A stretch of DNA of 64,000 bases, from positions 17,597,133-17,661,132 of the forward strand of contig OZ037769.1 of the NCBI GenBank assembly GCA_964035545.1, given 5' to 3'. The notes under the pieces are model-generated. The model worked only from the letters and a program-made list of their open reading frames with translations. It was not told the origin of the DNA and ran no database searches. This stretch comes from Bugula neritina. Its lineage: Eukaryota; Bryozoa; Gymnolaemata; Cheilostomatida; Bugulidae. Made by a program: the position numbers and the translations under genes. Below are positions 1 through 64,000 of this stretch, piece by piece (position 1 is the stretch's first letter; every line of letters begins with the position of its first letter).

Positions 1-331
1 ACATAAAATAGTGCTAGCAATTTACAGAAAAAAGCAGGGGGAGAAAACCTCTAATATGTACAGTTTGGAATGTGATGCTTGAAAGAGCCATTACAGTTTG
101 ACTTGCAACTTATATATTTGGGTTTGTAAGCACTGCGTGAATATAATGACTGAATATAACACAAATTTTATAACAACATTACAAAATAAAATATTAGAAA
201 TATAAAACTTATAAAACAAGTCTGGATAAAGATATAATCTGAGTTCAAATTGGACTTGGAACTGGCTCAAGTGAACTTTTCAAGGGGAATTCTATGCACG
301 GTATACCAGTCTTGGTGATCCACCCGTCCAA
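1..331 (-). other. MSH6 downstream / 3' UTR region
   Basis: AT-rich sequence following the MSH6 stop codon. No AATAAA or ATTAAA was seen on the minus strand, so the transcript end probably lies beyond the left edge or uses a variant signal. No other gene is visible. Confidence 0.5.
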
Positions 332-3300
332 TCAGCTCTCTTTAGCTTCAGATATCAGGCTAACTTTCTTCAAGTCTTCTGCAAGCATGACAGACCTGTA
401 AGAACGAAAGCAACATATAGACAATGCATATATACCACAATTCAATAGTATACTGTAAAACTATGTAATAGTATGATATATCATACACTACTATACGATA
501 TATCATACACTACTATATGATATATCATACACTACTATACGGTATATCATACACTACTATACGATATATCATACATTACTGTACGGTATATCATACACTG
601 CTATACAGTATATCATACACTACTGTACGGTATATTATACACTGCTGTACGGTATATTATACACTACTATACGGTATATTATACACTACTATATGATATG
701 TCATACACTACTATACGGTATATTATACACTACTATACAGTATATCATACACTACTATACGGTATATTATACACTACTATACGGTATATTATACACTACT
801 ATACGGTATATTATACACTACTATACGGTATATTATACACTACTATACGGTATATCATACACTACTATACGGTATATTATACACTACTATACGGTATATT
901 ATACACTACTATACGGTATATCATACACTACTATACGGTATATTATACACTACTATACGGTATATTATACACTACTATACAAATGTCTAACCTGATGAAT
1001 CTGCGAGACTCTGTAAGCTTCTCCAACTGTTTGGATTTTTCTAGTCCCAAGTGAATCACCTGAGAGAGAAACTAGAGTTATAATGAACTAAACTGATGGA
1101 GGTGGAACACATAATAAAGACCTGGGAACTCGCATACCTTGCGGGGGAGACCAGCCAGTCGTGCCACATTGAAACCATAACTTTTGGGACAAAAGCTAGA
1201 AGCAAGTTTGTAGAGGAAAGTAATGGAGGAGTCGGCATCTGAAGCCCCGGCGTGTCGCGAGTCGTTCACTTCCTCATTCACCAGACATGCCTGCATGCGT
1301 ACAGTGGTAGATAGTACAGTGGTATATAGTAGAGTGGTATATAGTACAGTGGTATACAGTACAGTGGTATATAGTAGAGTGGTATATAGTAGAGTGGTAT
1401 ATAGTACAGTGGTAAATAGTACAGTAGTATATAGTAGAGTGGTATATAGTAGAGTGGTATATAGTACAGTGGTAAATAGTACAGTAGTATATAGTAGAGT
1501 GGTATATAGTAGAGTGGTATATAGTACAGTGGTATATAGTACAGTGGTATATAGTACAGTGGTATATAGTACAGTGGTATACAGTACAGTGGTATATAGT
1601 ACAGTGGTATATAGTAGAGTGGTATATAGTATAGTGGTATATAGTAGAGTAGTATATAGTACAGTGGTATATAGTACAGTGGTATATAGTAGAGTGGTAG
1701 ATAGTATAGTGGTATATAGCACAGTGGTATATAGTATAGTGGTATATAGTACAGTAGTATATAGTAGAGTGGTATATAGTACAGTGGTATATAGTACAGT
1801 GGTATATAGTATAGTGGTATATAGTACAGTGGTATATAGTAGAGTGGTATATAGTAGAGTGGTATATAGTACAGTGGTATACAGTACAGTGGTATATAGT
1901 AGAGTGGTATATAGTAGAGTGGTATATAGTACAGTGGTAAATAGTACAGTAGTATATAGTACAGTGGTATATAGTATAGTGGTATATAGTACAGTGGTAT
2001 ATAGTACAGTGGTATATAGTATAGTGGTATATAGTACAGTGGTAGATAGTACAGTGGTATATAGTAGAGTGGTATATAGTACAGTGGTATACAGTACAGT
2101 GGTATATAGTAGAGTGGTATATAGTAGAGTGGTATATAGTACAGTGGTAAATAGTACAGTAGTATATAGTACAGTGGTATATAGTACAGTGGTATATAGT
2201 ACAGTGGTATATAGTACAGTGGTATATAGTATAGTGGTATATAGTAGAGTGGTATATAGTACAGTGGTATATAGTACAGTGGTATATAGTACAGTGGTAT
2301 ATAGTACAGTGGTATATAGTACAGTGGTATATAGTAGAGTGGTAGATAGTATAGTGGTATATAGCACAGTGGTATATAGTATAGTGGTATATAGTACAGT
2401 AGTATATAGTAGAGTGGTATATAGTACAGTGGTATATAGTACAGTGGTATATAGTATAGTGGTATATAGTACAGTGGTATATAGTAGAGTGGTATATAGT
2501 AGAGTGGTATATAGTACAGTGGTATACAGTACAGTGGTATACAGTAGAGTGGTATATAGTAGAGTGGTATATAGTACAGTGGTAAATAGTACAGTAGTAT
2601 ATAGTACAGTGGTATATAGTATAGTGGTATATAGTACAGTGGTATATAGTACAGTGGTATATAGTATAGTGGTATATAGTACAGTGGTAGATAGTACAGT
2701 GGTATATAGTAGAGTGGTATATAGTACAGTGGTATACAGTACAGTGGTATATAGTAGAGTGGTATATAGTAGAGTGGTATATAGTACAGTGGTAAATAGT
2801 ACAGTAGTATATAGTAGAGTGGTATATAGTAGAGTGGTATATAGTACAGTGGTATATAGTACAGTGGTATATAGTACAGTGGTATATAGTATAGTGGTAT
2901 ATAGTACAGTAGTATATAGTAGAGTGGTATATAGTACAGTGGTATATAGTACAGTGGTATATAGTATAGTGGTATATAGTACAGTGGTATATAGTATAGT
3001 GGTATATAGTACAGTAGTATATAGTAGAGTGGTATATAGTACAGTGGTATATAGTACAGTGGTATATAGTATAGTGGTATATAGTACAGTGGTATATAGT
3101 AGAGTGGTATATAGTAGAGTGGTATATAGTACAGTGGTATATAGTAGAGTGGTATATAGTATAGTGGTATATAGTAGAGTGGTATATAGTAGAGTGGTAT
3201 ATAGTACAGTGGTATATAGTACAGTGGTATATAGTACAGTGGTATATAGTACAGTGGTATATAGTACAGTGGTATATAGTAGAGTGGTATATAGTACAGT

Positions 3301-6300
3301 GGTATATAGTAGAGTGGTATATAGTAGAGTGGTATATAGTAGAGTGGTATATAGTACAGTGGTATATAGTACAGTGGTATATAGTACAGTGGTATATAGT
3401 ACAGTGGTATATAGTACAGTGGTATATAGTACAGTGGTAGATAGTATAGTGGTATATAGTACAGTGGTATATAGTACAGTGGTATATAGTACAGTGGTAT
3501 ATAGTAGAGTGGTATATAGTACAGTGGTATATAGTACAGTGGTATATAGTACAGTGGTATATAGTATAGTGGTATATAGTAGAGTGGTATATAGTACAGT
3601 GGTATATAGTACAGTGGTAAATAGTACAGTGGTATATAGTACAGTGGTATATAGTACAGTGGTATATAGTACAGTGGTATATAGTACAGTGGTATATAGT
3701 ACAGTGGTATATAGTACAGTGGTATATAGTACAGTGGTATATAGTACAGTGGTATATAGTATAGTGGTATATAGTAGAGTGGTATATAGTAGAGTGGTAT
3801 ATAGTATAGTGGTATATAGTACAGTGGTATATAGTACAGTGGTATATAGTACAGTGGTATATAGTACAGTGGTATATAGTACAGTGGTAGATAGTACAGT
3901 GGTATATAGTACAGTGGTATATAGTACAGTGGCATATAGTAGAGTGGCATATAGTACAGTGGTATATAGTACAGTGGTATATAGTACAGTGGTATATAGT
4001 ACAGTGGTATATAGTACAGTGGTATATAGTACAGTGGTATATAGTACAGTGGTATATAGTACAGTGGTATATAGTAGAGTAGTATATAGTGCAGTGGTAT
4101 ATAGTAGAGTGGTATATAGTACAGTGGTATATAGTACAGTGGTATATAGTACAGTGGTAGATAGTATAGTGGTATATAGTACAGTGGTATATAGTACAGT
4201 GGCATATAGTAGAGTGGTATATAGTACAGTGGTATATAGTACAGTGGTATATAGTACAGTGGTATATAGTACAGTGGTATATAGTACAGTGGTATATAGT
4301 ACAGTGGTATATAGTACAGTGGTATATAGTACAGTGGTATATAGTACAGTGGTATATAGTACAGTGGTATATAGTACAGTGGTATATAGTACAGTGGTAT
4401 ATAGTAGAGTAGTATATAGTGCAGTGGTATATAGTAGAGTGGTATATAGTACAGTGGTATATAGACACTGTATATAATACAAACCATATGGCCGAGCTGA
4501 ATATACTGGTTGGCAATAAAGTCCTCCACCAGACTGTGGTAGTGGGTAGAGAATATGGTTCTACATTTGACGTGTTCAGCCAACTCATGAACCACAGCAG
4601 AGGCAATGGCTGTGCCGTCGTGTGTAGCTGTACCTCTACCTGCACAAGAAGGGTTAGACATGCTTAGAAATATGTTGGATATAAAATAAATATCTTGTAC
4701 CTTATAATCCAACATGTGCTTTACATATAAATGCTGTGTTTTATCAACAAGTAAATGTGTATAATTTCTTTTAATAACCTCGATTTATTTTACACACACA
4801 TATACATGTAGGAGAGAAGACAAACCTAATTCATCGAGTAAAACGAGGGAATGGCGGGTTGCGTGCTGAAGTATCAAACTCGTCTCACTGAGCTCTACAA
4901 AGAACGTGCTCTCTCCATGCATGAGACGGTCGTCAGCTCCGAGACGAGTAAACAGTCTATCTACTGGCGTCAGTCTACATTTCTCAGCTGGAACATGGCA
5001 GCCCTGTAACATTGTAGAGTAGTATTATAGAGTAGTATTATAGAGTAGTATTATAGAGTAGTATTATAGAGTAGTATTATAGAGTAGTATTATAGAGTAG
5101 TATTATAGAGTAGTATTATAGAGTAGTATTACAGAGTAGTATTACAGAGTAGTATTACAGAGTAGTATTATAGAGTAGTATTATAGAGTAGTATTATAGA
5201 GTAGTATTATAGAGTAGTATTATAGAGTAGTATTATAGAGTAGTATTATAGAGTAGTATTATAGAGTAGTATTATAGAGTAGTATTATAGAGTAGTATTA
5301 TAGAGTAGTATTATAGAGTAGTATTACAGAGTAGTATTATAGAGTAGTATTATAGAGTAGTATTATAGAGTAGTATTATAGAGTAGTTGACGCACCAACT
5401 GAGAGAGAATAGTAAGAAGGGCAACTTGTCTCATCAGTGTTGACTTTCCTCCCATATTTGGTCCAGTGAGAAGAAGGAGCTGAGCGCAGCTGTTGGCAGT
5501 TTCTGTGTTGTTCTAGAAAATAGGTGGTGTGTGTACACAGTGTGTACCAACACATGTGTGTACACAGTATGTACCAACACATGTGCGTACATAGTATGTA
5601 CCAACACATGTGTGTACACAGTGTGTACCAACACATGTGCGTACACAGTATGTACCAACACATGTGCGTACACAGTATGTACCAACACATGTGTGTACAC
5701 AGTATGTACCAACACAGTATGTACCAACACATGTGCGTATACTCACATCCTCCCAGCCTATCACAGTGTCGTTAGGTATGAAGTCACTTCCCCCAAACGT
5801 CTTGATAGAACACGGATGTCGGCCATCTCTGATGTCTAGAAATGCCTGTCAACACCATCAATACTGTGACTACAACTACTAGTACTGTGACTATAACTAG
5901 TACTGTGACTACAACTACTAGTACTGTGACTATAACTAGTACTGTGACTACAACTACTAGTACTGTGACTACAACTACTAGTACTGTGACTACAACTACT
6001 AGTACTGTGACTACAACTACTAGTACTGTGACTACAACTACTAGTACTGTGACTATAACTACTAGTACTGTGACTACAACTACTAGTACTGTGACTACAA
6101 CTACTAGTACTGTGACTACAACTACTAGTACTGTGACTATAACTACTAGTACTGTGACTACAACTACTAGTACTGTGACTACAACTACTAGTACTGTGAC
6201 TATAACTACTAGTACTGTGACTACAACTACTAGTACTGTGACTACTACTACTAGTACTGTGACTACAACAACTACTAGTACTGTGACTACAACAACTAGT

Positions 6301-9300
6301 ACTGTGACTACAACTACTAGTACTGTGACTATAACTACTAGTACTGTGACTACAACAACTAGTACTGTGACTACTACTACTAGTACTGTGACTATAACTA
6401 CTAGCAGCACAACTGCAAACTACTTGCCTGTGGGTAGACAGAAGACGACACAACTTCAGGTCTGCACATCACACCTTCATTTGTCATTGTATACGAGGCT
6501 AACGACTGCAAGACATCGAGCACACTGATGCTGTGGACTACACTCATCCAATCAGCATACCTGTAACAGTATACTCTACTACACTCATCCAATCAGCATA
6601 CCTGTAACAGTATACTGTACTACACTCATCCAATCAGCATACCTGTAACACTATACTCTACTACTCATCCAATCAGCATACCTGTAACAGTGTACTCTAC
6701 TACACTCATCCAATCAGCATACCTGTAACAGTATACTCTACTACACTCATCCAATCAGCATACCTGTAACACTATACTCTACTACTCATCCAATCAGCAT
6801 ACCTGTAACAGTGTACTCTACTACACCCATCCAATCAGCATACCTGTAACAGTATACTGTACTACACTCATCCAATCATCATACCTGTAACAGTATACTC
6901 TACTACACTCATCCAATCAGCATACCTGTAACAGTATACTGTACTACACTCATCCAATCAGCATACCTGTAACACTATACTCTACTACACTCATCCAATC
7001 AGCATACCTGTAACAGTATACTGTACTACACTCATCCAATCAGCATACCTGTAACAGCATACTGTATCGATAGTAATGCAACTCACCTTTCATCAAACTT
7101 ATTAAACAATTTCCTCATCGTGTCTTTGAGAGCAACATCTTGCTTAGCCTCAGCTTCCATCAGTTCGACGAGTAGGGCCTTAGTCTTCTGAGTGACGTAA
7201 CGCTTGTAGTTCTTCCTCTGTCCACTCAGCTCATATGTTGAAGGAACTCGTCCACTCACTGAGTCTGGTACCTCAAGTTGATAGCGATTCTTCGCTGTAC
7301 CCACATACTGTACCTGCTACAGTATATAATACATGTACCCACATACTGTACCTGCTACAGTATATAATACATGTACCCACATACTGTACCTGCTACAGTA
7401 TATAATACATGTACTCACATACTGTACCCACTACTGTATTATATTATACAGAAACTTGAGGAAACATTAACCTGGGTTCCTAAGAGCTTTCTCTGAGACT
7501 TCAGATACTCGTCCAACTGTAGACTCAGTTCTTCAATTTCCTTCACAGATTCATCATATTCCTCCACATAGCCTGAGGTAAACATACAATATACTATATA
7601 CTTCATAGATAGTCATATATATACTAGATAGTAATATATATACTAGATAGTTATATATACTAGATAGTTATATATACTAGATAGTTATATATATACTAGA
7701 TAGTAATATATATACTAGATAGTTATATATATACTAGATAGTAATATATATACTAGATAGTTATATACACTAGATAGTTATATATATACTAGATAGTTAT
7801 ATATACTAGATAGTTATATATACTAGATAGTTATATATATATACTAGATAGTTATATATACTAGATAGTAATATATATACTAGATAGTTATATATATACT
7901 AGATAGTTATATATACTAGATAGTTATATATATACTAGATAGTTATATATACTAGATAGTAATATATACTAGATAGTTATATATACTAGATAGTTATATA
8001 TACTAGATAGTTATATATACTAGATAGTTATATATACTAGATAGTTATATATACTAGATAGTTATATATACTAGATAGTAATATACACTAGATAGTTATA
8101 ATATACTAGATAGTTATATATATACTAGATAGTTATATATACTAGATAGTAATATATATACTAGATAGTTATATATATACTAGATAGTTATATATATACT
8201 AGATAGTTATATATACTAGATAGTTATATATATACTAGATAGTTATATATACTAGATAGTAATATATACTAGATAGTTATATATACTAGATAGTTATATA
8301 TACTAGATAGTTATATATACTAGATAGTTATATATACTAGATAGTTATATATATATACTAGATAGTTATATATATATACTAGATAGTTATATATATATAC
8401 TAGATAGTTATATATACTAGATAGTAATATATATACTAGATAGTTATATACACTAGATAGTTATAATATACTAGATAGTTATATATATACTAGATAGTTA
8501 TATATACTAGATAGTAATATATATACTAGATAGTTATATATATACTAGATAGTAATATATATACTAGATAGTTATTTATATACTAGATAGTTATATATAT
8601 ACTAGATAGTTATATATACTAGATAGTTATATATACTAGATAGTTATATATACTAGATAGTTATATATACTAGATAGTTATATATATATACTAGATAGTT
8701 ATATATACTAGATAGTTATATATACTAGATAGTTATATATATATACTAGATAGTTATATATATACTAGATAGTTATATATATACTAGATAGTTATATATA
8801 TACTAGATAGTTATATATATACTAGATAGTTATATATACTAGATAGTAATATATATACTAGATAGTTATATATATACTAGATAGTAATATATATACTAGA
8901 TAGTTATATATATACTAGATAGTTATATATATACTAGATAGTTATATATACTAGATAGTTATATATATACTAGATAGTTATATATACTAGATAGTAATAT
9001 ATACTAGATAGTTATATATACTAGATAGTTATATATACTAGATAGTTATATATACTAGATAGTTATATATATATACTAGATAGTTATATATATACTAGAT
9101 AGTTATATATATACTAGATAGTTATATATATACTAGATAGTTATATATACTAGATAGTTATATATATACTAGATAGTAATATATATACTAGATAGTAATA
9201 TATATACTAGATAGTTATATATACTAGATAGTTATATACACTAGATAGTTATATACACTAGATAGTTATATACTAGATAGTTATATATATACTAGATAGT

Positions 9301-12300
9301 CATATATATACTAGATAGTCATATATATACTAGATAGTAATATATATACTAGATAGTAATATATATACTAGATAGTTATATATACTAGATAGTTATATAC
9401 TAGATAGTTATATATACTAGATAGTTATATATACTAGATAGTTATATATACTAGATAGTTATATATACTAGATAGTCATATATACTAGATAGTTATATAT
9501 ACTAGATAGTTATATATACTAGATAGTTATATATATACTAGATAGTCATATATATACTAGATAGTTATATATATACTAGATAGTTATATATATACTAGAT
9601 AGTAATATATATACTAGATAGTTATATATACTAGATAGTTATATACTAGATAGTTATATATACTAGATAGTTATATATACTAGATAGTTATATATACTAG
9701 ATAGTTATATATACTAGATAGTCATATATACTAGATAGTTATATATACTAGATAGTTATATATATACTAGATAGTCATATATATACTAGATAGTTATATA
9801 TATACTAGATAGTTATATATATACTAGATAGTAATATATACTAGATAGTAATATATATACTAGATAGTTATATATACTAGATAGTTATATATATACTAGA
9901 TAGTAATATATATACTAGATAGTTATATATACTAGATAGTTATATATACTAGATAGATATATATACTAGATAGTTATATACACTAGATAGTTATATACTA
10001 GATAGTTATATAATATATATATTAGATACGAGATACAAACCTCTAGATGGATGAATAGCACCAGCTTTCCTTGCAGCTTCATGATCAAAAGCCTCCTGTA
10101 ACAAGTGTAAATGTAGTGTAGAGGATACTGTAGAGGATACTGTAGTGTAAAGGATACTGTAGCGGATACTGTAGAGGATACTGTAGAGGATACTGTAGAG
10201 GATAATGTAGAGGATACTGTAGAGGATACTGTACTGTAGAGGATACTGTAGGAGTATGCATACACACCTCAAAGTATTGTAATTGTTGTCTCACATCACA
10301 CAGCTGTCCACCATCTTGTGTGAATGTAACACATTTCTTCAATATCTTGGAACTGCATAATGATATTCGATGTAATGTATATTAATATACAGTATTATAC
10401 TGCATTTTAATATACAGTATAATACTTACTGTATATTAATATACAGTATTATACTGCATATTAATATACAGTACAATAGTGTAGTTATATTAATATATGG
10501 TAACATGTTACTCACGTGATGGGAACGTCTCGGAAGAACGGTACAACTTGCACAGCCAACTTGAAGCCAGCAATGACCGACAGGAAACTGTCAATCTTCC
10601 GCTTGCTGTAGACCTCATTGTCAAACATCACAGCTCGGCTGTCTGGGTGAGTCTTGGCGCGCTTGGCGTGTCCCAGGGTGTGAATCCTAACCAACATATA
10701 ACGTGTAGTACACAGCCAATCAGAGCACAGTATAGTACACAGCCAATCAGAGCACAGTATAGTACACAGCCACTCAGAGCACAGTATAGTACACAGCCAA
10801 TCAGAGCACAGTATAGTACACAGCCAATCAGAGCATAGTATAGTACACAGCCAATCAAACGCTACCTGCTAAGTTGCCTTTCAAAGTCCGGCTGCTTCTT
10901 CAGAATATCCGACTGTAACTGTGATAGGTTGCCGAGTGCCTTGAGGTTGCAGACAGCCTCCAGTCTGTCCTGTAATCATGTGACACTTACTAGTCTGTAA
11001 TCATGTGACACTTACTAGTCTGTGATCATGTGACACTTACTATTCTGTAATCATGTGACACTTACTAGTCTGTAATCATGTGACACTTACTATTCTGTGA
11101 TCATGTGACACTTACTAGTCTGTGATCATGTGACACTTACTAGCCAGTAATCATGTGACACTTACTAGTCTGTGATACTTACACTTACTAGCCTGTGATA
11201 CTTACACTTACTAGCCTGTGATACTTACACTTACTAGCCTGTGATACTTACACTTACTAGCCTGTGATACTTACATTTATCAGTTCGGGGTCACAGAGGG
11301 GAGCACTAAGCCACTCTCTCAATAGTCTCTTTCCACCAGCTGTTTGGCACCTATCCAAACGCTCAATAAGGGACCCCTCTCTAGTGCCCGTTGACTGACT
11401 TTCAAAGATGTCTAAATTAGCCAAAGTTACCGAGTCTAAAACCTGAAAGAGAGCTACAGGTGTTAGAAAACCCCCTTTATTCTAACATATACTCAATATA
11501 TACTATGACTTACACTTTATAGAAATACAGCAGTATGTAGACAATAATATAGTACACATGTATATTCTAACATATACTCTATAGAAATACAGCAGTATGT
11601 AGACAATATAGTACACGTGTATATTCTAACATATATTCTATAGAAATACAGCAGTATGTAGACAATAATATAGTACACATGTATATTCTAACATATACTC
11701 TATAGAAATACAGCAGTATGTAGACAATATAGTACACGTGTATATTCTAACATATACTCTATAGAAATACAGCAGTATGTAGACAACATAGTACACATGT
11801 ATATTCTAACATATACTCTATAGAAATACAGCAGTATGTAGACAATATAGTACACATGTATATTCTAACATATATTCTATAGAAATACAGCAGTATGTAA
11901 ACAATAATATAGTACACATGTATATTCTAACATATATTCTATAGAAATACAGCAGTATGTAAACAATAATATAGTACACATGTATATTCTAACATATACT
12001 CTATATAAATACAGCAGTATGTAGACAATAATATAGTACACATGTATATTCTAACATATACTCTATAGAAATACAGCAGTATGTAGACAATATAGTACAC
12101 ATGTCTACATACCATTTTAGAAGACTTGAGCACGAGAGCAGCACTGGCGGAGAGACGGTCTACAGGTACATACTCGGTGAAGGAAGTGAGAGACATGATT
12201 TCATCATCCAAGTAAGAGAATCTGAGGTACCAGAGAAGTGCACCCAGTGACCTCATCGCCAATTCGTATTCTCCTTTAGCCTTTCTGAATACAGCATCAC

Positions 12301-15300
12301 CTGGAAACATTTCACACACTTACCTTCTGACTCACTTACTTACCTTCTGACTCACTTATCTTCTGACTCACTCACTCACCTTCTGACTCACTTATCTTCT
12401 GACTCACTTACCTTCTGACTCACTTACCTTCTGACTCACTTACCTTCTGACTCACTCACTCACCTTCTGACTCACTCACTTACCTTCTGACTCACTCACT
12501 CACCTTCTGACTCACTTACCTTCTGACTCACTTACCTTCTGACTCACTTACCTTCTGACTCACTCACTTACCTTCTGACTCACACACCTTCTGACTCACT
12601 TACCTTCTGACTCACTTATCTTCTGACTCACACACTTACCTTCTGACTCACTCACCTTCTGACTCACTTACCTTCTGACTCACTTACTTACCTTCTGACT
12701 CGCACCCTTACTTTTTGACTCACTCACTCACCTTCTGATAGCATGTTCTTGAGTGCGTCTGGCCATACCACTGGTTCCTCACCCTTCCTGAAGTAATCTG
12801 ACTCGGAGAGCACCTGGATGGTACGCTCACTGTCCCAGAATTCTTTGGTACAGACGAGAGCTTCCTTCCTGACAGAGGAGAGAGTAGTCTTGAAAAGGTG
12901 GGAGAAGAGGAGAGAGGGGGGCTTCTTCTCGTGTAGGATGTGTCCCGGTGGGTGGTGGGCAAGGAGGGTTCTGACTCTTGAGCCAGATCTGTCATCATCA
13001 AACTCACCAACCTGCATCCCAGTGTGTGCATATAACATATTATTATATATATCAGTATATTATTATATAGTGAATATACGTAGTATATGAGTATATTATT
13101 ATATAGTGCGTAGTATATCAGTATATTATTATATAGTACGTAGTAGATGAGTATATTATTATCAGTATATGCTGTAGTGTGAAGAGTGACTCACATGAAT
13201 CAGACCAATAGAAGTGTCCAGGAAACAGACACCTATACGACTGCTTCCATCACCAACTTTCTCGCACACAGCCAGCAGATGTTTGGAAGGCGTGTCTATC
13301 GTCTCGCCATCGAGGAAGTTGGAAGTTCTGGTGCCGGGAGTTGTTATCTGGCAGATTTCTCTCCTCACCACTTTGTCGAACTTAGTCGCTCTTGAGTCTG
13401 TAGACAGCATCATATCACTTATACTACTCTACCTATGCTACTCTACCTATGCTACTCTACCTATACTACTCTACCTATACTACTCTACCTATACTACTCT
13501 ACCTATACTACTCTACCTATACTACTCTACCTATACTACTCTACCTATACTACTCTACCTATGCTACTCTACTTATACTACTCTACCTATACTACTCTAC
13601 CTATGCTACTCTACCTATACTACTCTACCTATGCTACTCTACCTATGCTACTCTACCTATGCTACTCTACCTATGCTACTCTACCTATGCTACTCTACCT
13701 ATGCTACTCTACTTATACTACTCTACCTATACTACTCTACCTATGCTACTCTACCTATACTACTCTACCTATACTACTCTACCTATACTACTCTACCTAT
13801 ACTACTCTACCTATACTACTCTACCTATACTACTCTACCTATGCTACTCTACCTATGCTACTCTACCTATGCTACTCTACTTATACTACTCTACCTATAC
13901 TACTCTACCTATACTACTCTACTTATACTACTCTACCTATGCTACTCTACCTATGCTACTCTACCTATGCTACTCTACCTATACTACTCTACCTATGCTA
14001 CTCTACCTATACTACTCTACCTATACTACTCTACCTATGCTACTCTACCTATACTACTCTACCTATGCTACTCTACCTATACTACTCTACCTATGCTACT
14101 CTACCTATGCTACTCTACCTATACTACTCTACCTATGCTACTCTACCTATGCTACTCTACCTATGCTACTCTACCTATGCTACTCTACCTATACTACTCT
14201 ACCTATGCTACTCTACCTATGCTACTCTACCTATGCTACTCTACCTATGCTACTCTACCTATGCTACTCTACCTATACTACTCTACCTATACTACTCTAC
14301 CTATACTACTCTACCTATGCTACTGGCAGTTAGTGATACTCTACTGATACTACTGGCAGTTAGTGATACTCTACTGATACTACCGGCAGTTAGTGATACT
14401 CTACTGATACTACTGGCAGTTAGTGATACTCTACTGATACTACTGGCAGTTAGTGATACTCTACTGATACTACTGGCAGTTAGTGATACTCTACTGATAC
14501 TACTGGCAGTTAGTGATACTCTACTGATACTACTGGCAGTTAGTGATACTCACTCTGACTCACTCTCTGACTCATCATTTCTGGTGTCTCTGTCTGCTCT
14601 ATCCTCGCAATCTTGTAACCTTTCCTCAGCAGTGTGTCAGCGTACCGGCCATACGCTCGCTCGGGAAACCCGGCGTGAGCATAATCACCCTGCAGCGAAT
14701 ATTCAACTCTATGATACACACACAGTCAGTCCGCAGTGAATATTCAACTCTATGATATACACACAGTCAGTCCGCAGTGAATATTCAACTCTATGATATA
14801 CACACAGTCAGTCCGCAGTGAATATTCAACTCTATGATATACACACAGTCAGTCCGCAGTGAATATTCAACTCTATGATATACACAGTCAGCCCGCAGTG
14901 AATATTCAACTCTATGATATACACACAGTCAGTCCGCAGTGAATATTCAACTCTATGATACACACAGTCAGCCCGCAGTGAATATTCAACTCTATGATAT
15001 ACACACAGTCAGTCCGCAGTGAATATTCAACTCTATGATATACACACAGTCAGTCCGCAGTGAATATTCAACTCTATGATACACACAGTCAGTCCGCAGT
15101 GAATATTCAACTCTATGATATACACAGTCAGCCCGCAGTGAATAGCAATGTACACAACAAACCTTCATGTATAGTAGCCCAAGTTCCTTCACTCCTATAG
15201 TTGCATCCATGTGAAAAAACTCGTAGAACTTCCCCATCTGTAAGTGAAACTATATGCTGTAACAAGTAGGCCAATATTTTACAAAATGGAGGGAAAGTTA

Positions 15301-15521
15301 CAGGAACTAAACTTTTCTACAAACTATATAAACTGTCAGATATGTGTTTACAGTATTTAGGAATCGGTTCAGTAGAAGAGTTAGACTCACCTTAAAGAAG
15401 AGCACAGTATCAAAGTGATCTTCCTTCAAATCCCACCATTGTCTCATGGCCTGCAAAGTAGACAACAAGTATGTTGTAGATGCATCAGGGACAATAGTTT
15501 ACGGTATAACACAGCATTACA

Positions 15522-15566
<45 letters not shown>

Positions 15567-17749
15567 CAGTAGTAGTAGTAGCAGCAGTACTTGTAGTAGT
15601 ACTAGTAGTATTAGTAGTAGTACTACTACTAGTAGAGTACTTACAGGAGTGACACTCTTCTTGTAAGCCTCAGGTACATAGAGAGTCCTACAGTCATACT
15701 CAGGGTGGGACTTCAGCCTCTTCTCTTTATCTCTAATCTTATCCTCAGCTAGAAACTCTAATTGAACATGGCGCTTCTGCTCACTCGACTCATTCAACTA
15801 GTTTATTATGAAGAAGATAATATGAGATGTAATCTGTAGTATAATATGAGATGTAATCTGTAGTATAATATGAGATGTAATCTGTAGTAGTATAATATGA
15901 GATGTAATCTGTAGTATAATATGAGATGTAATCTGTAGTATAATATGAGATGTAATCTGTAGTATAATATGAGATGTAATCTGTAGTAGTATAATATGAG
16001 ATGTAATCTGTAGTATAATATGAGATGTAATCTGTAGTATAATATGAGATGTAATCTGTAGTAGTATAATATGAGATGTAATCTGTAGTATAATATGAGA
16101 TGTAATCTGTAGTATAATATGAGATGTAATCTGTAGTAGTATAATATGAGATGTAATCTGTAGTATAATATGAGATGTAATCTGTAGTATAATATGAGAT
16201 GTAATCTGTAGTAGTATAATATGAGATGTAATCTGTAGTGAAGCCAACCTCTGAGGGAGCAGAGAAACTGGAAAGTTTGGAGACCACCTTGGAACCAACG
16301 CTGGGTGACTGAGTTGGAGTGGAGGGAGGTTTTGGAGTAGAGCAACTGCTGGGTAGTGACAGTCTCTACCAAATATGTGCATATATATGTCAGAGTAGCA
16401 ATATGTATATGTAATGTAATGTAATAATATGTAATATACATGTATGCATATATGTGTTCAGAGTAGAAGATAAACTGTACCTTGGATGTTGGTTTACTCA
16501 AAGACTCACTGGATTCCACATCAGAGTCTGTGTCCATAGCCTCAGGTTCATAGTTACTGTCAGCCTCAGCATCCCTCTCTGCAAATACAGTTGTTATGAG
16601 AGTAGCTACACCACAAGTAAGAGAGAGTAGCTACATGACAAGTAAGAGAGAGTAGCTACACCACAAGTAAGAGAAAGTAGCTACACCACAAGTAAGAGAG
16701 AGTAGCTACATGACAAGTAAGAGAGAGTAGCTACATGACAAGTAAGAGAGAGCAGCGATGAAGTGGTAAACACTCACCTGCTCTGACATCATTCTCATCA
16801 CTATCTTCACTCTCATCAGAAATTATTACCCTGCGACGCTTTGGTTTTGTGTTCTCCTTCGTAGACTGAGAAATACGCTTGCTCTAGAAAAGTAGCTTAT
16901 CAATAGAACAACAATATGTACTATATAACTGGGTATTTACCTGAGTATAATACTATTCACCTGGGTATTTACCTGAGTATAATACTATTCACCTGGGTAT
17001 TTACCTGAGTATAATACTATTCACCTGGGTATTTACCTGAGTATAATACTATTCACCTGGGTATTTATCTGAGTATAATACTATTCACCTGAGAACGAAC
17101 TGGTGTTGAATCATTTGGCTTGGGGGAGAGCTTTGGATTCTCAGGGGTAGATCCTATGAGATAAAAAGATGGGACTAGTATTGAATAAACTAACATACCA
17201 ATACAGCGTTGATTACTAGTATTGAATAAACTAACATACAGTATAGTGAGTTGTAGCATTGTTATTGTACTTTAGAAGTTATTCAACTTTCAAGGTTTAA
17301 TAAAGTGAATATCATTCAATAATTGCTTTATCATTATTCATTATGATAATCGAAATATGTCTACAATCATAATGATAATGATCATCAATTACTGAATTAG
17401 ATATATAATAAATAAATAATGACATTATTAATATTTATTAATATATTTATAATTATAATCTATAAAATCGTAACATTAAATTTAATTGTAATATTCGTGT
17501 TAACTACAGCTTCATGACCATGACGTCTATATTTTAGTTTAACTGGTTAACGAAGTTGCATAAATTTATACATAATCAATATGAATATCAGTATTGATAA
17601 TCATTAATGATTAATATTTAATGATAATCATAATCATAATGATAACGTGATTTTGTTTTCCAACCTTTTAAATTTTGAATTTCTTTATCACAGCCATGTC
17701 TTTTATTACTGGGAGATTTAAAGTATGCGAATAAAGACTTCTGAGACAT
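332..17749 (-). CDS. MSH6: MSH6, DNA mismatch repair MutS-homologue (27 coding exons, complete)
   Basis: MSH6 pairs with MSH2 as MutSalpha, a nuclear ATPase that recognises base mismatches and 1-2 nt loops. The spliced model is 3438 nt, 1145 aa plus stop, with all 26 junction phases consistent. The start is set by an N-terminal PCNA-binding PIP box, QKSLFAYF (residues 3-10), directly after the first ATG. Residues ~20-160 are a basic/acidic Ser-rich linker. MutS domain I carries the mismatch-contacting Phe-X-Glu (GKFYE, ~230-234). Connector, lever and clamp domains follow. The ATPase has Walker [10 protein letters not shown] (~918-926), the VELSET signature and Walker [15 protein letters not shown] split between exons 23 and 24. 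Human MSH6 is 1360 aa; this one lacks the PWWP domain, as yeast does. Walker B has His where human has Phe (TATHDG versus TATFDG). Intron 20 uses a GC donor. Nearly all introns hold minisatellites. No in-frame stop or frameshift was seen. Confidence 0.95.
455..980. repeat. 22-bp minisatellite, MSH6 intron 26
   Basis: About 23 copies containing CTATACGGTATATTATACAC. The left part alternates CGATATATCA variants. Confidence 0.95.
1305..4464. repeat. 15-bp minisatellite (~210 copies), MSH6 intron 24
   Basis: Unit TATATAGTACAGTGG with variable tacag/tagag/tatag. There are higher-order periods of ~645 bp (43 units: the GTAGATAGTATAG landmark at ~1696 and ~2341) and ~330 bp (22 units: the AGTGCAGTGG landmark at ~4088 and ~4418). 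It fills almost all of the 3.2-kb intron and generates spurious long open frames on both strands. Confidence 0.97.
5015..5386. repeat. 13-bp minisatellite, MSH6 intron 22
   Basis: About 28 copies of AGAGTAGTATTAT, with a few tatag to tacag variants clustered near 5130-5160. Confidence 0.95.
5530..5740. repeat. 27-bp minisatellite, MSH6 intron 21
   Basis: About 8 copies containing CAGTATGTACCAACACATGT. It starts close to the exon 22 acceptor and ends at the exon 21 donor (GTGAGTATACG resembles the unit). Confidence 0.9.
5866..6404. repeat. 21-bp minisatellite, MSH6 intron 20
   Basis: About 26 units of CTACTAGTACTGTGACTACA type. Unit length varies 18/21/24, always in steps of three. Confidence 0.95.
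6561..7068. repeat. 41-bp minisatellite carrying the exon 20 acceptor, MSH6 intron 19
   Basis: About 12 copies. On the MSH6 strand each has CTGTTACAG followed by GTATGCTGATTGGATGAG, that is, the 3' splice site and the first exon 20 codons. It also carries CCAATCAG on the plus strand. Confidence 0.95.
7308..7425. repeat. 38-bp repeat carrying the exon 19 acceptor, MSH6 intron 18
   Basis: Three copies. On the coding strand each includes CTGTAGCAGGTACAG followed by TATGTGGGTA, the acceptor and start of exon 19. Confidence 0.9.
7598..10010. repeat. ~17-bp minisatellite (~140 copies), MSH6 intron 17
   Basis: Unit TACTAGATAGTTATATA. The TA run varies by dinucleotides and TTATA alternates with TAATA and TCATA. 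Confidence 0.97.
10107..10252. repeat. 12-15-bp repeat, MSH6 intron 16
   Basis: About 11 copies of GTAGAGGATACT with small insertions. Confidence 0.9.
10375..10495. repeat. ~30-bp AT-rich repeat, MSH6 intron 15
   Basis: About 4 copies containing TATTAATATACAGTATTATA. Confidence 0.85.
10707..10855. repeat. 27-bp minisatellite, MSH6 intron 14
   Basis: About 5.5 copies containing ACACAGCCAATCAGAGCACA. Each has a perfect CCAATCAG (CCAAT-box core). Confidence 0.93.
10970..11275. repeat. 25-bp and 23-bp arrays filling MSH6 intron 13
   Basis: About 8 copies of a 25-mer (TCATGTGACACTTACTAGT) adjoin about 5 copies of a 23-mer (GTGATACTTACACTTACTAG). On the coding strand units carry CACAG (acceptor-like) and GTAAGTG or GTAAGTATC (donor). 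The real donor and acceptor are the terminal copies. Confidence 0.93.
11500..12106. repeat. ~61-bp minisatellite, MSH6 intron 12
   Basis: About 10 copies containing AGAAATACAGCAGTATGTAG. The copy nearest exon 12 merges with its donor (GTATGTAGACATG). Confidence 0.95.
12312..12730. repeat. ~16-bp minisatellite carrying the exon 11 donor, MSH6 intron 11
   Basis: About 27 units. On the coding strand TGAGTCAGAAG then GTAAG; exon 11 itself ends TCAGAAG before GTGAGTGAGTG. Confidence 0.95.
13030..13165. repeat. ~38-bp AT-rich repeat, MSH6 intron 10
   Basis: Three to four imperfect copies containing GTATATTATTATATAGTG. Confidence 0.8.
13418..14325. repeat. 14-bp minisatellite (~65 copies), MSH6 intron 9
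   Basis: CTACCTATACTACT with a tatac/tatgc variant pattern and a rarer ACTTAT variant. Confidence 0.97.
14326..14550. repeat. 30-bp minisatellite adjoining the exon 9 donor, MSH6 intron 9
   Basis: About 7.5 copies containing CTGGCAGTTAGTGATACTCT, nearly identical. The terminal copy joins the exon 9 donor (GTGAGTATCACTAACTG on the coding strand). Confidence 0.95.
14692..15150. repeat. 41-bp minisatellite at the exon 9 acceptor, MSH6 intron 8
   Basis: About 11 copies containing AGTGAATATTCAACTCTATG. The real acceptor (coding strand TTCGCTGCAG) is a variant unit end; the other copies read TTCACTGCGG and lack the AG. Confidence 0.95.
15520..15635. repeat. AGT trinucleotide tract, MSH6 intron 6
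   Basis: TAGTAG run with interspersed TAGCAG and an ACT run near its right end, which can pair with it. Confidence 0.93.
15818..16240. repeat. 24/27-bp minisatellite, MSH6 intron 5
   Basis: About 17 copies containing TAATATGAGATGTAATCTGT. Longer units have an extra TAG and recur every third or fourth copy, a higher-order pattern. Confidence 0.95.
16598..16752. repeat. 25-bp minisatellite, MSH6 intron 3
   Basis: About 6 copies containing AGTAGCTACATGACAAGTAA, with catgac/caccac variants. Confidence 0.9.
16925..17088. repeat. 32-bp minisatellite carrying the exon 2 donor, MSH6 intron 2
   Basis: About 5 copies. On the coding strand each has CTCAG then GTAAATACCCAG then GTGAATAG. Exon 2 ends CTCAG before GTGAATAG. 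Confidence 0.92.
17290..17650. other. Low-complexity AT-rich part of MSH6 intron 1
   Basis: Interspersed ATAATGATAATCATAA runs. No tandem array with a fixed unit. Confidence 0.6.
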
Positions 17750-18153
17750 TTCAGCTTCATCAAACTTAGTAAGTTGGGGTGCCTGTTCTCTCTATGTGTG
17801 CAAAAAACAAACGGTAACGGTAAGGCACAAGTATGGGATGGAATGTTGTTTATGAAGGGCCGAACACGTGCCTCTGTTCCCGCATTTTTTGTATAGCTAC
17901 GCGTCGTTCTAGATATCACTTTATTTCATATCATTAACGAACACTTATTTGTTAGTTTTCAATAACCTAAATTTCTAAATATGCACTTCTGACACCGACT
18001 GGCCCTCGTCTGCAGTTTCAAGAAGTACCTTAAGTACATTGCTACTAACTGATCGCTTGGTGCTATTTTACTTGAGAAGTTGAGCCTGACAATCATAATG
18101 ATTACTGAAATGTTGGATGCCCGACATTAGTAGATTTGATTATTGTAAGAACT
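17750..18153. promoter_or_regulatory. Putative bidirectional promoter between MSH6 and KIF13
   Basis: The MSH6 start codon (minus strand, 17749) and the KIF13 start codon (plus strand, 18154) are only 404 bp apart, head to head. The interval lacks tandem repeats and any convincing coding exon, and no clear TATA box stands out. That both transcripts start here is inferred from gene geometry. Transcription start sites cannot be placed from sequence alone. Confidence 0.6.
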
Positions 18154-21100
18154 ATGGATGAAGTAAGCAAAGTGGTGGTGGCTGTACGGCTTAGGCCAAT
18201 GAATAAAAGGGGTAAGCCCGTTTTTATCTAAAAAATTAAACTTTAGTGAATTAGATTTAGTATTACTATTAGTATTACTATTGGCATTGCTATTAGTCTT
18301 TAGTGACACTGACTCTGAGAGTGAGTTTGACAGTGACTCAGTTAGTAACTGTCAAAGTCCGACTCAAAGTTGTGTAAGGCAGAGTTAACTTAAGCCTGGA
18401 GTAACTGTAAGGGTCTTACAATTTGACTTTGAGCTTCAGTCTTGGACTTAGTTAGAGTTACTGTTAATAAGAGTAAGTATAACTTGTAAGCATTTTGCTC
18501 AATGATGATGGTGATATAATTATTATTATTTCTTTTTAGGTATATTTATAACTGGGCAACTTCAGATTGATATCGTTATGTCTATAGCTCTAACTGAGAT
18601 TCAAAATTATTATTAATGCAATTAATCTCGATATTATCACCACAGTCATGGTGAATGGAATGATCTTGGTGACTGTGATAGTTATAGTCACCAACAGTAA
18701 AAGTAATAATCGTAGTCAATGTGAGAGTTATGATAACTGTGACAGTCATAGTGATTGTGAATGTGAGAGTCCATAGCAGGCATTCAGGTTGTTAATCAGT
18801 TTCACAGAAGGCCATGGTTTATCACAAGGTTATCATATCATGTCTATATTAGAGTAAGATAACAGTAATAATGCCTACACAGATTAGGATTTGGTGTAAC
18901 AGACGTGGGATTATGTTCAGTGGTACTAGTGTTAGTTGTTTAATACTGTATATTGTGTGTGCTACAGAGATAGACCTGGGCACCAAATGTGTAGTGGACA
19001 TGAAGGATGATCAGACAGTGCTCTACCACCCAGATGCACCTTTTGGGGAGCCGCACAAGAAGGGAAGGTACGCTATCATATTACTATGCTTCCATATCTC
19101 CAGTCTGTACAGTATTGCTGCAGTACTGGCTACTCCAAGTACCATCACCATTGCTGCAGTACTGGTTACTCTAAGTACCATCACCATTGCTGCAGTACTG
19201 GTTACTCTAAGTACCATCACCATTGCTGCAGTACTGGTTACTCTAAGTACCATCACCATTGCTATGCTTCCTTATCTCCAGTCTGTACAGTATTGCTGCA
19301 GTACTGGCTACTCTAAGTACCATCACCATTGCTGCAGTACTGGCTACTCTAAGTACCATCACCATTGCTGCAGTACTGGTTACTCTAAGTACCATCACCA
19401 TTGCTGCAGTACTGGTTACTCTAAGTACCATCACCATTGCTGCAGTACTGGTTACTCTAAGTACCATCACCATTGCTATGCTTCCTTATCTCCAGTCTGT
19501 ACAGTATTGCTGCAGTACTGGTTACTCTAAGTACCATCACCATTGCTGCAGTACTGGTTACTCTTAGTACCATCACCATTGCTATGCTTCCTTATCTCCA
19601 GTCTGTACAGTATTGCTGCAGTACTGGCTACTCTAAGTACCATCACCATTGCTGCAGTACTGGTTACTCTAAGTACCATCACCATTGCTGCAGTACTGGC
19701 TACTCTAAGTACCATCACCATTGCTGCAGTACTGGTTACTCTAAGTACCATCACCATTGCTGCAGTACTGGCTACTCTAAGTACCATCACCATTGCTGCA
19801 GTACTGGCTACTCTAAGTACCATCACCATTGCTGCAGTACTGGTTACTCTAAGTACCATCACCATTGCTGCAGTACTGGCTACTCTGAGTACCATCACCA
19901 TTGCTGCAGTACTGGTTACTCTAAGTACCATCACCATTGCTGCAGTACTGGTTACTCTAAGTACCATCACCATTGCTGCAGTACTGGCTACTCTAAGTAC
20001 CATCACCATTGCTGCAGTACTGGTTACTCTAAGTACCATCACCATTGCTGCAGTACTGGTTACTCTAAGTACCATCACCATTGCTGCAGTACTGGCTACT
20101 CTAAGTACCATCACCATTGCTGCAGTACTGGCTACTCTAAGTACCATCACCATTGCTGCAGTACTGGCTACTCTAAGTACCATCACCATTGCTGCAGTAC
20201 TGGCTACTCTAAGTACCATCACCATTGCTGCAGTACTGGTTACTCTAAGTACCATCACCATTGCTGCAGTACTGGCTACTCTAAGTACCATCACCATTGC
20301 TATGCCGCAACCTTCTGTATCAAGTTTTCTCAACAATCTTTCAACTTCTTAGGGTTTAGCTGATTGAAGTCCGAGTAATTAAATGATTATGTCGAAACTA
20401 TTTCTTATTCTATTTTTAGTCATGTGAAGCACCAGCCTAAGGTATGTTACTTAATTTTTTATGACTTGAGATATATAAGTAATGTGTATTATATATAGTA
20501 TGATTGTTATGTATAATTCATGGTATTAATTGTATGTAACGTCTACTGTAAAACGTTGAGTACAGTGGGATGTATCGTATGCTCTAGTGTAATGTATTGT
20601 TACCATGTTACCACATACTGTATACTGTACCACATACTGTATACTGTACCACATACTGTATACTGTACCACATACTGTATACTGTACCACATACTGTATA
20701 CTGTACCACATACTGTATACTGTACCACATAATGTATACTGTACCACATACTGTATACTGTACCACATACTGTATACTGTACCACATACTGTATACTGTA
20801 CCACATAATGTATACTGTATACTGTTACTCTATACTGTACCACATACTGTATACTGTACCATATACTCTATACTGTTACTCTATACTGTACCACATACTG
20901 TATACTGTACCACATACTCTATACTGCACCACATACTGTATACTGTTACTGTATACCGTACCACATACTTTATACTGTTACAACATACTGTATACTGTAC
21001 CACATACTGTATACTGTTACTGTATACCGTACCACATACTGTATACTGTTACCACATAATGTATACTGTACCATTGTCTTACTGATTCTCCTGGGAAGAT

Positions 21101-24100
21101 GCTGTCCAGAAAAAAATACTGCAACATGAAACATGGTTATTGAATATCAATTATTCAAACTGGTACCACAGCTATCTTCACTATGCAATCTGATAGTAAT
21201 ATGTAGATATATTATGTAGATATTAGCGTATAATAACATGAATATATATATATTCTGTAGAGCTTTGCATTTGACCACTGTTTCTGGTCAATGGATGCTA
21301 AGAACACGTCCAAGTTTCATGGTGAGTAAATACCACAGTATGTAGTATGTCTGTGTAGGTTTGATAATGTTGTTGCGTAGCTGTTTATTCAACATTGCTT
21401 CAATCTTACTTCATCTGGCGGTAAACAAATCACACAAAAATGCAGATATATGTTAATCTCTTAGAGACCATGTTGAATATGATTTATGATGCACAATACT
21501 GCACTAGGATACCCTGCAACTGTCACATCTATCTATACCTCTATATCCTGTCAGTGTGTTGGCTTCTACTCTATGTTTAAATCACACACAATTTAGTAAG
21601 AATTCCATGTAAGTGGTGTATTGATTTTGTATCGTAGAATGCTGTTGGGTCATGTTTCAAACGTACTGATTATAGCAATTAGTGTAGATGTATACCTATA
21701 ACTAGGCCAGATGTACGCAGTGGTGTAGGTATTGTGTAGGATAATTATATACTCACTGTATTAATAGTTGACTACTGTCTGTCACACAACTACAGTGTTA
21801 TGTGGTAGTCTATCACGCAACTACAGTGTTATGTGGTAGTCTGTACCTGTATTATTAGTAGTATGTATTATTAGTAAGTATTAGTAACATGTATTATTAG
21901 TAACACCCATGAGCACCATGTACCGGAAGTCTATTGTTGTCTCTAGGGCAGTCAGTGGTATTCCAGAGTTTGGGAGAAGGTCTGCTGAATAATGCCTTCT
22001 GTGGATATAACGCTTGTATATTCGCCTATGGACAGACAGGTTGGCAAATCTCTATTCTATACTCTGTACTCTATGCTATACTCTGTATTCTATGCTATAC
22101 TCTGTATTCTATTCTATACTCTGTACTCTATGCTATACTCTGTATTCTATGCTATACTCTGTATTCTATGCTATACTCTGTATTCTATACTCTGTATTCT
22201 ATGCTATACTCTGTATTCTATGCTATACTCTGTATTCTATACTCTGTATTCTATGCTATACTCTGTATTCTATGCTATACTCTGTATTCTATACTCTGTA
22301 TTCTATACTCTCTGTGTTCTTTACTATACTATACTCTCTCTTATGTGGTGTTGTGGTATTCTCAACATATTGTGCATCCAGCAAACCTTCTAATTATTTT
22401 CTATAAGTATACTGATGGAGTGTTTTAATTAATATGCCTTGTTTGTGTTGTGTACAGCTGCACTAGAGTGATGAATTCGTAGAGTGGTGTGTTGTACTAG
22501 TAATCAATGTAGTAGAATATAATACACCTCTCAGTAGTCTATACTACTACCTTATACATACATACTACATACATACTACATACATTCTACTCTCCAGTCT
22601 CTCACTCATTAATTAATAACTAGAGATTTAGCAGCCAGCTGTGATGCAGCGTCTTTCTTAACAGAAATTAGCTAATCTTCCTATTAATAGTTTACCTTCT
22701 GCCTCTTGCTTGCTCTAGACTACTTAGTAGTGGTAATAGAATAGCACTTGGTACTATAACAGCACTTGGTACTATAGCACAGCACTTAGTACTATAGCAT
22801 AGCACTTAGTACTATAGCATAGCGCTTGGTACTATAGCATAGCACTTAGTACTATAACATAGCACTTGGTACTGTAGCATAGCACTTAGTACTGTAGCAT
22901 AGCACTTAGTACTGTAGCATAGCACTTAGTACTATAGCATAGCGCTTGGTACTATAGCATAGCACTTAGTACTGCAGCATAGCACTTGGTACTGTAGCAT
23001 AGCGCTTGGTACTATAGCATAGCACTTAGTACTGCAGCATAGCACTTGGTACTGTAGCATAGCACTTGGTACTGCAGCATAGCACTTAGTACTGCAGCAT
23101 AGCACTTGGTACTGTAGCATAGCACTTAGTACTGCAGCATAGCACTTGGTACTGTAGCATAGCACTTGGTACTGTAGCATAGCACTTGGTACTGTAGCAT
23201 AGCACTTAGTACTGCAGCATAGCACTTGGTACTATAGCATGGCACTTAGTACTGCAGCATAGCACTTGGTACTGCAGCATAGCACTTGGTACTGTAGCAT
23301 AGCACTTGGTACTATAGCATAGCACTTAGTACTGCAGCATAGCACTTGGTACTGTAGCATAGCACTTAGTACTGCAGCATAGCACTTGGTACTGTAGCAT
23401 AGCACTTGGTACTATAGCATAGCACTTAGTACTGCAGCATAGCACTTGGTACTGCAGCATAGCACTTAGTACTATAGCATAGCACTTGGTACTATAGCAT
23501 AGCACTTAGTACTGCAGCATAGCACTTGGTACTATAGCATGGCACTTAGTACTGCAGCATAGCACTTGGTACTGCAGCATAGCACTTGGTACTGTAGCAT
23601 AGCACTTGGTACTATAGCATAGCACTTAGTACTGCAGCATAGCACTTGGTACTGTAGCATAGCACTTAGTACTGTAGCATAGCACTTGGTACTGTAGCAT
23701 AGCACTTGGTACTATAGCATACAGCCTTATCAGATATAAAGTAAATAAGGAGGAAAGAGGCATTATTCCATTCATATATTTAGTGTCTCAGCCTAGTTGA
23801 GTCTCACTACAATAGCATAACTATAGATACTCTACTGTGTGTATTGTGTGTACTGTGTGTACAATTATCCTGGGGCCCATGTTTATCAATATTTGTTTAA
23901 TATCTAGTAATGACCCAATTCTATAGACTCTTAAGTCCTCAACATGCTACATGCCCTGCTGTATTCTCTCTTATATACTCTACTATATACTACTGTATAC
24001 TATATACTACCCTATATACTCTACTATATACTATATACTCTACTATATACTCTACTATATACTATATACTACCCTCTATACTCTAATGTATACTATACTA

Positions 24101-27100
24101 TATACTCTAATGTATACTCTACTATATACTATATACTATACTATATACTACTATACTCTACTATATACTCTACTATATACTATATACTCTACTATATACT
24201 GTATACTATATACTATAATGTATACTATACTATATACTATATACTCTACTATATACTAAATACTCTACTATATCATATACTCTACTATACTATATACTAC
24301 TATATACTCTACTATATACTATATACCCTACTGTATACTATATACTATATACTATATACTATATACTCTACTGTATACTCAATATCTCTACTACTAATTG
24401 TTATCTAGCTTATCTCGAATTAGTGGTTAGAATATTCACTTTCTACTATCTTCATCTGCCATTCACTGTTCTAGCATCAAATTCTTGTATTTTTGAAACC
24501 AACTTAATTTAAATGCCATTTTAACTGCTTGAAACTTAAGCCATTGTTTATAGTTCAGCAACTTTTCTTTTCAACAAGTGTTAAGCCAGTTAAATTCCTC
24601 CTGCATATAATTACCATGACGATATCAACATGTGTATAACTAAGTAATATACTAGGTAGTGTAGTGTATACTCTACTTAGTTTTCTACAGCTAATGTGTA
24701 TAACTAAGTAATATACTAGGTAGTGTAGTGTATACTCTACTTAGTTATCTACAGCTAATGTGTATAACTAAGTAATATACTTGGTAGTGTAGTGTATACT
24801 CTACTTAGTTATCTACAGCTAATGTGTATAACTAAGTAATATACTAGGTAGTGTAGTGTATGCTCTACTTAGTTATCTACAGCTAATGTGTATAACTAAG
24901 TAATATACTAGGTAGTGTAGTGTATACTCTACTTAGTTACCTACAGCTGACGTAGAGGGGTGAATATTGCAGGGTCGGGCAAGTCCTACACTATGATGGG
25001 AACTCATGATCAGAGAGGGATAATCCCACAGCTCTGTGACACTCTGTTTGAGAGGATTAATAGTGATAGTAAAAATGATGAGCAGACATATAAAGTTGAA
25101 GTGTCTTATATGGAGATATATAATGAGAAAGTACATGACCTGCTCTCTCCTGTCAGGTATGTGTAACCTGCTCTCTCCTGTCAGGTATGTGTAACCTGCT
25201 CTCTCCTGTCAGGTATGTGTAACCTGCTCTCTCCTGTCAGGTATGTGTAACCTGCTCTCTCCTGTCAGGTATGTGTAACCTGCTCTCACCTGTCAGGTAT
25301 GTCTAACCTGCTCTCTCCTGTCAGGTATGATGTTAATGTGGTATGTTGTATTTTGCAGGAAAGGAAATCTGAAAGTTCGGGAACACAAGATCTTAGGGCC
25401 ATACGTAGACGGGTTATCACTTCTGGCAGTAAACTGTTACGACGTGAGTCTATCACCAGTTGAGAGTTTCTCTCAATCTTAAATAGTGTTGTGCTTGTTG
25501 CTACTTGTTGCTACTTGTAACATGCTGTCTATAATTGTGTTTTATTTAAGTTATATGAATTACTATAAGTTATTCGTGATTTTAAGATAATAGTAAACTG
25601 AGATGACAGCAGCACTAATTCCTCACTCACTTATGCTGCATTCAACTGTGTCACTGCAGTGCAGTCCTGAATTATCCCCTCTTTGCATTCAACTTCAGCA
25701 AATAGGACAACTCCTAAATAGAGAAATAATCCTGTTAAAACTTTGCAGGATATTGAAAATCTGATGTTGGAAGGAAATAAATCCCGAACAGTAGCTGCAA
25801 CTAATATGAATAGTGAGAGTAGCAGGTCACATGCAGTGTTTACTATTCGACTCACCCAAACTCTCCATGATAGGGCCAGTGGGGTGAGTACTGCCACTAC
25901 TACTACTAGTACTACTAGTAGTACTAGTAGTACTAATAGTACTACTAGTAGTACTATTAGTACTGGCACAACTATCACTACTACTACTACCAGATCTTGC
26001 AATATATGCCTATTTAGTACATGTTGTGTCATATTGAATTGTGTGCAGTGTATAAGCCAATGATAAGCCAATGATGAGCCAATGAAAGTATGTCTTACAT
26101 GCAGGTGTCAGGTGAGCGGGTATCTAAGATGAGTTTAGTAGATCTGGCAGGTTCGGAAAGGGTCACTAAAACTGGTGCTATGGGCGATAGGTTGAAGGAG
26201 GGAAGCAATATCAACAAGTCTTTGACTACACTCGGCTTGGTTATTAAAGCCCTTGCTGAGTCTGCTCAACACCTCTCTGGTGCTAAGGCTAAGAAAGGCA
26301 GTTTTGTTCCCTACCGGGACTCAGTTCTTACCTGGTTACTCAAGGTAACTGTTTAGTATCGACTAGTAACTGTTTAGTATCAACTAGTAACTGTTTAGTA
26401 TCAACTAGTAACTGTTTAGTATCGACTAGTAACTGTTTAGTATCAACTAGTAACTGTTTAGTATCAACTAGTAACTGTTTAGTATCAACTAGTAACTATT
26501 CAGTATCAACTAGTAACTGTTTAGTATCAACTAGTAACTGTTTAGTATCAACTAGTAACTGTTTAGTATCAACTAGTAACTATTTAGTATCAACTAGTAA
26601 CTGTTTAGTATCAACTAGTAACTGTTTAGTATCAACTAGTAACTGTTTAGTATCAACTAGTAACTGTTTAGTATCAACTAGTAACTGTTTAGTATCAACT
26701 AGTAACTGTTTAGTATCAACTAGTAACTGTTTAGTATCAACTAGTAACTGTTTAGTATCAACTAGTAACTGTTTAGTATCAACTAGTAACTGTTTAGTAT
26801 CAACTAGTAACTGTTTAGTATCAACTAGTAACTGTTTAGTATCAACTAGTAACTGTTTAGTATCAACTAGTAACTGTTTAGTATCAACTAGTAACTGTTT
26901 AGTATCAACTAGTAACTGTTTAGTATCAACTAGTAACTGTTTAGTATCAACTAGTAACTGTTTAGTATCAACTAGTAACTGTTTAGTATCAACTAGTAAC
27001 TGTTTAGTATCAACTAGTAACTGTTTAGTATCAACTAGTAACTGTTTAGTATCAACTAGTAACTGTTTAGTATCAACTAGTAACTGTTTAGTATCAACTA

Positions 27101-30100
27101 GTAACTGTTTAGTATCAACTAGTAACTGTTTAGTATCAACTAGTAACTGTTTAGTATCAACTAGTAACTGTTTAGTATCAACTAGTAACTGTTTAGTATC
27201 AACTAGTAACTGTTTAGTATCAACTAGTAACTATTTAGTATCAACTAGTAACTAGTTACTGTTATGAAGGACAACCTGGGAGGAAACAGCAAGACTGTGA
27301 TGATAGCCACAGTATCTCCGGCAGCGGATAACTATGAGGAGACGCTGTCTACGCTGAGGTATGCTGACAGCGCTAAGAGGATTGTCAACAGGGCCGTAGT
27401 GAATGAAGACCCCAATGCTAGAATTATAAGAGAGCTTAGAACAGAAGTGGAGACACTTAAACAGCAGTTGGTTAAGGCAGAGGTAGTGTATAGTGTGTAC
27501 TCTGTATAGTATATACATGTACTCTGTATAGTATATACATGTACTCTGTATAGTATATACATCTACTCTGTATAGTATATACATGTACTCTGTATAGTAT
27601 ATACATGTACTCTGTATAGTATATACATCTACTCTGTATAGTATATTTTATTGTAGAGCCTGAAAGCGCCAGATCTGCAAGAAAGATTACAAGAATCTGA
27701 AAAGTTGATTGAAGAAATGACCAAAACATGGGAGGTGAAGCTGCAGGAGACGGAAAGAATTCATAAAGTACAGACATTAATAGAATAGTATACATAAACA
27801 TAGTATAGTATAGTTAGTAGATTAGTTAGTAGATTAGATAGTAAAGTAGTTAGTAGAGTAGTTAGTAGTTAGTAGATTGGTTAGTAGAGTAGTTAGTAGA
27901 GTAGTTAGTAGTTAGTAGATTACTTAGTAGATTACTTAGTTAGTATATTATTATATTACTTCCTTTGTTGTCTAGGAGAGACATGAAGCTCTAGAAAATA
28001 TGGGGGTTTCTGTAGAAACTTCTGGAATAAAATTAGAGAGTGACAAATGTTACCTGGTAAATCTGAATGCAGATCCTTGTCTGAATGAGCTGCTAGTATA
28101 TTACCTGAAGGACATCACTAAAGTAGGTAGTGGCAACGACTCCTCGCACTCTCAAGATATACAACTCCAAGGTCTAGGCATTCTAGCTGACCACTGCACT
28201 ATTGAGATAGAGAATGGGAACATAGTGTACATCACACCAGTGGGTGGTGCCCGCACATGTATCAATGGCTCGCTAATCCACACTAAAACTAGAGCTAAGC
28301 ACGGAGATCGCATACTTTGGGGAAACAATCATTTCTTCAGACTCAATATTCCCCGTAGAGATGGTGAGTCTAGCACCTTACCCCTCGTCACTACCCCTCT
28401 TCACTACCCCTCTTCACTGCCCTTCTTCACTACCCCTCTTCACTACCCTTCTTCACTACCCCTCTTCATTGCCCATCTTCACTGCCCCTCTTCACTGCCC
28501 TTCTTCACTACCCTTCTTCACTACCCCTCTTCACTGCCCCTCTTCACTACCCCTCTCCACTACCCCTCTTCACTGCCCCTCATCACTACCCCTCTTCACT
28601 ACCCTTCTTCACTACCCCTCTTCACTGCCCCTCTTCACTACCCCTCTCCACTACCCCTCTTCACTGCCCCTCTTCACTGCCCCTCTTCACTGCCCCTCTT
28701 CACTACCCCTCTCCACTACCCCTCTTCACTGCCCCTTGTCACTCGCTTTACATTCTCTTCAGCATGACAAGATGGTGATGATGTCACCGGTTATTGTGAT
28801 GATGTCATCAATGTTTGTAGTGATGTCAGCATCTAGCGAGCTCGCTGAAGAATTGCACGTCGACTACGACTTTGCTCAACAGGAAATCATTCAGCAGTCA
28901 CATGACCCGATACAAGAAAGTATTGAGGCCATTGAGAGGCAGTACAAAGATGACAAGCAAGGTATGCTGCTGTGTACTATCTAGTAGTTGTCATACCCTG
29001 AATATAGTACTGTGTACTATCTAGTAGTTGTCATACCCTGAATACAGTACTGTGTGCTATCTAGTAGTTGTCATACCCTGAATATAGTACTGTGTACTAT
29101 CTAGTAGTTGTCATACCCTGAATACAGTACTGTGTACTATCTAGTAGTTGTCATACCCTGAATATAGTACTGTGTACTATCTAGTAGTTGTCATACCCTG
29201 AATACAGTACTGTGTACTATCTAGTAGTTGTCATACCCTGAATACAGTACTGTGTACTATCTAGTAGCTGTCATACCCTGAATACAGTGTTAGCTCTTAC
29301 TGTGTAGTGTGTAGCTATTACTGTGTAGTGTGTAGCTATTACTGTGTAGTGTGTAGTTCACACTTGATGAATAGCGTGATGGGAGTGAATAGTACATAAT
29401 TTAGCTAATTATTTTAAATTTTTAACAGCTATCTCGGGTAGAGAAGGTAGGAAACCTTTGTACCGCGGTACAACTGTATCACAGTACTGGTGGCTTACAT
29501 GCCACCCCTCATCACCACTACTCACAAACACGCTAGTGCTCTCATTTGATGTACATGGGCTCCACACGTAGCTTAATGCTATATTCACACGTTACCTCTG
29601 TCAGACATAGACACTGATTACATAGACATAGACACTGATTACATAGACATAGACACTGATCACATAGACACTGATTACATAGACATAGACACTGATCACA
29701 TAGACATAGACACTGATCACATAGACATAGACACTGATTACATAGACATAGACACTGATCACATAGACATAGACACTGATCACATAGACATGTACACTGA
29801 TCACATAGACATAGACACTGATTACATAGACATAGACACTGATCACATAGACGCTGATCACATAGACATAGACGCTGATCACATAGACATAGACACTGAT
29901 TACATAGACATAGACACTGATCACATAGACATAGACGCTGATCACATAGACATAGACACTGATCACATAGACATAGACACTGATCACATAGACACTGATC
30001 ACATAGACATAGACACTGATCACATAGACATAGACACTGATCACATAGACATAGACACTGATCACATAGACATAGACACTGATTACATAGACATAGACAC

Positions 30101-33100
30101 TGATCACATAGACATAGACACTGATCACATAGACATAGACACTGATTACATAGACATAGACACTGATCACATAGACATAGACACTGATTACATAGACATA
30201 GACACTGATCACATAGACATGTACACTGATCACATAGACATAGACACTGATTACATAGACATAGACACTGATCACATAGACATAGACACTGATCACATAG
30301 ACATAGACACTGATCACATAGACATAGACACTGATCACATAGACACCATTTAAAGTTAAAGCTAGTCCAATCAGGCTCATTTGTAAGCATGGTTGAAATA
30401 CCATTCAATAAATAATATTTTGTGTGAATACAGCATTAAAGCTACATTTATCCCGCTGCAAATATTGTCTGTGTGGACAGGTTCTTATAGCCTAGAAGTG
30501 CTGCTCCTAACATTTATCACACTTATATGGCTTTTATTACACCTAGTCGCTTGTCCTGGGATCTTCTAGCTCTAAATATTTACTATAGTAGCCTAATACG
30601 TGTGCTAGTATGTAGTGTACTAGTATGTATAGTGTAGTAGTATGTATAGTGTACTGGTATATAGTGTAGTAGTATATAGTATACTAGTATGTAGTGTAGT
30701 AGTATATAGTGTACTAGTATATAGTGTGCTAGTATATAGTGTAGTAGTATGTAGTGTAGTAGTATATAGTGTAGTAGTATATAGTGTAGTAGTATGTAGT
30801 GTAGTAGTATATAGTGTAGTAGTATATAGTGTACTAGTATGTAGTGTACTAGTATGTATAGTGTAGTAGTATGTATAGTGTACTGGTATATAGTGTAGTA
30901 GTATATAGTATACTAGTATGTAGTGTAGTAGTATATAGTGTACTAGTATATAGTGTGCTAGTATATAGTGTAGTAGTATGTAGTGTAGTAGTATATAGTG
31001 TAGTAGTATATAGTGTAGTAGTATGTAGTGTAGTAGTATATAGTGTAGTAGTATATAGTGTAGTAGTATGTATAGTGTAGTAGTATGTATAGTGTAGTAG
31101 TATATAGTGTACTAGTATGTAGTGTAGTAGTATATAGTGTACTAGTATGTAGTGTAGTAGTAAATAGTGTAGTAGTATGTAGTGTAGTAGTGTGTAGTGT
31201 AGTAGTATGTAGTGTAGTAGTGTGTAGTGTAGTAGTATGTAGTGTAGTAGTATATAGTATACTAGTATGTAGTGTAGTAGTATATAGTGTACTAGTATAT
31301 AGTGTACTAGTATATAGTGTAGTAGTATATAGTATAGTATATAGTGTACTAGTATGTATAGTGTAGTAGTATATAGTGTACTAGTATGTAGTGTAGTAGT
31401 ATATAGTGTACTAGTATGTAGTGTAGTAGTATATAGTGTAGTAGTATATAGTGTAGTAGTATGTAGTGTAGTAGTAAATAGTGTAGTAGTATGTAGTGTA
31501 CTAGTATGTAGTGTAGTAGTATATAGTATACTAGTATGTAGTGTAGTAGTATATAGTGTACTAGTATATAGTGTACTAGTATATAGTGTAGTAGTATATA
31601 GTATAGTATATAGTGTACTAGTATGTAGTGTAGTAGTATATAGTGTAGTAGTATATAGTGTACTAGTATGTAGTGTAGTAGTATATAGTATAGTATATAG
31701 TGTACTAGTATGTATAGTGTAGTAGTATATAGTGTACTAGTATGTAGTGTAGTAGTATATAGTGTACTAGTATGTAGTGTAGTAGTATATAGTGTAGTAG
31801 TATATAGTGTAGTAGTATGTATAGTGTAGTAGTATGTATAGTGTAGTAGTATATAGTGTACTAGTATGTAGTGTAGTAGTATATAGTGTAGTAGTATATA
31901 GTGTACTAGTATGTAGTGTAGTAGTATATAGTGTAGTAGTATATAGTGTAGTAGTATATAGTGTAGTAGTATATAGTGTACTAGTATATAGTGTACTAGT
32001 ATGTATAGTGTAGTAGTATATAGTGTACTAGTATGTAGTGTAGTAGTATATAGTGTACTAGTATGTAGTGTAGTAGTATATAGTGTAGTAGTATATAGTG
32101 TAGTAGTATGTATAGTGTAGTAGTATGTATAGTGTAGTAGTATATAGTGTACTAGTATGTAGTGTAGTAGTATATAGTGTAGTAGTATATAGTGTACTAG
32201 TATGTAGTGTAGTAGTATATAGTGTAGTAGTATATAGTGTACTAGTATGTAGTGTAGTAGTATATAGTGTAGTAGTATATAGTATACTAGTATGTAGTGT
32301 AGTAGTATATAGTGTACTAGTATATAGTGTAGTAGTATGTAGTGTAGTAGTATATAGTGTACTAGTATGTATAGTGTAGTAGTATATAGTGTAGTAGTAT
32401 ATAGTGTAGTAGTATGTAGTGTAGTAGTATATAGTGTACTAGTATATAGTATATAGTAGAGTATATAGTATATAGTAGAGTATATAGTATATAGTAGAGT
32501 ATACAGTATATAGTAGTATATAGTATATAGTAATTAATATCCTGATTTCTCAGCTGCCCTGGAAGCACAGAGACAGATGTACGAGGAGCAGATGCTAACG
32601 TTACGTAGTCAGATAACTTCTAGTATGACTGGCAGCTCAGTCTATCTCTCTGGCGCTCACTCGGCAGCCAGCTCGGTGAATGACCGTCTACAGCGTCATA
32701 TCCAGCAGATGGCTCAGGACAGGTGAGGGCAACTCCATGTCTCTTTGACTAGTAGGATGACATTGACCTTTGCATTGACCTTTGCATTGACCTTTGCACT
32801 GACCTTTGCATTGACCTTTGCACTGAGTTCTACTCATTACATGTGATTTCTGTGATGTAGAAATAGCAAGTTTAAACATGGAATCATCAAACTGAAGGAG
32901 GATCTTCTCCGCGTGAATATGTACGCTAGAGAAGCGAATGAATTAGCCCGAGAACTACAGATGGGCACTCAGTACAGCGTGACGCTTCAGATTCCTGCCT
33001 CCAACCTCAGTGCAAACCGTAGAGTAAGAACTCAGTACATACAGTACTTAGTATATATACACTACTCAGTACACTACTCAGTACACTACTCAGTACAGTA

Positions 33101-36100
33101 CTCAGTACAGTACTCAGTACACTACTCAGTATAGTACTCAGTATAGTACTAGTACAGTACTTAATATATACAGTACGTAGTACAGTACTAGTGTATATAT
33201 ACAGTATATAAACTGTTGCAGAGGGGGATGCTAATGAGTGAGCCAGCTATTATGGCACGTAACCAGGAAAACATAACACAGATATCAACTATGCAGGAGT
33301 TTGAGTCTAGACTTGTCAGCATGAGGGAGATATACCAGGAAGAGAAATGTCAAGGTCATCTATCAGTACATCTACTAGTGTACCTTGTGCATAGTGTACT
33401 CTACATACACTCTGTATCTACTACTATATATACTCTACATACACTCTGTATCTACTACTATATATACTCTACATACACTCTGTATCTACTACTATATATA
33501 CTCTACATACACTCTGTATATACTACTACATATACTCTACATACACTCTACATATACTACTATATATACTCTACATACACTCTGTATCTACTACTATATA
33601 TACTCTACATACACTCTGTATCTACTCTACATACACTCTACATACACTCTACATATACTACTATATATACTCTACATACACTCTGTATCTACTACTATAT
33701 ATACTCTACATACACTCTGTATCTACTCTACATACACTCTGTATCTACTACTATATATACTCTACATACACTCTGTATATACTCTACATACACTCTGTAT
33801 CTACTACTACATATACTCTACATACACTCTACATATACTACTATATATACTCTACATACACTCTGTATCTACTACTATATATACTCTACATACACTCTGT
33901 ATCTACTACTATATATACTCTACATACACTCTGTATCTACTCTACATACACTCTACATACACTCTACATATACTACTATATATACTCTACATACACTCTG
34001 TATCTACTACTATATATACTCTACATACACTCTGTATCTACTACTACATATACTCTACATACACTCTGTATCTACTACTATATATACTCTACATACACTC
34101 TACATATACTACTATATATACTCTACATACACTCTGTATCTACTACTATATATACTCTGCATCTACTACTATATATACTCTACATACACTCTGTATCTAC
34201 TACTATATATACTCTACATACACTCTACATATACTACTATATATACTCTACATATACTCTGTATCTACTACTATATATACTCTACATACACTCTGTATCT
34301 ACTACTACATATACTCTACATACACTCTGTATCTACTACTATATATACTCTACATACACTCTGTATCTACTACTATATATACTCTACATACACTCTGTAT
34401 CTACTACTACATATACTCTACATACACTCTGTATCTACTACTATATATACTCTACATACACTCTGTATCTACTACTATATATACTCTACATACACTCTGT
34501 ATCTACTACTATATATACTCTACATACACTCTACATATACTACTACATATACTCTACATACACTCTGTATCTACTACTATATATACTCTGTATCTACTAC
34601 TATATATACTCTACATACACTCTGTATCTACTACTATATATACTCTGTATCTACTACTATATATACTCTACATACACTCTGTATATACTACTACATATAC
34701 TCTACATACACTCTGTATCTACTACTATATATACTCTACATACACTCTACATATACTACTATATATACTCTACATACACTCTGTATCTACTACTATATAT
34801 ACTCTGTATCTACTACTATATATACTCTACATACACTCTGTATCTACTACTATATATACTCTACATACACTCTACATATACTACTACATATACTCTACAT
34901 ACACTCTGTATCTACTACTATATATACTCTACATACACTCTACATATACTACTACATATACTCTACATACACTCTGTATCTACTACTATATATACTCTAC
35001 ATACACTCTACATATACTACTATATATACTCTACATACACTCTGTATCTACTACTATATATACTCTGTATCTACTACTATATATACTCTACATACACTCT
35101 GTATCTACTACTATATATACTCTACATACACTCTACATATACTACTATATACACTCTGTATCTACTACTATATATACTCTGTATCTACTACTATATACAC
35201 TCTACATATACTCTGTATATACTACTACATACACTCTGTATCTACTACTACATCTACTCTACATACACTCTGTATCTACTACTATATATACTCTACATAC
35301 ACTCTACATATACTACTATATATACTCTACATACACTCTGTATCTACTACTATATATACTCTGTATCTACTACTATATATACTCTACATACACTCTGTAT
35401 CTACTACTATATATACTCTACATACACTCTACATATACTACTATATACACTCTGTATCTACTACTATATATACTCTGTATCTACTACTATATACACTCTA
35501 CATATACTCTGTATATACTACTACATACACTCTGTATCTACTACTACATCTACTCTACATACACTCTGTATCTACTACTATATATACTCTACATACACTC
35601 TACATATACTCTCTGTATACTAGTATATATACTGTGTGTTTACAGGTCCTCTCATCACTCTACCAGATGACTCTGCTAATCCTTTCGTCATACAAGCTGA
35701 AAGTCATGATTTAATAGGAGTGGCAAACGTCTTCCTGGATGCTCTTTTCTACGACGCGACTTTAGACTACAACGTGGCGGTCATCAACCAGCAGGGGGAG
35801 GTGGCGGGCAGACTCCACATTGTGCTCTGTAAGCTGGACGGCTCTCTCAACGACTCCTACAACGATGAAGTCTCCAGCACTGACTCAGAAGAGGACGGCA
35901 GCAGCGGCAGCAGTCCCAAGGAGATCACGTTGAAGGTGTGCATCAAGGAGGCTAAGGGGTTGCCCCGGTCGCTGTCTAACTTTGTGTTCTGTCAGTACAC
36001 GTTCTGGGGCCACGACGAGGTGGTGCTGGTGGCGCCTAAAGTAGACGAGTCAGTGACTGAAGAGTTAACTGATGGCCCGGCCTGCTTCAAGTTTGACCAT

Positions 36101-39100
36101 GAGAAGGTGAGCTTCTAGTATACAGTTACTACTAGTATATAGTTACTACTAGTATATAGTTACTACTAGTATATAGTTACTACTAGTATACAGTTACTAC
36201 TAGTATACAGTTACTACTAGTATACAGTTAGTATACAGTTACTACTAGTATATAGTTACTACTAGTATATAGTTACTACTAGTATACAGTTACTACTAGT
36301 ATACAGTTACTACTAGTATATAGTTACTACTAGTATACAGTTACTACTAGTATACAGTTACTACTAGTATATAGTTACTACTAGTATACAGTTACTACTA
36401 GTATATAGTTACTACTAGTATATAGTTACTACTAGTATATAGTTACTACTAGTATACAGTTACTACTAGTATATAGTTACTGCTGGTATATAATTAATGC
36501 TGGTATATAGTGTTTCACTGTGCCCGTGACGGAGGAATTCACTGAACATCTGTATGATGGAGCTCTGACTATTGAAGTCTATGGTCACACGTCAGATGAA
36601 AGCCGTGCTATGATTGGTCGCTCCCTGTCAGACCGATGGAGTGAGGTGACCAGAAAGCTGGAGCTGAGTGTGGAGATACAGGAGCTGAGTGAGAGAGGCA
36701 CGTTTGAGGGAGTGGAGGTGCAGGTGAGGCCAGACGTCTACTGCGGTGGGGTGCATCAGCTACGTCAGGGCTACTCACGGCGACTGGTGGTGAGAGCCAG
36801 ACCCGTGTCAACTTCTGGCTCGCTGCCTCTGACGGTGGACAGCATCAGCAGCGTATGGGTGGGGAGTCTGTGTGTTCGCTCCAGCACTCACAAGGGACTG
36901 GATAGTTACCAGGAGGATGGGCTGTCTCTGCTCAGGAGTAGATGGACTGAAGCTCTGGAGAGGAGGAAACAGTATCTAGATGAGAAGATGCAGCTGTTGG
37001 CCGCGAGAGAAGGTAATACACTGTATATTATATTATAGTAATACATACTGTATATTATATTATAGTAATACACTGTATATTATATTATAGTAATACACTG
37101 TATATTATATTATAGTAATATATACTGTATATTATATTATAGTAATATATACTGTATATTATATTATAGTAATACACTGTATATTATATTATAGTAATAT
37201 ATACTGTATATTATATTATAGTAATACACTTTGTATTATATTATAGTAATACACTGTATATTATATTATAGTAATACATACTGTATATTATATTATAGTA
37301 ATACACTGTATATTATATTATAGTAATATATACTGTATATTATATTATAGTAATACACTGTGTATTATATTATAGTAATACACTGTATATTATATTATAG
37401 TAATACATACTGTATATTATATTATAGTAATACACTGTATATTATATTATAGTAATATATACTGTATATTATATTATAGTAATATATACTGTATATTATA
37501 TTATAGTAATACACTGTATATTATATTATAGTAATATATACTGTATATTATATTATAGTAATACACTTTGTATTATATTATAGTAATACACTGTATATTA
37601 TATTATAGTAATACACTGTATATTATATTATAGTAATACACTGTATATTATATTATAGTAATACACTGTGTATTATATTATAGTAATACACTGTATATTA
37701 TATTATAGTAATACACTGTATATTATATTATAGTAATACACTGTATATTATATTATAGTAATATATACTGTATATTATATTATAGTAATACACTGTATAT
37801 TATATTATAGTAATACACTGTATATTATATTATAGTAATACACTGTATATTATATTATAGTAATACACTGTATATTATATTATAGTAATACACTGTATAT
37901 CATATTATAGTAATATATACTGTATATTATATTATAGTAATACACTGTATATTATATTATAGTAATATATACTGTATATTATATTATAGTAATACACTTT
38001 GTATTATATTATAGTAATACACTGTATATTATATTATAGTAATACACTGTATATTATATTATAGTAATACACTGTATATTATATTATAGTAATATATACT
38101 GTATATTATATTATAGTAATACACTGTATATTATATTATAGTAATATATACTGTATATTATATTATAGTAATACACTGTATATTATATTATAGTAATACA
38201 CTGTATATTATATTATAGTAATACACTGTTTATTATATTATAGTAATACACTGTTTATTATATTATAGTAATACACTGTGTATTATATTATAGTAATACA
38301 CTGTGTATTATATTATAGTAATACACTGTATATTATATTATAGTAATACACTGTATATTATATTATAGTAATACACTGTGTATTATACTATAGTAATATA
38401 CAGTAATATAAAGTACTATGAAGTAATATCTGTTCAGATAAGACAGAGTCGGATGTTGAGAGAGAGAAGAATCTGATGAACCAGTGGCTCAGCCTAGCAG
38501 AAGAGAGAAATGATGTGCTCGTACCTCAGGCAGGAAGTGGTGTGCCTGGAGCTCCCGCTACTGGGTAATACCACTCCTATTTACTATACATACTGTGACA
38601 TTGTAACACCACTCTTATATATACTGTGACATTGTAACACCACTCTTATATATACTGTGACATTGTAACATTGTAACACCACTCTTATATATACTGTGAG
38701 ATTGTAACACCACTCTTATATATACTGTGACATTGTAACATTGTAACACCACTCTTATATATACTGTGACATTGTAACACCACTCTTATATATACTGTGG
38801 CATTGTAACACCACTCTTATATATACTGCGTATTGTAACACCACTCTTATATATACTGTGACATTGTAACACCACTCTTATATATACTGTGACATTGTAA
38901 CATTGTAACGCCACTCTTATATATACTGTGACATTGTAACACCACTCTTATATATACTGTGGCATTGTAACACCACTCTTATATATACTGCGGATTGTAG
39001 GGAACCTGGGCTAGGGATAGAGCATCACACTCCTGTCATCTTCCTTGACCTGAATATTGAAGACATGGTACCCAGACACAGTGAGGATGAGACGGGGTCG

Positions 39101-42100
39101 GTGGCTGAGTCAGCCTGCTTAGACAAGGAGATGATCACAGAGTTCCTACAGCTACCTGTGCTCAGTGCGGACAATAATGTCAGTTCAATCACCTGCTCGT
39201 GGGACTCTAGTATACACAACTCCTTACATCTGAACAGAGTGACACCTGGCAATGAAAGAGTCTATCTCATAGTGAAAGTCTTGCTCTCACTCTCTCACCC
39301 TGCTCCCATCAACTTGACTCTCAGAAAGAGAATCTGTATCAATGTATATAAAAACAAGAGCTTTACTACAAAACTGAAGAAGAGATTAACACAGACAGCT
39401 TCTGTAAGTACTCTGTGTCACCCTGTACTCTGTGTCACCTTGTGCTTTGTGTCACCTTGTACTCTGTGTGTCACCTTGTACTCTGTGTGTCACCTTGTAC
39501 TCTGTGTGCCACCTTGTACTCTGTGTCACCTTGTACTCTGTATCACCTTGTACTTTGTGTCACCTTGTACTCTGTGTCACCCTGTACTCTGTGTCACCCT
39601 GTACTTTGTGTCACCTTGTACTCTGTGTCACCTTGTACTCTGTGTCACCTTGTACTCTGTGTCACCTTGTACTGTGTGTCACCTTGTACTCTGTGTCACC
39701 TTGTACTGTGTGTCACCTTGTACTCTGTGTCACCTTGTACTGTGTGTCACCTTGCACTGTGTGTCACCTTGTACTCTGTGTCACCTTGTACTGTGTGGCA
39801 CTTTGTATTGTGTGTCACTTGTGACGGTGTACTTCTCATGTCTGTCGCAGATATGGTTAAATTAGTCACTCGTTTAAGCCAGAGTTGTAATAAGTTAAGA
39901 GTCTTCTATGTAAACATTATCGTTGTAGAGTATGGGGGCGGGCCAAACCACAGTCAATAGGCTCCTGAATGTTCATGAAAATCTCACATCCTGTGGCATA
40001 CTGTATGATATAGTATCTAATATTCCTAAGGTAAGTATACTGTATAGTATATATCTAATATTCCTAAGGTAAGTATACTGTATGATATAGTATCTAATAT
40101 TCCTAAGGTAAGTATACTGTATAGTATATTATATATTCCTTAGGTAAGTATACTGTATAGTATATTATATATTCCTAAGGTAAGTATACTGTATGGTATA
40201 TTATATATTCCTAAGGTAAGTATACTATATAATCTATTATACATATTGCGCTGACAGGCATCAGAAGAGCTGGAGGACAGAGAGACAATGGCAAAGTTGG
40301 CAGCTGCCTCTGGATATGAGCACCAGGAGAGTACGGAAGATGGTGACTCATACATAGAAAAGTATATCAGGAGTGTGGCAGCAGTAGAGAGTATAATAAC
40401 GTTAGACAGACTGGGGCAGGTACTTGTATACTATAATATATACTAAGTGTAGACAGGCTGGGGCAGGTACTTGTATACTATAATATATACTAAGTGTAGA
40501 CAGGCTGGGGCAGGTACTTGTATACTGTAATATATACTAAGTGTAGACAGGCTGGGGCAGGTACTTGTATACTGTAATATATACTAAGTGTAGACAGGCT
40601 GGGGCAGGTACTTGTATACTATAATATATACTAAGTGTAGACAGGCTGGGGCAGGTACTTGTATACTATAATATATACTAAGTGTAGACAGGCTGGGGCA
40701 GGTACTTGTATACTATAATATATACTAAGTGTAGACAGGCTGGGACAGGTACTTGTATACTGTAATATATACTAAGTGTAGACAGGCTGGGGCAGGTACT
40801 TGTATACTGTAATATATACTAAGTGTAGACAGGCTGGGGCAGGTACTTGTATTGGACTCATGCATGCTGTTGTATGTACAGGAAGTGGCTATTAAAGACT
40901 CCTTGCTAGCGTCTGGCAGGTCTCCAAAGCGGACATTCAGTTCTCCCAATATTTCAGCTGTAAGTATAGTATACTCTCTCTCTACTCTCTCTCTACTCTC
41001 TCTCTACTCTCTCTCTCTACTCTCTGTACCACACTCACTCTCTTTCATTGATGAATACTTAGATGCTGGAGTCACTGTATGGCTCATTGCGCTCTGGAGT
41101 TGATGTATGTATCACTTTACCTTCAGTTATAGTTTCTTCATGCTGTCAGGTGGTACCTGCTGTCACCTGGTACCTGCTGTCACCTGGTACCTGCTGTCAC
41201 GTGGTACCTGCTGTCAGATGGTACCTGCTGTCACGTGGTACCTGCTGTCACATGGTACCTGCTCTCACATGGTACCTGCTGTCACGTGGTACATGCTGTC
41301 ACATGGTACATACTGTCACGTGGTACCTGCTGTCACATGCTAATAACCCGTTATATTGCTGAATGCTCTGGTGGCCGGCTGTCTTTCTAAGTACACATTG
41401 CATATGCATGTGGGGCTAACTCCTGGTGACCTTCACACTTCTGTGTCTGATAGAGTATTAGTTAGAGATGTTGATAGACAGTGTACTACGCTTATAGCAG
41501 CTTCTAATTGCTTCATGCTAAACACTCTGACCAGTTCAGCTATATACTATATAATATGTATTATATATATACTGTACAGTGTAGTATATACTGTATATTA
41601 TATATATACTATACAGTGTAGTATTTACTGTATAGTATATATAATATACAGTGTAGTATATACTGTATATTATATATACTATACAGTGTAGTATATACTG
41701 TATAGTATATATAATATACACCGAATGTATTTAGATTATGAAGAGCAGTACATCAACTCCCTCCTTTACAGAGAAAGTGAAATCTCCTTTGGTATGTCAT
41801 TAAATATACTCAAATACTTTGCAAATTATCTCACTGTGTTATACTCTACTCTGTATACTCTGTATACTCTGTATACTCTACACTGTATACTCTGTATACT
41901 CTGTGTACTCTGTATACTCTGTATACTCTACTCTGTATACTCTGTATACTCTACTCTGTATACTCTGTGTACTCTGTATACTCTGTATACTCTACTCTGT
42001 ATACTCTGTATACTCTGTATACTCTACACTGTATACTCTACTCTGTATACTCTGTATACTCTGTATACTCTGTATACTCTGTATACTCTGTATACTCTGT

Positions 42101-45100
42101 ATACTCTGTATACTCTGTATACTCTGCATACTCTGCATACTCTGTACACTCTGTACACTCTGTGTACTCTGTGTACTCTGTATACTCTGTGTACTCTGTA
42201 TACTCTGTACACTCTGTACACTCTGTATACTCTGCATACTCTGCATACTCTGTATACTCTGTGTACTCTACTCTGTATACTCTGTATACTCTGTATACTC
42301 TGTGTACTCTGTATACTCTGTGTACTCTGTGTACTCTGTATACTCCGTATACTCTACTCTGTATACTCTGTATACTCCGTATACTCTACTCTGTATACTC
42401 TGTGTACTCTGTATACTCTGTGTACTCTGTATACTCTGTGTACTCTGTGTACTCTGTGTACTCTGTGTACTCTGTATACTCTGTGTACTCTGTATACTCT
42501 GTATACTCTACTCTGTATACTCTACTCTGTATACTCTACTCTGTATACTCTACTCTGTATACTCTACTCTGTATACTCTGTATACTCTGTATACTCTGTA
42601 TACTCTGTGTACTCTGTGTACTCTGTGTACTCTGTATACTCTGTATACTCTGTATACTCTGTATACTCTACTCTGTATACTCTGTATACTCTGTATACTC
42701 TGTATACTCTGTATACTCTGTATACTCTGTGTACTCTACTCTGTATACTCTGTATACTCTGTATACTCTGTATACTCTGTGTACTCTGTATACTCTGTGT
42801 ACTCTGTATACTCTGTGTACTCTGTGTACTCTGTGTACTCTGTGTACTCTGTGTACTCTGTATACTCTACTCTGTATACTCTGTATACTCTGTATACTCT
42901 GTATACTCTGTATACTCTGTATACTCTACTCTGTATACTCTGTATACTCTGTGTACTCTGTGTACTCTGTGTACTCTGTGTACTCTGTGTACTCTGTGTA
43001 CTCTGTATACTCTACTCTGTATACTCTGTATACTCTGTATACTCTGTATACTCTGTATACTCTGTATACTCTGTATACTCTGTATACTCTACTCTGTATA
43101 CTCTGTATACTCTGTATACTCTGTATACTCTGTATACTCTGTATACTCTGTATACTCTGTATACTCTGTATACTCTGTATACTCTGTATACTCTGTATAC
43201 TCTGTATACTCTACTCTGTATACTCTGTGTACTCTGTATACTCTGTGTACTCTGTATACTCTGTATACTCTGTATACTCTGTATACTCTGTATACTCTGT
43301 ATACTCTGTATACTCTGTATACTCTGTATACTCTGTATACTCTGTATACTCTGTATACTCTGTATACTCTGTATACTCTGTATACTCTGTATACTCTGTA
43401 TACTCTGTATACTCTGTATACTCTGTATACTCTGTATACTCTGTATACTCTGTATACTCTGTGTACTCTACTCTGTATACTCTGTCTACTCTGTATACTC
43501 TGTATACCCTGTATACTCTGTTAAGGTGCGACTGAGTGAGAGTTTTCAGGATTTGTCTCGCCATGTAATGAAGTCCTCAGGCTACACAAGTAGCCCGCTC
43601 TCTCAAGAGTCATCTCTCCCCGCCACTCAACCTGCAGACAACTCCAAACTAGGTAAGTATATACTGCTTGCTCAGTCTCCTTGCCTGCAGCACCTGCCTG
43701 TCTCTTTCTCAGACTAAGTGTGTGTCAGTCTCTCAGTCTATCTCATGTAATACTCTCTCTTTTACCTTAGTACTGCCCGAGTGTCCTACTATAACAGAGG
43801 TATGTCTATATGGTTAGTCATGCTTCAATATATATCCAATATGTATTGTATACGCTCAATGTATGTAAGCTGTATTGTCATTGGCTCTCACAATATATTG
43901 TATCCACTCTAGAGTCTAGTATCTACTCTCAGTTGTATACTTTAGTACATTCTATTGGCTGCTGGAATAAATAGCTAAGTCGAGTAGTGGCATGCTGACC
44001 ATGTGGGCTTACCTCTCTCTCTCTCTCTGTGTGCTATTTCATTTCTCCTCTCAGTTTGTATTTCATTTCACCTCTCAGTTTGTATTTCATTTCACCTCTC
44101 AGTTTGTATTTCACCTCTCAGTTTGTATTTCACCTCTCAGTTTGTATTTCACCTCTCAGTCTATTGCTGCTAGTCTATTGCTGCTAGTCTATTACTGCTA
44201 GTCTATTGCTGCTAGTCTATTACTGCTAGTCTATTGGTCGTATACATATTTTAGGCAAGCAGACTTATCTGTCAGGATCGTGCTGTGATTTGCGATCAGG
44301 TTGGATTTTCATCTGTTTCTTGCACTTCTGATTATTTCACTTATTTTTGCTGGTATTGATTGTGACTAACTTATGCTATGGAAACATAGTAGTTGTCTCC
44401 TCTTAAATCTAACTCTTCAGTACTAGTTACTAGTAGCAGTGTCTAACTCTTCAGTACTAGTTACTAGTAGAAGTATCTAACTCTTCAGTACTAGTTACTA
44501 GTAGCAGTATCTAACTCCTCAGTACTAGTTACTAGTAGTAGTATCTAACTCCTTAGTACTAGTTACTAGTAGCAGTATCTAACTCCTTAGTACTAGTTAC
44601 TAGTAGCAGTGTCTAACTCTTCAGTACTAGTTACTAGTAGCAGTGTCTAACTCTTCAGTACTAGTTACTAGTAGCAGTATCTAACTCTTCAGTACTAGTT
44701 ACTAGTAGAAGTATCTAACTCCTCAGTACTAGTTACTAGTAGCAGTATCTAACTCCTTAGTACTAGTTACTAGTAGCAGTGTCTAACTCTTCAGTACTAG
44801 TTACTAGTAGCAGTACCTAACTCTTCAGTACTAGTTACTAGTAGCAGTATCTAACTCCTCAGTACTAGTTACTAGTAGTAGTATCTAACTCCTTAGTACT
44901 AGTTACTAGTAGCAGTATCTAACTCCTTAGTACTAGTTACTAGTAGCAGTGTCTAACTCTTCAGTACTAGTTACTAGTAGCAGTGTCTAACTCTTCAGTA
45001 CTAGTTACTAGTAGCAGTGTCTAACTCCTCAGTACTAGTTACTAGTAGAAGTATCTAACTCTTCAGTACTAGTTACTAGTAGCAGTGTCTAACTCCTCAG

Positions 45101-48100
45101 TACTAGTTACTAGTAGCAGTGTCTAACTCCTTAGTACTAGTTACTAGTAGCAGTGTCTAACTCTTCAGTACTAGTTACTAGTAGCAGTATCTAACTCTTC
45201 AGTACTAGTTACTAGTAGCAGTGTCTAACTCTTCAGTACTAGTTACTAGTAGCAGTGTCTAACTCCTCAGTACTAGTTACTAGTAGCAGTATCTAACTCC
45301 TCAGTACTAGTTACTAGTAGCAGTGTTACTCATACCTCATCTAATCTATTTTATTATTTCAAGGTTGCTAAGAATACACTTTTGTTTTCATCACTTTTAT
45401 AGCTGCTTGACTATGCAAACTCACTTGCTTTTCATGTTACCTGTGTTGCCAAGTATTAGTTATTCATTTTAGTTAATCCAGTCAAACTACCTATGTACTC
45501 CTGTCACCTGTGTACTCCTGTCACCTGTGTAATCTTGTCACCATCTACCTGTGTACTCTTGTCACCTGTGTACTCTTGTCATCTGTGTACTCCTGTCACC
45601 TGTGTAATCTTGTCACCTGTGTACTCCTGTCACCTGTGTAATCTTGTCACCATCTACCTGTGTAATCCTGTCGCCATCTACCTGTGTACTCCTGTCACCT
45701 GTGTGATCCTGTCACCATCTACCTATGTACTCTTGTCGCCTGTGTAATCCTGTCACCTGTGTACTCCTGTCACCTGTGTAATCCTGTCACCTGTGTAATC
45801 CTGTCACCATCTACCTGTGTACTCCTGTCACCATCTACCTGTGTACTCCTGTGTTATCTAGGAAGCAGAGAGTTGGCAGACAGGACTCCATCAGACGAGG
45901 GGTACGGCAGCACGCCGAGACGACTCACTGATGACACTAGAACAGAGCAGCAGATGGAAACACCATTTAGTGATGAGAGTAGAAAGATTGTCCGCTCTGA
46001 TAATGTGCAAAGTGAATCACCAGTGAGTCATCATCTCTCTCTAGCATTCTATTATATTATTATCTTATTTGGTTATATTACTATATTATATTAAATAATT
46101 ATATAATATTATTCTATATCTATTTCCTCTCACATCCACCTCAGGTCAGGTATACACATGTTATTCACTACTTTTCATTTCCTTTGTTTCCGTGTGGTTT
46201 TCAATATTTTCTGGCGTGTAGTGTATTCTTATCAGCCTACATCAGCACTTGGGTGCACCATAAATACAAAATCAGTGTGTTGCTGGGCAACTCAGTGTGT
46301 TACTGGGCAACTCAGTGTGTTGCTGGGCAACTCAGTGTGTTGCTGGGCAACTCAGTGTGTTGCTGGGCAACTCAGTGTGTTGCTGGGCAACTCAGTGTGT
46401 TACTGGGCAACCCAGTGTGTTACTGGGCAACCCAGTGTGTTGCTGGGCTAGTTGCTACTGCACAGCAGCAAGTTTACAAGTATTTGTAGGAGATAAAATG
46501 CAAATTAACAAAGTTATGCCCATTTTTATATTAAGGGTAACTTGCTCAATTATCATGATTAGGAGTAATTAATGCATATTCAGTCCTGGCTACTTTCTGT
46601 GGCCTAGTTTTTATTCACCAATCACCTGTCATTAACCATTTTCGTCCACCAATCTCTTTGTCATTAGCAAATCTCGCTTATACCTTCGGGGTCGAGTTTT
46701 GATCAAATTCCAATTATTTACTAATATAACATCACTCACTGGGAGTCATTTAATATCACTTATTATGAGTCGTTTAGTATCACTCACTACGAGTCATTTC
46801 GTATCACTCACTATGAGTCGTTTAGTATCACTCGCTATGAGTCATTTAGTATCATTCACTATGAGTCATTCAGTATCACTCACTATGAGTCATTTAGTAC
46901 CAGTCACTCTTTACTCTCATCACCTCTATATCACGGATTATCACTTGAAGGAAAGTAAATATAAAGTCTCTTGGACTACACTAGCACTTCTAACTCATCA
47001 CATTATGAAGACAGTGTGACCAGGAGATTGATGCTATAGTTGAATATATCATCAGCTATCAAGTGAATGGATACCTGAGTTGGCTTTGCAATATTGTGGC
47101 TAATTATTGCCTATAATAGCACCAACAATATTTTTATCATTTCTGCATGCATTTTGGTTGGTAAGAATTGCCTGCAGTCCCTGCTGTTCTAACACTATAT
47201 GGTATTGGCATGAGTTGATAGTCACTAGCACTTCCTACCAACCAGCTTCTGCTATCAGTAAACTCCAACAACACCAAGTGGAGAGCATTACCTCTTAACC
47301 TATTGTAAGCTGTATTTTAATTGGATTATCAGAAAGTAAGCTCTCTGCTGATTGGCTGAAAGAAAATTGATGATTTTAGGTCTCCATCGAAACAGATTTT
47401 AAAAGAATAAAACCAGAAGCAAGAAACCATGAAACAGGAGCCCTTACAGCTAATACATTCCATAGTAGCACCAGACCTAGTTATAGTCCTACTCATAGTC
47501 CTAGTCCTACTCATAGTCCTACTAATAGTCATATTCATAGTCCTATTCATAGTCCTACTCGCAGTCATAGTCCTAGTCCTACTCATACTCATAGTCATAC
47601 TGATAGTGATATCTATGCTCCCCATTCAACCCACCACCCACCTTTGGAGCATAAATCTGAGGACAATAATGTTGCCAGAGGTCACAGCATTCCAGCCAAT
47701 ACTAAGCCTAGTAACAGTCAATTAGCCAATCAGGCTCAGCAAACAGTAGCTGGTACACCAATAGACAGCCAGTGTGATACAGCTGCTGACACTCCTAGAC
47801 GTGGAGAATCTGCTGGGTTACTCCCGGCTAAGGAAGAAGACAACTCCCAGAGACTGTCGGTGAGCTCTGATTTGCTGTATGATTGGTTGACAAGAGACAA
47901 TGCATGCTGGGATAGCGCTGACAGGAAATATGTGTCAGGTTACACGGCCCTTGGGCTACTGATTGTAGGTACAGGTGGAGGAAAAGACAAGCCAACGGTT
48001 GAACATCTCACAAGATGCCAGCTGTGAAGAGGTCTATGAAGAGGATGGAGACAGCAGTTTACACGGTGAAAGAGAAGACAAATCTAGAGTACATATGCAT

Positions 48101-49551
48101 AGTGATATTTACAGGTAGAGTATATATACATAGTGATATTTACAGGTAGAGTGCATATAGAGTATTATATTACTACTAGGGAGTACATATAGAGTATTAT
48201 ATTATTACTAGGGAGTACATATAGAGTATTATATTACTACTAGGGAGTACATATAGAGTATTATATTATTACTAGGGAGTACATATAGAGTATTATATTA
48301 TTACTAGGGTGTACATATAGAGTATTATATTATTACTAGGGTGTACATATAGAGTATTATATTATTACTAGGGAGTACATATAGAGTATTATATTATCAC
48401 TAGGGTGTACATATGTTGCTATTACTGACAGCATGAATGCACTGGATGAATTGGAAGCTCTAAGTGACAGCATGGATTCTCTCAACTCCATCGACTGCGA
48501 AGATGACGAAATCTGTGACATATCCCAGCGTGCACCATCCGACATTTCTCAACCAGAAACAAAAGCTTTAGGAGAGTCCGGGGCGCCGTTATTGGTTGAT
48601 GACGATGAGGAGAGCGTGGCAGGAAGTGATGTCGATCAAGATGAGCTGAGTTTGTGTTCTTTTGGCAGCACAGCAGATCTGAACGCCTGTGGCAGCGCTC
48701 CGCTGCCTGCTTGGATTGAGGTGAGAGAATTGCTTGTAGTACAGGTGGGAGTATTATAGTAATATATTCTACAGGTGGGAGTATTATAGTAATATATTCT
48801 ACAGGTGGGAGTATTATAGTAATATATTCTACAGGTGGGAGTATTATAGTAATATATTCTACAGGTGGGAGTATTATAGTAATATATTCTACAGGTGGGA
48901 GTATTATAGTAATATATTCTACAGGTGGGAGTACCAGTTATTATTATAGTAATATATTCTACAGGTGGGAGTACTAGTTATTATTATAGTAATATATTCT
49001 ACAGGTGGGAGTATTATAGTAATATATTCTACAGGTGGGAGTACTAGTTATTATTATAGTAATATATTCTACAGGTGGGAGTACCAGTTATTGTGCTGTC
49101 AACAAAGGGCGACTCCCCTGAGAAAGGTTACATCAGATTCATCGGTGAAACCGACTTTGCAGCAGGGTCGTGGGTCGGAGTTCAACTCGACAGCATGAAA
49201 GGTGAGCTGTAGAAGGTCAAGGTGACAGGATGTTTATCTGATCATCACCTCACAAGTGTCACACAAAGCCATTCAATTTTCATGATCGTTTCTGTTGTAG
49301 GTAAGAACAACGGCACTGTTCATGGTAGAAGTTATTTTCATTGCAAGCCAAACCAAGGAGTGTTTGTTAGACACGACCGGCTCCTTCTGGACAAGAAGAG
49401 AAGTAGCAAGTCATTTACCAATGAGACTCCCACCCCAGCCACTCCTCCCCCTTCCAAAGAACATTCTAGTAGGTCTAAAACTGCACCGATTGCCACCTCT
49501 ACTCCCTCGTACCTCAAACCTACGCAGTCCAGTAAATCTCGTAAGAACTGA
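18154..49551 (+). CDS. KIF13B: KIF13-like kinesin-3 with C-terminal CAP-Gly (at least 32 coding exons)
   Basis: A plus-end-directed kinesin-3 cargo motor resembling vertebrate KIF13B/GAKIN, cytoplasmic on microtubules. The model closes at about 1931 aa (human KIF13B 1826). It starts [19 protein letters not shown]. Motor motifs: P-loop GQTGSGKS split between exons 5 and 6 (~108-115), switch I SSRSH (~225-229), switch [11 protein letters not shown] (~257-265). A neck coiled coil follows, then FHA (~460-563, ending [15 protein letters not shown]). The KIF1-type stalk and the later block of exons 17-20 align with human KIF13B ([21 protein letters not shown]-like, PVIFLDLN). [10 protein letters not shown] corresponds to the human SPNVN region regulated by Par1/14-3-3. 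A Ser/Pro/His-rich linker encoded by exon 29 precedes CAP-Gly (~1807-1890; [13 protein letters not shown]). CAP-Gly separates KIF13B-type from vertebrate KIF13A, but this may be the single ancestral KIF13. Uncertain points are exon 27 and the GTCATC donor of exon 16. Confidence 0.93.
18212..18967 (+). other. KIF13 intron 1, array-free
   Basis: One of few introns here without a clear minisatellite. It has loosely repeated GTGA/GTCA motifs around 18290-18770. Confidence 0.6.
19105..20303. repeat. 36-bp minisatellite (~30 copies), KIF13 intron 2
   Basis: Unit contains CTGCAGTACTGGTTACTCTA. It is interrupted three times by a ~34-bp segment containing TTATCTCCAGTCTGTACAG, so a higher-order structure exists. 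Because 36 is a multiple of three, several frames stay open on both strands. The only coding use is a neighbouring 100-nt exon. Confidence 0.97.
20420..20441 (+). CDS. KIF13B: 22-nt microexon of KIF13 (exon 3)
   Basis: Bounded by TATTTTTAG and GTATGT, it completes a split Ser codon and adds HVKHQPK just before [12 protein letters not shown], where human KIF13B has [15 protein letters not shown]. It is needed for the motor reading frame (phase 2 in, 0 out). Exons this short are easily missed by predictors. Confidence 0.85.
20605..21072. repeat. 19-bp minisatellite, KIF13 intron 3
   Basis: CATACTGTATACTGTACCA and derived forms, about 24 units, increasingly irregular to the right. Confidence 0.95.
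22050..22320. repeat. 19-bp minisatellite, start of KIF13 intron 5
   Basis: TCTGTATTCTATGCTATAC and shortened forms, about 15 units, beginning within 15 bp of the exon 5 donor. Confidence 0.93.
22738..23720. repeat. 20-bp minisatellite (~49 copies), KIF13 intron 5
   Basis: AGCACTTGGTACTGTAGCAT with three binary variant sites (ttgg/ttag, ctgta/ctata/ctgca). Variant strings repeat, for example around 23220 and 23520, showing block duplication of ~300 bp. Confidence 0.97.
23950..24385. repeat. AT-rich TATACTCTACTATA repeat, KIF13 intron 5
   Basis: Irregular units of 10-14 bp. Confidence 0.85.
24625..24950. repeat. 64-bp minisatellite, end of KIF13 intron 5
   Basis: Five copies, the longest unit in the window. 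Each carries AACTAAGTA and its inverse TACTTAGTT about 35 bp apart, so each copy can form a hairpin. Confidence 0.95.
25157..25325. repeat. 28-bp repeat: tandem splice-site cassettes, KIF13 intron 6
   Basis: Six copies directly after exon 6. Each unit begins GTATGTGTAA (5' splice site) and ends CTCTCCTGTCAG, the last bases of exon 6. The array is thus exon end plus donor copied in tandem, and each unit looks like a miniature GT...AG intron. Confidence 0.95.
25895..25990. repeat. ACT/AGT trinucleotide tract, KIF13 intron 8
   Basis: Alternating ACTACTAGTACTAGTAGTAC; self-complementary low-complexity sequence. Confidence 0.85.
26345..27256. repeat. 21-bp minisatellite (~43 copies) starting at the exon 9 donor, KIF13 intron 9
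   Basis: The unit begins GTAACTGTTTAGTATCAACT and the first unit is the 5' splice site itself. The array is extremely uniform (only tcgac/tcaac and ctgtt/ctatt variants), so it is recent or actively homogenised. Confidence 0.97.
27500..27648. repeat. 22-bp minisatellite, KIF13 intron 10
   Basis: About 7 copies containing GTACTCTGTATAGTATATAC. Confidence 0.93.
27800..27950. repeat. TAGTTAGTAGA-type repeat, KIF13 intron 11
   Basis: Irregular GTTAGTAGATTA / GTTAGTAGAGTA units. Confidence 0.85.
28376..28740. repeat. 14-bp pyrimidine-rich minisatellite, KIF13 intron 12
   Basis: About 26 units of CCCCTCTTCACTAC with ctgcc/ctacc variants. The sense strand is almost purine-poor. The true acceptor (28829) lies ~90 bp downstream. 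Confidence 0.95.
28970..29285. repeat. 40-bp minisatellite, start of KIF13 intron 13
   Basis: About 8 copies containing CTAGTAGTTGTCATACCCTG. The first copy overlaps the exon 13 donor region (GTATGCTGCTGTGTACTATC). Confidence 0.94.
29429..29446 (+). CDS. Possible 18-nt KIF13 microexon in intron 13
   Basis: After TTTTTAACAG comes 18 nt that could add six codons (split Ala, then ISGRE) between exons 13 and 14, followed by GTAGGA. The phase is exactly compatible (1 in, 1 out). No family conservation is evident, so this is a suggestion only. Confidence 0.2.
29605..30345. repeat. 21-bp minisatellite (~35 copies), KIF13 intron 13
   Basis: CATAGACATAGACACTGATC with gattac/gatcac and shortened 15-bp variants. 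Confidence 0.97.
30600..32535. repeat. 15-bp minisatellite (~120 copies), KIF13 intron 13
   Basis: GTAGTATATAGTGTA with gtatgt and ctag variants. Block duplications are visible: the string around 30600-30860 recurs around 30830-31080 (~228 bp period). It passes into an AT-rich TATAGTAGAGTATA tail. Confidence 0.96.
32760..32825. repeat. 12-bp repeat, KIF13 intron 14
   Basis: Five to six copies of CATTGACCTTTG. Confidence 0.9.
33030..33195. repeat. ~10-bp CAGTACACTACT repeat, KIF13 intron 15
   Basis: Irregular ACTCAGTACA units starting six bases after the exon 15 donor. Confidence 0.88.
33400..35610. repeat. 34-bp minisatellite (~65 copies), KIF13 intron 16
   Basis: Units combine CTCTACATACACTCTGTATC and TACTACTATATA, with blocks lost or gained. 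Near-identical blocks of ~300 bp recur (for example 35080-35260 and 35380-35560). Open frames of >700 codons here are repeat artefacts. Confidence 0.97.
36115..36500. repeat. 17-bp minisatellite, KIF13 intron 17
   Basis: About 22 copies of GTATATAGTTACTACTA with atata/ataca variants. Confidence 0.95.
37013..38400. repeat. 25-bp minisatellite (~54 copies) starting at the exon 18 donor, KIF13 intron 18
   Basis: The unit contains AATACACTGTATATTATATT and ends ATTATAG. The first unit is the donor (GTAATACACTG). Variants atatac, tttgta and gtgtat recur in blocks. Confidence 0.97.
38570..38998. repeat. 31-bp minisatellite ending at the exon 20 acceptor, KIF13 intron 19
   Basis: About 13 copies containing CCACTCTTATATATACTGTG. 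The true acceptor (GCGGATTGTAG) is a mutated last unit in which ATTGTAA became ATTGTAG. Confidence 0.94.
39408..39825. repeat. 17-bp minisatellite, KIF13 intron 20
   Basis: About 24 copies of CTCTGTGTCACCTTGTA, starting within the exon 20 donor (GTAAGTACTCTGTGTC). Confidence 0.95.
40031..40225. repeat. 39-bp repeat carrying exon 21 end and donor, KIF13 intron 21
   Basis: About 5 copies. Each begins GTAAGTATACTGTAT and ends TCTAATATTCCTAAG, the last 15 bases of exon 21. Confidence 0.95.
40420..40855. repeat. 47-bp repeat carrying exon 22 end and donor, KIF13 intron 22
   Basis: About 9 copies. Each begins GTACTTGTATACT and ends TAGACAGGCTGGGGCAG. Exon 22 ends TTAGACAGACTGGGGCAG. Confidence 0.96.
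40970..41040. repeat. CTCTCTACT pyrimidine tract, KIF13 intron 23
   Basis: Short CTCTCTACTCT units after the exon 23 donor. Confidence 0.85.
41150..41340. repeat. 17-bp minisatellite, KIF13 intron 24
   Basis: About 11 copies of GGTACCTGCTGTCACGT with a/g variants. Confidence 0.94.
41530..41720. repeat. Palindromic AT-rich repeat, KIF13 intron 24
   Basis: TATACTGTATA / TATACAGTGTAG units that are largely self-complementary; they end just before the exon 25 acceptor. Confidence 0.85.
41835..43520. repeat. 9-bp minisatellite (~185 copies), KIF13 intron 25
   Basis: TATACTCTG with tgtgt, tacac and ctact variants. The 9-bp period leaves open frames of 500-600 codons that are not genes. It runs right up to the exon 26 acceptor (CTGTTAAG). 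Confidence 0.97.
43771..43812 (+). CDS. Possible optional 42-nt KIF13 exon
   Basis: The block opens after TTTACCTTAG and reads LPECPTITE from its second base. A good donor (GTATGT) after 43799 would leave phase 0, which does not fit exon 28. The next donor (GTTAGT) after 43812 gives phase 1 and keeps the frame. The exon 26 to 28 splice without it is also in frame, so it may be alternative or not an exon. Confidence 0.35.
44035..44235. repeat. 18-bp and 14-bp short arrays, KIF13 intron 26/27
   Basis: CTCAGTTTGTATTTCACC units followed by CTATTGCTGCTAGT units. Confidence 0.9.
44405..45330. repeat. 34-bp minisatellite (~27 copies), KIF13 intron 26/27
   Basis: Units contain CAGTACTAGTTACTAGTAGC and CTAACTC. 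ACTAGTTACTAGT is nearly self-complementary. Variant strings (cagtgt/cagtat/aagtat, cttc/cctc/cctt) show block duplication. Confidence 0.97.
45490..45860. repeat. 17-bp minisatellite ending at the exon 28 acceptor, KIF13
   Basis: GTGTACTCCTGTCACCT, with longer units carrying CACCATCTACCT. The last unit runs into the acceptor (GTGTTATCTAG). Confidence 0.95.
46275..46450. repeat. 18-bp minisatellite, KIF13 intron 28
   Basis: About 10 copies of GTGTTGCTGGGCAACTCA. TTGCTGGGCAA is a near-perfect hairpin and resembles an X-box half (GTTGCTGGGCAAC). Confidence 0.95.
46725..46910. repeat. 24-bp minisatellite, KIF13 intron 28
   Basis: About 8 copies containing GAGTCGTTTAGTATCACTCA. Confidence 0.92.
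47478..47610 (+). repeat. Coding minisatellite in KIF13 exon 29 (Ser-Pro-Thr-His repeats)
   Basis: Units of 6-12 bp built from AGTCCTACTCAT encode a run of SPTHSP-like residues with HS, NSH and RSH variants. Unit lengths stay multiples of three, so the frame is kept through the whole 480-nt exon (phase 0 in and out). It lies in the presumably disordered linker before CAP-Gly and offers many Ser-Pro sites. It is the only clear tandem array in the window that sits in real coding sequence. Confidence 0.75.
48085..48415. repeat. 31-bp and 32-bp repeats at exon 30 donor, KIF13 intron 30
   Basis: The end of exon 30 (CATAGTGATATTTACAG) plus donor GTAGAG is copied once more. Then about 9 copies of a 32-mer containing GAGTACATATAGAGTATTAT follow. 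Confidence 0.92.
48745..49074. repeat. 30-bp repeat carrying the exon 32 acceptor, KIF13 intron 31
   Basis: About 11 copies, each ending ATATTCTACAG and beginning GTGGGAGTA, which are the acceptor and first nine bases of exon 32. Only the last copy continues into CAP-Gly coding sequence. A decoy splice would soon hit an in-frame stop (GTATTATAG). Confidence 0.96.
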
Positions 49552-49674
49552 TTTGCTGATAGGAATGGTGCTGTGAGACCACACATCTTGTCCCTTCTAT
49601 TGGCCAGGTTGATGTTGAGGAGTTGTCAGTGAATCTGTGCTTAAACATTAGCTAATGCTTGAGGATATTTACAA

Positions 49675-49965
49675 GTGTTCTGTGACATACTGAGTACAGT
49701 GCTCTGTGACATACTGAGTACAGTGCTCTGTGACATACTGAGTACGGTGTTCTGTGACATACTGAGTACGGTATTCTGTGACATACTGAGTACAGTGCTC
49801 TGTGACATGCTGAGTGCAGTGCTCTGTGACATGCTGAGTGCAGTGCTCTGTGACATACTAAGTACAGTGCTCTGTGACATACTGAGTACGGTGTTCTGTG
49901 ACATACTGAGTACGGTGCTCTGTGACATACTGAGTACAGTGTTCTGTGACATACTGAGTACCTAT
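49675..49965. repeat. 24-bp minisatellite in the KIF13 3' UTR
   Basis: About 12 copies containing GAGTACAGTGCTCTGTGACA. Each copy has ACAG-TGCT-CTGT, a small RNA hairpin. It lies after the stop codon and before the AATAAA. Confidence 0.94.
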
Positions 49966-50347
49966 GAGGTGAAAAATGCTGATGTCATTTTCTTGGGATA
50001 TATTTTTCAATTTTGAAACTTAATTCATAGAAATATTTCCTGGTTGTACACACGCCCAGTTTAAACTATCAAGCTCCTTTCTCATATCCTACTTACACTG
50101 CCTGTAACTAGGACTTTTTAAATCGTATCATAGGTTTTGCTTACTCCAGATTGTATGATTGGTTATATATAAAGCATCTACAATATTATTATGAACTACT
50201 TGATAATTAATTGTTGTTTATTATTTATATTGCAAGCATTCAATGCTTTATTTACCTCCTTTTTCATCATGTCATTTACTTATTCAATTTATGAAACTAT
50301 TTTTAGATTAACTTACACTTTTAAGTGTAGCATATTGTGGGTGATTC

Positions 50348-50353
50348 AATAAA
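50348..50353 (+). terminator. KIF13 poly(A) signal (AATAAA)
   Basis: This is the first canonical AATAAA on the plus strand after the KIF13 stop, giving a 3' UTR of about 0.8 kb. It faces the esterase poly(A) signal about 45 bp away. Confidence 0.6.
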
Positions 50354-50394
50354 CGAAACTAGTGATTATATACCATCAGGTAGAAATTATCATC

Positions 50395-50400
50395 TTTATT
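50395..50400 (-). terminator. Esterase poly(A) signal (AATAAA on minus strand)
   Basis: TTTATT on the plus strand, 41 nt downstream of the esterase stop codon. The two convergent genes therefore probably have overlapping 3' ends. Confidence 0.65.
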
Positions 50401-50440
50401 GTTATCAAATGACTAAAACAGATAATAATAGTATGGTTAA

Positions 50441-53432
50441 TTATTTGGATTTCTTTTTGATTTTGAACTTAAGTGAAACTAGAAAAATTGTTAAAATAAT
50501 AACAAGAGTGGCCAGTAGTACAGCAAGTATTAGTGTGATGATGAGGTAGTGGTTGGCTTCTGCAGGTGTGAGAGTTATCAGTCCATTCAGGTAGAGAGCT
50601 AAAACATAGTGTATGTATACCTGTAGTACTCAGGTAGAGGGCTAAAACATAGTGTATGTATACCTGTAGTACTCAGGTAGAAAACTACTCACCAGTATTT
50701 GACGAGGAAGGGGTGGAGGTAGAAGGGGTTTCACTGTAAGGGACTGAAGAGTTACAATTGATCACAGCAGAGTCTATGGCTGACCAGAGCCTTTGTCTCT
50801 CTTCTAGAGGGAAGGTAGACAACTCCTGTACGCCTGTTTTTAACAGTGCATATGATTGGTTGAGAGGAAACTCAAAAGGAAGGTAGCCCTCATCTGATAG
50901 GTCACTGGAAAATAAAGATATGCATTGAGATGCTACTGTGAGGCCAGAGTTGAAATAATATCAAGATATTTTATTCAGAGCAGTAAATTTACCCAGTCTT
51001 GGCAAATGTTGCCCACTGTCTCATGACTCTTTTGGATAGTTCTCTTTCTAGGTCAGTATAGCTGGTATTATGGTCCCCTGGAAGGTATTATGAAAGGTAT
51101 GTACTGTGTATAGTAAGTTATATCAGTATATTACTATAGTATATTATATCAGTATATTAGTATATAGTATATTATATCAGTATATTACTATAGTATATTA
51201 TATCAGTATATTAGTATATAGTATATTATATCAGTATATTACTATAGTAAGCTGGACTTACAGAATTCTGCAGATAAAAGAATTCTGCTGCTTTCATCTT
51301 TAGTAAGCAAAGGATAGCCAAAGACAAATGGCAGCTCTTCTGCGTGATCAGTCCCTGTACGCAGCCAATCAGGACCTTGGTACCATAAAGGAGGAAAGTT
51401 TGCCCTTTTGTGACTAAATTTGTAAGCGTATGTATTTTTGTTGGAGAAAGCCGTATGCAATTGAAGATGTTGAATTGTGGGAAGTTTTAATGCCACATCA
51501 CCTAAAAAGAGAATTAAAAGTGATTAATATAATATAATAATGTAAAGTAATAATATAATATAATAATGTAAAATAATAATATAATATAATAATGTAAAGT
51601 AATAATATAATATAATAATGTAAAGTAATAATATAATATAATAATACACATCAATTAACTGACCAGCTATTTCTGTATAAATCTCCAATCTCCTTTCATT
51701 CACTGATCTGCCATCACTATTGAGCTCTTCGTTAGTACGCATGTAGAAGTCAATGAGCAGGTCAATAACAAACTGCTTACTGCACGTGCTCCCTCCATAG
51801 TTGTAGAAGGGATAGTAAGCCAACACCTTGGTCAGTACCTCTCTAGATATACCTTCACTCACTGTCCCAGAGTAGACGTTAGACAACTGATTCACGTACA
51901 TCAGCCCTTCTTGGTCGTTCCACCCACTCAGCAAGTCATACATCTTAAAGTTGCCTGACCGTCTCAGCACCTCTGCAGACACGCCATCTCTTGTAAACTC
52001 GCTCAACACAACTCCCAAGTCAAAGGGCAGATAATCCCCATCAACTATTGGGTAAAACGGGAACGGTCTGTTGGTGAGTTGACCAGAGTTGGCCAGCTCT
52101 CTCACCGGTAAGCTTCGCAGACAAGCTAAGAAATTGTCGTCACTTGGTGGGCAGCCAAGACCGCTGGTTATGTTGTGTAACACTGGTGTGGGGTCGCGAT
52201 TCATGAATGTTATAGAGAAAGCAGAGCCACTTTGTGTGATGGCTCTTTGAAACAAGGAGGCATTGTTCTGTGGTGAGAGCATATGAAAGAGGATTGCCCG
52301 GCCCCCGCTGACTCCCCGAACAAGGTGATGCTGCTTGGGTCACCCCCATAACTTTGTATGTTGTCCTTCACCCATTCTATAGCCAGTCTCTGGTCCCACA
52401 ATCCATAGTTTCCTGGCAGTCTGGCATCACCAGTGGTAAGGAAGCCAAAGATGTTGAGACGGTAGTTGATGGTGACCACAACGACCTCTTCATGAGCAAC
52501 GATACTCTCACTGGGGTAGAGGTCAGAGGACCCGTCCAGGAAGCTTCCACCATGGATGAAAATCAGTATAGGCTGAGAAATATAAATAACATATCTATAA
52601 AGCTGGTTTGTAGGGTCATCTCCCCCTCCCACTCATAGAGTAAGTTTCAAGCAACTCTCACCTTGGGGTCAGTAGTATTTCTTGTGTATACATTCAGATA
52701 GAGGCAGTCCTCCTTACCCTTCACCTCTTGGTCAGCTGCTAAAGTCAAATGAACACAAACAGGTGCAAACTCTGTAGCTCTCAACCTTTTGCCATTAAAA
52801 CTGCCGTAGGGTTGAGGTTTAGCAAATCGAAGAGCTCCTTCAGGTGGCTTGGCATACGGGATTCCTGGAAAAATGAGTAGTGACAGAGTGTAAGTAGCGA
52901 TAGAGTGTAAGTAGTGACAGAGTGTAAGTAGCGACAGAGTGTAAGTAGCGACAGAGTGTAAGTAGCGACAGAGTGTAAGTAGCGACAGAGTGTAAGTAGC
53001 GATAGAGTGTAAGTAGCGACAGAGTGTAAGTAGCGACAGAGTGTAAGTAGCGACAGAGTGTAAGTAGTGACAGAGTGTAAGTAGCGACAGAGTGTAAGTA
53101 GCGACAGAGTGTAAGTAGCGACAGAGTGTAAGTAGCGACAGAGTGTAAGTAGCGACAGAGTGTAAGTAGCGACACGGCGTGCGCAGCGGCGCGGTGTGCG
53201 CAGCGGCACCGAGTGCAAGTAGTGATAGCTATGACTATGGTATCACAGTGCAAAACTGACACTGGAATTTGTTCTACTCACCCAAAAACCTCTGCACTTT
53301 GATCCCACTGATCTCTAGCTCAGTACCTGTGATGTCACCCAACGTTGTTTGTAAAGTGACTTCCTTTGTAAGATCAGCTGAAACCCTCAGAATAGATAGT
53401 AGTAGCAAAAATAGACTTAATATGGGAGACAT
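50441..53432 (-). CDS. Carboxylesterase/cholinesterase-family enzyme with C-terminal membrane helix; one frameshift
   Basis: An alpha/beta-hydrolase ester hydrolase, presumably extracellular. Exons: 53432-53282, 52864-52662, 52572-51664, 51501-51262, 51077-50993, 50904-50693, 50598-50441. The chosen ATG starts a signal peptide (MSPILSLFLLLLSILRVSA). Family landmarks run in order: RFLGIPYAKPPEGALRF, EDCLYLNVYT, IFIHGGSF (oxyanion region), GGDPSSITLFGESAG (nucleophile Ser ~206), NDQEG (acid Glu) and GTDHAEELPFVFG (His). The catalytic triad is therefore present. A Ser/Thr-rich stalk, one ~25-residue hydrophobic helix and a basic KFKIKKKSK tail make it a likely type I membrane protein. The reading frame shifts once at the G5 run 52302-52306, right after GESAG. 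The model is 1958 nt, one base short of a multiple of three (~652 aa expected). This is either an assembly error in the homopolymer or a true inactivating deletion. Substrate is unknown. Confidence 0.88.
50598..50690. repeat. Two-copy repeat carrying the last esterase acceptor
   Basis: On the coding strand TATGTTTTAGC(C/T)CTCTACCTGA occurs twice: once at the real acceptor and once upstream in intron 6. Confidence 0.85.
51105..51245. repeat. AT-rich repeat, esterase intron 4
   Basis: About 5 units containing TATATCAGTATATTACTATA. Confidence 0.88.
51525..51645. repeat. ~26-bp AT-rich repeat, esterase intron 3
   Basis: About 5 units containing AATAATGTAAAGTAATAATA. Confidence 0.9.
52875..53216. 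repeat. 17-bp minisatellite with GC-shifted end, esterase intron 1
   Basis: About 18 copies of GTAAGTAGCGACAGAGT. The last two or three copies (53168-53216) differ by many A-to-G and T-to-C changes. Confidence 0.95.
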
Positions 53433-54011
53433 ATTGTCACACTTGGCAGCTAATGTGGTATGACAGTGGTTAGTAGTTATCAACAGTCTTCAATATTGTA
53501 CAAGTGTATTTGCAGCACTATAGTCATGTTATTGTATCAGCACACAAAGGTCAATTTCTCACACAGATACAGCACTCTTTGATTGATAAGGGTTTTGAGA
53601 TAACAAAATAATTTGGAAGCCTTGCACATAACTGCTTATAGTCTGCTTATATTTGCAGCCGGAGCTGCTTATAGTCTTATTTTCAGCCGGAGCTGTTTAT
53701 AGTCTTATCTGCAGCCAGGGCTGCTTATAGTCTGCAGCCGGGGCTGCTTATAGTCTGCAGCCGGGGCTGCTTATAGTCTGCAGCCGGGGCTGCTTATAGT
53801 CTGCAGCCGGGGCTGCTTATAGTCTGCAGCCGGGGCTGCTTATAGTCTGCAGCCGGGGCTGCTTATAGTCTGCAGCCGGGGCTGCTTATAGTCTGCAGCC
53901 AGGGCTGCTTATAGTCTGCAGCCAGGGCTGCTTATAGTCTGCAGCCGGAACTAGTTTTGTTCAAATTGTTGAGATAATATTGGTTGCAGCTCACCGGCTG
54001 ATTTCATTATT
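53433..54011. promoter_or_regulatory. Esterase upstream region with 22-bp array
   Basis: Upstream sequence of the esterase start. It contains a GC-richer 22-bp tandem array (53640-53950). No further exon is obvious on the minus strand. If the candidate exon at 54012 is real, this is a second head-to-head promoter. Confidence 0.35.
53640..53950. repeat. 22-bp minisatellite upstream of the esterase
   Basis: About 13 copies containing GCTTATAGTCTGCAGCCGGG. It is GC-richer than its surroundings. CAGCCGGGGCTG is a near-palindrome. Confidence 0.95.
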
Positions 54012-54073
54012 ATGACGATGACCCGTTACGGACGACTGGACGCAGACGTTGCAAGTTTACTCGGAATCGACAG
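54012..54073 (+). CDS. Candidate first exon of an unknown plus-strand gene
   Basis: A 62-nt GC-richer island in AT-rich surroundings reads ATG, then TMTRYGRLDADVASLLGID, and ends AG before GTTGGC. The same GTTGG donor type ends MSH6 exons 1 and 5 and KIF13 exon 5. No continuing exon was found downstream, so the evidence is codon content and donor context only. Confidence 0.25.
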
Positions 54074-56085
54074 GTTGGCTGTGCAACACTCAAAGTGATC
54101 ACTTGCAGTTATACTTATAGTTATTGTGAATGCTGAAAAACTGCTTCCCAACATGTTATAACTTTTCAACAAAAAAAGGTGGGTGTTGACTAGCTCTGAA
54201 CTTAACATTAAAAACTTGCAAGTTTCACCGTCAGGTGAAAGTTTTGTTTAAATTCAATATCAGTTGTTGTATGAGTTAATGTTATCACTTATCAGTATGA
54301 GTATCAGTATCAGTATCTCACCTAGAACTTTCACTTTTACTTTGAGTTTGATTCTGATTTAGAATATAATTCAATCAGATTGTCCTTGAGATTCACTATG
54401 ACTATCGGTATCGATCACTAGGAGTAGAGTGGCCCTTCACTTTGATTCTCAGCAATGTGAATATAAATATTACAGTTACTGTCAGCAATATGAAATATGA
54501 ATAAGTTTAACTAGTGTAATTATTATTATATCGTGAAACTGATTTATCATTTAATGATTTGTCACTATCTGACTGATTTTAATTTATTTCACTGTTTGGA
54601 ATTAATGAGCTGCTAACTATCCGTGTGACTATGAGTATGATTATGTTGAACAAAACATTATAAAAGAAAATAATTTTTTAATTTCAAATAACTTGCAACT
54701 TGTAGAACAGAAGATTAAATTACGATGAGTTATGATTATTATTATTAGGTAATATAGATTAATAATTTTGTTAAATAAGAGAATTTGGATAGTAATCGTG
54801 ATTAAGTTTGTGCAATTTAAATTAATGAAAACATTTAGTTAGCCTTTGTGATGGCAGTAAAATCATTGGCATAGTAAAAAGAAAACTTTTTGCTAGAAAA
54901 ATGCTTATATGGCTTGGTTTGTATTTGAATTGTTTATTAACATTTATGATTAAATGAATAATTAGCATGTGGTGTGTTACGTATATATCATTTATTGTTC
55001 TATTTAACTTTGTGTAAGGGTTAGCACTAAAGACTACCAATTAGCCTACAGCTTTGGGCATCTGGCAGACAGCAGCATAACAAATGAAACTTTATTGTCT
55101 TGGCTATAATATAAGCTTAGCAATAGAAAAGTGCTAAAACTCCCTGAGCTATCAAATTAGGCACCTGAGCATAAATATGTGACATTTGAAACTTTTGCTT
55201 TATTTGGTGAGCAAAAGAAAGAAAATTTTGTTGAGTTGTTTTTTGTGAAAACATGTTCTTGCACATAATATATCACTGTGTATCGGTGAGTAACTCTTAG
55301 CACCAATGACTGCTCAGCAGCAGGCTGACAGATTCTCGGCCTGCACAGCTGATTTTGTGGTTAATCTCGTATTATCCTGTACAATGGGTTGATGACAGTT
55401 CTAGTTAAGTTGACCATGTCGGTTGGTTCTCTTTTAGCAACTCTTTGTATTGACTATAACAACTTTTCTCATTTGGTCTGTAATTTGGGCTTTGCACAGG
55501 TCACTGAAGTAGTTATCTTTTTTAAACCATTTTGGAATTGTCCTGGTGATATGATCAGGAAAGTATGCTGAGAAGTAATTTTTTCCTACTTTTTCTTAAG
55601 TGGCTTGTTCCTGTATAATCTCTAGGTGGCTGGCAGCATGGATTTAACTTTCATAACGTTTTACTTTACCAGGTCTTGCCATAGAGTAGCAATTTTCTTA
55701 AGCCAATTTCAAGTTAGAAATAGCTGGCTTCATAACATCCTAAAAATCACTTCCCAGTTCTCTGCACTACTGCAAAACCAAACCTAATTGCTGCTGATGT
55801 TATATGTTAGTACTGTTTAGTTGGATAGATGTAATATACATTCACCATTCAGCATAGTAGAAAGGGTAGAATATGAGTTTATAGACATGATAAATTTGGG
55901 TGGTGGATTATGCCACCACTGCTTACTTAGGTTGTGTAATGTTATTTTATAAAGTATAATATTATTTTATAAAGTATACTCTATGCTGTAAATATATACA
56001 TGAGACACTCCTGAAGAGCAGATACAATGTAATACATCAATATGCTGCTATTACTTTTATATGGTCCATTTATCTATTAATATGT
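54074..56085. other. AT-rich non-coding interval
   Basis: No convincing exon, RNA gene or tandem array was seen here. Short open frames (for example near 55390) lack family motifs and are flanked by AT-rich sequence. Confidence 0.5.
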
Positions 56086-56985
56086 CCATTATCTATTATA
56101 TTATATAGTTTATACTCTCTATTATATTATATAGTTTATATTCTCTATTATATTATATAGTTTATATTCTCTATTATATTATATAGTATATATTCTCTAT
56201 TATATTATATAGTTTATATTCTCTATTATATTATATAGTTTATATTCTCTATTATATTATATAGTATATACTCTATTATATTATATAGTTTATATTCTCT
56301 ATTATATTATATAGTTTATACTCTCTATTATATTATATAGTTTATACTCTCTATTATATTATATAGTTTATATTCTCTATTATATTATATAGTTTATATT
56401 CTCTATTATATTATATAGTATATATTCTCTATTATATTATATAGTTTATATTCTCTATTATATTATATAGTTTATATTCTCTATTATATTATATAGTTTA
56501 TATTCTCTATTATATTATATAGTATATATTCTCTATTATATTATATAGTTTATATTCTCTATTATATTATATAGTATATATTCTCTATTATATTATATAG
56601 TTTATATTCTCTATTATATTATATAGTTTATATTCTCTATTATATTATATAGTTTATACTCTCTATTATATTATATAGTTTATATTCTCTATTATATTAT
56701 ATAGTTTATATTCTCTATTATATTATATAGTTTATATTCTCTATTATATTATATAGTTTATATTCTCTATTATATTATATAGTTTATATTCTCTATTATA
56801 TTATATAGTTTATACTCTCTATTATATTATATAGTTTATATTCTCTATTATATTATATAGTATATATTCTCTATTATATTATATAGTATATATTCTCTAT
56901 TATATTATATAGTTTATATTCTCTATTATATAGTTTATACTCTCTATTATATCATATAGTTTATATTCTCTATTATATTCAGTAT
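56085..56985. repeat. 26-bp AT-rich minisatellite (~35 copies), intergenic
   Basis: Units contain CTCTATTATATTATATAGTT with ttatatt/tatatatt/ttatact variants. It is the last large array before the array-free right part. Confidence 0.96.
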
Positions 56986-59900
56986 ATATTTTCCTAGAAT
57001 GTTGTTTAGAGACATAAAAAAACTGCCTATGCACAACATACTTTGCATCTGTTTAGTATCTCGTAATTACACATAAAAAAATCAAAGCCAATTATAAGGC
57101 AAAAGACCATAATACTGTACTATCATTGGATAGTTCTTCATCAATAAACAGGTAGTCGCCAGTGGTGGATATGAACCCCTCCTAGATGTTTCTCGTACTT
57201 CTTCCTCAAAAAACATTTTCATTAAGCCAAAAAGAAATAACAATACACCTTTTTAGTTGACACTTTTTAATTTCTGACTGATATTTCACCTTATTTCCAA
57301 TTATAATTAATTTTTAACCGGCACTTTTCTTTGTAGTAATTCCTACCCTTTAGACTGTGTACTTTGAAATGAGTCTGTTTTACTCGTTACATAAAGTATA
57401 GTTGCACTGGCTACAGGTTGACACAAAAGCAAGCCTATCTTGATAAAATCATGCGCAAATGTAGAAACTATCGAGGAGTTTGTTCCTCATAATTAGAAAT
57501 TGACAAATTATTTTTAATCCGTTTAAAAGCATCTGGTTAGGGAAGCATATGCCGTGTTCAATTTGTTATTCTAGCATTAACAATAACAGAATGCAATAAT
57601 TATAAGTTTATGAGAGTAATTTGTTTTCTTTCTAATTACAAATATAATATTTTAGTATAATATATTATTGTAAATTTATAAGGCTTGCATTAGGAATAAC
57701 GCAGCTAAAACATCATTTTCCTTAAAGCCTTAAAAATATATAAGTATAACATAATACACTATGCCGATAAACTTATTAAAGTATCAAGCAAGCTTAGCTA
57801 GTTTAAGAAAAATTACACTAGGTAAATTACCATTATTTATAGAATGCTTGCTGATATTAGCTTTTGATGTAATTAAAGTAAATTATTATTTATCTTTCTA
57901 GCTAAGGATTTCTCGCCGTAAGTTTTGCTTTTATGCATGGAGAAATGTCGTAACAAACGAGTTAAATTTTTATAGCACATAAAAATGTAATCTATAAGTC
58001 GAAGATATTTAAACTTGGCCATTAACTCATTTTAATTAGAAATGTAGCCTAAATCTAATACAATACAAAATATATACCAGTATATATAATATATTTTTAC
58101 CATGCTGGTAATTACAGTATTTGTAAGACAAATTTTATGCTCATTAATTAAATGCAACAAATATTTATAAAATACTAATAATGTTGAATAAATAAATTCA
58201 ATAATTCCTTTTCTATTTAAATGGCTGCATAATTTCTTGCAAGGTTGTATAAAGGAGTTGTGGCCCACAACTTATTATGTGTTCAATTGCCACATATGTC
58301 TTAGGAAGAAGAAAACTCCCCAAAAATTCTTAGTTTGAAAATTCTAGTATAATTAAAATCACTTAATATATGTCTTTGAAATGCATTTTGCCACTCTGCA
58401 AAGTTGCAGGAACAAATATTGCATGAAGTAATAAATGATTTATGAAGTAATTAACAAACCAATGTAAAAACTGTTGTTGTATATAGAACACAACATATTG
58501 ATTTTCTTCAATTTCCACATCAAATCTATATATTCAATTATATCTAACCAATGCTAATAAACTAAACATGCATGCATACAAATATTTGCATCATATGCAA
58601 GTAATATTAGCTAATTAGCAACTACAGCATTTTTTTCATTATCTTTATTGCTTGCATATGTCTAAGTATTATTAAAATAAGGTTTTTATTTGCAACTTTG
58701 CACCACAAATTACATATAATCTAAAAACTTGAGTTGTGACATAGGGCTACCTATACACAAATAGACCTTCATAAAACTCTCAATGATTTTATTCAACTCA
58801 TGTATGCAAAAGTTTTGCTTTAAAACAATTCTTCTAAATCACCCTAGAGCAGGAAATTATTACAAAAACAGCTTCTCATATATAATCTTTCCCCAGATTA
58901 ATTTTTTTTCCTGTATTTAAACTAACTTAGCAAGTGAAGATTGTGATATCACTCAGGTATAATCACATATATATTATTCATAGCTGTAATACTTTAGCAA
59001 TGAATAGATCATGTTTAATTTCCACTCTACCTAGCAGTTTTTCAGAATTATAGAGCTATGTATATCGTGAAATTGGAATAGCCTAATAGTTTTACATGTG
59101 TTTATAGCTAGTCAAGCTAACTTCAAAAGCTTACAATAATTAGATGATATTTGCATTCTTTTGAAGGTTATGGTGAAGCTACTGCAAAACTGGCCATTAG
59201 TTTAGCATAATATGCAATGCCACGCAAAAGCATGCCAAACAAGCAATGTTTATTTACCTTACCAGCGCAATTTTATCACCTTAAACACAAAAGCAAGTAT
59301 AAAATACACATCCATATTAGATTAACTGTCAAGTTAAAAAAAGACAACATATATTCATGAGCTAGTTCTGTTTGCACAAGTACAATTTAGACCAGCTTAT
59401 TATTTAGATTGCCACAAGAATATGACATAAAATATGTCTTTAATCATTATTTTGATATTCACTGGTTGAAGATATTTTTTATATCCTAATATGTAAATAT
59501 TGTACATAAATCTTAAAAATTAACTAGGTGAATAAGGAAAACTGCTAATTTTATGAAACTGTTATGTTAATAAAGACAATGGCTATCAACAAATCCCACC
59601 AGACCACAAACTAATTGTAAATACTAAAGCAATTATATAGTGCTATGTGTTGATCTAGCCTAGTCAATACACCACAAATATGTATTATGACATACCACAT
59701 TTTAAGTACTGGGTTACCATTTATTCTAATGGGTATTTGTTTAAACTGTTATATACAGCTTTTTGCACTACCAATATACAAGCCAGTTGTTATTCTGTCA
59801 CTTTTTATCTACATCTCTTTTTAATGCCAGTTACTTGTTAGCTTCAGTACAAACAGCTAAACATTCTACTCTACAGCCAATCTTACTGTTAACTCTTGTT

Positions 59901-61530
59901 TAACAATATTACAAGAATCTAAAAATTTGAGTGTGTTTTAAGTATAATATTCTATCATTATAACTTTTAAATGAAACAATAATATGATAAATGCATTATA
60001 ACTTTCTGAAAAGTTTGTTTGCAAAGTATATGTTTTTGGAAAATAGTTTTACAACATTTGCTAGGAGCATTATATTTATTCCTATCTAAAATAATTTTGT
60101 TTGAACTGCTATGTTTGTAATCATGTAATCAGAAGTAAAGCATCAGTAAAATGAGTATAAGTAGAAGCTTGACAGCTACATTAGGCATTGCTACATAGTA
60201 CATAAATGTATGGCCGTATTAAATACTTAGCTGCATTCACAGATAAATGCATGGCTTGGAATTACAATACCATGAATACATTATTTATTTAGCTGGGTAA
60301 CTATACAATTATGCCAAAGTGAAAAGCCTTTGGTTATTAATGCCTGAAATGTCTAACAATCTACTTGGGAGACCACCTTGTTGTTACAGAGTGAATGAGT
60401 TATTTGTTTGGCATTTGGATGATGGCACAAAGAAAGGCTATTTGGTTTGTTACTTGAGACTAGTAGCAAACTGCTACAGTCATAGCATCTTAGAAGATTT
60501 TGCATCACTTGCATCACTGCGTACATTATTTTAATGTAGCTATTGAAATTAATATCTCACTGAAAACACAGTATTGCAAAATCTTAAGCTGTACATAATT
60601 ATATTATGCATCAAAAAGTACTTCTGCTATTCGACTATCCCAGGTTTATTTTAAACTAGCACTGCCAAAGTGCCTTGACTCTATTACACTGTTTACTAGC
60701 TAATTTTGTTCTTCTCAATAGTGAAATAGATCTATTGCAAGAAATTAATGACTAGATATAACAATAATGATTTTTAGGCAAGACTTTCGCATCTATATTG
60801 CTCATCTGCTAGCTTGAAATACCCCTCTCCTTGGACTAATCTCAGGCATTTCATTGTTGTTTAAACAGTTTTTAAACTCCTATTTCAATAAATCATTACC
60901 AACACTGCCTGCATGTATTAATATTCATTAGTGCAGTCAATGCACTGTGGAGACAGCACCTGATGTTCTGTATATTACATTATAGTACAGAGATACTAAA
61001 TCCAAAACATCTAAAATAATTGATGCTTCTACCAGATTTTTAGCACACCTATAATATGTATTCCTGTAGTAAATATTAATAAGATGTTTTAACTGATAGT
61101 TTTTATGCCATTATAATAGTTAGATACTATAACTACAACTTGAAACTCTTTAACCAGCACATTGGTTAGTAATATTGCTTCTTGATATTTAATTGCTGGT
61201 TCACAAACTATCAATAATAGGGATGCATATCAAAACTTGACTGCATTCATAATATGATTTTAATGCTATGTAATGACTAAGCATGTCTGGCTGATATGAA
61301 TGAGGTGACTATTTTGTACACTGTTTAACAACATCAGCTTTTTGGGTTCATTTAAAGCATCTGCAAATCTGTATTATACATAATTACTGTTAGGGCCCAT
61401 TAATTAAATTGTTAACCCTGAAATGCTTTTTACACTGTAATACTAAGTAGCAAAAGACATGTATATATATATAAACTGATTGTAATTTATACATAACATT
61501 GTACATTTAAAAAAACTCACAAAATACATA
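56986..61530. other. AT-rich interval without recognised genes
   Basis: About 4.5 kb of AT-rich sequence with no minisatellite and no recognisable coding domain. A 71-codon frame near 60319-60534 reads protein-like in its second half but has no supporting motif. The contrast with the array-filled gene introns to the left is clear. Confidence 0.5.
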
Positions 61531-61531
61531 A

Positions 61532-61537
61532 TTTATT
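61532..61537 (-). terminator. Poly(A) signal of the unrecognised minus-strand gene
   Basis: TTTATT on the plus strand, about 73 nt beyond the putative stop. A second AATAAA overlaps the stop codon itself (61614-61609). Confidence 0.35.
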
Positions 61538-61609
61538 AGCTAAATTTCAAGGCGTTTTGTAGGTAGTGGGTTAATGTCAATAAAGTAGAATCCGGGAAGT
61601 TGAGTAGCT

Positions 61610-63585
61610 TTATTCAAGAGGAAGGCTCTCCAACAGTTCTACCAAAGCCTAAATAACACGTATAAAATAAAGGTTATATGCACAATTTTTTTTCCAAAAC
61701 AGCCTGCAACTGTTTTGCTATTGCATATGCCCTATGCCATTCATCAAGTGGAACAATTTTAACCAGGATATCTAGAAAAGTTGACACAAGGGCTTTATAA
61801 ACTATGTAACAGTAAAACTGTGAGTAGAAATTAATTGACACTAATGAATAATGCTTTAGGTGCTGGCAACAACCATAAAAGAAAAGTTATATAACAAACA
61901 AATAGAAAAAGCACTAAACAAATCAACAGCATTATATACAATTGGGGCACATACATGAAAACAGCAGCTAGTGTCATTTTCTTAAGACAGCACTATTTTA
62001 GGTGTAAATTTGAGAAGTATTAGAAAATGCAGAAATTTACTGCAATTGGTTCATTTTATTTAAGTTAGTACATACTGAAGATCTCAAGTTTTTGCTAATG
62101 AACATGAGTTTTGGCCCGAAACTAAAAAAATATCAATAAATACACCTAAATAATCAAGGCTCTTTTTAAGTTTCTTTGATTTCCTATGCTTTTTTTCTAA
62201 TTACAGCAACTTCTGACTGGGGATCGCCACGGTTAGTTTGTAACAGTAGGCAATCCAAATGAAATGAATAAATAGGAAAAAACATGAGAAATCATGCAAA
62301 ATTAAGAAGAACCTTGATTATTTAGGTGTATTTCTTGATGTCTCACTAATTTTAAGCAAAAAGCATTGTTCATTAGCAGCTAAATTGTAAAAATGGCTAA
62401 AAACTGCAGATTTCCAGTGTGTACTAAATTAAATAAAAGGACTCAATCACCTTTGCAACATAATTCAATAATTGCATGGTCAAGCAGAATAAACTACAAT
62501 TAACAGCAACAACAGTGTAATAGTTGCGTAGAAAAGTTGTACTGCAAAAAACTAAAAGAATGCAAAATCTATAAATGTGTGCTACCAAGTAAATGCTGAA
62601 CAGACATCATGAAATAGTGTACGAAATACAAACTATTAAACTTACCTGTTGATCTAATGCAGCCAAAACCTTAAGCTTAGAGTAGTGGAATGGTGCTGTT
62701 CGATGTTGATACGCTACAAGTAGCTAAGATGACTCAAATTCTTGCCTTTAGGAGTAAGAGGCCTCAGCTCAGTTTCAACAAAACTTCCAATAATCTCAAC
62801 GGATGCGCTCAATTAGGAGCCACAACAAAGCACACCCATGTCATTTTAGTAAACTCTAAAAAATGAACGGAAATAAAACTGTTAGAGAGTAAACAGAGAA
62901 ACATATAGTGATGGGGGAAAAACCTGTCAGAAAAGGTTATATACACTCATAGTCATAACACGAAGAAAAAGATAATGAATAACAAGCTATTCAAGATGAC
63001 ACAAGAAACCAAACAAATTTCTTTGACTAAAAAATATAATTAAATACTATATTACTTGGCAAAAAATATTTGTTTTGAACAACGTATTATTGGGAAGAAT
63101 TGCCAGTGTCTTAAATTTTGAGATTAAAGTTTCTGCCTTATAGCGGAAATAGAGAGGCAATCAATAGTGTACAAAACATGTTTTCAGTCATTGGCTGTTG
63201 ACTAAATTGACAAAGGTAAAGAAAGCTTCCATATCATTATTTATTTTGTTCTCAAGTGTGTGGTTACAGTTTCATGAGTCAGAAATATAATTATTTGAGA
63301 TATGAAATCAAATGTAGTCAAAAGAGTGTCATACAATTTAAAATGTAGTAATAGAGCTTTGACAATAATTTCTTCTGCTAAGTAAAACAGGTACCATTAT
63401 GTGCTACTTATCTTTTAGAGATGAACATCAAGGATGTTGAAAACAAAATAGTTGTAAATTACAGCAAATACCTTTCTACTTACCTAACCAGAGAAAATAA
63501 GTTTTCAACCTTGCATGCACTCAGCTGGTTTTCAATTGTTTGGATCAGTGACATCTTTATAACTGATAGCAGCATTATGTGATAG
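61610..63585 (-). CDS. Unrecognised minus-strand gene, 3' exons (partial or frameshifted)
   Basis: Three linked blocks. 63585-63484 contains MSLIQTIENQLSACKVENLF and ends AG before GTAAGT. 62807-62646 begins after TTGAG and reads SVEIIGSFVETELRPLTPKG, then meets TAG at 62716-62714. A neighbouring frame stays open to the donor (CAACAG then GTAAGT) and reads VAYQHRTAPFHYSKLKVLAA. 61648-61610 follows TTTAG and reads ALVELLESLPLE, stop. Phases fit between blocks (2 to 1, then 0 to 0) except for the one-base shift near 62717-62722. An AATAAA lies at 61537-61532. No family was recognised. The 5' end is not identified and may lie beyond the right edge. Helical, Leu-rich composition is all that can be said. 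Confidence 0.45.
62045..62447. mobile_element. Imperfect ~400 bp palindrome, MITE-like
   Basis: The left arm (from ~62045, containing ATTTTATTTAAGTTAGTAC and AATACACCTAAATAATCAAG) matches the reverse complement of the right arm (~62300-62447) with scattered mismatches and small gaps. The axis is near 62246, in the GGATCGCCACGG segment. No ORF is present. It lies in an intron of the putative minus-strand gene. A non-autonomous hairpin transposon is the most likely origin; terminal duplications were not resolved. Confidence 0.6.
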
Positions 63586-64000
63586 CTTTAGGAATTGTTA
63601 CCTTAAATCTAAATTATATAGAACAAGAAGTGCAAAAATATGGCATTAGTACTCATTGCACAATACACACTTGCTAGAGTAGCTAATCTAGCATCACATT
63701 AATTTAAGAAAGACAAAATTTTTTTTACTGTTCACAAATGATGAATATTAAAATTTGAATAATTAGACAAATTAACAATGATATTGATGTTAGTTCAAAC
63801 ATTACTAATGGTAAACACCAAAATACTAATAGGAATAGTCATGTTAACATTAATTAGAAAAGTAAAGATAATTTGAAAATGAGACAGTTTATAGGTCTAA
63901 CTCTTACAGTTGACAAGCAATTACAGGGCAGTCATATTGATGTAGGCTACCCTCAAAATGTAGCACTTTAAAAATATTAAAAAGACAGCACATATAAGAA
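63586..64000. other. Right-edge AT-rich sequence
   Basis: Nothing beyond low-complexity AT-rich sequence was recognised. It may be intron or upstream sequence of the minus-strand gene. Confidence 0.4.

Follow-up and report, generated by a model that had tools for sequence, protein, structure and literature searches.

Separate minisatellites fill most introns of two adjoining genes near a chromosome end of the bryozoan Bugula neritina

Here we describe two adjoining genes of Bugula neritina in which most introns are filled almost from splice site to splice site, each with a tandem repeat of its own. We consider it probable, if not strongly so, that these introns were enlarged in place by local tandem duplication or slippage, in a process that is strong near chromosome ends and biased to gene bodies. 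The window, by which we mean the whole 64,000-nucleotide stretch analysed (C5:17597133-17661132 of a 17720077-bp contig), is subtelomeric: the contig ends 59 kb beyond it, and the last 9.3 kb of the contig consist of (TTTGGGG)n. The two genes are as follows.

332..17749, minus strand, MSH6-like mismatch repair gene, 27 exons and 26 introns, intact 1111-aa frame
18150..49551, plus strand, KIF13-type kinesin gene, Pfam Kinesin matches at four exons; the names KIF13 and CAP-Gly were given by eye

Among solved MutS proteins, the product of the minus-strand gene matched human MSH6 (2o8b_B, 1.4e-295) and a further MSH6 (8ag6_B, 9.7e-294) best, the closest protein other than MSH6 being Msh3 (5.9e-87), and the human match spans the body of the predicted 1111-aa protein. 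Over query residues 600-1100, MSH6 of the bryozoan Watersipora subatra was the best among the 120 matches listed of 7777, at 67% identity, with the other proteins among those 120 at 54% or less. The plus-strand gene, which from its features we take to be KIF13, has its motor exons from about 22 kb onwards and, by eye, a CAP-Gly-like end; with a first exon placed by eye near 18150-18250 and an end at 49551 it is about 31 kb long, as the preliminary description of this DNA had it.

Gene models were predicted from sequence alone by reading the frames between arrays and splicing them at GT-AG sites that keep the frame, the sites being picked by splice consensus and reading frame. This gave 43 modelled introns, 26 in MSH6 and 17 in the kinesin, with the first kinesin intron and the exons after 40.4 kb left outside the model; one kinesin pair in the model turned out not to be an intron and is left out of the 43. 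The boundaries of kinesin intron 39179-39928 are doubtful and some other kinesin boundaries are uncertain. Five of the 27 MSH6 exons are shorter than 70 bp, and the frame is kept through them.

Tandem Repeats Finder (TRF) returned 139 rows for the window, which merge to 75 intervals covering 33.9 of the 64 kb; coverage at scores of at least 50 was 64% in 332-49551 and 15% in the remainder. In 332-49551 there are 60 non-redundant arrays scoring at least 100, which bears out an earlier count of at least 50, and their median match is 92% (at least 90% in 43 of the 60). The arrays are about 70 bp to 3.2 kb long, the longest being 3183 bp with a 15-bp unit. With head-to-tail units of roughly 6-100 bp and high identity, the arrays are minisatellites; a few have microsatellite or higher-order units. 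The preliminary description had put the units at 9-64 bp, a range too narrow for periods that run from 3 to 162. In the MSH6 introns, the arrays are:

477..980, 22-bp unit, intron 396-991
1299..4481, 15-bp unit x212, fills intron 1291-4484 with 11 nt left
5011..5387, 13-bp unit, intron 5004-5395
5528..5724, 27-bp unit, intron 5513-5746
5862..6404, 21-bp unit, intron 5836-6423
6537..7063, junction-spanning, 41-bp unit with 3' splice site and exon start, intron 6561-7086; private genome-wide (33 bases of the unit)
7296..7439, junction-spanning, 38-bp unit with 3' splice site and exon start, intron 7314-7471
7606..10012, 17-bp unit, intron 7573-10040
10117..10233, 12-bp unit, intron 10096-10267
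10371..10497, 54-bp unit with strong inverted-repeat content, intron 10353-10515
10706..10857, 27-bp unit, intron 10606-10865
10970..11268, 25-bp unit, near-copies of both splice-site sequences, intron 10970-11274
11514..12104, 62-bp unit, intron 11443-12112
12312..12738, 16-bp unit, 17 near-copies of 5' splice site, intron 12301-12731
13048..13162, 30-bp unit, intron 13012-13194
13420..14551, two abutting arrays of 14-bp and 60-bp units, intron 13398-14553
14692..15144, 41-bp unit, intron 14690-15162
15522..15639, TAG microsatellite, intron 15451-15644
15817..16239, 24-bp unit, intron 15777-16248
16598..16756, 25-bp unit, intron 16579-16777
16929..17091, 32-bp unit, near-copies of 5' splice site, intron 16884-17088

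Those of the kinesin gene are:

19114..20301, 36-bp unit, presumed first intron
20609..21073, 19-bp unit, presumed first intron
22051..22311, 19-bp unit, intron 22040-24972
22737..23721, 20-bp unit, same intron; private genome-wide
23972..24380, 19-bp unit, same intron
24630..24948, 64-bp unit, same intron
25138..25329, junction-spanning, 28-bp unit with exon end and 5' splice site, intron 25157-25358; private genome-wide
25896..25990, short ACT-type array, intron 25884-26104
26345..27253, array in the gene; private genome-wide
27496..27646, 22-bp unit, intron 27483-27656
27811..27961, 12-bp based unit, intron 27768-27975
28379..28736, 13-bp unit, intron 28364-28829
28970..29357, 40- and 21-bp units, intron 28962-32553
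29603..30345, 21-bp unit, same intron
30606..32532, 15-bp unit x127, same intron
32761..32826, 12-bp unit, intron 32723-32860
33058..33206, 12- and 28-bp units, intron 33024-33221
33397..35633, 34/68-bp unit, intron 33355-35645
36115..36511, 17-bp unit, intron 36107-36510
37013..38429, array in the gene (TRF)
38585..38999, 31-bp unit, intron 38565-39000
39408..39822, 17-bp unit, modelled intron 39179-39928, boundaries uncertain
39998..40241, junction-spanning, 36-bp unit with exon end and 5' splice site, intron 40031-40257
40403..46448, further arrays between 3' exons outside the gene model (TRF)
41847-43521, 9-bp unit x195, among those 3' exons
44407-45324, 34-bp unit, among those 3' exons; private genome-wide
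46731..49092, further arrays between the last exons outside the gene model (TRF)

Repeat of at least 30 nt was present in 38 of the 43 modelled introns (22 of 26 in MSH6, 16 of 17 in the kinesin), so that the earlier wording, nearly every intron, holds apart from five array-free introns of 78, 115, 153, 186 and 278 nt. Among the 38, the repeat share has a median of 86% and reaches 90% in 15, and the non-repeat remainder has a median of 45 nt (range 6-892). Repeat makes up 87% of MSH6 introns, 83% of the 17 modelled kinesin introns and 1.6% of MSH6 exons; over the whole MSH6 span it amounts to 70%, about 12.2 of 17.4 kb, in agreement with the 12 of 17 kb first estimated. The exons had also been described as spared and their frames as intact, and this is true of MSH6 as a whole, except that four junction arrays, two in each gene, include exon sequence.

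The arrays that we tested were made where they stand, and no spread of a repeat family was seen. Five of the 60 units were searched through the 215.8 Mb assembly (two at up to 1 mismatch, three at up to 2) and gave 34, 41, 25, 11 and 6 matches, all inside their own arrays; thus none of the five was found at many loci, as a dispersed or transposon-borne satellite would be. At 4 of 86 boundaries, exon sequence beside a splice site recurs in the adjoining intron, as against 1 of 3612 comparisons with other introns, and since these four junction-crossing arrays repeat the exon's own end, they must have been made in place; no unit spans the exon-intron boundary at the other 82. The 5' splice site has near-copies within its own intron in 5 of 43 cases (control comparisons with other introns, 16 of 1806), and the 3' splice site likewise in 5 of 43 (11 of 1806). 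Among 50 units (1225 pairs), 263 pairs share an 8-mer and 262 are expected from dinucleotide shuffles, while 83 share a 10-mer against an expected 59 (sd 5.5); the excess of shared words over mononucleotide shuffles is thus gone for 8-mers under dinucleotide shuffles and kept for 10-mers. Identity of 80% was reached in just 1 of 373 pairs of units of similar length, so related sequence in many introns, the mark of introner-type elements, was not seen among them. The earlier proposal that units are not shared and were amplified locally and independently is thus upheld by the five private units, the 8-mers and the four arrays that copy their own exon end, with the 10-mer excess as a qualification.

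Repeat density in the window lies far above the genome background, because twenty interior 10-kb samples, taken on C1-C5 at round coordinates and no nearer than 1 Mb to a contig end, average 6% tandem repeat with a maximum of 25%. By contrast, the share is 10-84% in eight samples of 5 kb that lie some 35-180 kb inside contig ends; this demonstrates a chromosome-end effect (8 vs 20 samples, p 8e-5); contig ends are here taken as chromosome ends, telomere repeat being seen at C1 and C5 ends only. One sample about 315 kb from an end (L033), gene-bearing by eye, has 1%. Similar arrays occur on C1, C2 and C4. In a kinesin gene on C4 that lies some 130 kb from the end of that contig, and for which at least 50% had been predicted in advance, repeat makes up 75% of a 2.1-kb intron, and in one end sample (L036) an array takes up the space from one arginyl-tRNA synthetase exon to the next. 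Four other sampled chromosome-end genes resemble the window genes, and interior genes do so much less: three kinesin genes from the chromosome interior, with exons placed by Pfam and chosen by us among about 30 kinesin genes listed, have 0, 10 and 0% repeat over their motor-domain stretches. An intron-directed process, as the preliminary description framed it, is therefore not a general trait of introns in this genome. The interior kinesins and L033 also imply that a gene body alone is not enough.

A gene-bearing excess is nevertheless present in both zones. A coding score was rejected as a gene finder because reversed sequence, with repeats unmasked, gave more high-scoring frames than the real one, and gene status was therefore taken from a Pfam scan of forty reading frames (host-gene match at E <=0.01); it was assigned after coverage was known, and the samples are few. 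Interior samples with a match average 12.8% and the others 3.2% (6 vs 14, p 0.0003). The six carry ERMP1; PRMT5; a hydrolase (0.0097, below its cut-off; PSPH by eye); UPF0004 (below cut-off); ADH (below) with UFD1 (over cut-off); and XendoU. Sample L023, with DUF4618 (0.0095) beside a Mutator transposase, was kept among the 14, and moving it to the gene-bearing side gives p 0.002. If only matches over cut-off are counted, the averages are 11% and 4.8% (4 vs 16, p 0.017), and other sortings give p 0.0009, 0.007 and 0.018. Three of the six gene-bearing interior samples, also the three highest, lie on C5, and without C5 the effect has p 0.018 (3 vs 9). In the end zone, three samples with matches over cut-off, to importin, rabaptin and arginyl-tRNA synthetase, reach 64, 63.5 and 84%, so that gene-bearing samples span 63-84% and the rest 10-21% (3 vs 5, p 0.018); L034, near the C5 start, at 21% and tetraspanin-like by eye, was counted among those without a match, and shifting it gives p 0.014. 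Equal density in intergenic DNA, which the preliminary description held would argue against its reading, was thus not found in these samples; position along the chromosome and lying within a gene body both appear to have an effect.

Amphioxus 'mirages' are the closest known case in kind, and human subtelomeric VNTRs the closest in distribution. Mirages are reported as minisatellites lying over exon-intron boundaries in Adh3, globin, TnC and PGBD5, with tandem units of 10-160 bp that reportedly do not interfere with splicing (PMC3087553, PMC3902484). The likeness lies in tandem units that repeat exon-intron boundaries, here in four arrays, and these four qualify as mirages of the amphioxus type; the array set as a whole does not. 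Mirages are described there for few boundaries of few genes, whereas arrays here occupy 38 of the 43 introns modelled in two genes, four of them with boundary-crossing arrays; the phylum is another, and here density is highest near chromosome ends. As to splicing, what is observed here is an intact frame of the predicted MSH6. Human VNTRs are strongly enriched near chromosome ends, as minisatellite-type repeats are here (p 8e-5), and some lie in introns (PMC7608644); there, however, the enrichment comes from GC-rich units (>60%), and none of our 60 units exceeds 60% GC (median 36%). With mirages and VNTRs described (PMC3087553, PMC7608644), the earlier statement that no standard repeat class does this was too strong. 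Minisatellites inside introns are also reported for C. elegans, where they are reported to be linked to alternative splicing (PMC4039745). Intron gain by tandem duplication likewise involves local duplication that includes splice signals, and as reported it concerns the origin of single introns (PMC4974935, PMC2891723), unlike the long arrays in many introns found here. Literature searches, read at title level and so no proof of absence, returned no title on intron minisatellites in bryozoans, and the main text of the Flustra foliacea genome paper uses 'tandem repeat' and 'intron' 0 times (PMC13326412). The present case differs from its known relatives in extent and composition, and in depending on nearness to a chromosome end as well as on gene bodies. 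We know of no human introns filled by arrays in the manner seen here.

The units have a distinctive vocabulary, TA-rich and poor in AAA and CpG, which our best explanation leaves unaccounted for. Relative to non-repeat interior DNA, the words of 67 arrays are enriched in GTAC (5.5-fold), AGTA (5.1-fold) and TATA (4.4-fold) and depleted in AAA (0.08), and 37 interior arrays have a weaker form of this (1.4, 3.6, 3.9 and 0.35); the arrays are almost CpG-free (0.14 and 0.06). Within 50 units, base recurrence is above shuffles at lags 5 (z 3.2), 7 (z 4.3) and 12 and below them at lags 4, 6, 8 and 11, and 6-mers recur 396 times where 151 are expected, an excess to which higher-order units counted by TRF as single ones may contribute. 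As (TAC)10 has 6889 genome matches and its reversed control 67, TAC-type microsatellites are possible seeds of arrays. Several candidate drivers were rejected. Hairpin-driven growth is not general, the folding of units having a mean z of -0.22 against dinucleotide shuffles (13 below -1, 7 above 1; 60 arrays of score >=150 in the whole window). Coding-strand GC skew, expected of R-loops or transcription, is positive in 22 cases and negative in 22; GTA and TAC are near-symmetric on the coding strand (0.074 vs 0.064), which speaks against splice signals as the origin of the vocabulary; and flank CpG depletion is uncorrelated with repeat cover (rho 0.08, p 0.76), against gene-body methylation.

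On the reading that we favour, the introns would once have been short and would each have grown on the spot through recurrent tandem duplication and slippage of their own sequence, perhaps with 5- and 7-base TA/C/T words as seeds of the units. The process would be strong within about 180 kb of chromosome ends, the zone sampled, and weak in the interior, with gene bodies favoured in both; its driver may be that DNA near chromosome ends, where it is transcribed or recombines, breaks more often or more often switches template during repair. Coding exons would stay nearly repeat-free through selection against frame-breaking copies, introns would retain only the few dozen bases required for splicing, and the arrays would have no function of their own. 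In a bolder version, which we offer only tentatively, tandem duplication would be coupled to gene bodies through transcription or splicing, gain strength near chromosome ends and give almost every intron within its reach a minisatellite of its own; this would amount to transposon-free intron growth beyond boundary duplications. Selection explains the sparing of exons but not the fewer arrays in intergenic DNA, which is less constrained; transposon turnover could account for these, and intergenic DNA may be no less prone to arrays but thinned out by transposons.

A rival explanation is a purely regional instability, under which all non-coding DNA near ends gains minisatellites equally and introns stand out only through the replacement of intergenic DNA there by transposons. 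The enrichment of human VNTRs near chromosome ends (PMC7608644) is in line with it, as are the end samples without a gene match, which exceed their interior counterparts (5 vs 14, p 8.6e-5), a stretch at about 55105-55945 whose interspersed family also has members on C6, C7 and C8, and the loss of significance of the interior gene effect without C5 under strict matches (p 0.09, 2 vs 10). Yet the contrast between gene-bearing and other samples within the end zone is hard to reconcile with it, and so are the array counts: modelled introns have 43 arrays per 4.4 kb of non-repeat DNA (9.8 per kb), as against 1.3 per kb in 17750-21905, 0.57 in 49552-64000 and 0.11 in 54000-64000 (1 array per 9.0 kb). 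The stretch 49552-64000 contains an esterase-like gene. We regard regional instability by itself as rather unlikely.

It is improbable that tandem duplication created the introns themselves, so that arrays and introns would be equally young, as in the intron-gain model proposed for amphioxus globins (PMC3087553). The four junction-spanning arrays speak for such a model, but spanning is confined to 4 of 86 boundaries, and two kinesin exon borders, near motor-profile positions 220 and 288 (approximate profile ends), are common to other kinesin genes here. Because paralogs in this genome share these borders, the two introns look old, and the arrays therefore appear to have entered existing introns rather than made them; the introns concerned are now 58% and 98% array. 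MSH6 intron phases 0/1/2 of 15/7/4 do not discriminate in this matter. A splicing or regulatory role maintained by selection, for which one might cite the near-copies of splice sites and the C. elegans link to alternative splicing (PMC4039745), is harder still to credit given unrelated units of such varied array length, three interior kinesin stretches almost free of arrays and a GC skew of no direction. Some satellites arise from transposons, but the spread of repeat-carrying transposons is already refuted for the five private units and at odds with four arrays that contain local exon; such spread or an assembly artefact, neither of which sits well with an MSH6 frame intact over 27 exons and similar arrays on C1, C2 and C4, is the explanation to which we give least credence.

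It is probably by chance that one of the two genes affected serves mismatch repair. Intron growth is usually ascribed to transposons; in the present genes, one intron after another grew independently, from its own sequence in the cases tested, and the exons in between kept frame, with some twenty separate minisatellite births in MSH6 alone. As minisatellite birth follows gradients, of distance from the chromosome end and of lying in a gene body or not, its mutational cause becomes testable by counting within one genome.

The DNA of the tandem arrays that fill the introns of the MSH6-like and KIF13-type kinesin genes is nearly free of CpG, with observed/expected ratios of 0.14 across the MSH6 span and 0.06 across the kinesin span; the corresponding ratios in non-repeat DNA are 0.52 and 0.42. 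(TAC)10 microsatellites are very common throughout the genome (6889 matches, versus 67 for the reversed pattern).

Beyond these two genes, the window contains the following elements:

50688-53489, minus strand: carboxylesterase-like frames, identified by eye
about 55105-55945: belongs to an interspersed family; copies on contigs C6, C7 and C8 of the same assembly are 68-77% identical

A short match to this interspersed family, at 80% identity, is also found on contig C3. Among the loci sampled elsewhere in the assembly, Ty3-type retroelement frames were recognized by eye in L020 (C2 at 2.0 Mb), and a Mutator-like transposase is present in L023 (C3 at 2.0 Mb).

With respect to the encoded proteins, the PWWP domain (PF00855) is not listed for the MSH6 of Watersipora and is present in most of the other animal MSH6 proteins listed. 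The MSH6 model in the window (332-17749) is likewise short, at 1111 aa. Matches to the kinesin motor are listed for 19 small contigs (C42 to C292); in 18 cases they read across TAA or TAG, and these contigs are likely contaminants that use a ciliate-type genetic code.

The end of C5, the contig that carries the window, is formed by 9.3 kb of (TTTGGGG)n (677-10000 of locus L029). A four-unit TTTGGGG pattern yielded 13226 matches across the whole assembly; among the first matches listed, a dense block lies near the end of C1, from position 35629184 onward. The telomere repeat thus seems to be TTTGGGG rather than TTAGGG.
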